Source: Arachidicoccus terrestris (lineage in GTDB: Bacteria; Bacteroidota; Bacteroidia; Chitinophagales; Chitinophagaceae). From it: a DNA stretch of 64,000 nt. Positions 1-64,000 of the stretch are shown here, in pieces. A program made the position numbers and the translations under genes. Within the stretch, counting starts at the first letter, position 1. Every line of letters begins with the position of its first letter. The notes under the pieces are model-generated. The model worked only from the letters and a program-made list of their open reading frames with translations. It was not told where the DNA came from and did not search any database. The stretch spans positions 2,852,001 to 2,916,000 of the forward strand of contig NZ_CP083387.1 of the NCBI RefSeq assembly GCF_020042345.1, in the 5' to 3' direction.

Positions 1-13
1 TTATGTTGTCCAT
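1..13 (-). CDS. Possible start of a divergent gene cut by the left edge (Rpn-like N-terminus?)
   Basis: Read on the minus strand, the first 13 bases give ATG GAC AAC ATA A, that is Met-Asp-Asn-Ile. The Rpn-family gene on the plus strand at 577 also begins Met-Asp-Asn-Ile. A perfect TAnnTTTG promoter element lies only 6 bases upstream on the same strand (20-27). I infer the start of another Rpn-family copy running out of the window. Four codons are far too few to prove it, and any other gene could begin this way. Confidence 0.3.
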
Positions 14-19
14 AAGGCA

Positions 20-27
20 CAAAGATA
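20..27 (-). promoter_or_regulatory. -7 promoter element TATCTTTG for the divergent left-edge gene
   Basis: The minus strand reads TATCTTTG, a perfect match to the Bacteroidota -7 consensus TAnnTTTG. It ends 6 bases before the ATG at 13, so the transcript would be leaderless or nearly so. No convincing -33 TTG was placed. Confidence 0.4.
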
Positions 28-428
28 AGACGATTCGTTGGAAGCCGCTACGCAAAGTACGGGGCTGACGCATTAAAGTTTATGCCCCCTGCCTGAGTTC
101 CGGCCAAGATTTCCCAACTTAGGAATAACATCGATCTCACAGCTATTTCAAGATTGCTTTCATTGCACGAGGAGCCCACCCTATGAATGAAAATGCCTCC
201 TTCGTCAGCCTTGCCCAGGCCGACCCCTGCCGCGTGTATTGGATAACGTTACATTTCTTAATGTGTCAGCCCTTCCAGATCCGTGGCATCTGCTATCCTT
301 ACAGACTTTCAGATGGCCGTTTGCAGGGATTTCTGGCGGCATTTTTTAGTTTCAGTGATGCCCACTAATTTTTTTATCTTTTTTATGAGATTTTTGATAT
401 TTTTTTGGTTTTGCTAAATTTATTATAC
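28..428. other. Non-coding stretch left of the Rpn gene
   Basis: About 400 bases with no gene I can support. A 61-codon open frame at 183-368 has no recognisable motif. The last 60 bases are very T-rich and lead into the promoter at 429. The stretch may be divergent regulatory DNA or a mobile-element remnant, but I see nothing that settles this. Confidence 0.4.
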
Positions 429-436
429 TATCTTTG
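411..436 (+). promoter_or_regulatory. Promoter of the Rpn-family gene
   Basis: A perfect -7 element TATCTTTG lies at 429-436, with TTG at 411-413 as a -33 candidate 15 bases upstream. The expected start of transcription near 442 would leave a leader of about 135 bases before the ATG at 577. Confidence 0.5.
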
Positions 437-576
437 TGTCAGCGGTGAATAACTGGATTGTTGCCATCAATCAGATTATTTTACTGCGGTTTTATAACCT
501 ACAATTCTTGCCGGATTACCATTTTTTTTAATCGCAGACACTTTTAAATAAGTGCCTTGTATAAAATCTATATGCC

Positions 577-1608
577 ATGGATAATATTATAGTTTCCAGT
601 ACCCCATCTGCCTCAGTTCCTTATGGACTTGTTGTGGACAGGCTTGGCAGACTGACCAACCGTGAGGTACGGGAGCGCCCCCTGAGAAGGGATGTGCGGC
701 CGCAGTTTCGCAAAGAGGATGAACTCATCCAGCCAGGTCGGTCTCCGTCTAAGGAGCAGCTGGAAAACCTTAAAAAGGATGTGATTTTTAAAATGCTGTT
801 AGGTGACCAGGATTATGCGAAGCAGGTTGCGATTCCTTTTATCAAAGCTTTTTGGGGGCACCTGACTGAGGTCACGGACCTGAAGTTAAAAACGACTACG
901 CTCACAGGCAGTACCAAAGACAGCAGAAATGTCTGTCCGGATACTGTCTGGCAGTCACAGAAGACCGGCGATGTATTTTTGATAGAAATGCAAAGGCGCT
1001 ATCAGGATTTTTATAATCAACGGCTGTCGCTGTATGACGGAAAACTCCGCGCAACGCTTCCAAAAAAAAGCAGTGACTGGGATTACAACCAGGTATCTGT
1101 TTTTGTTCTGGGAATGGCTGATTTTGATCTGGAAAGACCTGCTTCTGACAGCTGTATCTATGAATATGTAAGTATGAATCCGAAAAACAGTCAGGACCTG
1201 CTGACAGGCCGGGACTGGAAGATGCTGATAGACCTCAGGAAAGCCAGCAGAGTCAGGCAGGCAGCCTATTCGGAAAGGGATAAATGGCTGTATCTACTGA
1301 ATAATTTTCATAAGCTGAAAAGAATACCGGCGTTTTTAAAAGAAGGTTATTTTGATCAGGTAATAAAAATTGCTAAAAATTTAAATCGAACAAAAATGGA
1401 AGAATTAGAAGATTTCTTTTGGGAAAACTACCAGAAAGACCTGGCTAGAGAAGCAAAGGCAGAAGAAAGAGCGATATGGATGAATAAGATAAAAAATATC
1501 ATTAAATCTTTTATCTCCTTCAACCCAAATTGTAGCATTCAGGAGGCAGCCGCACAATTAGGTATTGAAGAACGGCTGGTAAGATCGGTGTTTCCTGCGG
1601 GGGCCTAA
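577..1608 (+). CDS. Rpn family recombination-promoting nuclease / putative transposase (PD-(D/E)XK)
   Basis: The 343-residue protein matches the Rpn / PDDEXK_2 family, which are PD-(D/E)XK nucleases related to transposase-like proteins and, in E. coli RpnA, linked to RecA-independent recombination. The diagnostic block starts near residue 67 (KDVIFKMLLGD). The catalytic pattern is visible as Asp122 followed by the Glu137-x-Gln139 motif in IEMQ, then the family run of Tyr, Gln and Arg residues. The C-terminal 35 residues look like a small helix-turn-helix (IQEAAAQLGIEERLVRS). The first 60 residues are an extension of unknown role. It has its own promoter and a perfect hairpin terminator, so it is a stand-alone unit in a patch with a TnpB relic. 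Family assignment is firm; activity is unknown. Confidence 0.85.
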   Translation: MDNIIVSSTPSASVPYGLVVDRLGRLTNREVRERPLRRDVRPQFRKEDELIQPGRSPSKEQLENLKKDVIFKMLLGDQDYAKQVAIPFIKAFWGHLTEVTDLKLKTTTLTGSTKDSRNVCPDTVWQSQKTGDVFLIEMQRRYQDFYNQRLSLYDGKLRATLPKKSSDWDYNQVSVFVLGMADFDLERPASDSCIYEYVSMNPKNSQDLLTGRDWKMLIDLRKASRVRQAAYSERDKWLYLLNNFHKLKRIPAFLKEGYFDQVIKIAKNLNRTKMEELEDFFWENYQKDLAREAKAEERAIWMNKIKNIIKSFISFNPNCSIQEAAAQLGIEERLVRSVFPAGA

Positions 1609-1645
1609 AGGTGTCATGGAGCTAATAGCGGAAATTGTTTTAGGC

Positions 1646-1695
1646 AAAATACAGGGAGAATGGCTCGGCGCATTTCAATATTCTCCCTGTATTTT
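1646..1695 (+). terminator. Perfect 16-bp hairpin after the Rpn gene
   Basis: aaaatacagggagaat (1646-1661) is the exact reverse complement of 1680-1695, with an 18-base loop. The arm ends in TTTT. It lies 38 bases after the stop and could work in either direction, since the arms carry A- and T-rich ends. Confidence 0.7.
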
Positions 1696-2245
1696 ATTGA
1701 AGACCTCAACGCTGAGATCGTTTTAAAAATTGGATAACTACTGACATTGTCAAAGTTCAGGACACTGCCGCAGTAAAAAAGTACTTCAGTGAAGACTTTA
1801 TTGAAAGATCACTGCCTGGCAGCGGCGTTCTTATCTGGCATTTTCACCTGAAAAAATTACTGACTCAAAAGGGCACGTATATACGACTGGTATGGCCAGC
1901 ACTTTGTTAGATCTGGACGGTTCTTTCCTTCTTTTAAAACCTGCTACGTTTGCGGGGAGAAAAAAAGAAAACCTGAGTTTGGCAGAAAAAGCCTGTACAT
2001 GCCATCCTTGTGATACCGAACATAACAGAGATGTAAATGCTGCTCCGGAATACACTCAGCGAAGGTTTAAAAATATTACCCGACTGTGATCGCAGCCGGG
2101 CAATAAACAATAGATGAAGGCGTCAATAGACAGAGTGTCTAATTGCGACTAGCAAAGCTATTGTACCCAAAAATGCTGATGTGCGTCCCGGATTGGTCAA
2201 TTTTAGCAAATCTTGCAAATTGAAATGCTGTCAAGCGGTTTTCTT
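1696..2245. other. Gap between the Rpn gene and the BspA-like gene
   Basis: Apart from the TnpB relic at 1832-2089, nothing functional is visible. No IS ends, guide-like structure or intact second transposase gene could be recognised. A 74-codon minus-strand frame at 1831-2055 is the shadow of the relic. Confidence 0.4.
1832..2089 (+). pseudogene. Decayed C-terminal fragment of an IS200/IS605-family TnpB (OrfB)
   Basis: An open frame reads toward the motif TCHPCDTEHNRDVNAA at about 1996-2043. This matches the end of TnpB/OrfB proteins, where a CPxCG zinc-finger half is followed by xHDRDxNAA, the last RuvC catalytic block. The segment before it (LDLDGSF...KKENLSL) lines up with the usual hydrophobic strand, the first CxxCG and the K-x-x-L-x-L linker. 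The first zinc-finger cysteine pair is gone (KPATFAG where S-K-T-C-S-x-C-G is expected) and no upstream TnpB body or start is present. It is therefore a relic of about 65-85 codons rather than a working gene. The alignment is by eye; I am fairly sure of the family and very sure it is not intact. Confidence 0.6.
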
Positions 2246-5200
2246 TTATTGTTTGACAAATTGTAGCTTTTGACCATCGATCGTTCCGAAGTACATACCG
2301 CTGGCAAACTGACTGATTTCGATTTTGTTGTCGCCGGCTTTAAGACTTACCGCTTTAATGAACACGCCAGCGGCATTGTATATACGCATCGTGTTGCCAT
2401 TCTGAAGACGGATATGAATATAGTTTTTAGCTGGATTTGGATATAATATTAAGCCTTGTGTCACATTTTGTGATAATTGAATAGTTGAACTGTAATTAAG
2501 CTTTCCATTCATATCGATTACCTTCAGCCTGTAATATGCAGTAGGGTCCAGTTGTGTGGCCTTGTATGAATAATGGCTGTTGCTGCCGGTTGGCTTGACT
2601 GTGGCGAGTTTTTGGAAGATTTTTCCATTCAGACTCTTTTCGATGGAATATGCGTTTAAATTTTCTTCATTACCACTTTCCCAAGTAAGGCTGGCAACTC
2701 CGCCATTCAGTGTTCCGGAAAAATGTTTCAATTTCACAGGAAGAGGTGAAGAACTGAAAAACTCATAAGCGCCTAAATCAATCGCGCCATCGTTAATACG
2801 GCCGTTTCCTACGAGATCAAGCCCATTTCCTGAAACCACTGGCAAATACGTTGCGATCGCATTTATCAGCGAATCGTTCAGTCCGGCATTTATTGCAGCA
2901 CTGGTAACGGTTAACTGAAAATTGCCAGCAGCCGTATCGGCAAAAACAGACTCAGTTGAGTTGCCGTCCAGGATATGGTTGGCAGGGTCTGCCGCCCGTC
3001 CCTGGATTAAGTTATAGGAGATTTTTGAGGGTGCTGAAGCCAGGGAATCCAGAATCGTATTTGTCGCATTACCCCAGATAATACTGTTGGTTATAAATGC
3101 GAAAGATTCCCTGACATTAGCAATTAAAGGCCTGCCGACAGCCGGTAGCGCCAGACTCTTATTATTGGCAATGGTCGTATTAATTAGACTGATATTCGAT
3201 TGGATGTCATTGCCCAGCATTGCGCTGCGAAATGTATTTGATAGGTCTGGTCCCATCGTCGGAAGCACTGTGCCGTAACTAACATTGTCTAAAATGGAGC
3301 AATTGATTAAGACCATTCCAGAATTTTGTGTATTATAAATTGTGCCCAATAAAAGCGCAGTGTCGCGCAAAAAACGACTGTTATAAAGTACTGGCGCTCC
3401 GTTTGAGTTCGACAATACCCCGCCTATAATGGCTCTGTTGTCAGTAAAATCGCAATTAATTATAGAGGGCGATGCCTGCGAGGTAACGAGGGTGCTGCCT
3501 ATCCCTGGAGCGAAAAGACCTTCCATCGGCGTTACCTTATTATTATTAAATATACAATTTATGATCTGCGGCGTGGCCCTCAGACTGGGATCGAAATATG
3601 CGTCGAATGAGCCCGCGATCGACATCGCGGAACAAGCCATTCCATAGTTGTCGGTTATCCGGCAATTGCGGATAACGGTGTTCGCAAACGCACTGCTTAT
3701 ACAAATCCCTCCGGCAATTCTTATGTTTTCGGGATCCGGATGGAATATATCGAGTATGGCATTCCCCCCTGTTATCGTAAGTCCATCCAGAATCAGGCTA
3801 TCTGGGCTATTGGGTATATTATTTATTACTAGTACGTTTCGGGTGTTATCGACGGTGTCTGCCGGCAGTCCGATGTCCCCGCTTAATACGGTGGGATACA
3901 GGTTGCTATCATATTGATTGCCACCATTAGAATAACCACCTACGATCTTTAAACCGGGTCTAGTAATCACGAAGGCGCTGTCACTGAACCCAATATTTTT
4001 ATCTCCTGCCGGATAATAGGAACCCTTGGCAATGTGGACTTCTTTAATAGCGGTATTCGTCCTGGCCGATTCTGTAGCATTGGATAAATACTTCAACGCA
4101 TTCGCCCAACTGCTACCGTCCCCCGGAACAGCCACTGCACTATCGACATATACGATCCCGGCGCCGTCAGGAATTGCCGGCACCAGACAGGCCTGGCGGT
4201 CGTTTAATATCTGCCATCCATTATTATTGATGAGCGATTGACGGGCAGTGTTGGAACAGTATTTAAGTCCGGCGGCGCCTAGGATGACGCCGGTTTTTAC
4301 CGTTTGCGCGGCCCAGCCGGCAAGAGTTCCTTCATAATTTGCGTCCGATAGCGCGGTTCCGTCCAGCATTTTGTCCATGCTGCTGACAAGCGACACCTGC
4401 CAGCCTCCTAAATTTTGATTAAATGCAGCGGCGCCTTCAAAAAGATTTTTCATCGAAGTAACTTTCGACACATCCCAGTTACCGATATTTTGGTTAAAAG
4501 AAGAGGCCTGATTAAACATATAATCCATTTGGGTCAGGTTACTTGTATTCCATCCACTTATATTTTGATTGAATAAGGATAAACCGTCAAACATCCCCAT
4601 CATCGAAGTGACCGAACCCACATCCCAGCCGCTTATGTCCTGGTTAAAATCGACCGCTCCAGAAAGCATGAAACTCATGTCGGTCACTTTCGATACATCC
4701 CAGGATTGAATATTTCCGTTAAAAGCGGTAGCCCCCTGAAACATATAGGCCATATTTGTGACCTTTGACACATTCCAGCTATTCAGGTTCTGATTAAAGG
4801 CAGGCGCATTGAAAAACATGAAAGCCATGTTCGTCACATTGGATACATCCCACCTATTGATGTCCTGATTAAATGCCGGTGCCAGATAAAACATACTAGT
4901 CATATTAGTGACTTTGCCTACATTCCAGTTTCCTATATCGCCGTTAAATGGTGTATTTTGAAACATGCCTGTCATCGACGTTACGTTTGATACATTCCAC
5001 CCGGAAATATCTCCGTTAAAATTCAGTGCCCTATCGAACAGTCGGGACATGTTTGTTACATTAGAGACATCCCAGTCAGAAATATCTCCATTAAAAGCAG
5101 AGGCTCCTTGAAACATTTGTCCGATATCAGTTACGTTGGTAAGATTCCATAGATTCAGGTCACAATTCAGCCGAGAACATTCCAGAAACATGCCGAAGAG

Positions 5201-5680
5201 CGTGCACCCCGGTGCAAAAAAAGGCCCGTTCTCATTAGCGACTTTAGTCAGGTTCGGACAATATCTAAATGCGAAGGCCATGCTTTTCCAGGTACCATTT
5301 CCCCATTTTTCAACAGTCACCAGCCGTTGGTTATTGCCTGGCGTACTTAGTGTATTACTCATTTCTATAGCGGGAAACGCCCCTGTAATGGTTACCGTAT
5401 AGATACCCTGGGTGCTATAAGTGTGTGAAGCGTTTCCTGTCTGGTGGGCGGAAGAACTGCCATCTCCCCACTCAACATTATAGTCATATTCGGCAGCATA
5501 GTCAGTATTGATCGGAATGACTACTGTTTGATTACCAGCATCTGTTTTCCAGGTTGTCACAAATCCATCGGTGATGGGCGCGGTTGTCTTCACGCCTAAC
5601 GGCACTGCAGGCAGCCAATCGGCTTTAGTTCCTGATGCAAAAACACAAATGAGCAATAGGAGAAGTAAAATTTTTTTCAT
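2246..5680 (-). CDS. Secreted BspA-type (DUF285) repeat / beta-helix protein with type IX sorting tail
   Basis: This 1144-residue protein has a signal peptide (residues 1-20) and a PKD-like N-terminal part (about 40-105, with VEWGDGS). Residues 172-447 hold about ten tandem 25-residue repeats of the form FNxDIxxWDVSxVTxMxxMF, typical of BspA/DUF285 leucine-rich-like surface proteins. Residues 505-1010 form a region rich in short N- and G-containing strands that resembles a right-handed beta-helix of the choice-of-anchor type. A beta-sandwich linker (about 1020-1070) and a Por secretion tail (YPNPA ... GMYFGTI, last 70 residues) follow. The tail predicts export across the outer membrane by the type IX system and display or release at the surface. 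The ligand is unknown; adhesion is a guess. No TAnnTTTG promoter was found upstream. Confidence 0.85.
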   Translation of the reverse strand: MKKILLLLLLICVFASGTKADWLPAVPLGVKTTAPITDGFVTTWKTDAGNQTVVIPINTDYAAEYDYNVEWGDGSSSAHQTGNASHTYSTQGIYTVTITGAFPAIEMSNTLSTPGNNQRLVTVEKWGNGTWKSMAFAFRYCPNLTKVANENGPFFAPGCTLFGMFLECSRLNCDLNLWNLTNVTDIGQMFQGASAFNGDISDWDVSNVTNMSRLFDRALNFNGDISGWNVSNVTSMTGMFQNTPFNGDIGNWNVGKVTNMTSMFYLAPAFNQDINRWDVSNVTNMAFMFFNAPAFNQNLNSWNVSKVTNMAYMFQGATAFNGNIQSWDVSKVTDMSFMLSGAVDFNQDISGWDVGSVTSMMGMFDGLSLFNQNISGWNTSNLTQMDYMFNQASSFNQNIGNWDVSKVTSMKNLFEGAAAFNQNLGGWQVSLVSSMDKMLDGTALSDANYEGTLAGWAAQTVKTGVILGAAGLKYCSNTARQSLINNNGWQILNDRQACLVPAIPDGAGIVYVDSAVAVPGDGSSWANALKYLSNATESARTNTAIKEVHIAKGSYYPAGDKNIGFSDSAFVITRPGLKIVGGYSNGGNQYDSNLYPTVLSGDIGLPADTVDNTRNVLVINNIPNSPDSLILDGLTITGGNAILDIFHPDPENIRIAGGICISSAFANTVIRNCRITDNYGMACSAMSIAGSFDAYFDPSLRATPQIINCIFNNNKVTPMEGLFAPGIGSTLVTSQASPSIINCDFTDNRAIIGGVLSNSNGAPVLYNSRFLRDTALLLGTIYNTQNSGMVLINCSILDNVSYGTVLPTMGPDLSNTFRSAMLGNDIQSNISLINTTIANNKSLALPAVGRPLIANVRESFAFITNSIIWGNATNTILDSLASAPSKISYNLIQGRAADPANHILDGNSTESVFADTAAGNFQLTVTSAAINAGLNDSLINAIATYLPVVSGNGLDLVGNGRINDGAIDLGAYEFFSSSPLPVKLKHFSGTLNGGVASLTWESGNEENLNAYSIEKSLNGKIFQKLATVKPTGSNSHYSYKATQLDPTAYYRLKVIDMNGKLNYSSTIQLSQNVTQGLILYPNPAKNYIHIRLQNGNTMRIYNAAGVFIKAVSLKAGDNKIEISQFASGMYFGTIDGQKLQFVKQ
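4340..5167 (-). repeat. Tandem 75-bp coding repeats (about ten DUF285 units)
   Basis: The repeats encode residues 172-447 of the BspA-like protein. Units are 25 codons long, one being 24, each with the FN-start and W(D/N)VS core. The DNA copies have diverged in sequence but keep register, so this is an old array. Such arrays can gain or lose units by recombination. Confidence 0.8.
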
Positions 5681-6117
5681 GATAAATGATTATAGAAAAT
5701 GGAGTCCAAAAATGGAAAAATGGTTTGTTTTTACAGCCGCTTACGCAACCGGGTGGATAATTGGCCTTTTATAATTGAAACGGGTGTCTTTTTATTAACT
5801 TCCTTCTCCCGGTGAAAAATTATAAACTATGCCTCTACTGGCCCTCTTTAAAGGCAACAGCGAATTATAGTACCTTATATATTGGAAACATGAGACGTCG
5901 GTATGCAATAAACGCCCCGGCATTATAACAATAATTGAATTCATAGCGATTATGGAAATGTTAAACAGTCTTTTTGCAATTTGCGTAACAAAGATGCGCC
6001 GGTAAATTAAGATAAACATCCCCCTGATGGGGGAGGCCATACACTAAATATATTTTTGTGCCTGGCAATTTATGTATCATCATTACTGGTGGGATCGAAA
6101 ATTCATGTATATTTCAA
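5681..6117. other. Divergent intergenic region between the BspA-like gene and pepP
   Basis: About 440 bases without a supported gene. It includes a short perfect hairpin, tccccc-tgat-ggggga, at 6019-6034. An 81-codon minus-strand frame (5795-6040) has no family features and is probably chance. Confidence 0.4.
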
Positions 6118-6125
6118 TAGTTTTG
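6118..6125 (+). promoter_or_regulatory. -7 element TAGTTTTG of pepP
   Basis: A perfect TAnnTTTG lies 25 bases upstream of the ATG at 6151. The -33 TTG is not obvious. Transcription would start near 6131, giving a leader of about 20 bases. Confidence 0.5.
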
Positions 6126-6150
6126 TGCTATTCAATTAAAATTCGTGACC

Positions 6151-7443
6151 ATGAAGCATTTTCCCTTACCGAGTGCATTGTTTACAGAGAACAGAAGACG
6201 TTTTATAAAAGAGATGAAAGGAGGCAGTATCGCCATTTTTAACAGCAATGATGAAATGCCCTCTAATGCCGACGCTACCTATAATTTTGTCCAGAACAGT
6301 GACTTATATTGGCTAACGGGTATCCAGCAGGAGGATACCATGCTACTGCTGTTTCCTGATCATCCTGACCCGGCCTGGAAAGAAGTGCTGGTGCTTATCC
6401 GTCCTAACGAATTGAAAGAAAAATGGATCGGGCACCGTCTGACAGTAGCCGAAGGACAACTGATCTCCGGCATTAAAACCGTAATCTGGCTTGATGAACT
6501 GGATACATATTTAGCCGGATTGATCCATATGGCAGAAAATATTTATCTCAACACCAATGAACATGATAAGGGCGCTGTAGGGGTGCCCACCAGAGATTAC
6601 CGTTTTATCCGCCAGATGAAACAGCGCTATCCCTTACATCAATACCTGCGCAGTGCGCAGATCATCAGGAGGTTGAGGTCAGTCAAGACTCCCTACGAAG
6701 TAGAGGTGATTCAAAAAGCCATAGACATTACAGACAAGACTTTCAGAAGGTTGTTGGCATTTATTGAGCCCGGTGTTTATGAATATGAGATTGAAGCCGA
6801 AATTTTACACGAGTTCCTGCGCAACAGGGCGAGTGGTGAGGCCTATCCCAGTATCATTGCCAGTGGCGATCGTGCCCGTATCCTGCATTATATCGATAAT
6901 AACCAGAAATGTGAATCAGGAGAATTGGTCCTGATGGATTTTGGTGCCCGCTATGGCGGTTATAATGCGGATCTTACCAGAACCGTTCCGGTTAACGGGA
7001 AGTTTACCAAAAGGCAAAAAGAGCTCTATAACGGATGCCTGGATCTGCATAGATATTGTGCCTCTATCTTAAAGCCGGGTATTACACTGGACAAGTACCA
7101 TGAGAAGGTAGGAGAGCAGGCTACCACAATCTTTATCAAACTGGGACTGCTGTCTAAGGCGGATGTTAAAAATGAAGATCCCAACAGTAAAGCCTACAGG
7201 AAATACCTATATCATGGTATTTCTCATCATCTTGGGGTGGATGTACATGATTTGGGCGACCGGCATGTTCCCTTGAAAGCAGGCGCCGTATTAACGATCG
7301 AGCCCGGTATTTATATTCCGGAAGAGCAGACCGGTATCCGTATTGAGGATAATTATCTGCTTACCAGAAGCGGCAATAAGGATCTGATGAAGAATATTCC
7401 TATTACGGCAGAAGAGATCGAGAAGTTCATGAAAAGAAAGTAA
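6151..7443 (+). CDS. pepP: Xaa-Pro aminopeptidase (aminopeptidase P, M24B)
   Basis: This is a cytosolic dimetal enzyme that removes an N-terminal residue preceding proline. I start it at ATG 6151 (430 residues) rather than the GTG two codons earlier, because the ATG suits the promoter spacing. An aminopeptidase P N-domain covers about residues 1-170 and a pita-bread catalytic domain the rest. The five metal ligands are all visible: Asp263 (LMDFGA), Asp274 (NADLTRT), His360 (SHHLGVD), Glu384 (IEPGIYIP) and Glu399 (GIRIEDN). It stands alone; the next gene, 87 bases on, has its own promoter. Confidence 0.92.
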   Translation: MKHFPLPSALFTENRRRFIKEMKGGSIAIFNSNDEMPSNADATYNFVQNSDLYWLTGIQQEDTMLLLFPDHPDPAWKEVLVLIRPNELKEKWIGHRLTVAEGQLISGIKTVIWLDELDTYLAGLIHMAENIYLNTNEHDKGAVGVPTRDYRFIRQMKQRYPLHQYLRSAQIIRRLRSVKTPYEVEVIQKAIDITDKTFRRLLAFIEPGVYEYEIEAEILHEFLRNRASGEAYPSIIASGDRARILHYIDNNQKCESGELVLMDFGARYGGYNADLTRTVPVNGKFTKRQKELYNGCLDLHRYCASILKPGITLDKYHEKVGEQATTIFIKLGLLSKADVKNEDPNSKAYRKYLYHGISHHLGVDVHDLGDRHVPLKAGAVLTIEPGIYIPEEQTGIRIEDNYLLTRSGNKDLMKNIPITAEEIEKFMKRK

Positions 7444-7504
7444 AATAGTAATATGGATGTTCCTTTTAAGGATATCCAGCCGGTTATTCAGGGAAAATTA
7501 TTTG

Positions 7505-7512
7505 TAATTTTG
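7505..7512 (+). promoter_or_regulatory. -7 element TAATTTTG of pssA
   Basis: A perfect TAnnTTTG ends 18 bases before the ATG at 7531, implying a leader of about 12 bases. No clear -33 TTG was found. Confidence 0.5.
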
Positions 7513-7530
7513 TATATCTAAAAAGTTTGC

Positions 7531-8277
7531 ATGAGAAGACATATTGCCAATTGTTTTACATTACTGAACCTTGTATTTGGCTGTCTGGCGGTCATACAAA
7601 TTCTGCAGGGGGTTGCAGGTCTGTCGGGCGGACATGAGGATGCGGTGGAGCGTATGCAGACGGCCTCAATGTTTATTTGTCTGGCAGCTGTGGTGGACTT
7701 TCTGGACGGCTTGATTGCCCGGCTATTAGCTGCTTCCTCGGAAATGGGGAAGCAACTGGATTCTCTGGCTGATCTGGTGAGTTTTGGCCTGGCACCGGGG
7801 CTTATTCTCTATGAATTTCTGCAAATCAGCTTTGCAGCAACACGAGGTGTATCCGTGAATTACTGGTACCTTCTTCCTGCGCTTCTCATCCCCTGCGCCG
7901 GTGCTTACCGGCTAGCCAGGTTTAATCTCGGTACCGGCTTTTCTACAGAATTCGAAGGACTGCCTATACCTGCCGGCGGCATTCTCATTGCTTCTTTTCC
8001 GCTCATCTATCTGAGCAGCAGCTTTAACGCTGTTCAGAGATTACTCCAATTACCGGTCTTTTGGTATGCGCTGATTTTTATCGTCAGTTTTTTGATGGTT
8101 TCTACACTTCCTATGATGAGCCTGAAGTTTAAAAATTTATCATTTGTTCAGAACTGGCCTAAGTTCTTATTGTTTGTGCTTGCGGTTATCTGTGGTTTGA
8201 TTCTTCATTGGCTGGCGGTTCCGGTCGTGTTTCTGGTATATACTCTGCTGTCCCTGATACTGATACGAAAGAGTTGA
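7531..8277 (+). CDS. pssA: CDP-diacylglycerol--serine O-phosphatidyltransferase
   Basis: This membrane enzyme makes phosphatidylserine, the precursor of phosphatidylethanolamine, from CDP-diacylglycerol and serine. The CDP-alcohol phosphatidyltransferase signature DxxDG-x2-AR-x8-G-x3-D-x3-D is complete: it starts at VDFLDGLIAR and ends at QLDSLAD, near residues 53-78. Several hydrophobic segments follow, fitting a protein of 6-8 membrane helices. The length of 248 is normal for the short type II (Bacillus-like) enzyme. It appears to be a single-gene unit. Confidence 0.9.
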   Translation: MRRHIANCFTLLNLVFGCLAVIQILQGVAGLSGGHEDAVERMQTASMFICLAAVVDFLDGLIARLLAASSEMGKQLDSLADLVSFGLAPGLILYEFLQISFAATRGVSVNYWYLLPALLIPCAGAYRLARFNLGTGFSTEFEGLPIPAGGILIASFPLIYLSSSFNAVQRLLQLPVFWYALIFIVSFLMVSTLPMMSLKFKNLSFVQNWPKFLLFVLAVICGLILHWLAVPVVFLVYTLLSLILIRKS

Positions 8278-8380
8278 TCGTCCATGCTTGTATAATCATT
8301 GTTTAACCAACGTTTTACAGATATCACCCACCGGATTTAAAACAATTCCGTTATTTTTACAATTCAATATATAGTCCTTT

Positions 8381-9301
8381 ATGCCTCAGTTTCATTTTAA
8401 AGAACAATCCGGATTTTACAAGGGAAAGGTGAGAGATGTTTATTTTATCGGTTCGGACCGCCTTGTCATGGTGGCGAGTAATCGCATCTCTGCTTTTGAC
8501 GTGATTCTTCCCAGACCTATTCCATATAAAGGACAGGTCTTAAACCAGGTGGCCGCCTATATGCTGAATGCCACCCGCGATATTTGTCCTAACTGGTTGC
8601 AGGCTACACCAGCCCCCAATGTTTCTGTGGGTCGGAAATGCACCCCATTCAAAATAGAGATGGTCGTCAGGGGTAATCTGACCGGACATGCATGGAGAAC
8701 ATACAGTAGTGGACTGCGTGAGCTTTGTGGGGTGGCTTTGCCGGAAGGTTTGAAAGAAAATGACTTTTTTCCGGAGCCGATTATTACTCCTTCTACCAAG
8801 GCGGATGAAGGCCATGATGAAGACATTTCTAAGGAACAAATTATTGCCAGCGGCCTTGCCTCTCAAGACCAGTGGGAACAGCTTGCTGCCTATTCCCTGG
8901 CATTGTTTAGGCGTGGGCGGGAGATGGCAGACAAGCAGGGACTGATTTTAGTAGACACCAAGTACGAGTTTGGTCTGTTAGAGGGTAAGATTTACCTGAT
9001 GGACGAAATCCATACTCCCGACTCTTCCCGGTATTTCTACAAAGAAGGTTTTGAGGACCGCCAGGCGGCCGGTGAAAGACAAAAACAACTCAGCAAGGAA
9101 TTCGTACGGGAATGGCTGATTGAGAATGACTTTATGGGGAAAGAAGGGCAGACAGTCCCTGAAATGACTGACACTTGGGTGAATGCCATCTCTAAAAGAT
9201 ATATCGAGCTATTTGAGCAGGTAACCGGTCAGAAGTTTCTGCCACAGGACTGGTCAGAACAGCAGGTACTTAATGCCATCAATAAAGAATTGGGGCAATA
9301 A
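8381..9301 (+). CDS. purC: Phosphoribosylaminoimidazole-succinocarboxamide synthase (SAICAR synthetase)
   Basis: It catalyses the ATP-dependent joining of CAIR and aspartate in de novo purine synthesis. The 306-residue protein is of the longer, eukaryote- and yeast-like type. Family hallmarks are GKVRDVY near the N-terminus, SNRISAFDV, the [16 protein letters not shown] block, and the late active-site block LVDTKYEFG ... [13 protein letters not shown]. No strong TAnnTTTG precedes it. The gene 24 bases downstream is probably cotranscribed. Confidence 0.93.
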
Positions 9302-9325
9302 TAATTAACGTCAAAATAAAACATT

Positions 9326-9835
9326 ATGATAATTACTGTAAGAGATAAAACCCCGGAATTAGGCCAAAACGCCTATATAGCGCCTACAGCTACTTTAATT
9401 GGCGATGTAAAGGCAGGCAATGACTGCAGTTTTTGGTTTGGCAGCGTGGTTAGAGGCGATGTCAACTCTATTACCATCGGTAGTAAAGTAAATATTCAGG
9501 ATAATGTAGTGATCCACTGCACTTACGAAAAATCGAAAACAGTTATCGGCAGTAATGTGTCTATTGGCCATAATGCAGTAATTCATGGCTGTACGATCCA
9601 CGATAATGTTTTAGTGGGCATCAGCGCTGTTATTATGGACGGTGCAACAATACATAAAAATTCTATTATTGCTGCGGGGGCAGTGGTGCTGAAAAATACC
9701 ATTGTTGAGGAAGGTTGTATTTATGCAGGCGTTCCGGCCAAGAAAATCCGGGAGATTTCTCCGGATCTGCTGGAAGGTGAGATTGAAAGAATCGCAGAGA
9801 ACTATTTACTCTATACCAGCTGGTACCAGAAATAG
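9326..9835 (+). CDS. Gamma-class carbonic anhydrase-like hexapeptide-repeat protein
   Basis: A 169-residue left-handed beta-helix protein of the YrdA/PaaY/gamma carbonic anhydrase family. Isoleucine- and valine-led hexapeptide steps run through most of its length. Metal-binding His positions are visible in VVIHCT and in IGHNAVIHGC, as in trimeric zinc or iron gamma carbonic anhydrases. True carbonic anhydrase activity is often absent in bacterial members, so the activity is open. It lies 24 bases after purC on the same strand, with a weak hairpin behind it. Confidence 0.85.
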   Translation: MIITVRDKTPELGQNAYIAPTATLIGDVKAGNDCSFWFGSVVRGDVNSITIGSKVNIQDNVVIHCTYEKSKTVIGSNVSIGHNAVIHGCTIHDNVLVGISAVIMDGATIHKNSIIAAGAVVLKNTIVEEGCIYAGVPAKKIREISPDLLEGEIERIAENYLLYTSWYQK

Positions 9836-9864
9836 TCATATGGATTATATCAAACTGATAATGG

Positions 9865-9894
9865 CAAAGACGGGTGAGAAAACATCCGTCTTTG
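9865..9894. terminator. 9-bp hairpin between convergent genes
   Basis: caaagacgg (9865-9873) pairs perfectly with 9886-9894 around a 12-base loop. It lies between the plus-strand gamma carbonic anhydrase gene and minus-strand rsgA, so it may end both. The T-tracts on both sides are poor. Confidence 0.5.
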
Positions 9895-9932
9895 TGCTAT
9901 AAGGTCATCAAAGGAGAATAAAACAGCATGAA

Positions 9933-10859
9933 TCAATAGTTCTTATCGGATATTGTATCTAGTATTTTACAGTAACTGATATAGCGCTCTTCTGCAATCT
10001 CCCCATTGATTACAGCCTCTGTAATGGCGCATCCCGGCTCATCCAGGTGCAGGCAGTTGTTGAACTTGCAATCGTGAATCCGGGCACGCATTTCCGGAAA
10101 ATAATGGGAGAGCTCCTGACGACTGATATCCAGGACCCCAAATTCCCTGATACCGGGTGTATCAATGACTTTTCCGCCAAAAGGTAGATCGATCATTTCT
10201 GAAAACGTGGTCGTATGCATTCCTTTGCCACTCCAGCCGCTGACTTCCCCTGTTTTGAGAGATACCTCAGGATGAACGGTATTGACAAACGTTGATTTGC
10301 CAACACCGGAATGACCGCTGATCAGCGTCGTCTTGTCTTTAAGCAGGTATTTGAGGTCTCTTAAGCCCTGTTCGGTTTCCATGCTGATTAACATGACTTT
10401 ATAGCCAATCTTGTTATAAAGATCCGTATAGATCTCGAGCAGGTCGATTTCCTTTTTCCGGTAGATGTCAATTTTATTGAAGACCAGAATCGCTGGTACG
10501 TGAAAGGCTTCCGCAGAAATTAAAAAGCGGTCGATAAAGCCGCTGGAGGTTTTGGGATTTCTGAGTGTTGCAAATAATAAGGTCTGATCCAGATTCGCGC
10601 CGACAATGTGGTGTTGGTTCTTGTTATGAGGAGAAACGCGGGCAATATAGTTATCCCGTTCTTTGATTTCTGTAATAACGACAGATTGTTCACTTTCTGT
10701 GTCAGGTATAATCTCTACGAGATCGCCTACTGCGATGGGATTGGTGGATGTGATACCGCCCAGTTTCATGGAGCCTTTGATACGCGCATTAAATGATTTG
10801 CCATCATGCGTTTTTACGAGATACCAGCTCCCGGTAGATTTATAGACGATCGCTTGCAA
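9933..10859 (-). CDS. rsgA: Small ribosomal subunit biogenesis GTPase RsgA
   Basis: RsgA (YjeQ) is a circularly permuted GTPase that checks late maturation of the 30S subunit. It has an N-terminal OB fold (about 1-75), then the permuted G motifs in the order G4 (FNKID), G1 (GHSGVGKST) and G3 (DTPG), and a C-terminal zinc knuckle (C-x4-C-x-H-x5-C in CKFNNCLHLDEPGC). The start is TTG at 10859: the upstream frame has no ATG before a stop, and the residues after it (QAIVYKSTGSWY) match the usual beginning. A near-consensus -7, TATCTTCG, lies on the minus strand at 10882-10889. Confidence 0.92.
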   Translation of the reverse strand: MQAIVYKSTGSWYLVKTHDGKSFNARIKGSMKLGGITSTNPIAVGDLVEIIPDTESEQSVVITEIKERDNYIARVSPHNKNQHHIVGANLDQTLLFATLRNPKTSSGFIDRFLISAEAFHVPAILVFNKIDIYRKKEIDLLEIYTDLYNKIGYKVMLISMETEQGLRDLKYLLKDKTTLISGHSGVGKSTFVNTVHPEVSLKTGEVSGWSGKGMHTTTFSEMIDLPFGGKVIDTPGIREFGVLDISRQELSHYFPEMRARIHDCKFNNCLHLDEPGCAITEAVINGEIAEERYISYCKILDTISDKNY

Positions 10860-11297
10860 TGGTCGTAAGCTTTTGTGGATACGAAGATATTACAATTGCC
10901 TGAAAATGCACCGAAAACAACCGGGTAGTGAGAATTTTTACTGCAAAGGAGGATACTGATTACCGTGGGATTTGACTCAGACAGACAGAAAACTGCCTGG
11001 TGCCGATGACGGATAATACAAAAGCTCTGCCATTCTTTAGCTGTACCCATAAACCACCGAAAGCTACCGACGGTTCATGGATACCTGGCTGGGCGGATTT
11101 CCTCCCAACAGTATGTTCGCATTAAGTGTACGAAAGGAAAATATTTGTAGCCGGTACGTTGACCATCAATCCCGGCAGACGGTTTTAGCAGTGAAATAAA
11201 AAAAGCCCCCACCCGAATTAAGCAGCCCTGTGATAAAGACCATATCCAAACCCCGGATTAACTTTGCCGGGAAAGGCTGCGAAGCGACAGGAAACCT
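10860..11297. other. Gap between rsgA and the small ccm-linked protein gene
   Basis: About 440 bases with no convincing gene. On the minus strand, downstream of the small protein gene, there are partly pairing GC-rich segments (11247-11280 region) and a run of seven U after GGGGGC (11200-11212), which could be a terminator whose best fold I cannot settle by eye. A 40-codon plus-strand frame at 11077-11199 has no known match. Confidence 0.4.
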
Positions 11298-11588
11298 TTA
11301 CTGACTATCTTCCATTTCTCTGGTTAGTTTTTCCTTTTTATACCATTTATATCCAATAACAGACAGGATGCTCAGCGGGATACACATCAGATAAAGGATG
11401 CCTTTATTAAGGCCGGCAGCCGGGCCATCCCCCAGCTGTTGGGCGGTTTTAGTACAAAGGGCACATTGAGCCATCAGCTGAGAAGTGCCAAGAATAAGTA
11501 ATAACAGAAGAAAGGACATGCTTAAAAAGACAGGTTTAGTGACGCTGTTCAATTTGTTTCCGGCTGTATTTTTTATCCTCTTTTCCAT
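11298..11588 (-). CDS. Small membrane protein with a CxxC motif, downstream of ccmF
   Basis: A 96-residue protein with a basic N-terminus and a hydrophobic stretch (residues 23-40) ending in A-Q. It then has CALCTKTAQQ, a short loop, a second hydrophobic segment (about 64-82) and a charged tail (WYKKEKL). The CxxC facing the periplasm, directly downstream of ccmF on the same strand, suggests a part in haem or thiol handling during cytochrome c assembly. I believe similar small proteins accompany ccmF in other Bacteroidota, but I know no proven function. The gap to ccmF is 53 bases. Confidence 0.6.
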   Translation of the reverse strand: MEKRIKNTAGNKLNSVTKPVFLSMSFLLLLLILGTSQLMAQCALCTKTAQQLGDGPAAGLNKGILYLMCIPLSILSVIGYKWYKKEKLTREMEDSQ

Positions 11589-11641
11589 AGCTTCATTATT
11601 TAAGGCTCAATAGATATATTACGAAGGTAAGAACAGATAAA

Positions 11642-14101
11642 CTAACGTTCCGTTCCTGATTTTTTTAATTTGCGGCTGCCTTGGTAAACACTCATAAAGA
11701 AGCCGATTACCATAACAATTACACCTAGCCAGAGCGCGCCGATAAATGGAAATTCGATGACTTTCAGGGTTAGTGAGTCGTTCAGCGTATTACTTTCTTT
11801 GACCCCGATTTCCAGTTTTCCATCCTTATCATTCAATACTTTGTTGAATTTGAGCACCAGGCCCTGGGCCAGTACCGTATCCGTAATAACGTCCGCCTTG
11901 TCATTTCGGATCACCACGGAGGGCTTGGCCGGGAATTTTGAGCCGTCCCTGGCAACGACCGTCATATCCAGGCCCATGACCATGCTGGAATCCTGTCCCA
12001 GCGCTTTGGTGGCCGATTGGGTAATATCCACTTTATTCAAAATAATCATGCCGTTAGAGTAAAAAGTGGTATCTCCGACTCTTAGCTCTGCCGGCCTGAA
12101 AGTGGCTGTATCCATGCCTTCCTGTTGCCAAGAAGAAACATAGGTATATATATCTTTGTTCCAGTAGTGTTTGGAATCGGGTGTTGCCCCAAATCCTTCT
12201 GCCTGCCGGTTGTTTTTCAGCCAGTAGGGATGGAGGGTAAATTCCTCGCCATTGGTCTTCCCTTTAAAATGAATGGTAAATACTCTTTGCTTGTCCCGGG
12301 TATTCATGGAATCGCCCATGAAGGTTACCATGTATTTACCCATATCGATGGGAATACCTTTAAATAACGTAATGTTTTCCGCCGGATCTTCATCATCTGT
12401 TTTCTCGAACAAGGCGATGCCTGTCGTATTGTGACTGAGGATCAGTTTTTTACTCGAAGAAATCAAAACGCCGAACAATAATAGACCAAAGCCGATATGT
12501 GCGACACTGGCTCCGGCAGTTTTAATCTTGCCACTGAGCACAGCAAAAATATAGCTGAAATTACCTACCATTGAATAGACCGCTGCAAACGTGGCCAGAT
12601 AAATAGCTACCAGGAACCCGGCGCCATGGTCATAATAGTCGATTTGCAGAATCAGACAAAATATGACAGTGAGGGCCAGTGCAATAATGGTGGGGATCAA
12701 CAGTCGTTTACCCAGCTCCTTCCCGTTGGTTTTCTTGTATTTGAAAAATTGTATGATAGCCGTCAGTATACCGATAACAAAAGCGATAAAGATCTGCAGT
12801 TTGTTATAGGAGAACAGCACATCCTCCGGTTGAGCGATCTTGGTGCCGAATATTTTATTGAAAACCGGCATGGATGTCTGCCCGATAATGATCAGGCCGG
12901 AAAGAAATAAAACCAAAGAACCGATAAACATCCAGAACTCTCTGCTATACAGCTCTTCCTCTTTTTTTACCGTAGGCATGTCTTTTTTATTCTTAAAGAA
13001 CAGCCACAGGGCCGGAATGAAGAACACCAGTATAAATAAAATAAGTTGCAGACTCATGTCTGCGCCGGTAAAAGCATGAACGGAGGTATCACCTAATATT
13101 CCGCTCCTGGTTAGAAAAGTAGAATAGAGAATAAAACTGAATGACAGAATATAAAAGATATAAGTGGTCTTAAGTGAATACCTGGAATGGTTGAAAACCA
13201 GATTCGTATGTAAGCCGGCTACCATGATCAGCCAGGGGACCATTGACGCATTTTCCACGGGGTCCCAGGCCCAGTAACCGCCAAAGTTCAGGCTCTCATA
13301 GGCCCAGGCCCCCCCCATCATAATACCCAGACTCAGTATACCGCCACTGAAGGCTGCCCAGGACACCGCAGGCTTTGTCCAGCTATGATCCTTGTTCAGC
13401 AGGCCACTGAAACAGAAGGCAAAAGGAATAATCGTAGAGGCGAATCCAAGGAATAGAATGGGAGGATGGATTACCATCCAGTAGTTCTGAAGCGTGGAGT
13501 TAAGCCCCTGGCCATCTTTGAGGAATTTCAGGTAGTCTTGCTTGAACAGACCGGTGGCCTGGTCAATAAAGACCGGCGCATTGTCCAATATGCCCTTTTG
13601 ACGCATTAAAAGAAAGGGGTCACTGCCAATTTTTAAACCAAATACATAGATTCCGATAATCATGGTGGCCAGGCAAAACTGGGCGAAACTTACCACGGAC
13701 ATGACAGGGGCTTCCCATTTGCCGCCTTTGGATATGACTATGATACCCAGCAGGCAATGCCAGAAGGTCCAGAGCAGGAAACTGCCTTCCTGACCTTCCC
13801 ATAAACAGGCAAATATATATTCCGGCTGCAGGGTTTTGTCGGAATGGCTCCAGGCATAATAATATTCAAAGAGGTTATTGGAAAGAATATAATACAGACA
13901 GCCGATGGTAATGACAACGGCCGCGGTTTCAATAAAAAAAGCGATCCTTGCCAGGCGGAGCCAGCTTTTCTTTTCCTCCGGGATAACAGCTCTATTGGAC
14001 TTGAAAAATGCAAACGTTGCAATGAGGGAGACCACGAGAGAAACGATACTTGCTAAGTGTCCCAATTGGCCGGGTAAAAGATGTTCACCTGTATAGGTCA
14101 T
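11642..14101 (-). CDS. ccmF: Cytochrome c assembly protein CcmF/CcsA family
   Basis: A large multi-pass membrane protein that handles haem for attachment to apocytochrome c. The tryptophan-rich haem-binding block GGYWAWDPVENASMVPW is present, as are many hydrophobic helices and a periplasmic beta-rich domain near the C-terminus. I choose the ATG at 14101 (819 residues), because CcmF proteins begin M-x-Y-x-GEHLLPG; an upstream ATG at 14173 would add 24 residues that do not look like the family. The gene follows ccmE with a gap of about 77 bases on this start. Ligase partners such as CcmH are not in the window. Confidence 0.88.
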   Translation of the reverse strand: MTYTGEHLLPGQLGHLASIVSLVVSLIATFAFFKSNRAVIPEEKKSWLRLARIAFFIETAAVVITIGCLYYILSNNLFEYYYAWSHSDKTLQPEYIFACLWEGQEGSFLLWTFWHCLLGIIVISKGGKWEAPVMSVVSFAQFCLATMIIGIYVFGLKIGSDPFLLMRQKGILDNAPVFIDQATGLFKQDYLKFLKDGQGLNSTLQNYWMVIHPPILFLGFASTIIPFAFCFSGLLNKDHSWTKPAVSWAAFSGGILSLGIMMGGAWAYESLNFGGYWAWDPVENASMVPWLIMVAGLHTNLVFNHSRYSLKTTYIFYILSFSFILYSTFLTRSGILGDTSVHAFTGADMSLQLILFILVFFIPALWLFFKNKKDMPTVKKEEELYSREFWMFIGSLVLFLSGLIIIGQTSMPVFNKIFGTKIAQPEDVLFSYNKLQIFIAFVIGILTAIIQFFKYKKTNGKELGKRLLIPTIIALALTVIFCLILQIDYYDHGAGFLVAIYLATFAAVYSMVGNFSYIFAVLSGKIKTAGASVAHIGFGLLLFGVLISSSKKLILSHNTTGIALFEKTDDEDPAENITLFKGIPIDMGKYMVTFMGDSMNTRDKQRVFTIHFKGKTNGEEFTLHPYWLKNNRQAEGFGATPDSKHYWNKDIYTYVSSWQQEGMDTATFRPAELRVGDTTFYSNGMIILNKVDITQSATKALGQDSSMVMGLDMTVVARDGSKFPAKPSVVIRNDKADVITDTVLAQGLVLKFNKVLNDKDGKLEIGVKESNTLNDSLTLKVIEFPFIGALWLGVIVMVIGFFMSVYQGSRKLKKSGTER

Positions 14102-14178
14102 GTCTGGAGAGTGTATGTAGAACTGTGAATTGAAAAGAAACGCCTGAATTAAACAGGCAGTAGAATCGGACACTAATC

Positions 14179-14595
14179 TTATCTACTTGCGCTGAAGTCT
14201 TCTTTCATCGCATTCGGGTTATCTTTATATTTAGAGGGACATTTGAGCAAGATGCCGCTTTGTTCCCGGATCTGGAAAATGCCTTCTTTGTCCATTTTGC
14301 CTTTCAAGACAATTCTTTCGCTTTTCTCCATATCTGTGGGCTTTTCAAAATAGTAGGCGACAGGCATCCGGTCACCGAGGGTGTCGGTTACCTGAAAAGT
14401 CAGATAATTAGGGTTTTTGACCGGATCATAATTGACCGTGTTTTTATCCAGTTTTGCGATGACCGTAACAGTCTTTCCTTCTTTCGCCTGCGCTGATTTA
14501 ATGGTCTCATAAGTGGAGAAGTCTCCCAATTGGCTGATCAGCAACGCGATTACAATTGCTATGACGACCAACACAACGATATTTAATTTCTTCAT
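14179..14595 (-). CDS. ccmE: Haem chaperone CcmE, CxxxY variant
   Basis: CcmE carries haem from CcmC to the ligase in system I cytochrome c maturation. The 138-residue protein has an N-terminal anchor (about 5-22) followed by an OB-fold domain (TVTVIAKLD ... FQVTD ... IVLKGKMD). The classic covalent haem-binding HxxxY is here C119-P-S-K-Y123, so His is replaced by Cys. A CxxxY form of CcmE has been described in Desulfovibrio and some archaea, so this is probably a functional variant and not a damaged gene. It leads the ccm unit and has a TAnnTTTG promoter. Confidence 0.85.
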   Translation of the reverse strand: MKKLNIVVLVVIAIVIALLISQLGDFSTYETIKSAQAKEGKTVTVIAKLDKNTVNYDPVKNPNYLTFQVTDTLGDRMPVAYYFEKPTDMEKSERIVLKGKMDKEGIFQIREQSGILLKCPSKYKDNPNAMKEDFSASR

Positions 14596-14645
14596 ATCTG
14601 AATAGAGTTTATGAAATAGTCTTCCTAAACCTTAATTTTCTGGCG

Positions 14646-14653
14646 CAAAGGTA
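14646..14653 (-). promoter_or_regulatory. -7 element TACCTTTG of the ccmE-ccmF unit
   Basis: The minus strand reads TACCTTTG, a perfect TAnnTTTG, about 50 bases upstream of the ccmE start. No -33 TTG was placed with confidence. Confidence 0.5.
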
Positions 14654-14838
14654 AGGCAAAAATGTGGTTGACCGCCTTTACGACGGCACTGAGATGGCCG
14701 AATTAACTAATCCTTGAAACTCAGACTAAATCCCGTTTCAGGACAAGAAAATGGCGGGGATGTCTATAAGCCTTAATATCTGTTACAGATCCAACCAGAG
14801 TCTTGTAAGGATTAGATTATCAGAGTCTTATCTTCTTT

Positions 14839-14865
14839 CCCCCTATAACTTTGCTTTATACCCCC
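14839..14865 (+). promoter_or_regulatory. C-run direct-repeat element, copy 1 (GH27 unit)
   Basis: CCCCC at 14839-14843 and CCCCC at 14861-14865, 22 bp end to end, with the core ataactttgctttata between. It matches the three other copies in C-run spacing and in having CTTT or a similar TTT block in the core. It lies 358 bases from the GH27 ATG and no TAnnTTTG follows at the usual distance, so this is the weakest copy functionally. Probable operator of the locus HTCS, by inference. Confidence 0.55.
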
Positions 14866-15123
14866 AAGATAAAATAGTGCCATTGTCACAAAACGGAAGT
14901 AACAGAATCAGATGACAACAATTAATATAAAGGCTACATTTCTGCGATTAAAGGGAGTTTCTGATAGAAATTATCGATAAACAGGCTTTGCTCCTGCCAT
15001 TGTCCGGATAATCATTTCGATGGAAACACGTAAGCTAAGGCGAGAATGTGGGATATGCAAAATCTATGTAAATAAACGACTTTTTTGATTCATTATAAAT
15101 AATCGAATGGCGGTTAAATTAAT

Positions 15124-15142
15124 ATTTGTCAATTGTACAAAT
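15124..15142. promoter_or_regulatory. Palindrome near the GH27 start
   Basis: atttgt (15124-15129) and acaaat (15137-15142) flank a self-complementary CAATTG core. The left arm overlaps TAATATTTG, a near match to the -7 consensus with one extra base. It could be an operator or promoter for GH27, 82 bases from the ATG. Confidence 0.35.
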
Positions 15143-15223
15143 ATAGGTTATCTTCGGAGTCAGAGTTGATTAACAAAGTGGCACACTGAGCAGTATATTG
15201 GTTAACATAGGCAATCGTCAAAA

Positions 15224-16564
15224 ATGAGAAAATACTTTTTTTTTGCAGTAATAATACTGATGACAAGCTTGTCCCTACAGGCGCAGGAAAATTTTAAAAC
15301 ATGGGCAAAGACTCCGCCAATGGGCTGGAATAGCTGGGATGCCTACGGACCTACTGTAACTGAGCAGGAAGTAAAAGCCAACGCCGATTATATGGCAACG
15401 CATCTGCGTCCTTTTGGCTGGCAGTATATCGTTGTGGATATCAGGTGGTATGTATCCAATGACAAGGCCGGTGGTTATAACCAGACAGATCCGGTTTATA
15501 ATCTGGATAGATTCGGGAGGTACGTTCCGGCTGCAAACAGGTTCCCGTCTGCCGGGGAAGGTAAAGGTTTCAAGGCGCTGGCAGACTATATCCATGCCAA
15601 AGGCCTGAAGTTTGGTATTCATATCATGCGGGGTGTGCCTAAAGAAGCGGTGGCAAGAAAAATGCCCATCAAAGGCACGACGTTTACGGCTGATCAGATC
15701 TATAATGCCGAAGGGCAATGCAAATGGCTAAAAGATAATTATACGATTGACAGCACTGCGGCAGCGGCACAGGCATATTATAATTCGATCCTTGAACTTT
15801 ACGCTTCATGGGGTGTCGATTTTATCAAAGTAGATGACCTTTCCAGACCTTATCATCAGGCAGAAATAGAAATGATCAGAAAGGCTATCGATCATACCGG
15901 CAGGCCTATCGTGCTGAGCACTTCACCTGGCGAGACGCCGATCGTGAAAGCCACACATGTAATGAACCACGCCAATATGTGGCGGATGGTGGATGATGTC
16001 TGGGACACCTGGCCACATATAACGCATCTGATGAAGGTGGCGGAGCGGTGGTACCCGTATATTCGCCCCGGTACCTGGCCTGACTGTGACATGATCCCGC
16101 TGGGCCGGATTGCTATCCGTGGTGAAAGAGGAGCCGACCGGATGAGCCGGCTCACAAAAGAGGAGCAATATTCTTTAATGAGCTTCTTTTTGATTTTCAA
16201 ATCGCCTTTGATGTTCGGCGGCGACTTGCCGAGTCTGGATCCTTTCACAAGTTCTCTTTTAACCAATAAAGCGGCCCTGGAAATGCACCGCAATGGGACG
16301 CAAGTCAGACAGCTTTTTCAAAAAGACGGTAAACTCGCCGTCACTTCTGTCAACCGGAAAACCGGGGAGCATTATCTTGCCTTGTTCAATATATCAGGTA
16401 CGGCTTCCCCGTTAACTGTATCGGTGCCTCTGTCTGAACTGGGAATGACCTCTGCAATCCTGACGGATATATGGAGTGGAAAAAAAGAAGGGAAAGTCCA
16501 TGACAGTATTTCTGTTACACTGGCTCCGCATGCCTGTAAACTATTGAGCATAAAAGATAAATAA
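15224..16564 (+). CDS. GH27 glycoside hydrolase (alpha-galactosidase / beta-L-arabinopyranosidase type)
   Basis: A secreted or periplasmic enzyme of 446 residues with a signal peptide (1-20, ending LQAQ). The GH27 entry motif PPMGWNSWD is at about 31-39. The catalytic nucleophile is Asp204 in FIKVDD, where many members have KYDxC, and the likely acid/base is Asp258 in WRMVDDVW. The (beta/alpha)8 barrel runs to about 350, followed by a C-terminal beta domain. GH27 contains alpha-galactosidases, alpha-N-acetylgalactosaminidases and beta-L-arabinopyranosidases; the sequence alone does not choose. First gene of the PUL, 8 bases before the triple GH43 gene. Confidence 0.88.
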   Translation: MRKYFFFAVIILMTSLSLQAQENFKTWAKTPPMGWNSWDAYGPTVTEQEVKANADYMATHLRPFGWQYIVVDIRWYVSNDKAGGYNQTDPVYNLDRFGRYVPAANRFPSAGEGKGFKALADYIHAKGLKFGIHIMRGVPKEAVARKMPIKGTTFTADQIYNAEGQCKWLKDNYTIDSTAAAAQAYYNSILELYASWGVDFIKVDDLSRPYHQAEIEMIRKAIDHTGRPIVLSTSPGETPIVKATHVMNHANMWRMVDDVWDTWPHITHLMKVAERWYPYIRPGTWPDCDMIPLGRIAIRGERGADRMSRLTKEEQYSLMSFFLIFKSPLMFGGDLPSLDPFTSSLLTNKAALEMHRNGTQVRQLFQKDGKLAVTSVNRKTGEHYLALFNISGTASPLTVSVPLSELGMTSAILTDIWSGKKEGKVHDSISVTLAPHACKLLSIKDK

Positions 16565-16571
16565 GCGACTT

Positions 16572-19409
16572 ATGAGATGTATAAAGTGTTTTATTATTGT
16601 ACTGGTCTGTTTCGTGTCAGCCCGCCGTTCATTATGTGCACAGGTCACGCTGCCTGAGGATGGATACCTGTTTGCCTATTTTGAAGGCAGGGGGGCAGAT
16701 CAGGAAGCACTCCGTTTTGCCGTAAGTGAAGATGCGGTCCACTGGTCAGCCCTAAACGGGAATAAACCCATACTTGGCTCAGATACGATTGCAGCAACAG
16801 GTGGTATCCGGGATCCGCACCTTTTAAGGAGCGAGGATGGCAAACAATTTTACCTGGTAGCTACCGATATGCACACCGTAAAAAACGGATGGTCGCATAA
16901 TCCCGGAATCGTGATGATGCATTCGGATGATCTGTTACGCTGGAAACATACAGTAATTGATTTATCAAAGTTATACCCTAAGAAGTTTAGTGATATAAAA
17001 TGGGTTTGGGCACCTCAGACGATCTATGATCCATTGGTACACAAATACCTGGTTTATTTTACCGTAAGGTTCAATAGCAATGAAAAACTGGATTTCTATG
17101 GTGCCTACGCAAATGAAGATTTTACCGGATTCGAGTCTGAGCCCAGGCTTTTATTCAGCCCCCAGTATGGTGGCATAGACGCCGATATTATATATAAGGA
17201 TGGCCTGTATCATTTTTTCTTTAAAGGGAATACAAAAGATGAGTCAGGTAAGGAAATTAAAAACGGGATTAAACAGGCCACCAGTAAAAAGCTATGGGGA
17301 ACCTGGAAGGAGTTGCCTGGTTATCTGGATGCGTTTTCGGATAAAGATACCAGTGTAGAGGGCTCCAGTGTTTTTAAATTAAACCATTCTGATAAATACG
17401 TGTTGATGTATGATCTTTATGGTGTTGGCCGCTACGGTTACCAGCAATCGGGTGATCTGTTCAAATTTACTAAAACGCCTCAGTATTTTACCAAGAACTT
17501 TCACCCCAGGCATGGCAGTATTATAAGCATCAGCAGGCAAGAGGCCAGAAGGCTGCAGCGCAAATGGCAAGGCGTGCCGGCAGAACTGCTTCGTCCGGCT
17601 ACTGCCACCGACAGATATCATTTTTCTTCTAACGGGAATCCGATTGTTACCCATGAATTTACGGCTGACCCGGCGGCCCTGGTGGTCGGAGATACGCTTT
17701 GGCTGTTTACCGGCCGGGACGCGGCCGGCGGACAGAAAGGGTATCACATGCGAGACTGGCTGGCGTTTTCCACGACCGATATGAAACACTGGACCGAGTA
17801 TCCGACACCCATGAACTCAAAGACATTTTCCTGGGCAAAAAGCAAAGATGCGTGGGCCGGTCAGGTGATCGAAAGAAACGGGAAGTATTATTGGTATATC
17901 TGCACCAATTGGTCAGGCATTGGCGTTGCTGTGGCAGACCGCCCGGAGGGGCCTTATAAAGATGCCATCGGTAAGCCGCTGCTGACGAAAAAGGATTGCT
18001 TTGCTTCTTCCCATGGCTGGGCCTGTCTGGATCCGACTGTATTTATAGATGACGATGGACAGGCATGGCTTTTCTGGGGCAACGGCGAATGCTATTATGC
18101 TAAGTTGAAAGAAAATATGATTGAAATCGACGGGCCGGTCAAACAAGTGAAATTTGAGGGATTTGATTTCGAAGAGGCCGCATGGGTACATAAGTATAAT
18201 GGAAAATATTACCTGAGTTACTCCACAGGATTTCCGGAGAAAACCGCCTATGCGATGGCCGACCATATAGACGGGCCCTATACGTATAAAGGAATTATCA
18301 ATGAGATCGCCGGTAACTGTAACACCAATCATCAGGCTATCCTGCTCTTCAAAGGGCAATGGTATTTTATCTACCATAATGGTGCCATCCAGAGAGATGG
18401 TGGCAGCTTCAGCCGTTCTGTCTGTGCTGAATACCTGAATTATAATCCGGACGGGACTATTCAGAAGATCCAGATGACGACGGCAGGTGCGGATCCCGGT
18501 TACGTTCCGTTTGATAATAAGAACAACCCAGTGCTTGAGGGCTATTACGCAGATCCTGATATACTTTATTCCCATAAGACCGGGAAGTATTATCTCTATC
18601 CGACCAGTGACGGATTTGAGGGTTGGAGCGGCACTTATTTTAAAGCTTTTTCTTCTGATGATCTGAAACACTGGAAGGATGAAGGTGTGATTCTGGATCT
18701 GAACAAGGATGTTTCCTGGTCACACAGAAATGCCTGGGCACCCACCGTCATTGAAAAGAAGGCTGGTGATGATTTCAAATATTATTATTATTTTGTTGCT
18801 GGACAACAGATCGGCGTGGCCAAGTCCGATAACCCCACCGGGCCCTTTAAGGATAAGGGGCAACCGATCATTCCTAAAGACAAAGAACGGGGACAGGAGA
18901 TCGATCCTGATGTATTCCATGATCCTGTAAGTGGTAAAGATTACTTGTATTGGGGCAATGGTTATTTGAAGGTGGCTGAATTAAACGCAGATATGGAGTC
19001 ATTGAAAAAAAGGACGATCAGGACTATAACACCGGACAGGACTTATAGAGAAGGAGCTTATGTGTTTTACAGAAACCACAGGTACTATTTTATGTGGTCT
19101 GAGAATGACACAAGAAGTGAGGATTACAGAGTAAGATACGGTTATTCGAACAGTCCTGAGGGCCCTGTCACGATACCGGAACACAATTTAATTTTACAGA
19201 AAAGACCAGAGCAGGGAATATACGGAACGGGGCACAATTCAGTGATTCAGGTGCCGGGAACAGATCAGTGGTATATCGTATATCACCGCTTCCGCCGACC
19301 CAATGCGATCCACATGGGAAGTTCAGCCGGATATCATAGAGAGGTTTGCATAGACAAACTGGAATTTAATGATGATGGATTGATAAAACCAGTGATGCCA
19401 TCCCTGTAA
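16572..19409 (+). CDS. Three-module GH43 protein
   Basis: A 945-residue protein with a hydrophobic N-terminus (1-23) and three GH43 five-blade propellers in a row: about 30-320, 350-640 and 650-945. All three show an intact catalytic trio. Module 1 has Asp81 (IRDPH), Asp203/205 (GIDADI) and Glu263 (SVEGSS). Module 2 has Asp366 (TADPAA), Asp487 (CLDPTV) and Glu535 (FEEAAW). Module 3 has Asp661 (YADPDI), Asp778 (EIDPDV) and Glu827 (YREGAY). GH43 includes alpha-L-arabinofuranosidases, beta-xylosidases, arabinanases and exo-beta-1,3-galactanases. The modules differ strongly, so they are probably not a recent duplication and may cut different bonds. The first module resembles the GH43_34-like group, a low-certainty guess. 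Same unit as GH27. Confidence 0.85.
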   Translation: MRCIKCFIIVLVCFVSARRSLCAQVTLPEDGYLFAYFEGRGADQEALRFAVSEDAVHWSALNGNKPILGSDTIAATGGIRDPHLLRSEDGKQFYLVATDMHTVKNGWSHNPGIVMMHSDDLLRWKHTVIDLSKLYPKKFSDIKWVWAPQTIYDPLVHKYLVYFTVRFNSNEKLDFYGAYANEDFTGFESEPRLLFSPQYGGIDADIIYKDGLYHFFFKGNTKDESGKEIKNGIKQATSKKLWGTWKELPGYLDAFSDKDTSVEGSSVFKLNHSDKYVLMYDLYGVGRYGYQQSGDLFKFTKTPQYFTKNFHPRHGSIISISRQEARRLQRKWQGVPAELLRPATATDRYHFSSNGNPIVTHEFTADPAALVVGDTLWLFTGRDAAGGQKGYHMRDWLAFSTTDMKHWTEYPTPMNSKTFSWAKSKDAWAGQVIERNGKYYWYICTNWSGIGVAVADRPEGPYKDAIGKPLLTKKDCFASSHGWACLDPTVFIDDDGQAWLFWGNGECYYAKLKENMIEIDGPVKQVKFEGFDFEEAAWVHKYNGKYYLSYSTGFPEKTAYAMADHIDGPYTYKGIINEIAGNCNTNHQAILLFKGQWYFIYHNGAIQRDGGSFSRSVCAEYLNYNPDGTIQKIQMTTAGADPGYVPFDNKNNPVLEGYYADPDILYSHKTGKYYLYPTSDGFEGWSGTYFKAFSSDDLKHWKDEGVILDLNKDVSWSHRNAWAPTVIEKKAGDDFKYYYYFVAGQQIGVAKSDNPTGPFKDKGQPIIPKDKERGQEIDPDVFHDPVSGKDYLYWGNGYLKVAELNADMESLKKRTIRTITPDRTYREGAYVFYRNHRYYFMWSENDTRSEDYRVRYGYSNSPEGPVTIPEHNLILQKRPEQGIYGTGHNSVIQVPGTDQWYIVYHRFRRPNAIHMGSSAGYHREVCIDKLEFNDDGLIKPVMPSL

Positions 19410-19458
19410 GTATAGATAAGAAGTGATACATAAAATATGTTGAACTTAGACTTAGACA

Positions 19459-22400
19459 ATGTTTAGGAGAATAACCTATATATTATCGGCATTCCTATTA
19501 TTGACCTGTCTGCCTCATAGCGGAAAGGCACAGGGAATTGATACGCTCTCGCTTGAAAATATCGGTGTGGAAGATGGGTTATCTAATAATGCGGTCACTT
19601 GTCTCATGCAAGATCACTATGGACTTATCTGGATGGGGACTTATGATGGACTAAACCGGTTTGACGGCGCTGATTTTGATATCTTTAGAAATAATTTAAG
19701 TGATACTTTCTCGATTATTAATAATCATGTCAGCGTTATAAAAGAGGGGATGCCTGATAATATCTGGGTAGGTACCCAAATGGGATTTGTCAGGTTCGAT
19801 TACAAAGATTTCAGGTTTCATGCCGCTTACTATTTGCCTCTGGGAGAGCAAAGACCTTTGAAGGTCCGTGCGCGCATCAAAGATATTCTTGCCGACACGT
19901 TGGGTAATGTGTTGGTGGCAACCGAGAATTATGGATTATTGTTTAAATCAGCTGCGGAGAATGTATTCAGGCAGATATTGCTTAAGGCAAAAACGGGGCT
20001 GAATGTTACAGCTATCTGTAATTTTCATGACGGAGCGTATTTGATTTATCTGAAAGATCAGGGTCTTTACAGTTTTGAGGCCCGTAACGGCGGGCTACAC
20101 AAAATCGCAGGGCGTATTCCGGCCGCCACCAGGCTTCTGTATGAGCCCGGCAGGCGTCAACTGCTTATCGGAACAGAAGAAGGCTTATACAGCTATGATT
20201 TTGGGACGGGCTCAGTAACTCCTTTTAGTTCAGAACTGGCACATTGCAATATCACTAATTTATTAAGGGATAAGCAGGGAACGCTTTGGGTATCTACTGA
20301 CGGGAATGGTGTTGCTTTTCTAAAAGGTACGCTGGGCGAAAGTACAGATATACGGTTCATTAAGGCGGGCCGGGAAAAGAACCAGTTGAAAAGTGCAGCG
20401 GTCTATAGTGTCTATGAGGATGATAATGGGCGAAAATGGATTGCAACGCTCAGAGGCGGTGTCAGTTTGTTGCATGCACAAAATTCATCGTTCAGGACAG
20501 TTAATAAAGATGATTTTAACCCCAATTCACTGGTCAGTAATTTTATACTTTCCTTCTGTGAGGATCAGTATAAAAACATATGGATCGGAACCGATGGTGG
20601 TGGAATCAGTTACTGGAATCCCAGGACAAACCGATTTAAGAACTATGTGCATCAACAGGGTGATCCCGGTTCTATCAGTGGTAATTACATTGTCAGTATT
20701 ATCCGGGATCATTTAAATAACATATGGATCGCTTCCTTTAATGGTGGAATAGACCGATTGGCGCCGGGAAGTGAACGCTTTACACATTACCGCTGTTATA
20801 ACGCATACAGGAATGCCTATGCAAAGAATTTCTGGAAATTGTTTGAAGACAGCCATCACAGAATCTGGCTTGGATCAACATTGGGTGACGTACTGTTTCA
20901 GTATGACCGGAAAAATGACCAGTTTGTCGTATATGATACCACGCTGATCAATATACATACAATATATGAAGACCGGCAGGGTAATATCTGGCTGGGAAAT
21001 TATGATCAGTTGATTAAACTCGATACGCTTCATAAGCATCATGCGTATATTCATGTTGGCTATCCGGTAAGAACAATCCTGGAAGATAAAAAAGATCGAT
21101 TATGGATCGGTACAGAAGGGGGAGGCTTAATGTTATATGATGCAAGATCAGAAAAGTTTAAACCCTTCCGAATGGAAGACGGGTTTTCCAGCAATTCCAT
21201 TTTAAACTTGTTGCTGGATGATAAGGGACGGATTTGGTGCAGCACTTATAACGGACTAAGTGTATTTGACCCGGATACTAAAATGGTATATAATTATCAT
21301 GCCCATGACGGATTGCAGAGTAATCAGTTTAGCTATAACGCAGCCCTCGCACTTAGCAATGGTAAATTCCTTTTTGGGGGTATTGCAGGTTTCAATGAAT
21401 TTTCACCGGCCCGCGTTACTAAGAAGGTAAAGTCGGTAAAGGTACTCGTGACAAGCTTTAAGGTGAACAATATTGCTGTTGAAAAGACAGGGCTACTTCC
21501 GAAGGGAGCTTCTCCTGTGGATTTTGAAACCATAACGACGCCATTTAAACAGGCGAATTTTGCTATTCGTTTTGCGGGTCTTGATTATGATGCACCGGGG
21601 AGCGTACAATACGGATATTTTCTGGAAGGCTGGGATAAGAGTTGGACAAGTATCGGCAATACCCATAATGTGACGTATTCCCGGCTGAATGAAGGGGACT
21701 ATATATTACACCTGGCAGTATTGCAACCCGACGGGAGGCCCCTGCTTTCAACTGAGAGGACGATTACCATTCATGTCTTACCACCCTGGTACCGGTCCTG
21801 GTGGGCATATTTAATTTATTTGACAGCTATCGGAGGCCTTATTTACGCCTATCAAAAATACAGGCAACGCAGGACGCGCCTTTTATATGAAATGAAACTG
21901 ACCCGTATGAATGCGAATGCAGAACGGGAACTCAACGAAAGAAAAATCACTTTTTTTACGAATATTTCACATGAGTTCCGAACGATGCTGACCCTGATCA
22001 TTAATCCTATTAAAGAATTAATGGACCATGCCGATGAGACCAGCCAGCCTGACACCATAAGAATGGCATATAAAAATTCAAGGCGAATGTTGGGGCTCAT
22101 AGGACAGCTACTGCTTTTTAGAAAGGCTGATAGAGCTGAAAGCCAGTTACACATCAGTAAACTGAATTTGGGAACATTATGCAGGGAAGTATTTGATAGT
22201 TTTGCTTATCAGGCAAAATCGCAAAACATAGATTACCGGTTCGAAATGGCCCCACCGCCGGTTCCGGCATTGGAGGATGATCACACGAAAGTCGTGGATG
22301 CAACGGAGAATGGGGATAACCATATATCAGGCCTATGGGTTTATGGAGACTTGGAAAAGATGGAGATCTTATTATTTAACTTGATCTCTAACGCCTTTAA

Positions 22401-23697
22401 ATATACCGGTAATGATGGGCGGATTCTGCTCAGGCTGGAAGAAAAGGAAGCGCATGTTTTGATTCAATTGATCGATTCCGGTAAAGGTATTCCGGAGCAG
22501 GAGAAGGAAAAGGTTTTTCAGAAGTTCTATCAAAGACATGAAACCAGCGAGCGGGCGAAAGCAGGCTTTGGTATCGGGTTATTCCTGGTTAAGGAATTTG
22601 TGACGTTGCATCATGGTACGATTGAATTGGAAAGCGAGATCGGGAAGGGCACAGCTTTTACAATTAGGATCCCAAAGGGAAAGGAACATTTTGCGGGCGA
22701 AGAAATTTCCGAAATCAGTGATCCGGATGCCGGATTGGCAGAAGAAATAATAGACAGCGCGGGTGTAAGAGAAAACGAGCCTATAAGTACAGAACCGGGA
22801 TCTAACCGGGCCAGGACTACCAAAGGCGGTCTTGCCGGGGCGGTGATGCAGATAAGCAATGGTGGTGAGGATGTTTCTGGAGGGCTGTTTACCGATAAAA
22901 GAACCGTTCTTATCGCAGATGATAATTACGAAATCAGAACTTTTGTCAAAAGGCTTCTTGCTGATTATCAGGTTATTGAAGCAGAAAACGGACGCCTTGC
23001 ACTAGACTTGATCGAGGATATGCTGCCCGATCTGGTTATTCTGGACCTGGCTATGCCAGGCTACTCAGGTGATGAAATATGCAGCAAGATCAAAGCCGAT
23101 GAAAAGCTTAGTCATATACCCGTTATTATCCTGACGGCCGAGGCTTCGGCAGAAATCAAGCTCCGCTGTGTGGAAGCCGGGGCGGATGATTATATCACCA
23201 AACCGTTTGAGAAGGAGCTGCTGTTAGCCAGGGTCAGCAATCTGTTAAAGGCAAAGAGCAGTCTGCAAAAGTTTTTTTATAATGAGATTACACTCCAGGA
23301 CCATCAGCATAAACTCACTGAAGAAGACAAATCTTTCCTGAATGCCTGTATAAGTGTCATTGAAGAGCATCTGGATGATGATCAGTTTAAAGTACAGATT
23401 TTAGTGGACAAAATGTGTATGAGCCATTCGAGCCTATATAAGAAAATTAACGGAACAACCGGATATTCGGTAGCCGGGTTTGTCCGTTTTGTCCGACTGA
23501 GAAAGGCTGCAGAACTGTTCGTGAATACCCAGAACAATGTCAATGAGGTCGCTTTTATTGTCGGTTTTAATGATGTAAAATATTTCAGGGCGCAATTTCA
23601 GCGGTTGTTTAATATGACACCATCCGCCTATATTAAAAAGTTTAGAAAGTCTTTTGCCGGTACTTATAACAGGAGGCAGGGTAATGACATAAAATAA
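19459..23697 (+). CDS. Hybrid two-component system regulator (HTCS) of the PUL
   Basis: A single 1412-residue sensor-regulator spanning the inner membrane. The order is signal peptide (1-24), a periplasmic two-propeller sensor of Reg_prop repeats (about 30-700, many D-x-x-G-x-I/L-W-x-G), a Y_Y_Y beta-sandwich (about 705-775), a membrane helix (about 781-801), HisKA with His838, HATPase (N- and G-boxes in LISNAFKYT, DSGKGIP and GFGIGLFL), a receiver with Asp1196 and intact acidic pair, Thr and Lys, then an AraC-type HTH (about 1290-1390). The H-box reads SHEFRTMLTL: Met843 replaces the usual Pro. HTCS proteins bind an oligosaccharide of the target glycan and switch on the PUL. It lies 49 bases after the GH43 gene. 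Confidence 0.93.
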   Translation: MFRRITYILSAFLLLTCLPHSGKAQGIDTLSLENIGVEDGLSNNAVTCLMQDHYGLIWMGTYDGLNRFDGADFDIFRNNLSDTFSIINNHVSVIKEGMPDNIWVGTQMGFVRFDYKDFRFHAAYYLPLGEQRPLKVRARIKDILADTLGNVLVATENYGLLFKSAAENVFRQILLKAKTGLNVTAICNFHDGAYLIYLKDQGLYSFEARNGGLHKIAGRIPAATRLLYEPGRRQLLIGTEEGLYSYDFGTGSVTPFSSELAHCNITNLLRDKQGTLWVSTDGNGVAFLKGTLGESTDIRFIKAGREKNQLKSAAVYSVYEDDNGRKWIATLRGGVSLLHAQNSSFRTVNKDDFNPNSLVSNFILSFCEDQYKNIWIGTDGGGISYWNPRTNRFKNYVHQQGDPGSISGNYIVSIIRDHLNNIWIASFNGGIDRLAPGSERFTHYRCYNAYRNAYAKNFWKLFEDSHHRIWLGSTLGDVLFQYDRKNDQFVVYDTTLINIHTIYEDRQGNIWLGNYDQLIKLDTLHKHHAYIHVGYPVRTILEDKKDRLWIGTEGGGLMLYDARSEKFKPFRMEDGFSSNSILNLLLDDKGRIWCSTYNGLSVFDPDTKMVYNYHAHDGLQSNQFSYNAALALSNGKFLFGGIAGFNEFSPARVTKKVKSVKVLVTSFKVNNIAVEKTGLLPKGASPVDFETITTPFKQANFAIRFAGLDYDAPGSVQYGYFLEGWDKSWTSIGNTHNVTYSRLNEGDYILHLAVLQPDGRPLLSTERTITIHVLPPWYRSWWAYLIYLTAIGGLIYAYQKYRQRRTRLLYEMKLTRMNANAERELNERKITFFTNISHEFRTMLTLIINPIKELMDHADETSQPDTIRMAYKNSRRMLGLIGQLLLFRKADRAESQLHISKLNLGTLCREVFDSFAYQAKSQNIDYRFEMAPPPVPALEDDHTKVVDATENGDNHISGLWVYGDLEKMEILLFNLISNAFKYTGNDGRILLRLEEKEAHVLIQLIDSGKGIPEQEKEKVFQKFYQRHETSERAKAGFGIGLFLVKEFVTLHHGTIELESEIGKGTAFTIRIPKGKEHFAGEEISEISDPDAGLAEEIIDSAGVRENEPISTEPGSNRARTTKGGLAGAVMQISNGGEDVSGGLFTDKRTVLIADDNYEIRTFVKRLLADYQVIEAENGRLALDLIEDMLPDLVILDLAMPGYSGDEICSKIKADEKLSHIPVIILTAEASAEIKLRCVEAGADDYITKPFEKELLLARVSNLLKAKSSLQKFFYNEITLQDHQHKLTEEDKSFLNACISVIEEHLDDDQFKVQILVDKMCMSHSSLYKKINGTTGYSVAGFVRFVRLRKAAELFVNTQNNVNEVAFIVGFNDVKYFRAQFQRLFNMTPSAYIKKFRKSFAGTYNRRQGNDIK

Positions 23698-23865
23698 AAG
23701 CATATAACTATTTTGTGCGAAGGTCAATATTCTATCAAGACTGAGAATTGGTTGCTGATATACATGGGCTTTGGTTTAAACAGGCTTCTTGTGATCAGAT
23801 GCGTTCACTTTTACTTATCTGTGATTCGTTTATGCCTCTGAGGATGAGGTATTTATCAATAAGTA

Positions 23866-23891
23866 CCCCCTTTTCTACCGTTTTGCCCCCC
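23866..23891 (+). promoter_or_regulatory. C-run direct-repeat element, copy 2 (GH35 unit)
   Basis: CCCCC (23866-23870) and CCCCCC (23886-23891), 21 bp end to end, with the core ttttctaccgttttg. The TACCgTTT block matches TACCaTTT of copy 4 and TATCaTTT of copy 3. It ends 20 bases before a perfect -7 element. Confidence 0.65.
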
Positions 23892-23911
23892 ATCAAAGGA
23901 CAGCGCCGGGC

Positions 23912-23919
23912 TATTTTTG
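23912..23919 (+). promoter_or_regulatory. -7 element TATTTTTG of the GH35 unit
   Basis: A perfect TAnnTTTG 58 bases upstream of the GH35 ATG. The place of a -33 TTG is taken by the C-run and following bases, which fits an activator-dependent promoter. Confidence 0.6.
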
Positions 23920-23977
23920 TTTTTGTTGAACAGGTCCAATAGAAAATGATAATCATTAAGATAAAGAAATATAATCT

Positions 23978-25834
23978 ATGAAAAGAAAGCTAAATTGGAA
24001 TATTGGAGGCATTTTATTTGTTGGGTTAAGTCTGATGATGTTAGCCATTAGCTGTAAAGCAAAAAAAGAAATGCTGTCACATAGCTTTGCTTTGGGAGAC
24101 TCCGCCTTTTTACTGGATGGAAAGCCCTTTCAGATCATATCCGGGGAAATTCACTATCCGAGAGTGCCCAGAGAAGCCTGGAGAGCCAGAATGAAAATGG
24201 CCAGGGCGATGGGGCTCAATACGATCAGCACCTATGTTTTTTGGAATTTACATGAACCGGAAAAGGATGTTTTTGACTTTTCCGGCAATAATGATATTGC
24301 TGCGTTCGTCAAAGTGGCGCAGGAGGAAGGACTATGGGTGATCCTAAGGCCGAGCCCTTATGTTTGCGCGGAATGGGAATTCGGCGGCTACCCATATTGG
24401 CTCCAGAATGAAAAAGGCTTGGTTGTAAGAAGTTCAGAACCACAATATCTGAGTGAATATAAGAAGTATATAAATGCCGTGGGTAAACAGCTGGCGCCTC
24501 TACAGGTAAATCACGGGGGCAATATTTTAATGGTTCAGATTGAAAATGAATATGGGTCCTATGGAAAAGACAAGAATTATTTAGCGCTTAACGAAAAAAT
24601 GTTTAGGGATGCCGGTTTTGACGGTCTTCTTTATACCTGCGATCCTGCTCAGGACCTCGCTAAGGGCTACTTGCCAGGGATGCTTCCTGCCGTTAACGGC
24701 CTGGTAAAGCCAGCAGCTGTTAAGAAACTCGTCAGAAAATACCATAATGGCAAGGGCCCTTTTATGATCGCAGAATGGTATCCGGCGTGGTTTGACTGGT
24801 GGGGAACGCCGCATCATACTGTCGCACCGGCCTCTTACGCCGGTGAGCTCGATTCAGTTCTGTCTTCCGGTCTCTCTATTAATATGTATATGTTTCATGG
24901 TGGCACGACCAGAGGGTTTATGAATGGCGCGAATGATAAAGAGAATACGCCGTATGAGCCCCAGATCAGCAGTTACGATTATGATGCCCCTCTAGACGAA
25001 GCGGGTAATCCAACCGAGAAATTCAGAATATTCAGGTCAGTTATCGAAAAGCATTTGCCCGAAGGTGAAACCCTGCCACCGATCCCTGCCAGCAAGTCTG
25101 CCATTTCTATTGCCGATATTCAACTGACTAAGCGTACGTATTTAGCCGATGCCTTACCGGAGCCTGTTAAGGCGGACACGCCAGTGACATTTGAAGACCT
25201 GCATCAGGCATATGGCTATGTTTTATACCGGACGATTGTAGATGGCGATAAAACCAGCACTTTAAAGATCGATGAATTAAGGGATTATGCGATTGTAATG
25301 GTCAATGGCCAGCCGCAGGGGGTCCTGGACCGTCGCCTGGGGCAGAACACCCTGAATGTGCAGTTGCCGGCCGGAAGGGACACCCTTGACTTGTTTATTG
25401 AGAATCTGGGCAGAATTAATTTTGGCCCTAACCTGCTAAAAAATAAAAAAGGGATTACCCGTAAAGTCTTATTGGGTGGACAGGAGTTAAAAGGCTGGTC
25501 GATGTATAAGTTTCCGTTTAATAATGTAAATGATTTTAAATGGAAGGCAGTTAATGGACACAATAGAGGCCCAGTGTTGTTGCAGGGCATCTTCAGCGTA
25601 AATAAGGTGGCCGACACCTATTTTGATATGACTAAATGGGGCAAGGGCGTCATTTGGGTAAATGGCCACCACCTCGGGCGCTATTGGTCCGTAGGGCCAC
25701 AACAAACCGTATATTTACCTGCAGAATGGATGCATACCGGAGATAATACAGTTACTATTCTTGAAGAATTAAAGGATAACAGGCGTGTTGTTCATACCAT
25801 CGATCATCCGATTCTGGACAGTTTACAAAAGTAG
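23978..25834 (+). CDS. GH35 beta-galactosidase lipoprotein
   Basis: A 618-residue lipoprotein: the N-terminus has a lipobox LAIS-C26, so it is anchored in a membrane, probably the outer one. The GH35 barrel starts at LLDGKPFQIISGEIHY and has the family block near residues 82-95 (NTISTYVFWNLHEP). The acid/base is Glu191 in QIENEYG and the nucleophile Glu266 in MIAEWYPAWFDWWG. C-terminal beta-sandwich domains follow from about 400. GH35 enzymes release terminal beta-galactose from galactans or plant side chains. First gene of the second PUL unit, directly behind C-run copy 2 and its promoter, 9 bases before the GH43-like gene. Confidence 0.9.
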   Translation: MKRKLNWNIGGILFVGLSLMMLAISCKAKKEMLSHSFALGDSAFLLDGKPFQIISGEIHYPRVPREAWRARMKMARAMGLNTISTYVFWNLHEPEKDVFDFSGNNDIAAFVKVAQEEGLWVILRPSPYVCAEWEFGGYPYWLQNEKGLVVRSSEPQYLSEYKKYINAVGKQLAPLQVNHGGNILMVQIENEYGSYGKDKNYLALNEKMFRDAGFDGLLYTCDPAQDLAKGYLPGMLPAVNGLVKPAAVKKLVRKYHNGKGPFMIAEWYPAWFDWWGTPHHTVAPASYAGELDSVLSSGLSINMYMFHGGTTRGFMNGANDKENTPYEPQISSYDYDAPLDEAGNPTEKFRIFRSVIEKHLPEGETLPPIPASKSAISIADIQLTKRTYLADALPEPVKADTPVTFEDLHQAYGYVLYRTIVDGDKTSTLKIDELRDYAIVMVNGQPQGVLDRRLGQNTLNVQLPAGRDTLDLFIENLGRINFGPNLLKNKKGITRKVLLGGQELKGWSMYKFPFNNVNDFKWKAVNGHNRGPVLLQGIFSVNKVADTYFDMTKWGKGVIWVNGHHLGRYWSVGPQQTVYLPAEWMHTGDNTVTILEELKDNRRVVHTIDHPILDSLQK

Positions 25835-25843
25835 AAAGCCATT

Positions 25844-26866
25844 ATGCCGTACAAGAATCTATCTTTGAAATGCTGTTTTAGCCTGTGTTTTTTACTGCTT
25901 GTAAAAATACACAATGTATATGCGCAACGACACATTGAATCTAAAAAGCATGTGCCGCTGGATTCCATCCGGCTAAGTGACCCCTTTATTTTGGCAGATA
26001 CGCCGACACAGATGTATTATATGACAGGAACCGGCGGGCTGCTCTGGAAAAGTAAAGATTTGCATTACTGGGATGGTCCCTTCGTTGTAGCACATCCGGA
26101 TCCGGATAGTTGGATGGGTGCTGACCCTATGATCTGGGCGGCAGAGATCCATTCTTATAAGGGGAGGTATTATTATTTTGCCACTTTCACGAACCGAGAC
26201 AAGATAATAGGTCGTTATAACGGTAATACCTTGCAGCGCCGGGCCTGTCATGTATTGGTTAGCGACCAGCCGGACGGCTCTTATGTTCCGATGGCCGATT
26301 CTGTTTATTTACCTGCAGATCAGTCGACACTTGACGCTACATTGTGGGTCGATAAAAAGAATGTTCCATGGATGATATATTGCCATGAATGGGTCCAGAA
26401 TAATAATGGAACAGTAGAAAAGATCCGGTTGAAATCTGACTTATCAGGCACAATCGGAAAATCTACAACACTGTTCAGGGCCAGCGAATCCCCATGGAGC
26501 CGGGAAAACGTAAACCAAGTGGTGTTGCCCAACAGAGTAACAGATGGCCCTTACGTATTCAGAACAAAAACGGGAAGATTGGGCATGATCTGGACCAGCT
26601 GGATTTTTGACGTATACACACAAGGAGTTGCCTATTCCGAAACTAATACGCTCGATGGCCCTTGGATACAGGAGAAACTGCCAGTCACGCCTCCCAATTT
26701 TGGTCACGGAATGATTTTCAAATCATTGCAGGGGCAGACATTGATGGCAGTACATAGTCATAAAAAGATAGGTGATCATACTTTGAGGATACCGCATTTA
26801 TTTTTATTGAACCTGGACACAGATGCATTACTGGTGGAAAAACCGTATGTCTTTACCGATCCGTAG
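25844..26866 (+). CDS. GH43-like protein with Asp at the general-acid position
   Basis: A secreted 340-residue single-propeller protein (signal peptide 1-27, ending VYAQ). The GH43 general base is Asp46 in RLSDPFIL and the pKa-modulating Asp is Asp164 in LDATLW. Where most GH43 enzymes have E-G-P, this one reads V-T-D234-G-P-Y, giving Asp in place of the general acid Glu. I recall related Bacteroidota proteins with TDGP, so this may mark a subgroup; whether it works as a normal glycosidase is open. Cotranscribed with GH35. Confidence 0.75.
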   Translation: MPYKNLSLKCCFSLCFLLLVKIHNVYAQRHIESKKHVPLDSIRLSDPFILADTPTQMYYMTGTGGLLWKSKDLHYWDGPFVVAHPDPDSWMGADPMIWAAEIHSYKGRYYYFATFTNRDKIIGRYNGNTLQRRACHVLVSDQPDGSYVPMADSVYLPADQSTLDATLWVDKKNVPWMIYCHEWVQNNNGTVEKIRLKSDLSGTIGKSTTLFRASESPWSRENVNQVVLPNRVTDGPYVFRTKTGRLGMIWTSWIFDVYTQGVAYSETNTLDGPWIQEKLPVTPPNFGHGMIFKSLQGQTLMAVHSHKKIGDHTLRIPHLFLLNLDTDALLVEKPYVFTDP

Positions 26867-26887
26867 GCTACCTGATTATTGGTTAAC

Positions 26888-26930
26888 AGCCCCTCATCTT
26901 TAACGACATTAAAGTGACGGGGCTTTTTCA
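26888..26930 (+). terminator. Terminator of the GH35 unit
   Basis: agcccc (26888-26893) pairs with ggggct (26919-26924), with inner tca/tga and ctttaa/ttaaag segments, followed by TTTTT. Good intrinsic terminator, 21 bases after the GH43-like stop. Confidence 0.8.
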
Positions 26931-27121
26931 TTGTTGTCGATTGCTGTAGCCTGACCCAAACGCGTAATCCTGAAACAGATGGGATGGACATTCCTATGCC
27001 GGCCATGCCATCATCGCTGGCGAAATGAGCATACGCCTATATATAGAAAAAAATTCCCGTTTACTTTTTGTTTGGTTTTTGATGCCTAAGATGCTATTAA
27101 CGGGCGCAAATGACCAAAATA

Positions 27122-27148
27122 CCCCCTCCAAATTATCATTTAATCCCC
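27122..27148 (+). promoter_or_regulatory. C-run direct-repeat element, copy 3 (first SusC unit)
   Basis: CCCCC (27122-27126) and CCCC (27145-27148), 22 bp end to end, core tccaaattatcatttaat. ATTATCATTT agrees with ATTACCATTT of copy 4 at 9 of 10 bases. A TTG (27152-27154) follows 3 bases later. Confidence 0.65.
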
Positions 27149-27176
27149 TATTTGCGGTTAACGGAATGATAATTTG
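27129..27176. promoter_or_regulatory. 12-bp inverted repeat over the first SusC promoter
   Basis: caaattatcatt (27129-27140) is the exact reverse complement of aatgataatttg (27165-27176), 24 bases apart. The left arm is the core of C-run copy 3. The right arm contains TAATTTG, a -7 element one T short of consensus. A folded leader or a second operator is possible. Confidence 0.5.
27152..27176 (+). promoter_or_regulatory. Candidate promoter of the SusC-SusD-GH30-GH2 unit
   Basis: TTG at 27152-27154, 15 bases, then TAATTTG at 27170-27176. The geometry matches the promoter behind copy 4, but the -7 lacks one T. The SusC ATG follows 76 bases later. Confidence 0.4.
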
Positions 27177-27252
27177 CGATTGATTCGTTAAACATATTAT
27201 AACGAAGCCACGAGACAGACTGCAATTTTTGAAAAAAATTAAATAACAAGAA

Positions 27253-30200
27253 ATGAAAAGGGTGATTCGTCTTTCAACAGAACCAATCGGGTGTATCCAG
27301 CCTTTAATAAAGCTGCTGGTATCTTTTTGCCTTTGCCTGGTCATACACCAAACTGCCTTTGCCCAGCAGCCTGACCAGATACATGGACGTGTCGTAGATG
27401 GTAAAGGTATTCCTCTCAGCAATACCAGTATTGCAATTGCCGGCCAGAACGGAGGAGCTATATCGGATAGCGCAGGGCAGTTTTCAATCAATGCTATTAA
27501 GGGAGATACACTGTTATTTTCTCATGTTGGCTACAGTGATCTTAAGCTAGTGGTCACAACGCAATCCTTCATGAATGTGACATTGATGGAAAGCCAGATC
27601 AATACTTTAAATGATGTGGTCGTTGTTGGCTATGGCACCTCGACTAAAAAGAACCTGACCGGTTCGGTATCTGTTGTAAAAGGGAGTGATATTGTGAAAA
27701 GCCCTCAGCCAGATATTTCCAACTCCCTGGCCGGTCGCTTTTCCGGGCTGATCGCCAGCAACAGGAGTGGCGAACCCGGATATGATGGTTCTTCTATCAG
27801 AATCAGGGGTTTGGCAACAACAGGAAATAATGATGTGCTTGTGGTGGTAGACGGAGTGCCCGGCGCCATAGGAGGATTTTCCAGATTGAACCCCGATGAC
27901 ATAGCAAGTGTAACGGTATTGAAGGATGCATCTGCTGCTGTTTATGGTAGCAGGGCGGCAAACGGCGTTATATTGGTCACCACCAAACAGGGCGCCACTG
28001 GCAAGCCCCTGATATCCTATAGTTATAATCAGGGTTTTTCTTCTCCTACCAGGCTGCCCAAAATGGCCGATGCTGCAACCTACGCAGCCATACTCAATGA
28101 GATCGATTACTATAATAACCCTGAGGGCGGTATGAACCAACATTATACAGCTGAAGAAGTTCAGAAGTTCAAAGATGGCTCAGATGCGATCAATTATCCC
28201 AATACAGACTGGCAGGAAGCGACATTGAAGAATTTTGCCTTGCAGAACCATCAGGCACTCAGTGTGAGGGGAGGCAGTGATAAAGTCAAGTATTATCTAT
28301 CTCTGGGAACGGTAAGCCAGAATAGTCTTTATAAAGACGGAGCGACTAAATATAAGCAATACAACTTCAGATCTAATGTAGGCGCCCAGATAACAAAGGA
28401 TCTCAATGTGAAGCTTTCTTTGTCGGGAAGGCAAGAGGACCGTCACTATCCCATTGCTTCTGCCGGCGATATTTTCAGATCAATTTACAGGGCCTATCCG
28501 ATTGTTATTGACCGCTATCCGAACGGGCTTCCCTCTACGGGCATTGAAAATAATAATCCGGTCGTAATGGCCACGGATGCAAGCGGGTGGAACAGAAATC
28601 CGACATCTACCTTTAACGGCATTCTGAGTGCGACTTATAATATTCCTTTTGTTAACGGGTTATCCATCGATGGATTTTATTCCGTGGATAAATCCTTCAA
28701 TTTCACCAAGACATTTAATCAGCCTTATGCATTGTATACTTACGATGGCGACAATGATACTTATGATAAGACCATTGCCGGCGGCTCCGCGGGGGCTGCC
28801 ACTTTAAATGAATCCCAGGTGAACACTTCTTTGATAACGCAGAATATTAAACTCAACTACAAAAACGGGTGGGGTAAACATCATCTGGATGCTTTTGTCG
28901 GTTATGAACAAAGCGAGAACAGTTCAGAAACCTTCGGTGCCTCCAGGATTAATTACCCGACTGTTTTAACGCCTGAGCTCTCCCAGGGAGGGGCTGCCGC
29001 GACAGACAAGGATAATTATGGAAGCAGTTTTGATTTTACACGCAGAAGTATGATCAGTAGACTAGCTTACAACTATATGGAGAAGTATCTACTGGAAGGT
29101 CAGCTCAGAATAGATGGTTCATCTAATTTTCCGAGCGGCCATCAATATGGCTACTTCCCCTCTGTCGCTGCAGGGTGGAGGGTTTCGGAAGAACCTTGGT
29201 TCAAACAATCGGTGAGCTGGATCAATGATTTGAAATTCAGGGCATCTTATGGCTCTCTGGGCAACGATAATGTTGCGCAGTTCCAGTATTATAACAACTA
29301 TTCCTTTAGTAATCATTATGTCATTGGCAACGGAACCGTTCATCCGGGTATCGATCTGACAAAATTGGCGAACCCGAATATCACCTGGGAGGTGGCCAAG
29401 AAAATGGATATCGGATTGAACGCTATTGTGGCCAATGATTTCAACGTTGAACTGATCTATTTTCAGCAGAAAAGGTCAGATATCCTGGCCACCAGAAATG
29501 CGTCCATTCCTTCTGTATCGGGTATTGTGAATCCCTATACTGGAGACCCGCTGGTGCCGGATGAGAATATCGGAAAAGTCAATAATGAAGGGTTTGAGGC
29601 GACAATAGGGTATACGCATAGTGGTGCTTTTCATTTTAATGTCTCAGCAAACATGACCTATGCGAAAAGTAAAGTTGTTTTCATAGACGAAGCCGCCGGA
29701 ACTTTGGATTATCAGAGCCAGACGGGGCACCCTTTGAATGCTTATTTGCTATATAAATCAATTGGCATCTACCGGACTGCTGAGGACCTGGAAAAATATC
29801 CTCATGTTTCCGGCGCCGGATTAGGAGATCTGATCTTTGAAGACTATAACGGTGACGGTTCAATAACAGCGGATGATCAGGTACGGACAAAATATGGAAA
29901 TATTCCACAAATTGTATACGGTTTGGTGTTTAGTTCCGGATATAAGCAATTTGATTTCTCTTTTGTCATAGCAGGTCAGGCGGAAGTCAGCCAATATGTG
30001 CTGCCTGAATCAGGACAGGTGGGCAATTTTTACAGTAGCTGGGCCGATAACCGGTGGAGCCCTTCTAATCCCAGCGGTACCTATCCAAGGGTAGATACAA
30101 GAGCCTCATCTGCGATTAGCGGTGGACTTTATAATAGTACCTTTTGGCTGAATGACGCTTCTTTTGCGCGGCTTAAGAATGTCGAACTGGGCTATACTTT

Positions 30201-30375
30201 CCCCAAAAGGATATTAAATGCACTAAGGATGTCTCAGGTGCGCGTATACGCCAGCGCATCTAATTTGTTCACGATCACAAAAGTGAAGGACTATGACCCG
30301 GAAGGTGACAGCGGAAGCGGTCAGTTCTATCCACAGCAAAGGATCATTAACCTGGGTATTAATGTCAATTTTTAA
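27253..30375 (+). CDS. SusC/RagA-type TonB-linked outer membrane transporter, first copy
   Basis: A 1040-residue TonB-dependent transporter for oligosaccharide import, working with the SusD lipoprotein as a lid. The signal peptide ends FAQQ near residue 38. A carboxypeptidase-D-like regulatory domain (IHGRVVDGKGIPL, about 42-120) precedes the plug (VVVVGYGTSTKKNLTGSV from about 122), and a 22-strand barrel follows, ending in a C-terminal Phe (NLGINVNF). It heads a unit with SusD, GH30 and GH2. Confidence 0.95.
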   Translation: MKRVIRLSTEPIGCIQPLIKLLVSFCLCLVIHQTAFAQQPDQIHGRVVDGKGIPLSNTSIAIAGQNGGAISDSAGQFSINAIKGDTLLFSHVGYSDLKLVVTTQSFMNVTLMESQINTLNDVVVVGYGTSTKKNLTGSVSVVKGSDIVKSPQPDISNSLAGRFSGLIASNRSGEPGYDGSSIRIRGLATTGNNDVLVVVDGVPGAIGGFSRLNPDDIASVTVLKDASAAVYGSRAANGVILVTTKQGATGKPLISYSYNQGFSSPTRLPKMADAATYAAILNEIDYYNNPEGGMNQHYTAEEVQKFKDGSDAINYPNTDWQEATLKNFALQNHQALSVRGGSDKVKYYLSLGTVSQNSLYKDGATKYKQYNFRSNVGAQITKDLNVKLSLSGRQEDRHYPIASAGDIFRSIYRAYPIVIDRYPNGLPSTGIENNNPVVMATDASGWNRNPTSTFNGILSATYNIPFVNGLSIDGFYSVDKSFNFTKTFNQPYALYTYDGDNDTYDKTIAGGSAGAATLNESQVNTSLITQNIKLNYKNGWGKHHLDAFVGYEQSENSSETFGASRINYPTVLTPELSQGGAAATDKDNYGSSFDFTRRSMISRLAYNYMEKYLLEGQLRIDGSSNFPSGHQYGYFPSVAAGWRVSEEPWFKQSVSWINDLKFRASYGSLGNDNVAQFQYYNNYSFSNHYVIGNGTVHPGIDLTKLANPNITWEVAKKMDIGLNAIVANDFNVELIYFQQKRSDILATRNASIPSVSGIVNPYTGDPLVPDENIGKVNNEGFEATIGYTHSGAFHFNVSANMTYAKSKVVFIDEAAGTLDYQSQTGHPLNAYLLYKSIGIYRTAEDLEKYPHVSGAGLGDLIFEDYNGDGSITADDQVRTKYGNIPQIVYGLVFSSGYKQFDFSFVIAGQAEVSQYVLPESGQVGNFYSSWADNRWSPSNPSGTYPRVDTRASSAISGGLYNSTFWLNDASFARLKNVELGYTFPKRILNALRMSQVRVYASASNLFTITKVKDYDPEGDSGSGQFYPQQRIINLGINVNF

Positions 30376-30392
30376 TAGCAAAATATTATACA

Positions 30393-32093
30393 ATGAAAAC
30401 GATAAAATTGAATAACTTAAAATATATGTGGATGCTGACGACAGCATTGGTTTGTCTGACCGGTGTATCCTGTAGCCATAACTATCTTGAGATTACACCA
30501 ACCGATCGTGTGTCCGATGCGGCTATTCTTGCTGACTCTGTATTATTTGAAGATTATGTCATCAACCGTTACATGGGAATCCAGCAGACCAATAAAGAGG
30601 CGGAAGGAACACCTCCCGGATTTGGCCGGGGGTTTGAATATGCGCTGTGGTCATCCCTTACGGATGAATCAATGTACACCAATGATGATAATACTTGGCT
30701 TATTCAAAGAGGCCAGATCGCTCCGGAGAATACCGGTATTGCCGGCACGTTTTGGGGAAGGAGTTACAGAGGCATCCGTGACATCAATTATGCATTAAAT
30801 CATATTAATGAGGTGCCTATGAGTGAAGGACTTAAAAACCGGTTGACAGGAGAACTGAAATTCCAGCGTGCCTTCAGATATTTTGATCTCATCCGTAATT
30901 ATGGAAAGGTTGTTTTGGTCGGGGACAGAGTATATGATCTGACTGATGATTTTTCATCTACCGACTCCCTCTATGTACGTTCGTCTATAAAAGATGGTAT
31001 TGCTTATGTGCGTACACAACTGGATGAGGCGGCAGGTTTACTGCCCGTGGATCACAGTAGCAGCAATTGGGCACTGGGAAGGGCCACAAAAGGGGCAGCT
31101 CTCGCGCTTAAATCCCGCTTACTGCTGTATGCAGCCAGTCCGCTCTATAATGCAGGCTCCTGGTCAGATGCGGCAAAAGCGGCTAAGGACGTGATGGAAC
31201 TGCAACGGTACAGTCTCTATCAGGGTGGGTACGGAAAGATCTTTCTGACTCCGGACAATAACCCCGAAATTATCTTTGAGCGGTTATATGCGACAGGAGC
31301 TGTGCATGTAGCGCTGGAGATTGCCAATGGTCCCAATGGCTACGATGGATGGGGCGGTAATACGCCGCTTCAAAATCTGGTAGACGCTTATGAAATGGCG
31401 AATGGAAAGGCCATTACGGCAGTCGGATCGGGATATGATCCTGCTCACCCTTACGAGAATAGAGATCCCAGATTTTATGCCACAATTCTGTATAATGGAG
31501 CTCCTTACAGAGGAGATACGGTATGGACATATACACCGGGCGGGAAGGATAGTAAAGACGGGCCTTCGAATTGGAATACTTCCAAAACAGGTTATTATCT
31601 GAAAAAGTTTATGAATGATAACCTGCCAATTGTAAACCCCTGGGGAATAGCCGGAACACAACCCTGGATCTATTTCAGGTATGCGGAAATTCTGCTGAAC
31701 TATGCAGAGGCACAGAATGAGGCGGCGGGGCCAGACAATTCTGTTTACAGTGCCATCAACCAAGTAAGGGAAAGAGCAGGGATGCCCGATTTGCCTGAAG
31801 GGCTGAGCCAAACCGAAATGCGCACAGCCATACGGTATGAACGTCAGGTAGAGCTTGCATTTGAGGAACACCGTTACTACGATGTCAGACGTTGGAAAAT
31901 TGCAGAGGTGACAGAAAACGAACCTGCCTACGGTATCAGTGTGACTAAAGAGAACGGTATTTTTAAGTATACCAGGATCACAGCCTTATCCGGTAAGCAT
32001 TTTGAAACCAAACAATACTGGCTGCCGATTCCAAGGGCAGAGATTTTGGCTTCAGACAATAAACTGGAACAAAATACCGGGTATGGCAATTAA
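30393..32093 (+). CDS. SusD/RagB-type glycan-binding lipoprotein, first copy
   Basis: A 566-residue surface lipoprotein with lipobox TGVS-C27. The N-terminal helical TPR region (YVINRYMGIQ ... FQRAFRYFDLIRNYG) and the SusD C-terminal block (YFRYAEILLNYAEAQNEA ... QVRERAGMP ... VELAFEEHRYYDVRRWKIA) are clear. It binds glycan and caps SusC. It follows susC by 17 bases. Confidence 0.94.
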   Translation: MKTIKLNNLKYMWMLTTALVCLTGVSCSHNYLEITPTDRVSDAAILADSVLFEDYVINRYMGIQQTNKEAEGTPPGFGRGFEYALWSSLTDESMYTNDDNTWLIQRGQIAPENTGIAGTFWGRSYRGIRDINYALNHINEVPMSEGLKNRLTGELKFQRAFRYFDLIRNYGKVVLVGDRVYDLTDDFSSTDSLYVRSSIKDGIAYVRTQLDEAAGLLPVDHSSSNWALGRATKGAALALKSRLLLYAASPLYNAGSWSDAAKAAKDVMELQRYSLYQGGYGKIFLTPDNNPEIIFERLYATGAVHVALEIANGPNGYDGWGGNTPLQNLVDAYEMANGKAITAVGSGYDPAHPYENRDPRFYATILYNGAPYRGDTVWTYTPGGKDSKDGPSNWNTSKTGYYLKKFMNDNLPIVNPWGIAGTQPWIYFRYAEILLNYAEAQNEAAGPDNSVYSAINQVRERAGMPDLPEGLSQTEMRTAIRYERQVELAFEEHRYYDVRRWKIAEVTENEPAYGISVTKENGIFKYTRITALSGKHFETKQYWLPIPRAEILASDNKLEQNTGYGN

Positions 32094-32176
32094 AAAAGGA
32101 TCAGACGGGCGTTTAATGGGCCATCCTATCCTAATTTTAAGCAACGGGTTATTTTTTAGAACTGAAACTGTTATAG

Positions 32177-33775
32177 ATGAAACAATACCTCAGAGTCTTA
32201 ATACAATGCTTCCTGTCGCTGTCCACTTTTGTTGTTACCCAAACGAGTGCCGCTTGGGGAGATAAAGCAGAACCTGCGGTATCAGATTTTAATAGGGATA
32301 CCCTGGTAATCAGGGTAGAGCCGGACAGCACCTTTCAGGTAATAGATAATTTTGGCGCGAGCGATGCCTGGACCTGTCAGTATGTGGGCTGCTGGGACGA
32401 TAAGGTTAAGAATAAAATAGCAGACCTGCTGTTCAGTATGGGTAAGAATGCCTCCGGGGATCCCAAGGGTATCGGGTTGTCGGCGTGGCGTTTTAATATC
32501 GGCGCCGGCAGCGGTCAGCAAGGTGAAAAAAGTGGCATTATGGATGTCTGGCGCCGCGCCGAAACTTTCCTTCAGGAAAATGGAATGTATGATTTTAACG
32601 GTGCTGCGGGACAAACCTGGTTTTTACGGGCCGCAAAACGCAGAGGTGTGTCCGAGTTTATCGGCTTCTGCAATAGTGCACCGTACATGATGACAAAAAA
32701 TGGCCTGACATTTAGCACCGGCGGCCAGACAAATCTGGCACCTGGTCAATACGGCGCATTTTCCGATTACTTAATAAAGGTGGTTGACGGCATCAAGAAA
32801 AAAGCCGGTGTGGATCTGGATTATATAAGCCCGGTCAATGAACCTCAATGGGACTGGAGTGACAGCAGTCAGGAAGGAAGTCCTTACAGCAATAAAGAAA
32901 TTGCTGCTTTGGCCAAAGTATTGGATGCCCGGTTAACCAAAGCCGGTTTGAAGACGAAGATTTCCCTGGCAGAGGCGGGCCAGCTCAATTATCTGTATGA
33001 AGGAGCGGGTAAGCCTCAGAGAGGCAGGCAGCTTCAATCATTTTTTTCTGGGAATGACAGTACTTCTTTACTGGGATTGGCTCATGTCGATCATTGTATT
33101 ACAGCCCACAGTTATTTTACCACTTCTCCTTTTGGTGAGGCTATCAGGCAAAGGCAAAAGCTGGCCGATTCATTAAAAGTGCTTCAGTCCCATTCCGGTT
33201 TGAAAGACCTGCGATACTGGATGAGCGAGTACTGCATTCTGGGAGATAATTTTGGGGAGATAAATGGCGCTCACCGTGATTTGGGCATGGCGCCGGCTCT
33301 ATATGTGGCTAAAGCCATTCATATGGATTTGACTTACGCAGAAGCCAGTGCCTGGCAATGGTGGTTAGGCATCTCTGCCTATGATTATAAAGACGGTCTT
33401 ATTTATGTAGACAAAACGCAGCCGACAGGCAAGTTTTATGAAAGTAAGATGCTGTGGGCACTCGGTAATTACAGCCGGTTTGTTCGCCCGGGTTTTATAC
33501 GGATCAACAGTGAGGTTAGCGGGAGAGCAGTAACTGATTCAAGTATTCTGGTAAGCAGTTTTAAAGACCGTGCAAGTGCAAAACTAGCACTGGTAATCGT
33601 GAATCTGGGAAATACACCTCGGGTAATTTCAGTTGGAAACGACCGTCATCTTAGGATCAGGAATAAGTATGTGACTTCTGTGAATTACAATCTGAAGCGT
33701 TTTAAGATAAAAAGGGGGAGAGACATTCAATTGCCATCAAGATCAGTAATAACGTTGACAGGTGTATATAGATAG
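32177..33775 (+). CDS. GH30 glycoside hydrolase (endo-beta-1,6-galactanase-like?)
   Basis: A 532-residue secreted enzyme (signal peptide about 1-25). It has the GH30 layout: FQVIDNFGASDAW near residue 53, an (alpha/beta)8 barrel and a C-terminal beta-sandwich. The acid/base is Glu222 in SPVNEPQWDW and the nucleophile Glu351 in YWMSEYC. The WxxGSGxxG-type glycine patch (NIGAGSGQQG) and NEPQWDW remind me of the GH30_5 endo-beta-1,6-galactanase group, which acts on type II arabinogalactan side chains; the subfamily is an inference. The gap to SusD is 83 bases without a terminator, so cotranscription is likely. Confidence 0.83.
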   Translation: MKQYLRVLIQCFLSLSTFVVTQTSAAWGDKAEPAVSDFNRDTLVIRVEPDSTFQVIDNFGASDAWTCQYVGCWDDKVKNKIADLLFSMGKNASGDPKGIGLSAWRFNIGAGSGQQGEKSGIMDVWRRAETFLQENGMYDFNGAAGQTWFLRAAKRRGVSEFIGFCNSAPYMMTKNGLTFSTGGQTNLAPGQYGAFSDYLIKVVDGIKKKAGVDLDYISPVNEPQWDWSDSSQEGSPYSNKEIAALAKVLDARLTKAGLKTKISLAEAGQLNYLYEGAGKPQRGRQLQSFFSGNDSTSLLGLAHVDHCITAHSYFTTSPFGEAIRQRQKLADSLKVLQSHSGLKDLRYWMSEYCILGDNFGEINGAHRDLGMAPALYVAKAIHMDLTYAEASAWQWWLGISAYDYKDGLIYVDKTQPTGKFYESKMLWALGNYSRFVRPGFIRINSEVSGRAVTDSSILVSSFKDRASAKLALVIVNLGNTPRVISVGNDRHLRIRNKYVTSVNYNLKRFKIKRGRDIQLPSRSVITLTGVYR

Positions 33776-33799
33776 AACTGCGCTAATAGCTATTTTTTC

Positions 33800-36316
33800 A
33801 TGATAAAGAACTTTGAAATGGAACAGGGAAAAAAGATCCGCAAATATGACCATCGGGCAAATTGGGCTTTGCCGGCTGTTTTGCTGAAAGTATGCTGTTT
33901 ATGCTGTTGGTACTTCGGAAGTACAATATCAGTTCTTTCCCAACTTCCGGCAGATGCCCGATTATTTAATGATGGGTGGGCATTCCACCTGGGGGATCTG
34001 GATCCATCATCCCTGTCAGAAAGTAGCAACGATACTTTGTGGCAGGCTATTACCCTTCCACAGGACTGGAGTATCAAAGGGCCTTTTAACCACCGATGGG
34101 CTAGCGCCACAGGTTATCTCCCGGGCGGTATCGGTTGGTATAGAAAGATTTTTAAGATCGGGAAAACTGAAACCGGCCTGCGACAGTATATTTATTTTGA
34201 AGGGGTGTATAAAAACAGTGCAGTTTGGCTAAACGGCCATCTTCTGGGCCAAAGACCTAATGGGTTTGTATCTTTTTATTATGACATGACGCCTTATCTG
34301 AAAGAAAATGGCTTGAATGAACTACTCGTAAAAGCAGATCATACTGATTTTGCAGATTCGAGATGGTATACTGGGTCAGGTATATATCGCAATGTCTATA
34401 AAGTGACGGCTCCGCCTGTACATATCCCGATCTGGGGCGTGAGTGTCGGGACGATGAAAGTTAAGGAGCGGACGGCCGAACTCGGAATACATATTGCCAT
34501 TGAAAAACCCGTAAATGCTAAAGACAGGATCCGTATCGAAAACGTGCTGCTGGACGCTGACGGAAATAAAGTGTCGGCTATCCGTCAGGAGTGCCTGCTG
34601 GATACCTTGGATAACAGATCTGTTGACACCAGGATGGCGCTTGCGATGGCCAGGACATGGTCTACCGAAGATCCGTATTTATACCGTTTGGTTACCACAC
34701 TGAAATTAAATGGGAAAAAACTAGGTCAGTACACGACGCCAGTAGGTATCCGTCAGGTAAGATTTACCGCGGATAGTGGACTTTTTCTGAACGGACATGC
34801 GTTAAAATTAAAGGGAGTCTGTCTACACGATGATGCCGGTAGTTTCGGGACGGCGGTACCTATGGCTGTCTGGAAGGAACGCCTGCGGTTACTGAAAGCA
34901 GCTGGCTGCAATGCGGTCAGAATGACACACAACCCTCATGCGCCGGGCATATATGATCTATGCGATCAGATGGGTTTTCTGGTTATCGATGAAGCTTTTG
35001 ATGAATGGGAGCTGGGAAAACACAAATGGATCACAGGCTGGAATAATGGTGTACCTGGCACCGACGGTTATCATTCGGATTTTAAAAAGTGGTGGAAAAC
35101 GGACCTTACTGATATGATCCGAAGAGACCGGAACCACCCTTCCATTATTATGTGGAGTATCGGTAATGAAATTGATTATCCGAATGACCCTTATTCAGAT
35201 CCGGTACTTAATGAAGGTCATTATCCCCAGATTTATGGATCAGGTTTTATGCCGGAGCATCCTGCTGCCGCTGCCTTGGGCAGCATTGCGGAGGCGTTGG
35301 CCGGTGTTGTTAAAATTCTTGATCCGTCAAGACCCGTAACCGCAGGCCTTGCCGCTGTGATGATGGCAGATAAAGCAGGCTATACAGATGTGCTGGACGT
35401 AGCCGGATATAATTACCAGGAGTATCGATATGAAGCCGATCACAAAAAGTACCCCCGCAGGGTCATGTATGGGAGCGAGAACGGCCACGGGTACCGTGCG
35501 TGGAAAGCCGTAACGGAGCATCCGTTTATAATAGGCCAGTTTCTGTGGACCGGTGTAGATTATTTAGGCGAAGCCAGTAAATGGCCCAGTCATGGTAACG
35601 AAGCGGGCCTGATTGATCTGGCTGGATTTAAAAAGCCTGAGTACTATTTCCGGCAATCTATCTGGTCGGATCGGCCAATGGTATATCTGGGCACATCAAA
35701 ATCATTCCGGCGGCTGGATCTCAAAAACGGCCGTCACGGGATGGCCAGACCGGTTTGGAATTATTTGTTGGGGGACACGGTGAATGTATACTGTTATACC
35801 AACTGTAAGCAGGCTACGCTTATGTTGAACGGCGTTGCCATAGGCACGCAGTCACAAAATGATTCTACACATGTAATCGTGTGGCGAATACCTTTTCAAC
35901 CTGGAAAGCTGACAGTTACAGCAAGGGACCAGCGTGGGATCACCGTACAAGACAATATACAGACGGTCGGTAATCCCGATCATATTGAAACAACCCGACG
36001 TGCACTAGATAAATGCGCAGATGAAAATCAGATCTGTGTGGTAGATATACAGGTCGCTGATAAGGACGGGGCTACTGTCATGTCGGACAGCTCGGTCATA
36101 CAGGTCGACGTTGCCGGAGGTGGTAGACTGATAGGCTTGGAAAACGGGAATGTCAGGGATGTTCAGCCTTATGGAGGCAATCGAAGAAAGGCCTATCATG
36201 GCCGTTTAAAAGCATATATTAAGGTGATACAAACCGGGAAAAGGATAAAGGTATCGGTTAATCACCCTAAGGTGGATACAATAAAACTGCAAAGCAGTGT
36301 GTTTGAAATTATGTAG
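33800..36316 (+). CDS. GH2 beta-galactosidase-type hydrolase
   Basis: An 838-residue enzyme with sugar-binding jelly-roll (about 50-205), an immunoglobulin-like domain (about 210-320), a TIM barrel (about 325-620) and a C-terminal part. The acid/base is Glu457 in MWSIGNEIDYP; the nucleophile is Glu560 in MYGSENGHG. The hydrophobic segment at 23-47 suggests export, although the N-terminus is long and charged; a second ATG at 33818 is an alternative start. GH2 includes beta-galactosidases, beta-glucuronidases and alpha-L-arabinopyranosidases; which one is open. Last gene of the third PUL unit, followed by a strong terminator. Confidence 0.87.
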   Translation: MIKNFEMEQGKKIRKYDHRANWALPAVLLKVCCLCCWYFGSTISVLSQLPADARLFNDGWAFHLGDLDPSSLSESSNDTLWQAITLPQDWSIKGPFNHRWASATGYLPGGIGWYRKIFKIGKTETGLRQYIYFEGVYKNSAVWLNGHLLGQRPNGFVSFYYDMTPYLKENGLNELLVKADHTDFADSRWYTGSGIYRNVYKVTAPPVHIPIWGVSVGTMKVKERTAELGIHIAIEKPVNAKDRIRIENVLLDADGNKVSAIRQECLLDTLDNRSVDTRMALAMARTWSTEDPYLYRLVTTLKLNGKKLGQYTTPVGIRQVRFTADSGLFLNGHALKLKGVCLHDDAGSFGTAVPMAVWKERLRLLKAAGCNAVRMTHNPHAPGIYDLCDQMGFLVIDEAFDEWELGKHKWITGWNNGVPGTDGYHSDFKKWWKTDLTDMIRRDRNHPSIIMWSIGNEIDYPNDPYSDPVLNEGHYPQIYGSGFMPEHPAAAALGSIAEALAGVVKILDPSRPVTAGLAAVMMADKAGYTDVLDVAGYNYQEYRYEADHKKYPRRVMYGSENGHGYRAWKAVTEHPFIIGQFLWTGVDYLGEASKWPSHGNEAGLIDLAGFKKPEYYFRQSIWSDRPMVYLGTSKSFRRLDLKNGRHGMARPVWNYLLGDTVNVYCYTNCKQATLMLNGVAIGTQSQNDSTHVIVWRIPFQPGKLTVTARDQRGITVQDNIQTVGNPDHIETTRRALDKCADENQICVVDIQVADKDGATVMSDSSVIQVDVAGGGRLIGLENGNVRDVQPYGGNRRKAYHGRLKAYIKVIQTGKRIKVSVNHPKVDTIKLQSSVFEIM

Positions 36317-36385
36317 GATTTTTATGAAAAATAACTCTTAGAGGTCGATGAATTATTCTATCGATCGGGGCGTTATTTAGCTGAG

Positions 36386-36425
36386 CGCTGCTTTAAAATC
36401 TATCATTTTAAAGCAGCGTTTTAAA
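36386..36425 (+). terminator. Strong terminator after GH2
   Basis: cgctgctttaaaat (36386-36399) and its exact reverse complement (36405-36418) form a perfect 14-bp stem with a 5-base loop (ctatc), followed by TTTT. It ends the SusC-SusD-GH30-GH2 unit. Confidence 0.88.
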
Positions 36426-36499
36426 CAGCTGCTCATTTTATTACAATTGTTAATATGACGATAAATCTGTCAGATGAATGCGCATTTTAGTTAAAAACT

Positions 36500-36524
36500 C
36501 CCCTATTTATTACCATTTCACCCC
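36500..36524 (+). promoter_or_regulatory. C-run direct-repeat element, copy 4 (second SusC unit)
   Basis: CCCC (36500-36503) and CCCC (36521-36524), 21 bp end to end, core tatttattaccatttca. Both runs are followed by T. The second run lies 4 bases from the -33 TTG, the usual place for an activator that touches RNA polymerase. Confidence 0.68.
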
Positions 36525-36528
36525 TTAA

Positions 36529-36555
36529 TTGTTAAAACTGACATAATTAATTTTG
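36529..36555 (+). promoter_or_regulatory. Promoter of the second SusC/SusD unit
   Basis: TTG at 36529-36531, 16 bases, then a perfect -7 TAATTTTG at 36548-36555. This is the cleanest promoter in the PUL. Confidence 0.62.
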
Positions 36556-36779
36556 GCTTAACAGACAGGTGTAAAGTGATATTTCCTACATCCAAAACTG
36601 GCAGACGGGCCAAAATGTGAGATATCTTTTGGATATGGTGAAAATCAATCTAAATCAATTGTGATCTCTGATCAAACTGTATCTGGATAGTAGCTTTTTC
36701 ACGCTGTCGACTGTTCGGGACTATTTGAAGTTCCAGGTGAGCAGCTCTGAAAATATTTTCATTTTTTAAAACTTAGTAA

Positions 36780-39700
36780 ATGCAAAAAAAGAACGTAACG
36801 CCGAGAAGCAATTTGCGATGCTGGCCAGTTAAGTGTCAGAACTACTTTTATTTATGCAGTTTGTTGGTTTTTCTTCTGATAACAACCACTGCAATAAGTC
36901 AAAGCAGAGTTATTTCGGGACAAATCACCGATCCTGATGGTGCCCCCCTGGCTGGCACATCAATTAAAGTTACCGGTCTGTCTACCGGGACGGTTTCAGA
37001 TAGTTTGGGTGTGTTTCATTTAAAAGTAAACCCTCCTGTTTCACTTGTGATATCTCGTTTGGGGTTCGTTACGAAAAATATCAACGTAACTGATCAGACA
37101 AATCTTAGCATTCAGTTGACAGTCAGTGATGAAAATAAGTTGGGCGATGTTGTCGTTGTCGGATATGGTACCCAAAAGAAAACCGACGTTACCGGTTCGA
37201 TTACCTCAGTATCGGCTGATAGATTATCTAAAATTCCAGTGACCAATGTTATGCAATCTGTAGAAGGTGCCGTTCCCGGCCTGACAGTCACTTCTACTTC
37301 GGGTGTGCCAGGCAGTGCCCCTGCAGTGTTGGTAAGAGGCCAGAATTCGATAACAGCCGGCAGTGGTCCTTATATAATCGTTGATGGAATTCCTCTGATC
37401 AAAACAGTGGGCTCATCATTAAATGATATTAATCCAAATGATATTGAATCTGTTGTCGTGCTGAAAGATGCCTCTGCCACGGCAATTTATGGAACCCAGG
37501 GGTCTAATGGAGTCATTTTGGTGACGACGAAAAGGGGAAAAGCCGGCAAACCTCAGATTCGTTATAACGGTTATGCCGGTATTGAGAATATAGCCCATGT
37601 CCTTCAGCCAAGAGACGGCGCGTCCTATGTCCAGAAATATGCCGATTATCTGACGGCAACAGGACAGACGCAGTCCAGCCCTGTCCCCAATTATGGCGAA
37701 TTGGATAATTATAACAATGATAAAACAACCGACTGGGTGAAAGAGGCAACAAGAACAGGGGTTCTGCAGGATCATAACCTCAGTGTTTCAGGCGGCTCAG
37801 ACAAAGTCCATTACTATTTTGGTGGTGAATATCTTAAACAACGGGGCGTTGTCAGGGGATATCAATATCACCGGGCCGGATTCCGATCTAATCTGGATGT
37901 GAAAATAACTGACTTTCTAAAAATAGGGACTTCGTCATTTTTTACCGCAAATGACTATGGAGGTGGCCGGGCCAATTTGCTGAATGCAACGGCAATGAGC
38001 CCTTATGGCAATGAATTTAATGATGACGGTAGTTTTGCCATTTTTCCGATGTATCCAGAACTACTGTATTTGAATCCGCTTGTGGGGCTGACTACATCCA
38101 ATATGAGTAAAACTGTGAACATTAATGCTAACGCCTATGCTGAAGTGGATTTTTCCAGCATATTGAAAGGACTCAGGTACCGATTGAATGCAGGTTACAT
38201 ATATTTTCCCGAAAGATATGCAACCTATACAGGCCGGCCGGCTAATGACATGCTTGGAACTGCCAGTGTGACCAATGCGCACACGTCAAATTATACCATT
38301 GAAAATCTATTGTATTACGACCTGGATTTTGGCAGTAGCCATCTGGATTTTACCGGCTTATACAGTGCTCAGCAGCGAAAGTACATGACGACTACCGCCG
38401 GAGCCAAAGGCTTCGTCAATGATGTATTGACCTATAATAATCTCGGAGCAGGGGCCACACAGACAAGTTCATCATACAGTGATCAGTATAGATTGAATTC
38501 CCAGATGATCCGTCTCAATTATAATTATGACAGCCGTTATTTGCTCACGTTTACTGCCCGCAGGGACGGATCCTCTGTGTTTGGGGCCAATACCAGTAAA
38601 TACGGTATTTTTCCTTCGGCCGCTTTTGGCTGGAATATTTCCAACGAGGAGTTCATGAAAAAGGCTGGATTTGTCAATAACCTGAAACTCAGGGTGTCTT
38701 ATGGTAAGACTGGTAACGAGGCGGTAGGTGTTTACAGGACGATTACGACGGACAATTCTATTCGTCAGCCTTTCGGTGGTATCAGCACCATTGGTGTGGT
38801 AGCGGGCAACCTGGGAAATGATAACCTGCATTGGGAGTCCACCAAAACATTTAATCTGGGTCTGGATTTCAGTCTGTTTAATCATCGCATTGAGGGCACC
38901 GTTGATTATTATAAAAACAATACATATGGGTTACTGTTGAGTCGGAGCCTGCCGATTATTACCGGTTACAGTTCTGTATTGGACAATATTGGAAAAACGG
39001 CGAATAAAGGCCTTGAGATCAGTCTTAATACCAGAAATATAGAGTGGGAGGAATTCGGTTGGGAAACCTCCATCGCATTCTCCACCAATAAAAATAAGGT
39101 CGTGGACTTATACGGCGATGACAAAGATGATTTGGGTAATAGATGGTTCCTTGGGCATCCTATCGGTGTTATTTATGACTATAAACTGGAAGGGGTCTGG
39201 CAGGAAGGCGAAGATCCTTCCAGTCAGGATCCGGGTGCCAAACCCGGGGATCTGAAATTTGCGGATCTAAACGGAGATCACCAGATCACCGCCGACGACA
39301 AATCCATTCTCGGTCAGACAACACCTAAATGGACAGGTGGTATAACCAATACATTCCATTATGGAAATGTCAGTTTGAGGATTTTTATTCAGACAGTTCA
39401 AGGGTTGATGAAAAACAATCCGGATCTAAACTATGGGGATGAGACAGGCAGACGCAATACGCCGGAGGATGTCGGCTACTGGACACCGGAAAATAAAAGC
39501 AACACCCGCCCTTCATTAGCCTATAATAATACCAGAGGATATGCATATCCTTCCAGTGCGAGCTACACCCGTCTGAAGGATGTAACACTGAGTTATGTTT
39601 TCTCACAGGACATGCTGGATAAATTGCATTTAGGTGGGCTCACACTATATGTAAGCGGCAGAAATCTGATCACAGATACCGAATGGATCGGATGGGACCC

Positions 39701-39797
39701 GGAATCTAACTATTCTACCAGAGGTTCAGGAGACTGGGTCAATAACTATCCGGTGACCAGATCCTTTGTCTTTGGAATGAATGTCTCACTTAAATAA
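36780..39797 (+). CDS. SusC/RagA-type TonB-linked outer membrane transporter, second copy
   Basis: A 1005-residue TonB-dependent transporter. The long N-terminus carries a hydrophobic segment ending ISQS near residue 42. The carboxypeptidase-D-like domain (VISGQITDPDGAPLAG) and plug (VVVVGYGTQKKTDVTGSI) are intact and the barrel ends GMNVSLK. It differs clearly from the first SusC, so the pair probably handles different oligosaccharides or comes from separate acquisitions. Paired with SusD 11 bases downstream. Confidence 0.95.
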   Translation: MQKKNVTPRSNLRCWPVKCQNYFYLCSLLVFLLITTTAISQSRVISGQITDPDGAPLAGTSIKVTGLSTGTVSDSLGVFHLKVNPPVSLVISRLGFVTKNINVTDQTNLSIQLTVSDENKLGDVVVVGYGTQKKTDVTGSITSVSADRLSKIPVTNVMQSVEGAVPGLTVTSTSGVPGSAPAVLVRGQNSITAGSGPYIIVDGIPLIKTVGSSLNDINPNDIESVVVLKDASATAIYGTQGSNGVILVTTKRGKAGKPQIRYNGYAGIENIAHVLQPRDGASYVQKYADYLTATGQTQSSPVPNYGELDNYNNDKTTDWVKEATRTGVLQDHNLSVSGGSDKVHYYFGGEYLKQRGVVRGYQYHRAGFRSNLDVKITDFLKIGTSSFFTANDYGGGRANLLNATAMSPYGNEFNDDGSFAIFPMYPELLYLNPLVGLTTSNMSKTVNINANAYAEVDFSSILKGLRYRLNAGYIYFPERYATYTGRPANDMLGTASVTNAHTSNYTIENLLYYDLDFGSSHLDFTGLYSAQQRKYMTTTAGAKGFVNDVLTYNNLGAGATQTSSSYSDQYRLNSQMIRLNYNYDSRYLLTFTARRDGSSVFGANTSKYGIFPSAAFGWNISNEEFMKKAGFVNNLKLRVSYGKTGNEAVGVYRTITTDNSIRQPFGGISTIGVVAGNLGNDNLHWESTKTFNLGLDFSLFNHRIEGTVDYYKNNTYGLLLSRSLPIITGYSSVLDNIGKTANKGLEISLNTRNIEWEEFGWETSIAFSTNKNKVVDLYGDDKDDLGNRWFLGHPIGVIYDYKLEGVWQEGEDPSSQDPGAKPGDLKFADLNGDHQITADDKSILGQTTPKWTGGITNTFHYGNVSLRIFIQTVQGLMKNNPDLNYGDETGRRNTPEDVGYWTPENKSNTRPSLAYNNTRGYAYPSSASYTRLKDVTLSYVFSQDMLDKLHLGGLTLYVSGRNLITDTEWIGWDPESNYSTRGSGDWVNNYPVTRSFVFGMNVSLK

Positions 39798-39808
39798 AAC
39801 TTTCTATA

Positions 39809-41440
39809 ATGAAAAATATAATATTATCACTTGGATTTATCGGCTGTATTTTCAGTACATGGTCATGCAATAAAAGTTTTTTGGAAGAAACGCCACAGTC
39901 TTCCTATACACCGGTAACGTTGAAAGACTCTCTGGGGTTTCAGGCCGCTCTTGTCGGTTTATATAATCATCTGGAAAATTATTATTCCTGGTCTTCCCGC
40001 CAGGGATGGCCGGGCGTCTGGCAGGTTGGAACAGACGTGGCGAATTCGACCGCAAATCAGGAAGGTATTGAAATTCCCTATTATGATTATGGAAAATTGA
40101 CGCCTACAGATGCAGCTTCACAACGTATCTGGACGTTGAACTATCAGATGATTAACCTGACCAACATTATTTTGGACAATGCAGACGCATCGGATCTGAC
40201 GGGAGTATCCGACAATAACAAGAAGGCGATAGAAGCAGAAGCCAAGTTTTTCAGGGGATTTGCCTATAACTACCTGGCGACTCTCTATGGCGGTGTGCCA
40301 TTATTAACGCACGCGCTTACAGGGCCTAAAACCGATTTTGTACGCGCCAATCTGGATTCTGTAAACCAGCTTATTGTGTCTGATCTGGAATATGCCAAGG
40401 CGAATCTGCCGGACATCGAAGATGTACCCACTAATACGAATGGCAAGTTGTATGGCCGGGCCAATAAGTATATGGCAATGCAATTACTGGCAAAGGTATA
40501 TTTACGGATAGGAAAGCCAGATATGGCAGAGGGAAATACCCAGGCTATTATCAATAGCGGGCGGTTCAGCCTCGTGAAGCAACGCTATGGTGTCAAAGCT
40601 GGTCAACCCGGAGATCCTTTCTCTGATATGTTTGTTTATGGTAATGAACGCCGGAACCAGGGTAATACGGAAGCAATCTGGGTGCTCGAACTGGAAAACC
40701 CAAGTTCTGTTGTGGGCGGGATTTCTGATAATCCTCAGCAACGCAGGGTTTGGGGGGCGGCCTATTATAATATTAAAGGAATGGTGATCTGTGATTCTCT
40801 GGGAGGAAGAGGGATTGCCCGACTCAGGCTGAGCAATTGGGTGCTTTATGGCCTTTATCAAAACGGAGATATGCGGAATTCTCAATACAATATCAGACGC
40901 CATTATTATTATAATGATCCCGCCAGTGACAAATATGGACAGATGGTGCCTTACACCGGAACTGATACATTATTTAAGATCTGCCCCAGTACGACAAAAT
41001 GGGGGCAGTTTGATCCCAATGATGTGTTTGGATATGCCATGATTAAGGATTTTATTTTGATGCGCCTTGGAGAAACCTATTTATTGCAGGCCGAAGCTCA
41101 GTTTGATCAGGGTAAGCTTGCGGAAGCTGCGGCCAGCATTAATGTGTTGAGAGCCCGGTCTTTCCCTGATTATCCAATAAGCGGTAAAGTCGACGCAGGA
41201 GATATCACGCTTGACTTTATTTTAGACGAAAGGGCAAGGGAGTTGGTCGGAGAGGAAAACAGGCGTTTGACGCTCATGCGTACTAAAACGCTGGTGGAGA
41301 GAGTTAAAAGATTAAACCTGAATGACGCACAACACCCTGTTACAGGGATTAGTAAAACGAACCTGCTACTTCCAATCCCGCTGGACGAGATTCAGTTGAA
41401 TAAGGATGGGGTGCTGGAGCAAAATCCTGGTTATAATTAG
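39809..41440 (+). CDS. SusD/RagB-type glycan-binding lipoprotein, second copy
   Basis: A 543-residue lipoprotein with lipobox FSTWS-C20 and the SusD N-terminal signature SFLEETPQSSY. The middle TPR helices (KKAIEAEAKFFRGFAYNYLATLYGGVPL) and C-terminal block (FILMRLGETYLLQAEAQ ... INVLRARSFPDYP ... ILDERARELVGEENRR) are present. It ends the PUL; no enzyme follows in this unit. Confidence 0.94.
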   Translation: MKNIILSLGFIGCIFSTWSCNKSFLEETPQSSYTPVTLKDSLGFQAALVGLYNHLENYYSWSSRQGWPGVWQVGTDVANSTANQEGIEIPYYDYGKLTPTDAASQRIWTLNYQMINLTNIILDNADASDLTGVSDNNKKAIEAEAKFFRGFAYNYLATLYGGVPLLTHALTGPKTDFVRANLDSVNQLIVSDLEYAKANLPDIEDVPTNTNGKLYGRANKYMAMQLLAKVYLRIGKPDMAEGNTQAIINSGRFSLVKQRYGVKAGQPGDPFSDMFVYGNERRNQGNTEAIWVLELENPSSVVGGISDNPQQRRVWGAAYYNIKGMVICDSLGGRGIARLRLSNWVLYGLYQNGDMRNSQYNIRRHYYYNDPASDKYGQMVPYTGTDTLFKICPSTTKWGQFDPNDVFGYAMIKDFILMRLGETYLLQAEAQFDQGKLAEAAASINVLRARSFPDYPISGKVDAGDITLDFILDERARELVGEENRRLTLMRTKTLVERVKRLNLNDAQHPVTGISKTNLLLPIPLDEIQLNKDGVLEQNPGYN

Positions 41441-41533
41441 CGGACATAATATGTGATTCTGATAAAATAAATTATGGAGACATTTAGTTTGATAACTGCC
41501 GAGAAGCATAAAACAATGCTACATATATTGAGT

Positions 41534-41597
41534 GATGCAACATGAAAACAACAGGCAGTGAGGAGCACTCTTTACTGCCATTGTTGCATCTTGTTTT
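41534..41597 (+). terminator. Nested hairpin at the PUL end
   Basis: Outer arms gatgcaaca (41534-41542) and tgttgcatc (41582-41590) enclose inner arms ggcagt (41554-41559) and actgcc (41574-41579). A T-rich stretch (ttgtttt) follows. It lies 94 bases after the SusD stop and is probably a terminator, though its two-storey form is unusual. Confidence 0.55.
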
Positions 41598-41910
41598 CAG
41601 AGCGCTGGTAAAAACATACATGTGCATATCAAAAGAGTAACAACTCACCGTGGCCGGAAATGTAAGAATACTGACCCTCAGCCGAAAAAAGGAGGTGATA
41701 CGGCCTCTGTTATCCGGAACTGAAAGAGAGGCAATGCCATTACTAATAGATTTAAGAAAACATCTGGCAGGTTTGGTGCGCGGCCGTACGCTAAACAAAA
41801 ACAGGCGAAAGCGGCTTCGCAGGGAGAATTTGTGGGAAACGAAGCAAAAAACATCCAATGGAGAATGCTTTATGCATTGCTGAGATCTCACAATATCCTA
41901 TCTTCATTTC
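41598..41910. other. Gap upstream of the OppC-like gene
   Basis: About 310 bases without a supported gene. Frames of 77 codons (plus) and 135 codons (minus) overlap here and look accidental: both are rich in Arg, Lys or Ser, with no motif. No clear TAnnTTTG promoter was found for the next gene. Confidence 0.35.
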
Positions 41911-43005
41911 ATGAAAATGACACAAACTGCAGGCTGGCAGTTATGGATACGGCTGTTTAAAAACAAGGGAGCCATATTTGGTCTGGTGGTTATATTTGCC
42001 TCCTTATTTATTGCCGTATTCGCTTATTTTCTGGCTCCGGACGGCTCTCCCAATGCCAACAGAATGATACCGGCCATTGCTAATAAGAAGCCAGGTTTTC
42101 ATATGCAATTTTTAAAAGTAAGGGTCACTAAGACACCCGAAAAAACCGGATTCTGGCGTAAGTTATTAAACGGGCAGTCAGATGGATTCCGATATATTCC
42201 TTTGACTTCGGTTAGGCGACAAGGCGATATTTATCACATACAACAATATATCGACGAGGATATATCAGAGCCGGCCGTTTATGACGCCCGTCAGCTGGCG
42301 GATCCGGCAATCGTGGAGCTACATTTTCGTTTGGGCACGGATAAATTTGGCAGGGATATTCTGAGCCGGCTCATACTTGGAACAAGAGTCAGTCTGGCCG
42401 TAGGGTTAGTGGCCGTGCTGCTTTCACTTACTGTAGGCATATTTTTGGGGGCGGTGGCTGGTTACTTCGGCGGCAAGACCGACAATGCCGTAATGTGGCT
42501 CATTAATGTGGTCTGGTCTATTCCTACCTTACTATTGGTATTTGCACTGACGCTGGCATTGGGGAAAGGATTCTGGCAGGTATTTATCGCCGTGGGGCTG
42601 TCTCTGTGGGTGAGTGTGGCACGGCTTGTCAGGGGACAGGTGCTGTCTATGAAGTCCCTGGAATATATTGAAGCGGCAAAGGTTTTAGGATTCAGTAATA
42701 CCCGGATTATTATAAAGCATTTACTTCCTAATATCATTGGCCCTGTCCTGGTGATCGCCGCCAGTAATTTTGCCTCTGCCATCATCATTGAGGCAGGGCT
42801 GAGTTTTTTGGGATTAGGTGTTCAGCCGCCCATGTCCAGTTGGGGATTAATGATAAAAGAGAATTACAACTTTATTATCACCAGCAATCCCGCGCTGGCC
42901 CTGATTCCGGGTGTCGCCATTATGCTATTGGTCCTGGCTTTTAATTTACTTGGTAACGGGCTTAGAGATGCCACTGACACGGCTTCCGTTACCACAGCTT
43001 CCTGA
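41911..43005 (+). CDS. OppC/DppC-type peptide ABC transporter permease
   Basis: A 364-residue inner membrane permease. TM1 is at about 21-42; then about 100 residues of mostly periplasmic sequence come before the family block FRLGTDKFGRDILSRLI, longer than the few tens usual for OppC. The permease EAA loop is clear (EYIEAAKVLGFSNTRIIIKHLLP) and the C-terminal helices follow. No OppB, ATPase or binding-protein gene is adjacent, so partners must lie elsewhere. It converges on the OYE gene with an 11-base gap. Confidence 0.85.
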   Translation: MKMTQTAGWQLWIRLFKNKGAIFGLVVIFASLFIAVFAYFLAPDGSPNANRMIPAIANKKPGFHMQFLKVRVTKTPEKTGFWRKLLNGQSDGFRYIPLTSVRRQGDIYHIQQYIDEDISEPAVYDARQLADPAIVELHFRLGTDKFGRDILSRLILGTRVSLAVGLVAVLLSLTVGIFLGAVAGYFGGKTDNAVMWLINVVWSIPTLLLVFALTLALGKGFWQVFIAVGLSLWVSVARLVRGQVLSMKSLEYIEAAKVLGFSNTRIIIKHLLPNIIGPVLVIAASNFASAIIIEAGLSFLGLGVQPPMSSWGLMIKENYNFIITSNPALALIPGVAIMLLVLAFNLLGNGLRDATDTASVTTAS

Positions 43006-43016
43006 TCGTAATCTCC

Positions 43017-44093
43017 TTATGGATACTGATGCGGTTTAGCTCTTTCGTACTGAATAGGATATTTAGCATCACCGTCGAGTATCATTTGTGCATGAAGCGG
43101 AAAATACGGGTCCCGTAAAAGTGCCCTGGCCATCAATATTACATCTGCGCTTCCATCCTTTAAAATATTTTCTGCTTGGCGGGCTTCAGTAATCAGGCCC
43201 ACCGCGCCCGTTTTGAGGCCAGATCCCTGTTTTATTTCTCTGGCAAAGCGCACCTGATAACCAGGTTCTATCGGGATCTGAACATTGGGGATCAGGCCTC
43301 CGGTAGAAGTATCTATAAGTTCCACACCTTGTTGTTGTAATTTGTTAGCGAGTCGGACGGACTGCTCGGATGTCCAGCCACCCTCTGCCCAATCTGTTGC
43401 AGAAATGCGTACCCAAAGACTTTGGTGGCTGGTCAACTGCGAACTGACGCTGTGGGTGATCTCCTGCAGAAAGCGAATGCGGTTCTCAAAACTGCCTCCG
43501 TATTCATCTTCTCTTTGGTTGCTGATTGGCGAGAGGAACTGATGTGCCAGATAACCATGAGCGCCGTGAATCTCGATAACATCAAATCCCGCTTCTACGG
43601 CACGTCTGGCTGCGTGGGCAAAGGCCTCAATCAAAGATTCTATTTGTGTAACGGTCAGCACCAGCGGAGGTTCATCACCGGTATTAAAGGGCAGGGCAGA
43701 AGGGGCCAGTGTTTTCCAGCCGCCGGTGGAGGGCGTGAGTTGTGTCCTGCCTTTCCAGGGGACCATAGTGCTGGCTTTTCTGCCCGCATGCGCCAGCTGA
43801 ATGCCGGCAAGCGCTCCCTGATCATGTATAAAAGCGGTGATCTGCTTCAGCTTTTCAATATGAGCATCCTGCCAGATACCGAGATCTTCCGGAGAGATCC
43901 TGCCTTCAGGCGTAACGGCTGCCGCTTCGGTGATGACAAGCGCTGCTCCGCCAACGGCACGGGCACCCAAATGTACCAGATGCCAATCATTGGCAAAACC
44001 GTCTACAGAACTGTATTGGCACATGGCCGCTACAACCAGCCTATTCTTAAGGGTCAGATGTTTTAGGGATAATGGAGAAAATAAATGAGACAT
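43017..44093 (-). CDS. NADH:flavin oxidoreductase, old yellow enzyme family (YqjM-like)
   Basis: An FMN-dependent ene-reductase of about 358 residues. I start it at ATG 44093 (MSHLFSPLSLKHLTLKNR), not at the ATG 20 codons upstream whose extra residues do not look like the family; the promoter at 44164-44171 permits either. The barrel has the FMN and substrate motifs AAMCQYSS, HLGARAVGG, IQLAHAGRK, EIHGAHGYLAHQFLSP and ILMARALLRDP. The substrate is unknown; family members reduce activated C=C bonds. Confidence 0.9.
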   Translation of the reverse strand: MSHLFSPLSLKHLTLKNRLVVAAMCQYSSVDGFANDWHLVHLGARAVGGAALVITEAAAVTPEGRISPEDLGIWQDAHIEKLKQITAFIHDQGALAGIQLAHAGRKASTMVPWKGRTQLTPSTGGWKTLAPSALPFNTGDEPPLVLTVTQIESLIEAFAHAARRAVEAGFDVIEIHGAHGYLAHQFLSPISNQREDEYGGSFENRIRFLQEITHSVSSQLTSHQSLWVRISATDWAEGGWTSEQSVRLANKLQQQGVELIDTSTGGLIPNVQIPIEPGYQVRFAREIKQGSGLKTGAVGLITEARQAENILKDGSADVILMARALLRDPYFPLHAQMILDGDAKYPIQYERAKPHQYP

Positions 44094-44163
44094 AGTGTAT
44101 GAGGTAATGTTTAAGAATAATGTTAGCCGAAAAAAGACGATCCATTCACGCATCGGACAACTG

Positions 44164-44171
44164 CAAAAATA
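44164..44171 (-). promoter_or_regulatory. -7 element TATTTTTG of the OYE gene
   Basis: The minus strand reads TATTTTTG, a perfect TAnnTTTG, 70 bases upstream of the chosen ATG. Confidence 0.45.
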
Positions 44172-44295
44172 CTGATTTCAGCCTTGTCTGAAGGGAGGAT
44201 ATTGCAATATTTACATCTTCTTTTATACAGGGCCTTTCTGTGGATAAACCGTCATAAACGCCAGATTCAGGATTTTTAAAAACATCAGATTAAGC

Positions 44296-44303
44296 TATCT
44301 TTG
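44296..44303 (+). promoter_or_regulatory. -7 element TATCTTTG touching the pseudouridine synthase start
   Basis: A perfect TAnnTTTG ends 4 bases before the ATG at 44308, so transcription should begin at or beside the start codon (leaderless mRNA). There is no later in-frame ATG that would keep the S4 domain. Confidence 0.5.
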
Positions 44304-44307
44304 CGCC

Positions 44308-45462
44308 ATGGTCACATCCAATGCATCAGATAAGTCTCCCACACGACAGCAGGATCAGTTGAAAAAGACAGATTTGCCTTCATCCACCCATACAGGAGAA
44401 AGCCCTGATCTGGATAGGCTGTCTGACAGTGAGGCAGACCAGGAAGCACTTTATGAGAAAAAGACATATGTGATCGATGGAGGACAGCAACCTTTGCGAA
44501 TTGACAAGTGGATGCAGGCCAGGATTGAATATGCCACCCGTAACAAAATTCAAAAAGGGATTGATGCCGGTTTTCTGACCGTTAACGGCAAGCAGGTTAA
44601 GAGCAATTATAAGGTGCGCCCGGGGGATGAGATCGTCTGGTTATCTTATTCAAATCCCGAATATTCGGAAATCAAACCAGAACCCTTACCGCTGGATATC
44701 GTATATGAGGATGATGCGGTGATGGTGATCAATAAAGCGCCCGATATGGTGGTTCACCCGGGTGTAGGTAACTATAGTGGCACGCTGCTCAATGGTGTCG
44801 CCTATCATTTACAACAGCAAAACCCGGAAATTACCGATGAACTGCTGCCCCGTTTTGGCCTGGTGCATCGTATAGATAAAAATACGACCGGTTTAATCGT
44901 GTTGGCAAAGACGGCGGAAGCCGCTTCCCATCTGGCCAAGCAGTTCTTTGACCATACGGTTACCAGAAAATACATGGCTGTGGTATGGGGAGACTTGGCA
45001 GAAGAGGAAGGTACGGTAAATGCCCATATTGCCCGTCATGAAAGGTTTCGTAAAATGTTTACCACCTATCCGGATGGAGATAAAGGCAAACATGCCATTA
45101 CCCACTACAAAGTTTTGCAAAGGCTGAATTATGTCAGTGTGGTTGAATGTGTTCTTGAAACAGGAAGGACGCATCAGATTCGTGTCCATATGAGGTCAAT
45201 CGGCCATACGCTTTTTAATGATCATGAGTATGGGGGGGACAGGATTTTAAAAGGAACCGTCTATACTAAATATAAGCAGTTCGTGGACAATTGCTTTGCT
45301 ATTTGTCCACGGTGTGCGCTGCATGCTAAAACACTGGGATTCGTGCATCCGGTTACAGGAGAGCGCTTATTTTTTGATTCACCTTTACCTGCCGATATGT
45401 CGGGGCTGATCGATAAATGGACCCGCTATATCCAACACCGTCCGTTAGAAGAAGATCAATAA
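44308..45462 (+). CDS. rluD: RluA-family 23S rRNA pseudouridine synthase (RluD-like)
   Basis: It converts uridines in 23S rRNA to pseudouridine. The 384-residue protein has an acidic low-complexity tail at its N-terminus (1-50), an S4 RNA-binding domain (about 62-120) and a PseudoU_synth_2 domain. The catalytic Asp190 sits in HRIDKNTTGLIVLAKT, and the later motif TGRTHQIRVHM is intact. RluD is the closest functional name, but RluC or RluA specificity cannot be excluded. Single-gene unit. Confidence 0.85.
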   Translation: MVTSNASDKSPTRQQDQLKKTDLPSSTHTGESPDLDRLSDSEADQEALYEKKTYVIDGGQQPLRIDKWMQARIEYATRNKIQKGIDAGFLTVNGKQVKSNYKVRPGDEIVWLSYSNPEYSEIKPEPLPLDIVYEDDAVMVINKAPDMVVHPGVGNYSGTLLNGVAYHLQQQNPEITDELLPRFGLVHRIDKNTTGLIVLAKTAEAASHLAKQFFDHTVTRKYMAVVWGDLAEEEGTVNAHIARHERFRKMFTTYPDGDKGKHAITHYKVLQRLNYVSVVECVLETGRTHQIRVHMRSIGHTLFNDHEYGGDRILKGTVYTKYKQFVDNCFAICPRCALHAKTLGFVHPVTGERLFFDSPLPADMSGLIDKWTRYIQHRPLEEDQ

Positions 45463-45621
45463 GAAGGGAGGCGATCGTTTAAGCTGAACGTGGCCGAATT
45501 TGGCTTAAAAAAGGGTGAAAAATACGCTTTTTGACCTTCATTTTGTAAATTTTGGCGGATAGTTCTCGCCGGTTTGCCAATTAAATTTTACATTGCACTC
45601 TTATCTTAAAAAATTATCAGT

Positions 45622-46077
45622 ATGCAGACAGCAAAGAAAGGTGATAAAGTAAAAGTACATTATCACGGAAAGCTAACCGACGGAACCACTTTTGATAGTA
45701 GTGAAGGCCGTGCACCGCTGGAATTCGAAGTAGGAAGTGGACAGGTGATCCCCGGCTTTGACGAAGGGGTAACCGGCTTACAAATAGGAGAAAAGAAAAC
45801 TGTTAATATCCCTGCCGCACAGGCATATGGCCCTGTGTCTGACGATCAGATCGTTGAATTCCCTAAAAGTCAGTTTCCGGCCGATATGACCCCTGAAGTA
45901 GGGATGCCGCTTCAGATGAGCAATGATCAGGGGCAGACTTTCCAGGTAGTCATCAAAGAAGTTAAGGACGATACTGTAGTATTGGATGCAAACCACCCTC
46001 TAGCCGGCAAGGACCTGATCTTTGATATTGAACTGGTAGATATTGTTCCGGGCAAATCCTCGATCATCATGCCATAA
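45622..46077 (+). CDS. FKBP-type peptidyl-prolyl isomerase, SlyD-like
   Basis: A 151-residue cytosolic isomerase and chaperone. The FKBP core ([36 protein letters not shown]) is interrupted after AYGP by an insert-in-flap domain (about 72-125) and closes with [13 protein letters not shown], as in SlyD. It lacks the His- and Cys-rich metal tail of E. coli SlyD. A TAAATTTTG at 45546-45554 is a near-consensus promoter (one extra base). A strong bidirectional terminator follows. Confidence 0.9.
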
Positions 46078-46176
46078 AGGTAAATTGACTAATAGGTAAT
46101 CAGGTATACCAGTGCAGAGAAATGACATTGTAAAGACTGGACTCCCTGATATTGAGTTACTTAGTTGCAAAAAAAT

Positions 46177-46225
46177 AAGGCAGCGGCTGAAATCTTGTTG
46201 ATCAAGAGTATGCCGCTGCCTTTTA
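46177..46225. terminator. Bidirectional terminator between FKBP and TlpA-like genes
   Basis: aaggcagcggc (46177-46187) and its exact complement gccgctgcctt (46212-46222) form an 11-bp stem. TTTT follows on the plus strand and poly-A lies to the left (T-tract on the minus strand), so it can serve both convergent genes. Confidence 0.85.
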
Positions 46226-46256
46226 CTTATATGTTTAGCCCTAACCCCGCGTTTGT

Positions 46257-47435
46257 TTATTTAAGCACCTCCGCGAGCTTTTTCTCCAGGTCTTCACCCC
46301 TTAGATTCTGGGCAATGATCTTACCGCTGGGATCGATCAGCACATTGAATGGTATCCCGTTAAACTGATAGGCGCTTACTGCAGCACTGCTCCAGTATTT
46401 GAGATCACTCATATGATTCCACGTCAGATGGTCCGCTTCAATGGCTTTCTTCCAGGCGGCTTTATCCTTATCCAGGGATACGCCCAGAATCGTAAAATTC
46501 TTGTCTTTGTACTGATTGTAGGCTTTGACGACATTGGGGTTCTCAGCTCTGCAGGGGCCACACCAGCTGGCCCAAAAGTCCACCAGCAGGTATTTACCTT
46601 TAAAATCACTGATCTTCATATCAGCGCCATCGGGTGTCTGCATACTAAGGTCCGGTGCAGGTTTATCCAGTAAGGCATAGTTATCCGGATTGTTGGAGGC
46701 CAGACTGACTTTAAGCTGACTGGTCAATGCTGCCAGGGAACCGTCTTCTGCAAACCGCTCACTGGCCTTTTGGGTCAGCGGTAAGAGGTCTTCCGGCTGA
46801 ATAGACCGAGGTGCCATTAGCTTAAGTACATAAAAGGCCGCGACAGGCGAAGTCGTACTACCGACAAAAGAGGCAATATCTTTATTCATCTGTACAATTT
46901 GCTGGTCGCGCTGTTGCCCCAGGGCGTCTCTGACAGAATCATCCTTAGCGGTCGTTTTTGTCAGTTTATGAATGGAATCCAACGCTTTAAAGGTTTCTAC
47001 CACACTTGAATCGTCTTTTCTATAGGTGCCCAGAAAGGTGTATAACCCCGTTGTACCTTCGGATCCATTGATGTCAGGCGTAAGCGGGCTATCTCCATTG
47101 ATATTAACGGTTGCATTGCTGGCATCATTAATGAACAGGAAAGGATAGCCGTCTGCCGGTTGAATGATAAACAGGTGCTGGCCTCTGATTTTAGTTGTTT
47201 TAAACCGGTAGTTGCCATCTTTACTGATATTGACTGAATCCAGGATAATAGGTGAGCCGGTGGAAAAATTGATTTGTTTGAGATACACTTTTTTGGCTTC
47301 TGTGTTGGTGATCTTCCCGGAAACGGTAAAGTCGCCACCACGGGTTTCGGCACCCGAACCGGTGCCTTGTGCACAACTAACCAGGCAAAGCAGGCAAAAT
47401 ATACTACTAATAAAAGTCAGGTTTCTGTAATACAT
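46257..47435 (-). CDS. TlpA-like thioredoxin-fold lipoprotein with DUF4369
   Basis: A 392-residue lipoprotein (lipobox LVS-C21). An N-terminal DUF4369 beta domain (FTVSGKITN..., about 37-140) precedes a helical linker and a C-terminal TlpA/AhpC-TSA thioredoxin domain (about 255-392) with the redox pair in WASWCGPC. It probably acts as a periplasmic or membrane-bound thiol-disulfide reductase, perhaps in cytochrome c assembly or envelope stress. Such DUF4369-thioredoxin proteins are numerous in Bacteroidota. Confidence 0.9.
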   Translation of the reverse strand: MYYRNLTFISSIFCLLCLVSCAQGTGSGAETRGGDFTVSGKITNTEAKKVYLKQINFSTGSPIILDSVNISKDGNYRFKTTKIRGQHLFIIQPADGYPFLFINDASNATVNINGDSPLTPDINGSEGTTGLYTFLGTYRKDDSSVVETFKALDSIHKLTKTTAKDDSVRDALGQQRDQQIVQMNKDIASFVGSTTSPVAAFYVLKLMAPRSIQPEDLLPLTQKASERFAEDGSLAALTSQLKVSLASNNPDNYALLDKPAPDLSMQTPDGADMKISDFKGKYLLVDFWASWCGPCRAENPNVVKAYNQYKDKNFTILGVSLDKDKAAWKKAIEADHLTWNHMSDLKYWSSAAVSAYQFNGIPFNVLIDPSGKIIAQNLRGEDLEKKLAEVLK

Positions 47436-47481
47436 AAAAGATTGTGGTTGGTATAAATATTATTATTTGAATGAGATGGCC

Positions 47482-48123
47482 TTAAGGCTGGATAAAAGGG
47501 TTATTAATACGCTCGTGTCCGATGGTCGTCTTAGGGCCATGCCCCGGGTAGACTACTGTTTCAGGGGGCAAGTTGAACAATTTTTCCTTAATGCTATGTA
47601 AAAGTTGTCCATGGTTTCCTCCGGGCAGATCTGTTCTTCCGATGCTTTCCAGAAATAAGGCGTCGCCGCTGATCACAAAATTTTGCGCCTTGCAATAAAA
47701 GGCCAGACTGCCCGGACTATGCCCGGGCACCAGGATAGCCTCCAGTTTGCCCTCATCCAGCATAACGGTATCCCCTTCCTGCAAATAGATAAAGTCCCCT
47801 TTATAAGGCTCAAAATCAAGCCCATATTGGCTGGCAAATACTGCGCTCATCGCGTGAAGGTTCTCTTCGACCGGATGAATCTGCGGGGTAAGGCCATAGG
47901 CTTCCGCCACCCATTTATTACCAAAAACATGGTCCAGGTGACAATGTGTATTGATAAGCCCTACCGGGCGGATGCCCCGTCTGAGCATAAAATCTTTTAA
48001 CGCCTGCTGTTCGGCGGAAAAATAAGTGCCCGGGTCAATAATTAAAGCATTACCTTTTTCATTGTACAGCACATAGGTATTTTCCTGCAAAGGATTAAAT
48101 GTAAAGGTTTCTATTGTAAACAT
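47482..48123 (-). CDS. MBL-fold metallo-hydrolase (glyoxalase II-like)
   Basis: A 213-residue cytosolic metallo-beta-lactamase fold protein. The zinc motif is in NTHCHLDHVFG (HxHxDH); further ligands are in GHSPGSLAFY, the Asp in ISGDALF and the His of YPGHGPKTTIGHE. The short length and motif spacing resemble glyoxalase II-like or persulfide dioxygenase-like hydrolases without the C-terminal glyoxalase domain. The substrate is unknown. It lies 26 bases downstream of birA on the same strand. Confidence 0.88.
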   Translation of the reverse strand: MFTIETFTFNPLQENTYVLYNEKGNALIIDPGTYFSAEQQALKDFMLRRGIRPVGLINTHCHLDHVFGNKWVAEAYGLTPQIHPVEENLHAMSAVFASQYGLDFEPYKGDFIYLQEGDTVMLDEGKLEAILVPGHSPGSLAFYCKAQNFVISGDALFLESIGRTDLPGGNHGQLLHSIKEKLFNLPPETVVYPGHGPKTTIGHERINNPFIQP

Positions 48124-48149
48124 ATATGTTTTTTGATCTGCAAATGGAA

Positions 48150-48902
48150 TCAGGTCGTCTTATGGTGATCGATCTGCCACTGGATCTCTCCAAATTGAAA
48201 ATACGGAACAGGTGCACCTTCAATCCAGAGTCTGCCCTGGGCGTCGACCGCAAGTACCCGGCAGTTATAATCATCTCCCAGATAGCAGAGCGTCGTTGTC
48301 TCATTTTTCCTGAACAGCACCGAGTTATACTGATCCATTAGGGCTTCCGGGTCCCTGAGAAACTGTTGATAACGGGCTTCCAGGTAGGTACAAAGTAGCC
48401 TGGCACCGGGTTCTATATCAAAGTTTTGACCGGTGATTTGTCGTAGCGAAACCGCCTTTGTCTCCATTTCACCTTCAAAAGCAGTCTGGTTCATGTTAAT
48501 ACCCATTCCGGCTACGGCCCAGATCCAGTTTTGCCCTTTTATGGTATTTTCGATCAGGATGCCAACTGCCTTTCTGTCGCGCCAATATATGTCATTCGGC
48601 CATTTTATCCGGGTGTCTTCTCCTGCAAAATGGCTGAAAAAATCATAAACACCCAGGGCGATCGCCATGCTGAGTTCAAAATTTCTGGTTAACGGAACGC
48701 CATGCATGTCTAAAACCACTGACAGGGCGATGTTCTGACCGGCCGCTCCTTGCCATGTTTTACCTCTTTGTCCTTTGCCGGCGGATTGATAACGCGCCAG
48801 GATGCCATGTCCATGATGTGCCAATCCTTGTAAGGCCAGGCGGGTGGCATAGTTGTTGGAACTCTCTACTTCGTCCAGAATCGTTAAGGGATTACCAATC
48901 AT
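48150..48902 (-). CDS. birA: Biotin--[acetyl-CoA-carboxylase] ligase
   Basis: It attaches biotin to the carboxylase carrier protein. A 250-residue enzyme without the N-terminal DNA-binding domain of E. coli BirA, so it is not a repressor. Motifs are VESSNNYA, YQSAGKGQRGKTW (biotinoyl-AMP loop) and IKWPNDIYW, followed by a C-terminal SH3-like domain. It is divergent from rsfS, with a promoter region of about 150 bases between them. Confidence 0.92.
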   Translation of the reverse strand: MIGNPLTILDEVESSNNYATRLALQGLAHHGHGILARYQSAGKGQRGKTWQGAAGQNIALSVVLDMHGVPLTRNFELSMAIALGVYDFFSHFAGEDTRIKWPNDIYWRDRKAVGILIENTIKGQNWIWAVAGMGINMNQTAFEGEMETKAVSLRQITGQNFDIEPGARLLCTYLEARYQQFLRDPEALMDQYNSVLFRKNETTTLCYLGDDYNCRVLAVDAQGRLWIEGAPVPYFQFGEIQWQIDHHKTT

Positions 48903-48934
48903 GTATTTTCAGTGAAATAAGCGAAAAGAATTAC

Positions 48935-48942
48935 TATTTTTG
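48935..48942 (+). promoter_or_regulatory. -7 element TATTTTTG of the rsfS-ftsH unit
   Basis: A perfect TAnnTTTG 113 bases upstream of the rsfS start; the leader is A/T-rich. Confidence 0.45.
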
Positions 48943-49055
48943 CGAAGGTAGGTAAATCAGCCCCGAATTCAGGGAACTAATAAAAGTTAAAATTCCGATT
49001 AGGCGTTGATGTTTAATCAATTTAAACTATTTTTAATTTAATCTATTTTTAAATA

Positions 49056-49454
49056 TTGACGACAAAAGCGAAAAAGGAAACTACGGGAAAAGTAACCAGG
49101 CTGGCAGGGAATGCAAAGTTGATCGAGACGATCATCGGCGCGATTCAGGCAAAAAAAGGTGAGAATATACTTTCTCTGGATTTGAGAAGGATCCCGGAAG
49201 CAGTAGCTGATTTCTTTATAATATGTGAGGCGGACAGCACTACACAGGTAAAAGCAATCGGGGATTTTATAGAAAAAGAGGTGAAGGAAAATTTAGGCGA
49301 ATCCGCCTTTCACGCAGAAGGACGCGGTTCGTTGAACTGGGTACTCGTGGATTACGTAAATGTCGTGGTGCATATTATGCTGCCGGAAACCAGGCGACTT
49401 TATAGTCTGGAAGAGCTCTGGTGTGATGCGCCGGAGCAGAAATATGAATCCTAG
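49056..49454 (+). CDS. rsfS: Ribosomal silencing factor RsfS
   Basis: RsfS binds ribosomal protein L14 (uL14) and keeps the two subunits apart when nutrients are scarce. The 132-residue protein has the family blocks KKGENILSLDLR, AVADFFIICEADS, and the W-V-L-V-D-Y-x-x-V-V-V-H-I block near residues 95-107. The start is TTG at 49056; the only nearby ATG (49009) is in another frame, and the length before the family core (about 17 residues) is normal. It is probably cotranscribed with ftsH 76 bases downstream. Confidence 0.9.
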   Translation: MTTKAKKETTGKVTRLAGNAKLIETIIGAIQAKKGENILSLDLRRIPEAVADFFIICEADSTTQVKAIGDFIEKEVKENLGESAFHAEGRGSLNWVLVDYVNVVVHIMLPETRRLYSLEELWCDAPEQKYES

Positions 49455-49530
49455 CCCTCATCCACAAATGTTAATAATCGAGCAATTATCATAAACAACT
49501 GCAATTTCGTTTGCAGGATTTCAATCATTT

Positions 49531-51636
49531 ATGGCACAAAACAACGATAAAAGAAGAATACCAAACCTCGGAGGAGGCCTTGGGTCTAATAATAATGGCC
49601 GCAAACCCTCTAAAGGTCCAAGTATTTACTGGATATACGGTTTAATTGTCATTGCCATTATCGGCTACAGCTATTTTGCAAAAAACAGCCCTGATATGGT
49701 GACGATCACACAACCCACTTTTACACAGGACCTGTTGGCACAAGGAGATGTAACCAAACTGGAGTTAGTAGACAATGCAGAAAGCTATGTCAGGGTCTAT
49801 ATCAATAAAGATAGTCTGGGCAAGCCTTTTTACAAACAGACTTTCAAAGGCCGGATGGTCAACCTGGAAAATTACAGCAGCGCACCGCTTTTCCAGTTCA
49901 GGGTTGTCGATCTAAAAGGCTTTCAGGCTCAATTGAATGATTTTCTGGCAGCCAATCCGCAGATTAAACAGCCGGATATAGGCGTTGTCAGCGATACCAA
50001 CTTCTGGAGCAGTCCGATATTCAGCACTTTAATCACACTGGTAGGGCTGGCACTCATCTGGATCCTGATGATGCGTAAGATGAGCGGCGGCATGGGCGGT
50101 GGCGCCGGCGGCGGTGGCGGTATTTTCAGTGTCGGTAAATCTAAGGCACAGCTCTTTGAGAAAGGATCCAAAATGGATATCACTTTCAAGGACGTAGCAG
50201 GTCTTGATGAGGCTAAAGTGGAAGTCATGGAGATCGTGGACTTCCTCAAGAGCCCAAAAAAATATACCAATCTCGGTGGTAAGATTCCTAAGGGAGCACT
50301 TCTGGTAGGACCTCCCGGTACAGGTAAGACATTGCTGGCGAAAGCCATGGCAGGAGAGGCGCAGGTGCCGTTCTTCTCCATGTCCGGTTCTGATTTTGTG
50401 GAAATGTTTGTCGGTGTCGGCGCCAGCCGGGTCCGCGACCTTTTTAAACAGGCCAGAGAGAAAGCCCCTTGTATTATCTTTATCGATGAGATCGATGCGA
50501 TCGGTCGTGCCAGAGGTAAAAATGCCATGATGAGCAATGATGAAAGGGAAAACACCTTAAATCAGCTTCTGGTAGAAATGGACGGTTTTGGCGGTGACAG
50601 TGGTATTATCATTCTGGCGGCCACCAACCGCCCGGATGTACTGGACAGCGCTTTACTACGCCCCGGGCGTTTTGACCGGCAGATCTCTATTGATCGTCCT
50701 GATGTGAAGGGTCGTGAAGATATCTTCCGTGTCCATCTCAAACCCATTAAAGTTTCCCAAACACTCGATATCCATAAGTTGGCGGAACAGACACCGGGGT
50801 TTGCCGGTGCAGATATTGCCAATATTTGTAATGAGGCAGCTCTTATTGCTGCGCGTAAAGGCAAAGAAGCGGTAGATATGAGTGATTTTAATGACGCCAT
50901 TGACAGGGTGATCGGTGGCCTTGAAAAGAAAAACAAGATCATCGCGCCGCATGAAAAAGAGATCATTGCTTATCACGAGGCCGGTCACGCTATTTGCGGC
51001 TGGTTCCTGGAGCATGCATATCCTTTACTTAAGGTGACGATCGTGCCCAGGGGGACAGCTGCATTGGGATATGCTCAATATACGCCTAAAGAGCAATACC
51101 TCTATAATACTGATCAGTTACTGGATCAGATCTGCATGACACTGGGCGGTCGTGCCTCAGAACAGATCTTCTTCGGGAAGATTTCGACCGGTGCGTCTAA
51201 TGACTTGCAACAGGTTACCCGCACCGCCTATTCCATGATTACTGTTTACGGCATGAATGAAAAAGTCGGTAATCTAAGCTATTATGACCCCCAACAGGAG
51301 AATCAGTTCACCAAGCCATTCAGTGAGGAAACCGGTAAACTGATTGATGAACAGGCAAGAGAACTGGTAGAGAAAGCTTATAAACGGACCCTGGCGTTGC
51401 TTACCGAGCGTAAAAGCGAGGTTGAACGCCTGGCTAAGGCACTCCTGGAAAAAGAAGTGCTCTTTAAAAGTGATGTGGAAGCACTTGTCGGTAAACGTCC
51501 GCATGACGACGAGCCGGAAGAGGAAGACCCCCAGCCGGCGGGCCTTAGCGAAGGTGTTCCGCCCTATGACGGTTCAATCAAGCAGATTCCTTCTGCTTCC
51601 AGCGATGATCAACAAAATAAAAGCAACATTGCCTGA
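49531..51636 (+). CDS. ftsH: ATP-dependent zinc metalloprotease FtsH
   Basis: A membrane-bound hexameric AAA protease for damaged membrane proteins and regulators. The 701-residue protein has two membrane segments (about 31-50 and 160-182) around a periplasmic domain, then AAA with Walker A (GPPGTGKT, 260-267), Walker B ([11 protein letters not shown]) and the second region of homology ([21 protein letters not shown]). The zinc site is H482-E-A-G-H486. A Gly-rich stretch (185-198) links membrane and AAA parts. A hairpin terminator follows. Confidence 0.96.
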
Positions 51637-51658
51637 GAAGGTGATAACATCAATAACT

Positions 51659-51697
51659 GAAAATGCCTATCTGCCCACTGTGGAGGTAGGCATTTTC
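51659..51697 (+). terminator. Terminator after ftsH
   Basis: gaaaatgccta (51659-51669) and its exact complement taggcattttc (51687-51697) form an 11-bp stem with a 17-base loop, 22 bases after the ftsH stop; it ends in TTTTCCCTTT. Confidence 0.75.
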
Positions 51698-51738
51698 CCT
51701 TTAGAGCAGTATCTTTACGATCAATTATCTATGACTCC

Positions 51739-52383
51739 ATGAAAAGTGTAACGGCCAAAGAGCAGATATTAAACAGGATCAAAAAAGCCCTTTCTCATAG
51801 CACACCCATGCCATTTCCTGAGAAACAGAGTATGTCCAGGGACCAGGTGGTTGTATCAGGTACGGAGGAACTGACCGTACAATTCGCAGAAAACTTTTCC
51901 GCCGTACAGGGGCAGTTCATTTACTGTGTCGACGAAGCAGAGCTGGTGGCCAAGTTAACAGGATTACAGCAACACAGGCAGTGGCCCCGGATTTTTTGCA
52001 GGGAGTCGGCCCTGATTGATTTATTGCAACAGCATGATTTCCGTGGATTGGAATTTAGCCCTTCTGCGAATGCACCGGTTGCCATTACCGGATGTGAAAA
52101 GCTCATTGCCCGTACAGGCAGTATTATGATGAGTACCCGGCAAACCAGTGGCAGAACCACCAGCGTGTATACACCGATCCATATCTGTATCGCCTATACG
52201 AGCCAGCTGGTATATGATATTGAAGAAGGGTTAACTTATATCCAGCGGGGACAAAAGCAAATGCCTTCTCTGATCACATTGGCCACCGGCCCCAGCCGGA
52301 CCGCCGATATCGAAAAGACGCTGGTCGTCGGTATACATGGCCCAGGCGAAGTTTATTGTTTTGTGGTTGAAGATCAGTTGTAA
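51739..52383 (+). CDS. LUD-domain protein (LutC/YkgG family)
   Basis: A 214-residue protein of the LUD family named for LutC, which helps oxidise lactate. The fold marks are CVDEAELVAKL in the first half and the conserved glycine-rich TGSIMMSTRQTSGRTTSVYTPIHIC and the late ATGPSRTADIEKTLVVGIHGPGE, a nucleotide-fold end. LutA and LutB are not adjacent, so the role is not certain. A near-consensus -7 (TATCTTTA, 51709-51716) lies 22 bases upstream. lpxH follows 8 bases later. Confidence 0.8.
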   Translation: MKSVTAKEQILNRIKKALSHSTPMPFPEKQSMSRDQVVVSGTEELTVQFAENFSAVQGQFIYCVDEAELVAKLTGLQQHRQWPRIFCRESALIDLLQQHDFRGLEFSPSANAPVAITGCEKLIARTGSIMMSTRQTSGRTTSVYTPIHICIAYTSQLVYDIEEGLTYIQRGQKQMPSLITLATGPSRTADIEKTLVVGIHGPGEVYCFVVEDQL

Positions 52384-52391
52384 TTTAATTT

Positions 52392-53186
52392 ATGGTAAAT
52401 ACATCCCTGCATAATATTGCCTTGAGTGATGCCAGTCCGGACAGGCAGATCTATTTTCTTTCTGATTTCCATCTGGGGGCACCGGACTATGCCGGTAGTC
52501 TGATTAGAGAAAAGAAGATCCTCCGTTTTCTGGATCATATTGAAGGCCGGGTGGCAGCGCTATTTTTGCTGGGAGATATGTTTGATTTCTGGTATGAATA
52601 TAAGCAGGTGGTCCCTAAACATTTTGTCAGGCTGCTGGGGAAACTGGCTACCATGGCGGATAAGGGCATTCCGATCCATTTTTTTGTGGGCAACCATGAT
52701 ATGTGGATGAAAGACTATTTTGAGAAAGAACTGGGCATTAAAGTTTATTTTCACGAGGCCGGTTTTACAGCGAATGGCAGACGGTTCTATATCGCTCACG
52801 GTGATGGATTGGGGCCGGGAGATAAAGGCTATAAGTTCTTGAAAAAGATATTCAGGAGTAAGTTTTGCAACTGGCTTTTTGGGAAGTTACATCCTGATTG
52901 GGGGATTGGTCTGGCAGGTTATTTCAGTCGTAAAAGCAGAGCGAAAACCGGTAGTGCGGACGCTGTATGGATGGGCGAAAGCGAAGAATGGCTGGTTGTG
53001 CATTCCAAAGAGATACTGCGTCGGGAATTCTTTGATTATTTTATCTATGGGCACCGGCATTATCCGATCCAGCTGGATCTGACTAAAAATAGTCAGTATA
53101 TCAATCTTGGGGACTGGATCACCAATTTTACCTATGGCAGCTTTGATGGAAGCCAAATGCAGCTAAAAAAATGGGAGGATGAATAA
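52392..53186 (+). CDS. lpxH: UDP-2,3-diacylglucosamine diphosphatase, LpxH type
   Basis: It cleaves UDP-2,3-diacylglucosamine to lipid X and UMP in lipid A synthesis at the inner membrane. The 264-residue calcineurin-like phosphoesterase has the metal motifs FLSDFHLGAP, LLGDMFDFW, VGNHDMW, IAHGDG and YGHRHYP. Its last 8 bases overlap the next gene, implying translational coupling. Confidence 0.88.
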   Translation: MVNTSLHNIALSDASPDRQIYFLSDFHLGAPDYAGSLIREKKILRFLDHIEGRVAALFLLGDMFDFWYEYKQVVPKHFVRLLGKLATMADKGIPIHFFVGNHDMWMKDYFEKELGIKVYFHEAGFTANGRRFYIAHGDGLGPGDKGYKFLKKIFRSKFCNWLFGKLHPDWGIGLAGYFSRKSRAKTGSADAVWMGESEEWLVVHSKEILRREFFDYFIYGHRHYPIQLDLTKNSQYINLGDWITNFTYGSFDGSQMQLKKWEDE

Positions 53187-54102
53187 ACCCGGCAGACATA
53201 TTATGGGGAAAAAAATTGTCACCTCGCGGGTTCCCGCCCTGGCCTGGATATGCCTGATCCTGTTGTCGGCTAGTATGAAGACTATGGGACAAAATGTGGT
53301 GCCAGATTCACCCGACAGTAACTTGTGGCTTAGCCAAACGCCCGACAGGACGATCCGGGGGGATTACCGCCATTTTGAACTGGATCGTCTGGGTAATCTT
53401 TTTTTGATGGGCAGCCAGAGAAATCAGATTACAGAATATAATAAGAAAGGAGACTCTATCAGCCATTACGATAATATTCGCAGTTATGGCCAGCTATCTG
53501 AACTGGATGTAACGAATCCACTCAAGATTGCCGTTTATTACAGAGATTATGCAACGATCGTCGTTCTGGACCGGTATCTGAGCCCCGTCAATACCATTGA
53601 TCTTAGAAAATCAGGTATCTGGGATGCGCAGACGATCGCTACCAGCTATGATAATCAGTACTGGGTATATGATAAACAGGAAGCAAAGATCAAGAAGGTA
53701 GATGGACAGGGTAGAGTGACTTTTGTCTCCAGTGACTTACGCCAAGTTTTTGATGAGGGAGTTGACCCGGCGAAACTGCTGGATCGCGATGGCTTGCTTT
53801 ATGCTTACGACCCGGATTTTGGCTGGTATGTATTTGATTATTATGGTGCCCTTAAACAGAAGATACCGATAAAGGGGCTACGTGACCCACAGGTGACCGC
53901 GGGCTTTTTGTCAGGCGTAAAAGCGAACCGGCTTTGGCTCATGGCAACTGGAAAGCAGCTCGTTGCTGCTCCCTTCTGGCATGATCTTTCCTCCATAAAG
54001 GTAAATATCCGGCAAATACTCTTTGATGGAGCCGCCGGAATGCTCTGGTTGCTCACGGACGAAGGTATGGTGGGGTATTCATTAAAAGTACAGGCGAATT
54101 AA
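53179..54102 (+). CDS. Secreted protein of unknown function, coupled to lpxH
   Basis: I do not recognise a named family. The 307-residue protein has a signal-like segment (about 19-38, ending MGQ) and then short, regularly spaced D-x-x-G-x-L/V-turn strands (LDRLGNLFLMG, VDGQGRVTF, LLDRDGLLYAYDP, FDGAAGMLWLL) that suggest a beta-propeller. The real start may be the ATG at 53203. It overlaps lpxH by 8 bases and precedes an MscS channel gene, so it may be an envelope protein of the same unit. Confidence 0.6.
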   Translation: MNKPGRHIMGKKIVTSRVPALAWICLILLSASMKTMGQNVVPDSPDSNLWLSQTPDRTIRGDYRHFELDRLGNLFLMGSQRNQITEYNKKGDSISHYDNIRSYGQLSELDVTNPLKIAVYYRDYATIVVLDRYLSPVNTIDLRKSGIWDAQTIATSYDNQYWVYDKQEAKIKKVDGQGRVTFVSSDLRQVFDEGVDPAKLLDRDGLLYAYDPDFGWYVFDYYGALKQKIPIKGLRDPQVTAGFLSGVKANRLWLMATGKQLVAAPFWHDLSSIKVNIRQILFDGAAGMLWLLTDEGMVGYSLKVQAN

Positions 54103-54142
54103 TAAAACCAGCTCATTTTCTTAATCAGCAAATTAAGTGGAT

Positions 54143-55231
54143 ATGTCAGACAGAATTCTACAGCAAATGATCTTAAGCAATACAGTCGGAGCCTGGTTGA
54201 TCGCCATCGCAGTTGTGTTGTTTATGGTGCTTTTTTCAAAGGGCATTTCTAAATTAGTTGCCTGGTTCAGCGTTCGTTATCTGACCAAAGTAGACCATCA
54301 TAATTTTAAAGAATCCATTAACGACAGGCTCGTCAGACCGCTCAGTCGTTTTTTGTTCTGGTTAATAACGATTATTGCCTTACATAAACTTGTTTTTCCA
54401 CAGGCATTAGACTTTGTAATTCTTAAAGGGCACTTTAGTGATGTTATTCATAAACTGGCATTGGCATTTCTGGTTTTCCTGTTTTTTAATATGCTGATTG
54501 GCGTGGTCTATATGACGGCCGCGGTCTTTAAAAGATCCGCTACCCGCAGAGGGGATCGCTCTTTGATCCAGCTGGCATCTTTGCTGTCGGATCTGGTCAA
54601 GGCATTATTGGTCGTTTTATGTATTCTGGTTATCTTTAAAGTCATCTTTAACATCACTGGTGCATCTTTGGCTACCAGCGTCGGACTTGTGACGGCTGCT
54701 CTTGCATTGGCTGCGAAGGATACGGTAGAAAATATTATCTGCTCCATCATTATCCTGCTTGATAAACCGTTTTTAATCGGAGATTATATAACGGTTAATG
54801 GTACCAGTGGTAATGTAGAACGAATCGGGCTCCGGCGTACAGTGCTCCGGACAGATCAGAAGACGCTGGCCAGCGTGCCTAACAGGGACCTGACAGGTAA
54901 TAAACTGGAAAATGTCAGCGATCAGACTTTCCGAAGGTTCAGGCAGGAGATCCGGCTGGCCCCGGAGACGACTGCACTGCAACTGAACCAATTGGTAGAT
55001 GCCATCAAAGAGATCATAGCAGGTGAAGGAGCTACGATCACTTCTAATACAATCTTTTTTAAGACCACCGGTAACCAGGGGCATACCATATTTATGGAGT
55101 ACTTTGTCGGCATTTCTATGGCTTATGCTGACTTCTGTATACTAAATCAAAAAATAAATCTGGCTGTCGTTGCGAGGATGGAAAAATTACAGATTAAGCA
55201 GATTTCTCTATCGGTTGAATTAAGTAAGTGA
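54143..55231 (+). CDS. Mechanosensitive channel of the MscS family
   Basis: It forms a pressure-release channel in the inner membrane. I use the ATG at 54143 (362 residues); a GTG two codons earlier is possible. There are membrane segments at about 15-35, 70-90 and 105-125 and the pore helix near 145-190 (VGLVTAALALAAKDTVENIICSIIILLDKPF), followed by a beta domain with DYITVNGTSGNVERIGLRRTVLRT and the cytosolic vestibule. Longer at the N-terminus than E. coli MscS. It converges on the epimerase gene. Confidence 0.88.
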   Translation: MSDRILQQMILSNTVGAWLIAIAVVLFMVLFSKGISKLVAWFSVRYLTKVDHHNFKESINDRLVRPLSRFLFWLITIIALHKLVFPQALDFVILKGHFSDVIHKLALAFLVFLFFNMLIGVVYMTAAVFKRSATRRGDRSLIQLASLLSDLVKALLVVLCILVIFKVIFNITGASLATSVGLVTAALALAAKDTVENIICSIIILLDKPFLIGDYITVNGTSGNVERIGLRRTVLRTDQKTLASVPNRDLTGNKLENVSDQTFRRFRQEIRLAPETTALQLNQLVDAIKEIIAGEGATITSNTIFFKTTGNQGHTIFMEYFVGISMAYADFCILNQKINLAVVARMEKLQIKQISLSVELSK

Positions 55232-55305
55232 TATGGAATAAAGGCAATGCCCATTAATGCCATCAGTAAACCGAATGCCGGATGTAGGCAATCATCTTTC
55301 GCCTT

Positions 55306-56175
55306 TTACCAAGTCATGATTGCCCAGTCTGCCGTAAATGTCTCACCCGGTGCTAATGAGAGGATACCTTCTTTTTCCTCCAGCTTACCGGAAGTAGTGA
55401 CGCTATCAGTAATTCCCAGCCAAGGTTCGATACACACAAAATCGGCATCTCTGGCACTCCAGATACCCATATAAGGAAAACCTTTGAAATCAACAGTCAG
55501 CCCGTTTTCTGTTTTAGGGCTTTCCAGTTTAATTGAACTGGATTGCAGGGTTTTGAAGACCAGCGCATCTTCGTAAAATAAGGACTTTTTAAGTGGGAGC
55601 TCATCGGTATTTTGCAGGAAGATCTGTGGATCTTCTGCCAGAAGGCCATCATCGGTTAACGGATAGCGTCCTGTATTCTCAAACTCATTAAAGCAAAGGA
55701 CATAATCTTCAAAGCTGGTTCCTTTAACTAAGGGTACCTTGAATGCAGGATGCGCGCCAATAGAAAACCATAGTGTTTTTTCATCCTGATTCAACACTTC
55801 ATACTGAATATGCAGACGGTTTTCCTTTACCCGGTAGTGGATCCTCAGCTCAAAATAAAAAGGGTATTGCTCCAGCGTGGCTGCGGTTTGCTGCAGCGAA
55901 AAACTGATGGCAGCCTCTGACTGGTGGATAACGGTAAATTCCAGGTCTCTGGCAAAACCATGACGGGAGAGATGATATGTTTGGTTATTGTATAAGTAAC
56001 TGCCATCTTTAAGTGTTCCTACAATAGGGAATAGTACAGGACTGTGCTTTCCCCAAAAGGCAGGATCCCCACTCCATAGATAATCCAGGCCCGTTTCTTT
56101 ATTATATATTTTCTGCAATTCCGCTCCTTTGGCGGCGACTACAATTTCTAATTGTTCATTTTGTATTATGTACAT
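55306..56175 (-). CDS. Aldose 1-epimerase family protein (LacX-like)
   Basis: A 289-residue galactose mutarotase-fold protein. The start (ELVVAAKGAELQKIYNKETG) and the blocks PVLFPIVGTLKDG, SRHGFARD, FSIGAHPAFKVP and FVCIEPWLGITD are those of the LacX/YihR-like branch. The catalytic His is in SRHGFAR and GAHPAF. The substrate is unknown. Only 6 bases from the pdxA stop; both are on the minus strand, so they form a unit. Confidence 0.85.
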   Translation of the reverse strand: MYIIQNEQLEIVVAAKGAELQKIYNKETGLDYLWSGDPAFWGKHSPVLFPIVGTLKDGSYLYNNQTYHLSRHGFARDLEFTVIHQSEAAISFSLQQTAATLEQYPFYFELRIHYRVKENRLHIQYEVLNQDEKTLWFSIGAHPAFKVPLVKGTSFEDYVLCFNEFENTGRYPLTDDGLLAEDPQIFLQNTDELPLKKSLFYEDALVFKTLQSSSIKLESPKTENGLTVDFKGFPYMGIWSARDADFVCIEPWLGITDSVTTSGKLEEKEGILSLAPGETFTADWAIMTW

Positions 56176-56181
56176 AGAGGA

Positions 56182-57273
56182 TTATTCTTCTGTTACGCGT
56201 TCATCTTCCAGGTTGGCAAGTACCCTGCTGCTTCTTTTCTGCATCGGATTGGCGTGGTTTTCGTCAAAAATCTTTCTTTCCCTGATCAGGTCAACGCAAC
56301 TATATAAGGCTGTCAGGAAGGATTCATGTTTGGCGATACCTTTTCCTGCGATGTCAAAAGCGGTTCCATGGTCAGGACTGGTGCGTACAACGGGCAGGCC
56401 GGCGGTGAAGTTTACGCCTTCACCGCCGGCCAGTGATTTAAAAGGAATCAGACCCTGGTCATGGTACATGGCTAATACTGCGTCAAACTGCTGGTAGGAG
56501 CCCCGGGCAAAAAATGCGTCGGCACTGTATGGGCCAAAGGCAAGTATGCCTTTTTGTTTGGCTTCTTTTATGGTAGGTAGGATAATCTTCTCTTCCTCAT
56601 TTCCAATCAGACCTTCGTCACCTGCGTGGGGATTGAGCCCAAGTACGGCGATTTTTGGTTTGTTTATATTAAAATCCCGCTGTAGGCTACTGTGCATAAT
56701 GCGTAACTTGCTTAAGATGGCCTCGCTGGTAATATGTACAGCCACTTCCGATATGGGAATATGTTCCGTAACGACAGCCACCCGCATGTTTTCTGCGACC
56801 ATCATCATCACTACATCTGACGCTTCAAAACAATCCCTGAGATAAGGCGTATGCCCACTATAATGAAATTGATCGGACTGGATGGTCATTTTATGGATAG
56901 GCGCGGTAACCAGCCCCTGTATACGATCTGATTTAAGGTCGTTTACGGCTGCCTGAAGAGATAAAAAGGCATATTTGCCTGCTTCCGGTTCCAGCTGACC
57001 CGGATGAATAGCTACTTCATCTTCCCAGCAATTAATCAGGTTTGCCTGCTTGTAATTGAGTTTTCCGTCTTCCCGGATAATCGAAAACTGGAAATTATTA
57101 TCATGAATGGATTTACGATAGAAATTCAGACATTTACTATTGGCATAGATGATCGGCGTGCAGACATCTAATATCCTATTGTCACTCAGGGATTTAATAA
57201 TAATCTCTAAACCGATGCCATTGAGGTCACCGCAACTTAAGCCGATAACAGGTCTAAAAAGTTCCTGACTCAT
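56182..57273 (-). CDS. pdxA: 4-hydroxythreonine-4-phosphate dehydrogenase
   Basis: An NAD-dependent enzyme of DXP-dependent pyridoxal phosphate synthesis. The 363-residue protein has the family blocks GLSCGDLNGIGLEI, YSGHTPYL, LGLNPHAGDEGLIG (metal-binding His), AMYHDQGLIPFK (second His) and TSPDHGTAFDIAGKG (third His). It has its own promoter and leads the unit with the epimerase gene. Confidence 0.94.
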   Translation of the reverse strand: MSQELFRPVIGLSCGDLNGIGLEIIIKSLSDNRILDVCTPIIYANSKCLNFYRKSIHDNNFQFSIIREDGKLNYKQANLINCWEDEVAIHPGQLEPEAGKYAFLSLQAAVNDLKSDRIQGLVTAPIHKMTIQSDQFHYSGHTPYLRDCFEASDVVMMMVAENMRVAVVTEHIPISEVAVHITSEAILSKLRIMHSSLQRDFNINKPKIAVLGLNPHAGDEGLIGNEEEKIILPTIKEAKQKGILAFGPYSADAFFARGSYQQFDAVLAMYHDQGLIPFKSLAGGEGVNFTAGLPVVRTSPDHGTAFDIAGKGIAKHESFLTALYSCVDLIRERKIFDENHANPMQKRSSRVLANLEDERVTEE

Positions 57274-57580
57274 TCCATAATTGTTTTTGACAGTGTAAAT
57301 GTACCACTTTTCAGGAAGTTTTTGTCGTCAAATGTAACATTTGAGGGTCGTGGCGCGTTTAATTAACAGGAGTGGGGGTCTTAAAAGTTGTTAAAAACAA
57401 CAGGGGTTAAAATTTTCATGTGACCTTCACGTTATTAACTGATATGTAGGAGAAATAGCTGCAGCTGCTGAGAAGTAATAGATTCTGGATTGAGGCAACA
57501 GATCAAAATGCCTGCTTTGGACTTCTTATGATAGCAGATTGAAACTATGACTTATTGGGTAATACTAAAATGGAACTGTA
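57274..57580. other. Divergent intergenic region between pdxA and the GT2 gene
   Basis: 307 bases. It holds a perfect minus-strand -7 element for pdxA (57329-57336). No promoter for the GT2 gene could be recognised and no short gene is supported. Confidence 0.45.
57329..57336 (-). promoter_or_regulatory. -7 element TACATTTG of pdxA
   Basis: The minus strand reads TACATTTG, a perfect TAnnTTTG, 55 bases upstream of the pdxA ATG. Confidence 0.45.
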
Positions 57581-58792
57581 TTGAAACTAAGTGTCATTAT
57601 TGTCAATTATAATGTCAGGTATTTCCTGGCGCACTGTCTGGCTTCTGTATCTCATGCAATACAGGGAATGGAAGCAGAAGTAATCGTCGTGGACAACTGT
57701 TCGTGTGACGGAAGCCTGGATTATCTGAAAGAAAAATTTCCCGAAGTTCATTTTATTGCCAACACAGAAAATACCGGATTTGCCAGAGCCAACAATCTCG
57801 CCCTGGGCCAGGCAAAAGGAGATTTTGTCCTTTATCTTAATCCCGATACGCTGGTATCTGACAGCGCCATTCAAAGCTGCTTGTCTTTTTTTGAAAGTAA
57901 CGCCACAGTAGGTGCTTTAGGTGTTAAGATGGTAGATGGCAGTGGCCGGTTCCTTCCAGAGAGTAAAAGAGCCTTTCCCTCACCTTTGGTTTCTTTTTTT
58001 AAACTCTGTGGCCTTTCCAAGTTATTCCCCGGCTCCCGTTTGTTTGGAAAATATTCCTTAGGATATCTCAATGAGAACCTGATCCACGAGGTTGAGGTAT
58101 TGGCAGGAGCGTTTATGATGGCCCGCACACCACTGCTTAAGGACAGCCAGGGATTTGATGAAAGGTACTTTATGTATGGAGAAGATATTGACCTGAGTTA
58201 TTGCCTGCAGCAAACAGGCTATAAAAACTACTATTTAGGGAATGTCTCTATTATCCATTTTAAAGGAGAAAGTGCCCAAAAAGGAAGCGCGAATCATTTG
58301 AAAAACTTCTACAAAGCCATGATCCTTTTTGTTGATAAGTATTATAAAGGATGGTCGGGCGTTGTTTACCGGGGTTTTCTGAAAACAGCTATTGCCGGCA
58401 GATATCTTTTGAGTATAATCGCCTCCGGATGGCAACCGGGCAAAAACAAAAGAAACGCAGGCGTCGCGCCAGATCTGAGCAGTTATTCCAGTATTGAGCT
58501 GTTAGGCGATGCGGCTTCTGCGACGCAAGCCGGACAGATATGGGAAAAATACGCACCCGATACCTCTATTCATTATACACCTGCTAAAGGCGCGCTAATG
58601 GCCACTCCTCTTGAGAAAAATGGCAACCGGGCCTGGGTATTATGTATTGGCCCGCAATTTACCTATGATGCTGCCATACATTTTTTGCAGCGGCACGCAC
58701 CGGTACGCCATGTGTACTGGCATTACCTGAATTTTGACAGCCTGATCAGTTCCAGTGATAAAAAAGGGCTGGGCGAGGTGCTGGTAGGGTAA
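57581..58792 (+). CDS. GT2 family glycosyltransferase
   Basis: A 403-residue GT-A transferase, probably of surface polysaccharide or rhamnosyl-transfer type. The sugar-nucleotide fold is clear: LSVIIVNYNV at the start, VVDNCSCDGS, NTGFARANNLALGQAKGDFVLYLNPDT with the DxD-like NPDT, and FDERYFMYGEDIDLSYC for the acceptor side. After about residue 290 a further 110 residues follow that I cannot assign. The start is TTG at 57581: an ATG at 57570 is in another frame and stops after four codons, and MKLSVII is the usual beginning. Confidence 0.86.
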   Translation: MKLSVIIVNYNVRYFLAHCLASVSHAIQGMEAEVIVVDNCSCDGSLDYLKEKFPEVHFIANTENTGFARANNLALGQAKGDFVLYLNPDTLVSDSAIQSCLSFFESNATVGALGVKMVDGSGRFLPESKRAFPSPLVSFFKLCGLSKLFPGSRLFGKYSLGYLNENLIHEVEVLAGAFMMARTPLLKDSQGFDERYFMYGEDIDLSYCLQQTGYKNYYLGNVSIIHFKGESAQKGSANHLKNFYKAMILFVDKYYKGWSGVVYRGFLKTAIAGRYLLSIIASGWQPGKNKRNAGVAPDLSSYSSIELLGDAASATQAGQIWEKYAPDTSIHYTPAKGALMATPLEKNGNRAWVLCIGPQFTYDAAIHFLQRHAPVRHVYWHYLNFDSLISSSDKKGLGEVLVG

Positions 58793-58871
58793 AATAAGTA
58801 ATAAAGAACCTTTTGCCAAGTAGAAAATAAACAAACAAAGTGCCTGTAACACCAGGCTTTGTATAACTGCT

Positions 58872-59384
58872 TTATTCCCTTTGCTGTTCAAAATGTCGTT
58901 TTAACCTGGCCATACTACTGTCCATGGAAGGACCTAATATTTTTTCATTGAGTACAGCCCCGACCCTTTCCCATGGGTACCAATCCAGATGCTGGGTATA
59001 ATGCCATCTTAGCATCGTTCCGGGGGTGTTGGGGTCTTGCGACAGCCGCCAGCCACAGATCTGGTCATTGGATTTACTGCCGTGCCAGGTTGACTCAATA
59101 TAATAAGCGCTGTCATGGGTTATTGTGATCTTGCTGGAACCCACCTGAATGGAGGCGCCCGGGCCTATACTGCTGGTTGTTAATAGCTTGCCGGGATGTG
59201 TACTGTCAAAGAGCCAGTAATGCCAGTTGCTCAGATCATGAAGCATCGGATACACGCTGTCAATTGGCTGGTTGAAGGAAGCTGAACGGATCACCGTAAC
59301 CCTGGATGGGAACAACAACCCAATGCAGGTGACCAGTAAAAAGAGGCTGCCTATGCTGAATATGGCTAATTTTAGATATTTCAT
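58872..59384 (-). CDS. SRPBCC-fold (polyketide cyclase / START-like) protein
   Basis: A 170-residue protein with an N-terminal membrane segment (about 7-27) and a START-like ligand-pocket domain: FNQPIDSVYPMLHDLSNWHYW, a beta-rich middle and a long C-terminal helix (LNEKILGPSMDSSMARLKRHFE). Function unknown; the fold binds small hydrophobic molecules. It lies 17 bases downstream of the ABC-2 permease gene and is probably cotranscribed. Confidence 0.8.
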   Translation of the reverse strand: MKYLKLAIFSIGSLFLLVTCIGLLFPSRVTVIRSASFNQPIDSVYPMLHDLSNWHYWLFDSTHPGKLLTTSSIGPGASIQVGSSKITITHDSAYYIESTWHGSKSNDQICGWRLSQDPNTPGTMLRWHYTQHLDWYPWERVGAVLNEKILGPSMDSSMARLKRHFEQQRE

Positions 59385-59401
59385 GCAAATGCTTTAATTG
59401 A

Positions 59402-60511
59402 TTACTCCCATTTAAATACTTTGATGGCGATGGCATAAACGATTACTCCCCAGATAAGGAGGTTAGCGATATCCGGCCAGCAACTCAACAGACTTGCCCC
59501 TTCGAATGATATGTTACGCATCGCATTATTAAAATGAGTGAGTGGCAATATATTACAGAGCGGTTGTAACCATTTGGGGAAATTCTCAATCGGGAAAAAA
59601 GTGCCTGCCAACAAAAACTGAGGCAGGGTAAAGATGTTGGCGAAGGGAGGGATGGTACTCTCGGATTTGGAAAGCCCGCTGACGATAAAGCCGCAGCCCA
59701 TAAACACGATCAGCGAGATAAAGCTAAGTATCATTATTTCTATAAAAGTGATCCAGCCATGTACCAGCGTAAACTTAAAAAACACGACTCCTATAATGAT
59801 AATGACAATAGCTGCCAGTAACTGAAAGACGACCCGGCTTAGGGCTTCGCCCAAAATGATAAAAGTTCTGGAAATCGGCGTGGCAAAAAAGCGTTTGAGT
59901 ACCAGCTGCTGCCGCAGATTAAAGAATAAAAAAGCGACGCCGAAAATACCGGCACTGAGCAGAGAGAAGCCAAGCTGTCCGGGTAGAATAAAATCGATCG
60001 TGCGGTAAGTTCTGCCTGGTAATTTTTCAATATCATCACTCACATTTACCACCGCCTCAGCGTGTGGAAAATAAGTTTTGTTTAGGGCATCGGCTTCTGC
60101 ATTCAGATACGACTGTAATACTTCAACTGAAGCAGGATTGACTGCAGAAGACGTCGTGAGGTGAATGATATAAGCGGGGTTCTCTTTGCCGGTTCTCTGA
60201 ATATTGACGATGGCTGTGATCCGGCCTTTTTCCAGGTCTTCACTTAATAATTCGCCATGTTCATTTTTGATCCGGATGCCAGGTGCTGTCTTTAAAGCCC
60301 GGTAGACCTCACTGGTGGTGTCGGCCTGTGTATGAATAGCGATATTGATGCGGGGGCCGGAACCACTACCCAGAAAGGCAAATGCCAGAATAAAAACCAG
60401 GGGGAATCCAATACTGAAGATAACCGTAGAAGGAGAGCGCAGAGAGGACTTAAATGAGCCCCTTGCAATAGCCAGCATTGCTTTTACCTGACTGTATTTG
60501 TATTTAGACAT
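59402..60511 (-). CDS. ABC-2 type transporter permease
   Basis: A 369-residue permease with TM1 at about 27-46 (TVIFSIGFPLVFILAFAFLG), an extracytoplasmic loop of about 130 residues, then five helices (about 177-365) with the ABC-2 blocks PGQLGFSLLSAGIFGVAF, FFATPISRTFIILGEAL and LPLTHFNNAMRNI. It may export a lipid or drug. The matching ATPase gene is not adjacent. A perfect hairpin overlaps its promoter. Confidence 0.86.
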   Translation of the reverse strand: MSKYKYSQVKAMLAIARGSFKSSLRSPSTVIFSIGFPLVFILAFAFLGSGSGPRINIAIHTQADTTSEVYRALKTAPGIRIKNEHGELLSEDLEKGRITAIVNIQRTGKENPAYIIHLTTSSAVNPASVEVLQSYLNAEADALNKTYFPHAEAVVNVSDDIEKLPGRTYRTIDFILPGQLGFSLLSAGIFGVAFLFFNLRQQLVLKRFFATPISRTFIILGEALSRVVFQLLAAIVIIIIGVVFFKFTLVHGWITFIEIMILSFISLIVFMGCGFIVSGLSKSESTIPPFANIFTLPQFLLAGTFFPIENFPKWLQPLCNILPLTHFNNAMRNISFEGASLLSCWPDIANLLIWGVIVYAIAIKVFKWE

Positions 60512-60535
60512 AAATTCTTCCAGCTTTTTCTTATC

Positions 60536-60575
60536 CTTTGCCTGCGTTAGACGCGTTCGGCTGACGCAGGCAAAG
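60536..60575. repeat. Perfect 12-bp inverted repeat overlapping the permease promoter
   Basis: ctttgcctgcgt (60536-60547) and its exact complement acgcaggcaaag (60564-60575), 16 bases apart. The right arm overlaps the minus-strand -7 element at 60571-60578. No T-tract follows on either strand, so an operator or structured leader is more likely than a terminator. Confidence 0.65.
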
Positions 60576-60578
60576 GTA
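60571..60578 (-). promoter_or_regulatory. -7 element TACCTTTG of the ABC-2 permease unit
   Basis: The minus strand reads TACCTTTG, a perfect TAnnTTTG, 59 bases upstream of the ATG. Transcription would begin near 60565, in the hairpin's loop side. Confidence 0.45.
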
Positions 60579-60655
60579 ATAAGGATCGCTGTGAATTCCG
60601 GCCTAAAAATAAATAGGCGGCCCGGTGTGCGGCAAAGACATTTGTGAATGGTTGC

Positions 60656-62434
60656 TTATTCGATCGTTAATTCAAAGGGTAGTTTTGCCTGAGGCTGATT
60701 CATCATGGTTTTCAGCTCCCTTACCTGACCGATCAGGCTGGCCAGCTCCGGAGAAATACCACCGGCGGTTAACTTCATATTCATTTGCATATCAATATCT
60801 TCTTCCTGATTATCATCACTGCTCAGTAGTTGGCTCAGGATGGATTTTTTGACGGGGAAAGTACTGACACGGTATGATGTACTATGGATTTCTTTGGCTG
60901 CGTAGGCAATAGCGTCGTGTAAACCGCCAATGGAGTCTACGAGTCCGATCTTTTGCGCATGTATGCCCGTCCAGACGTGCCCCTGACCGATCGTGTCTAT
61001 ATAGGCGGTAGATTTGTTGCGCCCCTCAGCTACGCGACTGATGAACGTATGATAGATGCTGTCCACAGATGCCTGCATCCAGTTTCGTTCTACTTGCGTC
61101 AGCGGCCGGGCAATGGAGCCCAGATCGGCATGTTCACCGGTTTTAACAGCATCAAAAGTGATTCCCAGCTTGTTTTTGAAAAAAGTTTCTGCATTACCCA
61201 ACATAGAAAATACCCCGATGGATCCCGTAAGGGTAGTAGGCTCCGCAAAGATATAATCTGCCCCGCATGAGATGTAATACCCTCCCGAGGCGGCCATATT
61301 ACCCATGCTCACAATAACAGGCTTGTGTTTTCTTGTTAATTGAATCTCACGCCAGATCAAGTCACTGGCCAAGGCACTGCCGCCCGGTGAGTTGACCCGG
61401 ATCACCAAGGCTTTAATTGAACTATCTTTGCGGATATCCCGGATCATGCTGACATAGCGCTCTCCCTGGATGCCTTCGCCGTCGGGGCCGGTGACAATAT
61501 CACCCTGGGCATATAAAACAGCGATCCGGTCAATTCCTGAATAATCCTTATAATTTGCGGCTTTATTGTATTTATCCAGACTGATCAGATGGAGCTGATC
61601 GTCAACATTTATGTTGACCGCTTTCCGTAATGCTGCCTCTACCTGGTCTGCATAGAACAGACCGTCCACCATGTGATGATCCAATGCATCCCGGGCGGAC
61701 TGAATGGCACCCTGGTTTGCCAGGGCGTGTAAGCTGGCGGTGTCCAGCCCCCGGCTCTGTGCTACTCCGTCAAGAACCTGTCCATATATCTCACCCAGCC
61801 AGATGTTGGTCTGCAAGCGATTGGCATCACTCATATTGTCTCTGCGGAACGGTTCAGTGGCGCTTTTGAATTTACCGGCATAGAAGATCTCCGGGTGGAT
61901 ATCTAACTTGTCCAATAACCCTTTAAAATAAACCATTTGGGCGACCATTCCCATCCAATCCAGTCCTCCTATGGGGCTGACATACACTTTATCTGCGACA
62001 CTTGCAACATAATAGGCTGATTGAGACATTGTGGGGGCATATGCAATGACCTTCTTGCCGCTCTTTTTGAAATCCTGAATGGCCTGACGTAGTTCCTGGC
62101 TGGCTGCAAAACCATTGACGTTATAGGCACCCTTTATATAGATCGCTTTTATATGGTCGTCTTTACCCGCATACCGGATCATGCTGAGGATTTCGTATAA
62201 ATTCGGGGGAGAGGAGGTCAGTTTATTGGTATTCAGGCTAAGCGATATGCTGGGCTGCTCAAAATCTTTTACAGGTTTTGTGAGATCTACTACCAGAATG
62301 GATTTGTCCTCCAGGTGAACTTCAGATTTGCTGCTGGCCATAGACACGATACCCAGCAAAATAAAAAAGAATAAGACACTGCAGACCAGCATGGAGATAA
62401 AAACAGCCAGGAGTAACTTCAGAAATTTAACCAT
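60656..62434 (-). CDS. sppA: Signal peptide peptidase SppA, 67-kDa type
   Basis: A membrane-anchored serine protease that removes left-over signal peptides. The 592-residue protein has an N-terminal membrane helix (about 7-31) and two tandem ClpP-like S49 domains, as in E. coli SppA. The Lys190 of GKFKSATEPF is the general base and Ser383 of MAASGGYY the nucleophile; VNSPGGSALASDLIWREI is also family-typical. It has its own promoter (62544-62551, minus strand). Confidence 0.93.
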   Translation of the reverse strand: MVKFLKLLLAVFISMLVCSVLFFFILLGIVSMASSKSEVHLEDKSILVVDLTKPVKDFEQPSISLSLNTNKLTSSPPNLYEILSMIRYAGKDDHIKAIYIKGAYNVNGFAASQELRQAIQDFKKSGKKVIAYAPTMSQSAYYVASVADKVYVSPIGGLDWMGMVAQMVYFKGLLDKLDIHPEIFYAGKFKSATEPFRRDNMSDANRLQTNIWLGEIYGQVLDGVAQSRGLDTASLHALANQGAIQSARDALDHHMVDGLFYADQVEAALRKAVNINVDDQLHLISLDKYNKAANYKDYSGIDRIAVLYAQGDIVTGPDGEGIQGERYVSMIRDIRKDSSIKALVIRVNSPGGSALASDLIWREIQLTRKHKPVIVSMGNMAASGGYYISCGADYIFAEPTTLTGSIGVFSMLGNAETFFKNKLGITFDAVKTGEHADLGSIARPLTQVERNWMQASVDSIYHTFISRVAEGRNKSTAYIDTIGQGHVWTGIHAQKIGLVDSIGGLHDAIAYAAKEIHSTSYRVSTFPVKKSILSQLLSSDDNQEEDIDMQMNMKLTAGGISPELASLIGQVRELKTMMNQPQAKLPFELTIE

Positions 62435-62503
62435 ATACGCATTTTAAAGTAGACAAGCGATCGCCGTGCATAAGTTTTCAGGCGCCAGCTGCCGCAGGTC
62501 ATG

Positions 62504-62511
62504 TACTTTTG
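62504..62511 (+). promoter_or_regulatory. -7 element TACTTTTG of folK
   Basis: A perfect TAnnTTTG 82 bases upstream of the folK ATG. It lies beside the divergent sppA element. Confidence 0.45.
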
Positions 62512-62543
62512 TCTCTAATTTAAGGGTACACGATGTGTATAGC

Positions 62544-62551
62544 CAAAGTTA
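62544..62551 (-). promoter_or_regulatory. -7 element TAACTTTG of sppA
   Basis: The minus strand reads TAACTTTG, a perfect TAnnTTTG, 109 bases upstream of the sppA ATG. The divergent folK element lies 33 bases away inside its leader, so the two promoters face past each other. Confidence 0.45.
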
Positions 62552-62593
62552 GGCCATTCCACCGGGAATGATATCCATTGCAAAAAATAAATT

Positions 62594-63079
62594 ATGAATA
62601 AAGCATATTTGCTGATAGGCGGTAATTTGGGCCGGATAAAGGAAAATTTAGCAAAGGCAAGAGCGCAAATTGAAGATGAAATCGGATCCATTGAGGCAGC
62701 ATCCTCACTTTATCAGACCGCTGCCTGGGGATTGGAGAACCAACCCGATTTTCTTAACCAGGTATTGCTGATCTACACAGAAATGACTGCGGAGGAAATG
62801 CTTGGGAAAATGCTCAGGATTGAACAGCGGCTTGGACGAATCCGGGAGATAAAAAACGGCCCGAGAGTCATCGATATTGATCTGCTTTTTTTTAATGATC
62901 AAAGGATCGATCTACCTCACCTTAAAGTACCACACCCTTTACTCCACACCCGCAATTTTACCCTTTTTCCGCTATTTGAATTGGCGCCCGACCTACTGCA
63001 CCCGGTCCTGAATAAAACGGTTCGGGAACTTTTGGCACAAAGCCCCGATACCCTCCCGGTGCAAAAACTGCCGGCCTGA
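62594..63079 (+). CDS. folK: 2-amino-4-hydroxy-6-hydroxymethyldihydropteridine diphosphokinase
   Basis: It transfers pyrophosphate from ATP to the pterin in folate synthesis. The 161-residue HPPK has the N-terminal LIGGNLGRIKENL, the central FLNQVL ... MLRIEQRLGRIR and the signature GPRVIDIDLLFF, with the metal-binding Asp pair, followed by PHPLLHTRNFTLFPL. Single-gene unit opposite tatC. Confidence 0.95.
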   Translation: MNKAYLLIGGNLGRIKENLAKARAQIEDEIGSIEAASSLYQTAAWGLENQPDFLNQVLLIYTEMTAEEMLGKMLRIEQRLGRIREIKNGPRVIDIDLLFFNDQRIDLPHLKVPHPLLHTRNFTLFPLFELAPDLLHPVLNKTVRELLAQSPDTLPVQKLPA

Positions 63080-63103
63080 TTTTTAGCTGCTTCTTTAACC
63101 ATC

Positions 63104-63140
63104 AAGGCCCGGTAAACTTAGTGCTCAGTTCCCGGACCTT
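63104..63140. terminator. Imperfect hairpin between folK and tatC
   Basis: aaggcccgg (63104-63112) and ccggacctt (63132-63140) pair with one internal mismatch, in the gap between convergent genes. No strong T-tract follows, so it is only a possible terminator. Confidence 0.4.
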
Positions 63141-63166
63141 GTGTGTATTGTTAGGAAAAAATGTTT

Positions 63167-64000
63167 TTAACTCCAGAGCTCTTTGTCTTTTTCTGCCAGT
63201 TCTTTAGCGGCTTTTTTAGAGACAAATACTCCTATCTCATACAAGAGCATGAGCGGGATAAAGACCAGTGTCTGGCTGATCCAGTCCGGACTGGGGGTAA
63301 TAAAGGCCGCCAGAATCAGGATGATCACGATCGCGTAGCGACGTTTTTCTTTCAGGAATTTAGGTGTGATCAACCCCATCCGGGTAAAGACGTATGCCAT
63401 AACGGGTAACTCAAAGGCCAGGCCGCATCCTAAAACGATATTACAGAGGTTATTCAGGTAATCGTTGAGTGTTGGCCTTGTCGTCATCATCGGCAGGTCG
63501 CTGATCTGAAATCCGGCCAGGAAATTAAATGTGAAAGGCCCCAAAACAAAATAACCGAAGGCAGCGCCTAAAAAGAAGAAAAGAGAGACCCAGAAAATCG
63601 CGGAACCGGTATTTTTGAGTTCCCCTTCTTTAAGGGCGGGCTTGACAAAACGCCAGAATTCCCAGAAAATATAGGGGAAGGCGACAATAAAGCCGCCGAT
63701 AAATGCAATGGTAAAGGTGCCAAGAAACTGGCCGCCAAACGTTGTGGACTGCATGTCAACCACGACCGGGTCCATACAAAGACTCTTGACATGAATCAGG
63801 TCTGCCAGTTTACAGAAAGCCCTGTAGCTGATAAAATCAGGGTTGATCGGCCCTGCGATGATATTGGCAAAAAACCAGCCGTGGTAATAAAAGATAACGA
63901 CAGCCAGCACCAGAATAGCGATCAGCGAACGCAAAATATGCCACCTTAATTCCTCTAAATGGTCAATGAAGGCCATTTCAGCCTGAGAACCGCTTCTTCG
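63167..64000 (-). CDS. tatC: Sec-independent protein translocase subunit TatC, start possibly beyond the window
   Basis: TatC is the receptor core of the twin-arginine protein export system. The sequence has the N-terminal DHLEELRWHILRS, six membrane segments, and GAAFGYFVLGPFTFNF and LEFALPVMAYV-like helices typical of the family. An ATG at 63976 would give 269 residues, but the frame stays open for eight more codons (RRSGSQAE) to the window end, and homologues usually have a short charged tail here. I therefore treat the gene as possibly incomplete at its 5' end. Confidence 0.92.
   Translation of the reverse strand, partial: RRSGSQAEMAFIDHLEELRWHILRSLIAILVLAVVIFYYHGWFFANIIAGPINPDFISYRAFCKLADLIHVKSLCMDPVVVDMQSTTFGGQFLGTFTIAFIGGFIVAFPYIFWEFWRFVKPALKEGELKNTGSAIFWVSLFFFLGAAFGYFVLGPFTFNFLAGFQISDLPMMTTRPTLNDYLNNLCNIVLGCGLAFELPVMAYVFTRMGLITPKFLKEKRRYAIVIILILAAFITPSPDWISQTLVFIPLMLLYEIGVFVSKKAAKELAEKDKELWS

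Follow-up and report, generated by a model that had tools for sequence, protein, structure and literature searches.

Predicted HTCS operators before three of the four units of a putative arabinogalactan utilization locus in Arachidicoccus terrestris

The window, i.e. the whole stretch of 64,000 nucleotides analysed here (positions 2,852,001 to 2,916,000 of NZ_CP083387.1), is part of the 4.9-Mb genome of Arachidicoccus terrestris and contains a PUL. Based on the gaps between genes, the PUL splits into four units, namely GH27-GH43-HTCS (unit 1; HTCS, hybrid two-component sensor), GH35-GH43 (unit 2), SusC1-SusD1-GH30-GH2 (unit 3), and SusC2-SusD2 (unit 4). The genes and the predicted regulatory features are as follows (window coordinates, except for the last entry).

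14839..14865, + strand: copy 1, a pair of C-runs not regarded as an operator
15122..15144, + strand: palindrome ATATTTGTCAATTGTACAAATAT ahead of the GH27-GH43-HTCS genes (unit 1), probably the operator of a regulator distinct from the HTCS
15149..15156, + strand: possible −7 element TATCTTCG of unit 1
15224..19409, + strand: unit 1 enzymes, GH27 (15224-16564) and a two-domain GH43 (16572-19409)
19459..23697, + strand: HTCS with a propeller sensor, Y_Y_Y, HisKA, HATPase, receiver, and AraC-type HTH
23404..23637, + strand: HTH_18 AraC-type DNA-binding domain of the HTCS (residues 1316-1393)
23861..23893, + strand: copy 2, predicted HTCS operator before GH35-GH43
23912..23919, + strand: −7-like element TATTTTTG of unit 2
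23978..26866, + strand: unit 2, GH35 and GH43
27116..27153, + strand: copy 3, predicted HTCS operator before SusC1-SusD1-GH30-GH2
27170..27176, + strand: −7-like element TAATTTG of unit 3
27253..36316, + strand: unit 3, SusC1, SusD1, GH30, and GH2
36493..36530, + strand: copy 4, predicted HTCS operator before SusC2-SusD2
36548..36555, + strand: −7-like element TAATTTTG of unit 4
36780..41440, + strand: unit 4, SusC2 and SusD2
C1:4510981-4512024, − strand: stray predicted exo-β-1,3-galactanase gene (GH43, 348 aa; locus L227), 1.6 Mb from the PUL

The enzymes of unit 1 were assigned by domain and structure-relative searches. The HTCS and its DNA-binding domain were assigned by Pfam, and 4a2l and 12aw are PDB relatives of the HTCS, the gene for which resides inside the same PUL as copies 2-4. 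The nearest solved relative of GH27 is the β-L-arabinopyranosidase 4nx0 (E = 6.6e-133), and those of the two GH43 genes of the PUL are a set of two-domain xylosidases/arabinofuranosidases and an endo-arabinase. The solved relatives of the unit 3 GH2 are β-galactosidases and other GH2 enzymes, and the unit 3 GH30 matches best 3clw, an unnamed exported protein, and weakly the endo-β-1,6-galactanase 24td (E = 5e-8). These nearest relatives suggest that the target glycan of the PUL is type II arabinogalactan. Elsewhere, the window encodes a protein of 1144 aa (2246-5680, − strand) that contains DUF285 repeats together with a Por secretion tail.

The first-pass annotation had reported four pairs of C-runs, and all four are present on the + strand (14839-14865, 23866-23891, 27122-27148, and 36500-36524; copies 1-4), with end-to-end spacings of 22, 21, 22, and 21 bp, respectively. 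The −7-like elements begin 20, 21, and 23 nt past copies 2, 3, and 4, respectively, also as described. The assertion that one copy precedes each unit holds in terms of position, as there is a pair in the gap ahead of each of the four units, but copy 1 is unconserved and has a background score (see below). The pattern CCCCN15-19CCCC occurs nine times in the window, which is not above the chance level (10.5 expected from shuffles), and its matches in the own genome number 120 + 89 with overlaps counted; among the first 30 genome matches listed, 25 lie inside ORFs of at least 60 aa. Raw pattern counting, being at the chance level in the window and yielding approximately 200 matches in the genome, was therefore rejected as uninformative. 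Dinucleotide shuffling of each gap produced such a pair in 49 (copy 1), 41 (copy 2), 428 (copy 3), and 0 (copy 4) of 20000 shuffles, which makes every one of the four pairs unusual for the gap in which it lies. The separation of copies 2-4 from copy 1 is thus based on conservation and profile scores, not on raw counts.

The half-site of copies 2-4 approximates AWTTnnCCCC(C)T and is repeated directly at 20-22 bp, corresponding to two helical turns. Aligned blocks conserved in congeners span the repeat through the −7-like element before GH35 in A. rhizosphaerae (G116) and A. ginsenosidivorans (G244) and before SusC1 and SusC2 in A. rhizosphaerae, and include TATTTTTG in the former case and TAATTTG and TAATTTTG, respectively, in the latter cases. 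In this phylum, the −7 element usually reads TAnnTTTG and is accompanied by a TTTG-like −33 element. The gene order in the PUL regions of the congeners is reshuffled, yet 10 relaxed pairs were found before PUL genes in four of the five congeners, where they precede SusC2 and SusC1 (G116 and G018), GH35 (G116 and G244), further SusC genes (G116 and G244), and GH43 (G187). The remaining congener (G235) possesses the HTCS, and no relaxed pair was found in its PUL region. The HTCS and SusC genes of one A. ginsenosidivorans locus (L066, 10001-23147) are broken into several frames, possibly due to assembly errors.

Two profile models were used for scanning. Model R1 was built from 10 congener pairs, each read in the orientation of the PUL gene that follows it, and contains no window sequence; one reverse-strand pair of G116, two overlapping pairs of G244 before a reverse-strand gene, and the four window copies were left out. 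Model R2 was built from 25 of the 30 forward pairs found in the HTCS loci of relatives (see below) and contains no Arachidicoccus sequence, as L035 (a congener), the near-duplicates L070, L078, and L139, and one of two overlapping L092 pairs were left out. Because the training sites were picked by C-run pairs, both models lean towards C-runs. The MAFFT alignments A2 and A3 were poorly phased in the C-runs, and A3 was left unused.

When the best 150 of 3206 candidates in the own genome were scored with R1, eight matches were obtained (E ≤ 10), with copies 2, 4, and 3 on top (22.7, 22.3, and 20.3 bits, respectively), followed by matches of 14.3 (between convergent genes), 13.9 (before the distal GH43 gene), 12.9, 12.0, and 11.2 bits. 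Scoring of the best 150 of 2093 candidates with R2 gave six matches (E ≤ 5), of which copies 2 and 3 rank first and second (16.4 and 15.5 bits); two matches inside ORFs (13.1 and 12.9 bits), copy 4 (12.5 bits, rank 5), and a match of 12.2 bits follow. In the window scans with filters off, copies 2-4 lead both the 21 matches of R1 and the 22 matches of R2, the order with R2 being copy 2, copy 3, and copy 4 (14.0 bits). Because R2 also gives a 19.1-bit match between convergent genes in the congener G018, single matches are no proof. A motif scan had been named as the decisive check, and the outcome of the scans in the own genome and in relatives favours the operator reading for copies 2-4.

In 110 HTCS loci (337 gaps, 100 kb), C4 pairs spaced at 20-22 bp are found 30 times on the gene strand versus three times on the other strand, with a peak of 16 at 21 bp. 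Of 105 distinct loci encoding related HTCSs, 41 contain a C4 pair at 20-22 bp on the coding strand within 1.5 kb past the DNA-binding domain (five on the reverse strand), as against 2 of 27 control loci of another HTCS (one on the reverse strand) in the same 1.5-kb scope. The former number includes one congener locus and excludes L061 and L066, one duplicate having been removed from an earlier count of 42 in 106, and the control comprises 27 of 28 loci, one having no domain match. When only gaps were counted, the pair was found in 6 of 28 related loci versus none of 28 control loci. The loci with the pair include those of Chitinophagaceae, Pedobacter (3 of 6), and Mucilaginibacter (1 of 2). 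The strict pair is absent from 64 of the 105 related loci in the 1.5 kb examined, including all 11 of Flavobacterium and all 7 of Sphingobacterium. Among the 28 loci of the family, the identity of the DNA-binding domain shows no trend (52.8% with the pair versus 53.6% without it), and the gaps of the second HTCS locus of the own genome contain no such pair.

The repeat in the relatives approximates AWTTnnCCCCT with a spacing of 20-22 bp. A T directly follows the first C-run in 36 and the second C-run in 28 of the 41 sites, and non-C positions of the repeat are conserved as well (13 pairs of spacing 21 and the congener alignments). In 12 of the 41 sites, TA.TTTG begins 21-23 nt past the second C-run (mean of 0.07 and maximum of 2 in shuffles). 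Variant arrangements were also observed. Three C-runs are present in series with 21-bp steps before the SusC gene at 14154 of L092, as if there were three tandem half-sites, and in L081, L091, and L139 a G-run occurs within a few bases past the second C-run, so that the operator could also fold as a hairpin. In A. rhizosphaerae, a 26.1-bit site precedes the SusC gene belonging to a second HTCS, which is 37-39% identical (L270; G116:C50:1-17000), and two HTCSs of one cell may therefore share operator letters, with possible cross-talk.

The fifth R1 match among the best 150 of 3206 candidates (13.9 bits, E = 0.38) is located approximately 106 nt before the stray GH43 gene, and TATTTTG is found 22 nt past its second run. 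This site was not among the matches of the R2 genome scan (E ≤ 5, best 150 of 2093). The product of the gene shows no similarity to the unit 2 GH43; its nearest solved relatives are 6eug, named a β-glucanase (E = 1e-90), and the galactan 1,3-β-galactosidases 7bys (1.3e-55) and 5flw (2.5e-36), of which 5flw is an exo-β-1,3-galactanase. Orthologs are present in all six genomes of the genus. The A. rhizosphaerae ortholog, which is located on a contig other than that of the PUL, is preceded by a fuller site (17.6 bits with R1 and 15.1 bits with R2). No site was found directly before the A. ginsenosidivorans ortholog, and in that genome a 15.5-bit site precedes a SusC2-SusD2-galactanase group (69, 74, and 74% identity) approximately 2 Mb from the PUL. 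In the other three genomes, the ortholog is located within 8-17 kb of the HTCS gene, and there is no R1 match directly before it. The distal exo-β-1,3-galactanase gene thus probably joins the predicted regulon of the PUL HTCS, and the first-pass expectation of sites confined to this PUL has to be abandoned in view of the weaker site 1.6 Mb away.

Copies 2, 3, and 4 are very probably operators of the HTCS encoded in the PUL (19459-23697), as predicted from their sequences and their nearly fixed distance to a −7-like element. The direct repeats, their conservation, their association with this type of HTCS, and the fixed −7 distance are directly seen in the sequences; binding, phosphorylation, activation, and the inducer are what we infer. 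According to the proposed mechanism, an arabinogalactan fragment would bind the periplasmic propeller of the HTCS, and the kinase would phosphorylate the receiver fused to it. Two protomers would then contact one half-site each through their AraC-type domains, on a common face of the DNA, and the promoter-proximal protomer, placed where a −33 element would be, would recruit RNA polymerase. Units 2-4 would be induced together, probably along with the exo-β-1,3-galactanase gene 1.6 Mb away, whereas unit 1, which encodes the HTCS, would stay outside the regulon and would probably be controlled via its own palindrome.

The earlier proposal that the HTCS at 19459 occupies the repeat as a dimer, through its AraC-type domain, is well supported for copies 2-4, but does not extend to copy 1. 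It is highly unlikely that all four copies are HTCS sites and that the HTCS unit is autoregulated. Shuffling of the gap yields such a pair just 49 times in 20000, and copy 1, correct in strand and spacing, might have arisen recently in this species. However, copy 1 is missing from the 21 R1 matches in the window with filters off and ranks 16th of the 22 R2 matches with 4.3 bits, and is thus at background with two independent models. No counterpart was found in the aligned G244 gap, and neither of the two congeners with a GH27 gene (G116 and G244) has a pair in the gap before it. Copy 1 had been described as lacking a clear promoter, and indeed there is no −7-like element within 60 nt, while 359 nt separate the copy end from the start codon of GH27. 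Unlike copies 2-4, copy 1 was rejected as an HTCS site based on these background scores, non-conservation, and the missing −7-like element, and is probably a chance pair.

A reading in which the repeat serves another regulator, such as a free AraC-type protein, an ECF sigma factor, or a general promoter element, is unlikely as well. The assignment to the HTCS draws on sequence comparison, and many related HTCS loci have no strict pair; yet the pair tracks this HTCS type (41 of 105 versus 2 of 27 loci for another), travels with the target genes where loci have been rearranged, and is seldom found in the own genome beyond the regulon, and tandem sites spaced at two turns are the pattern published for HTCSs (PMC3878776). 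The C-runs would be extremely unlikely to be products of chance or structural elements without a regulator (C-rich single-strand folds or RNA leader elements). Although the raw pair count in the window is at the chance level, the spacing peak at 20-22 bp and the strand bias (30 forward versus 3 reverse in 110 loci), the conserved non-C positions, and the −7 element at a fixed distance, ahead of where transcription presumably starts, argue against this explanation.

Control of unit 1 appears to involve a different element. The palindrome ATATTTGTCAATTGTACAAATAT overlaps the likely promoter of GH27-GH43-HTCS and is found as a single copy in the own genome even with up to three mismatches allowed, while two exact copies are present ahead of GH27 in each of G116 and G244. 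The possible −7 element TATCTTCG, assigned by inference, is located just past the palindrome and is conserved in both A. rhizosphaerae and A. ginsenosidivorans beside one palindrome copy. The chance expectation of the palindrome arms in the window is 0.08. With one mismatch allowed, the palindrome was found at eight places in 6 of 238 family genomes, and no common neighbour gene was found for the five places outside the genus. The palindrome arms presumably resemble operators of GntR-type arabinose repressors. Judging from the sequence, the palindrome is likely to be read by some regulator distinct from the HTCS. As noted in the literature (PMC6874557), HTCS genes usually show constitutive expression at a low level, in agreement with the missing HTCS site before unit 1.

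There is about an even chance that one operator-promoter module, consisting of the C-run direct repeat with a nearly fixed −7 distance and usually no evident −33 element, serves a whole HTCS clade in Chitinophagaceae and Sphingobacteriaceae, moves with its target genes, and can be used to assign stray enzyme genes to a PUL, as with the exo-β-1,3-galactanase gene, unit 1 with the sensor gene being under a second regulator. With unit 1 under such a regulator, side-chain and backbone signals would be read separately. The repeat provides a concrete candidate operator for HTCSs outside Bacteroides and predicts a regulon that includes a gene far from the PUL. Through the distal site, a predicted arabinogalactan backbone enzyme becomes linked to a cluster whose two GH43 genes resemble other enzymes, and the fixed −7 distance suggests how HTCSs activate.

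No HTCS motif outside Bacteroides was found in the open-licence literature. The first-pass annotation knew of no published description of this exact motif, but the tandem HTCS architecture is already in print: Ravcheev et al. (2013; PMC3878776) presented 16 HTCS motifs of B. thetaiotaomicron, including that of the arabinogalactan HTCS BT0267, all of which are direct repeats with an average distance of 21 bp, proposed a dimer bound to one face of the DNA, and also described regulon members located far away. Since all of these elements have been published, the kind of site described here is already known. Copies 2-4 can be likened to the B. thetaiotaomicron sites (PMC3878776) in layout, as direct repeats spaced at 21, 22, and 21 bp compared with the average of 21 bp, and the 12-bp sites of HTCS_Rgu-1 with a 9-bp spacer fit the same layout. 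Unlike the B. thetaiotaomicron HTCSs (PMC3878776), the HTCS of the window is from another bacterial family and another HTCS clade.

Palindromic operators before arabinose-related genes, sometimes in tandem, have been described for AraR of Bacteroides, a member of the NrtR family (PMC4666351). The unit 1 palindrome is similar in being palindromic and, in G116 and G244, present in two copies, but differs in its letters from the two published oligonucleotides (PMC4666351). Receiver-HTH fragments of BT4124 and BT4663 bind susC promoters in gel shifts, and the bound promoters carry previously predicted sites of other HTCSs (PMC11253607). The receiver of the window HTCS carries the SHIP motif, which is linked to inhibition in that source (PMC11253607), whereas the second HTCS of its own genome has SIP, with no H.
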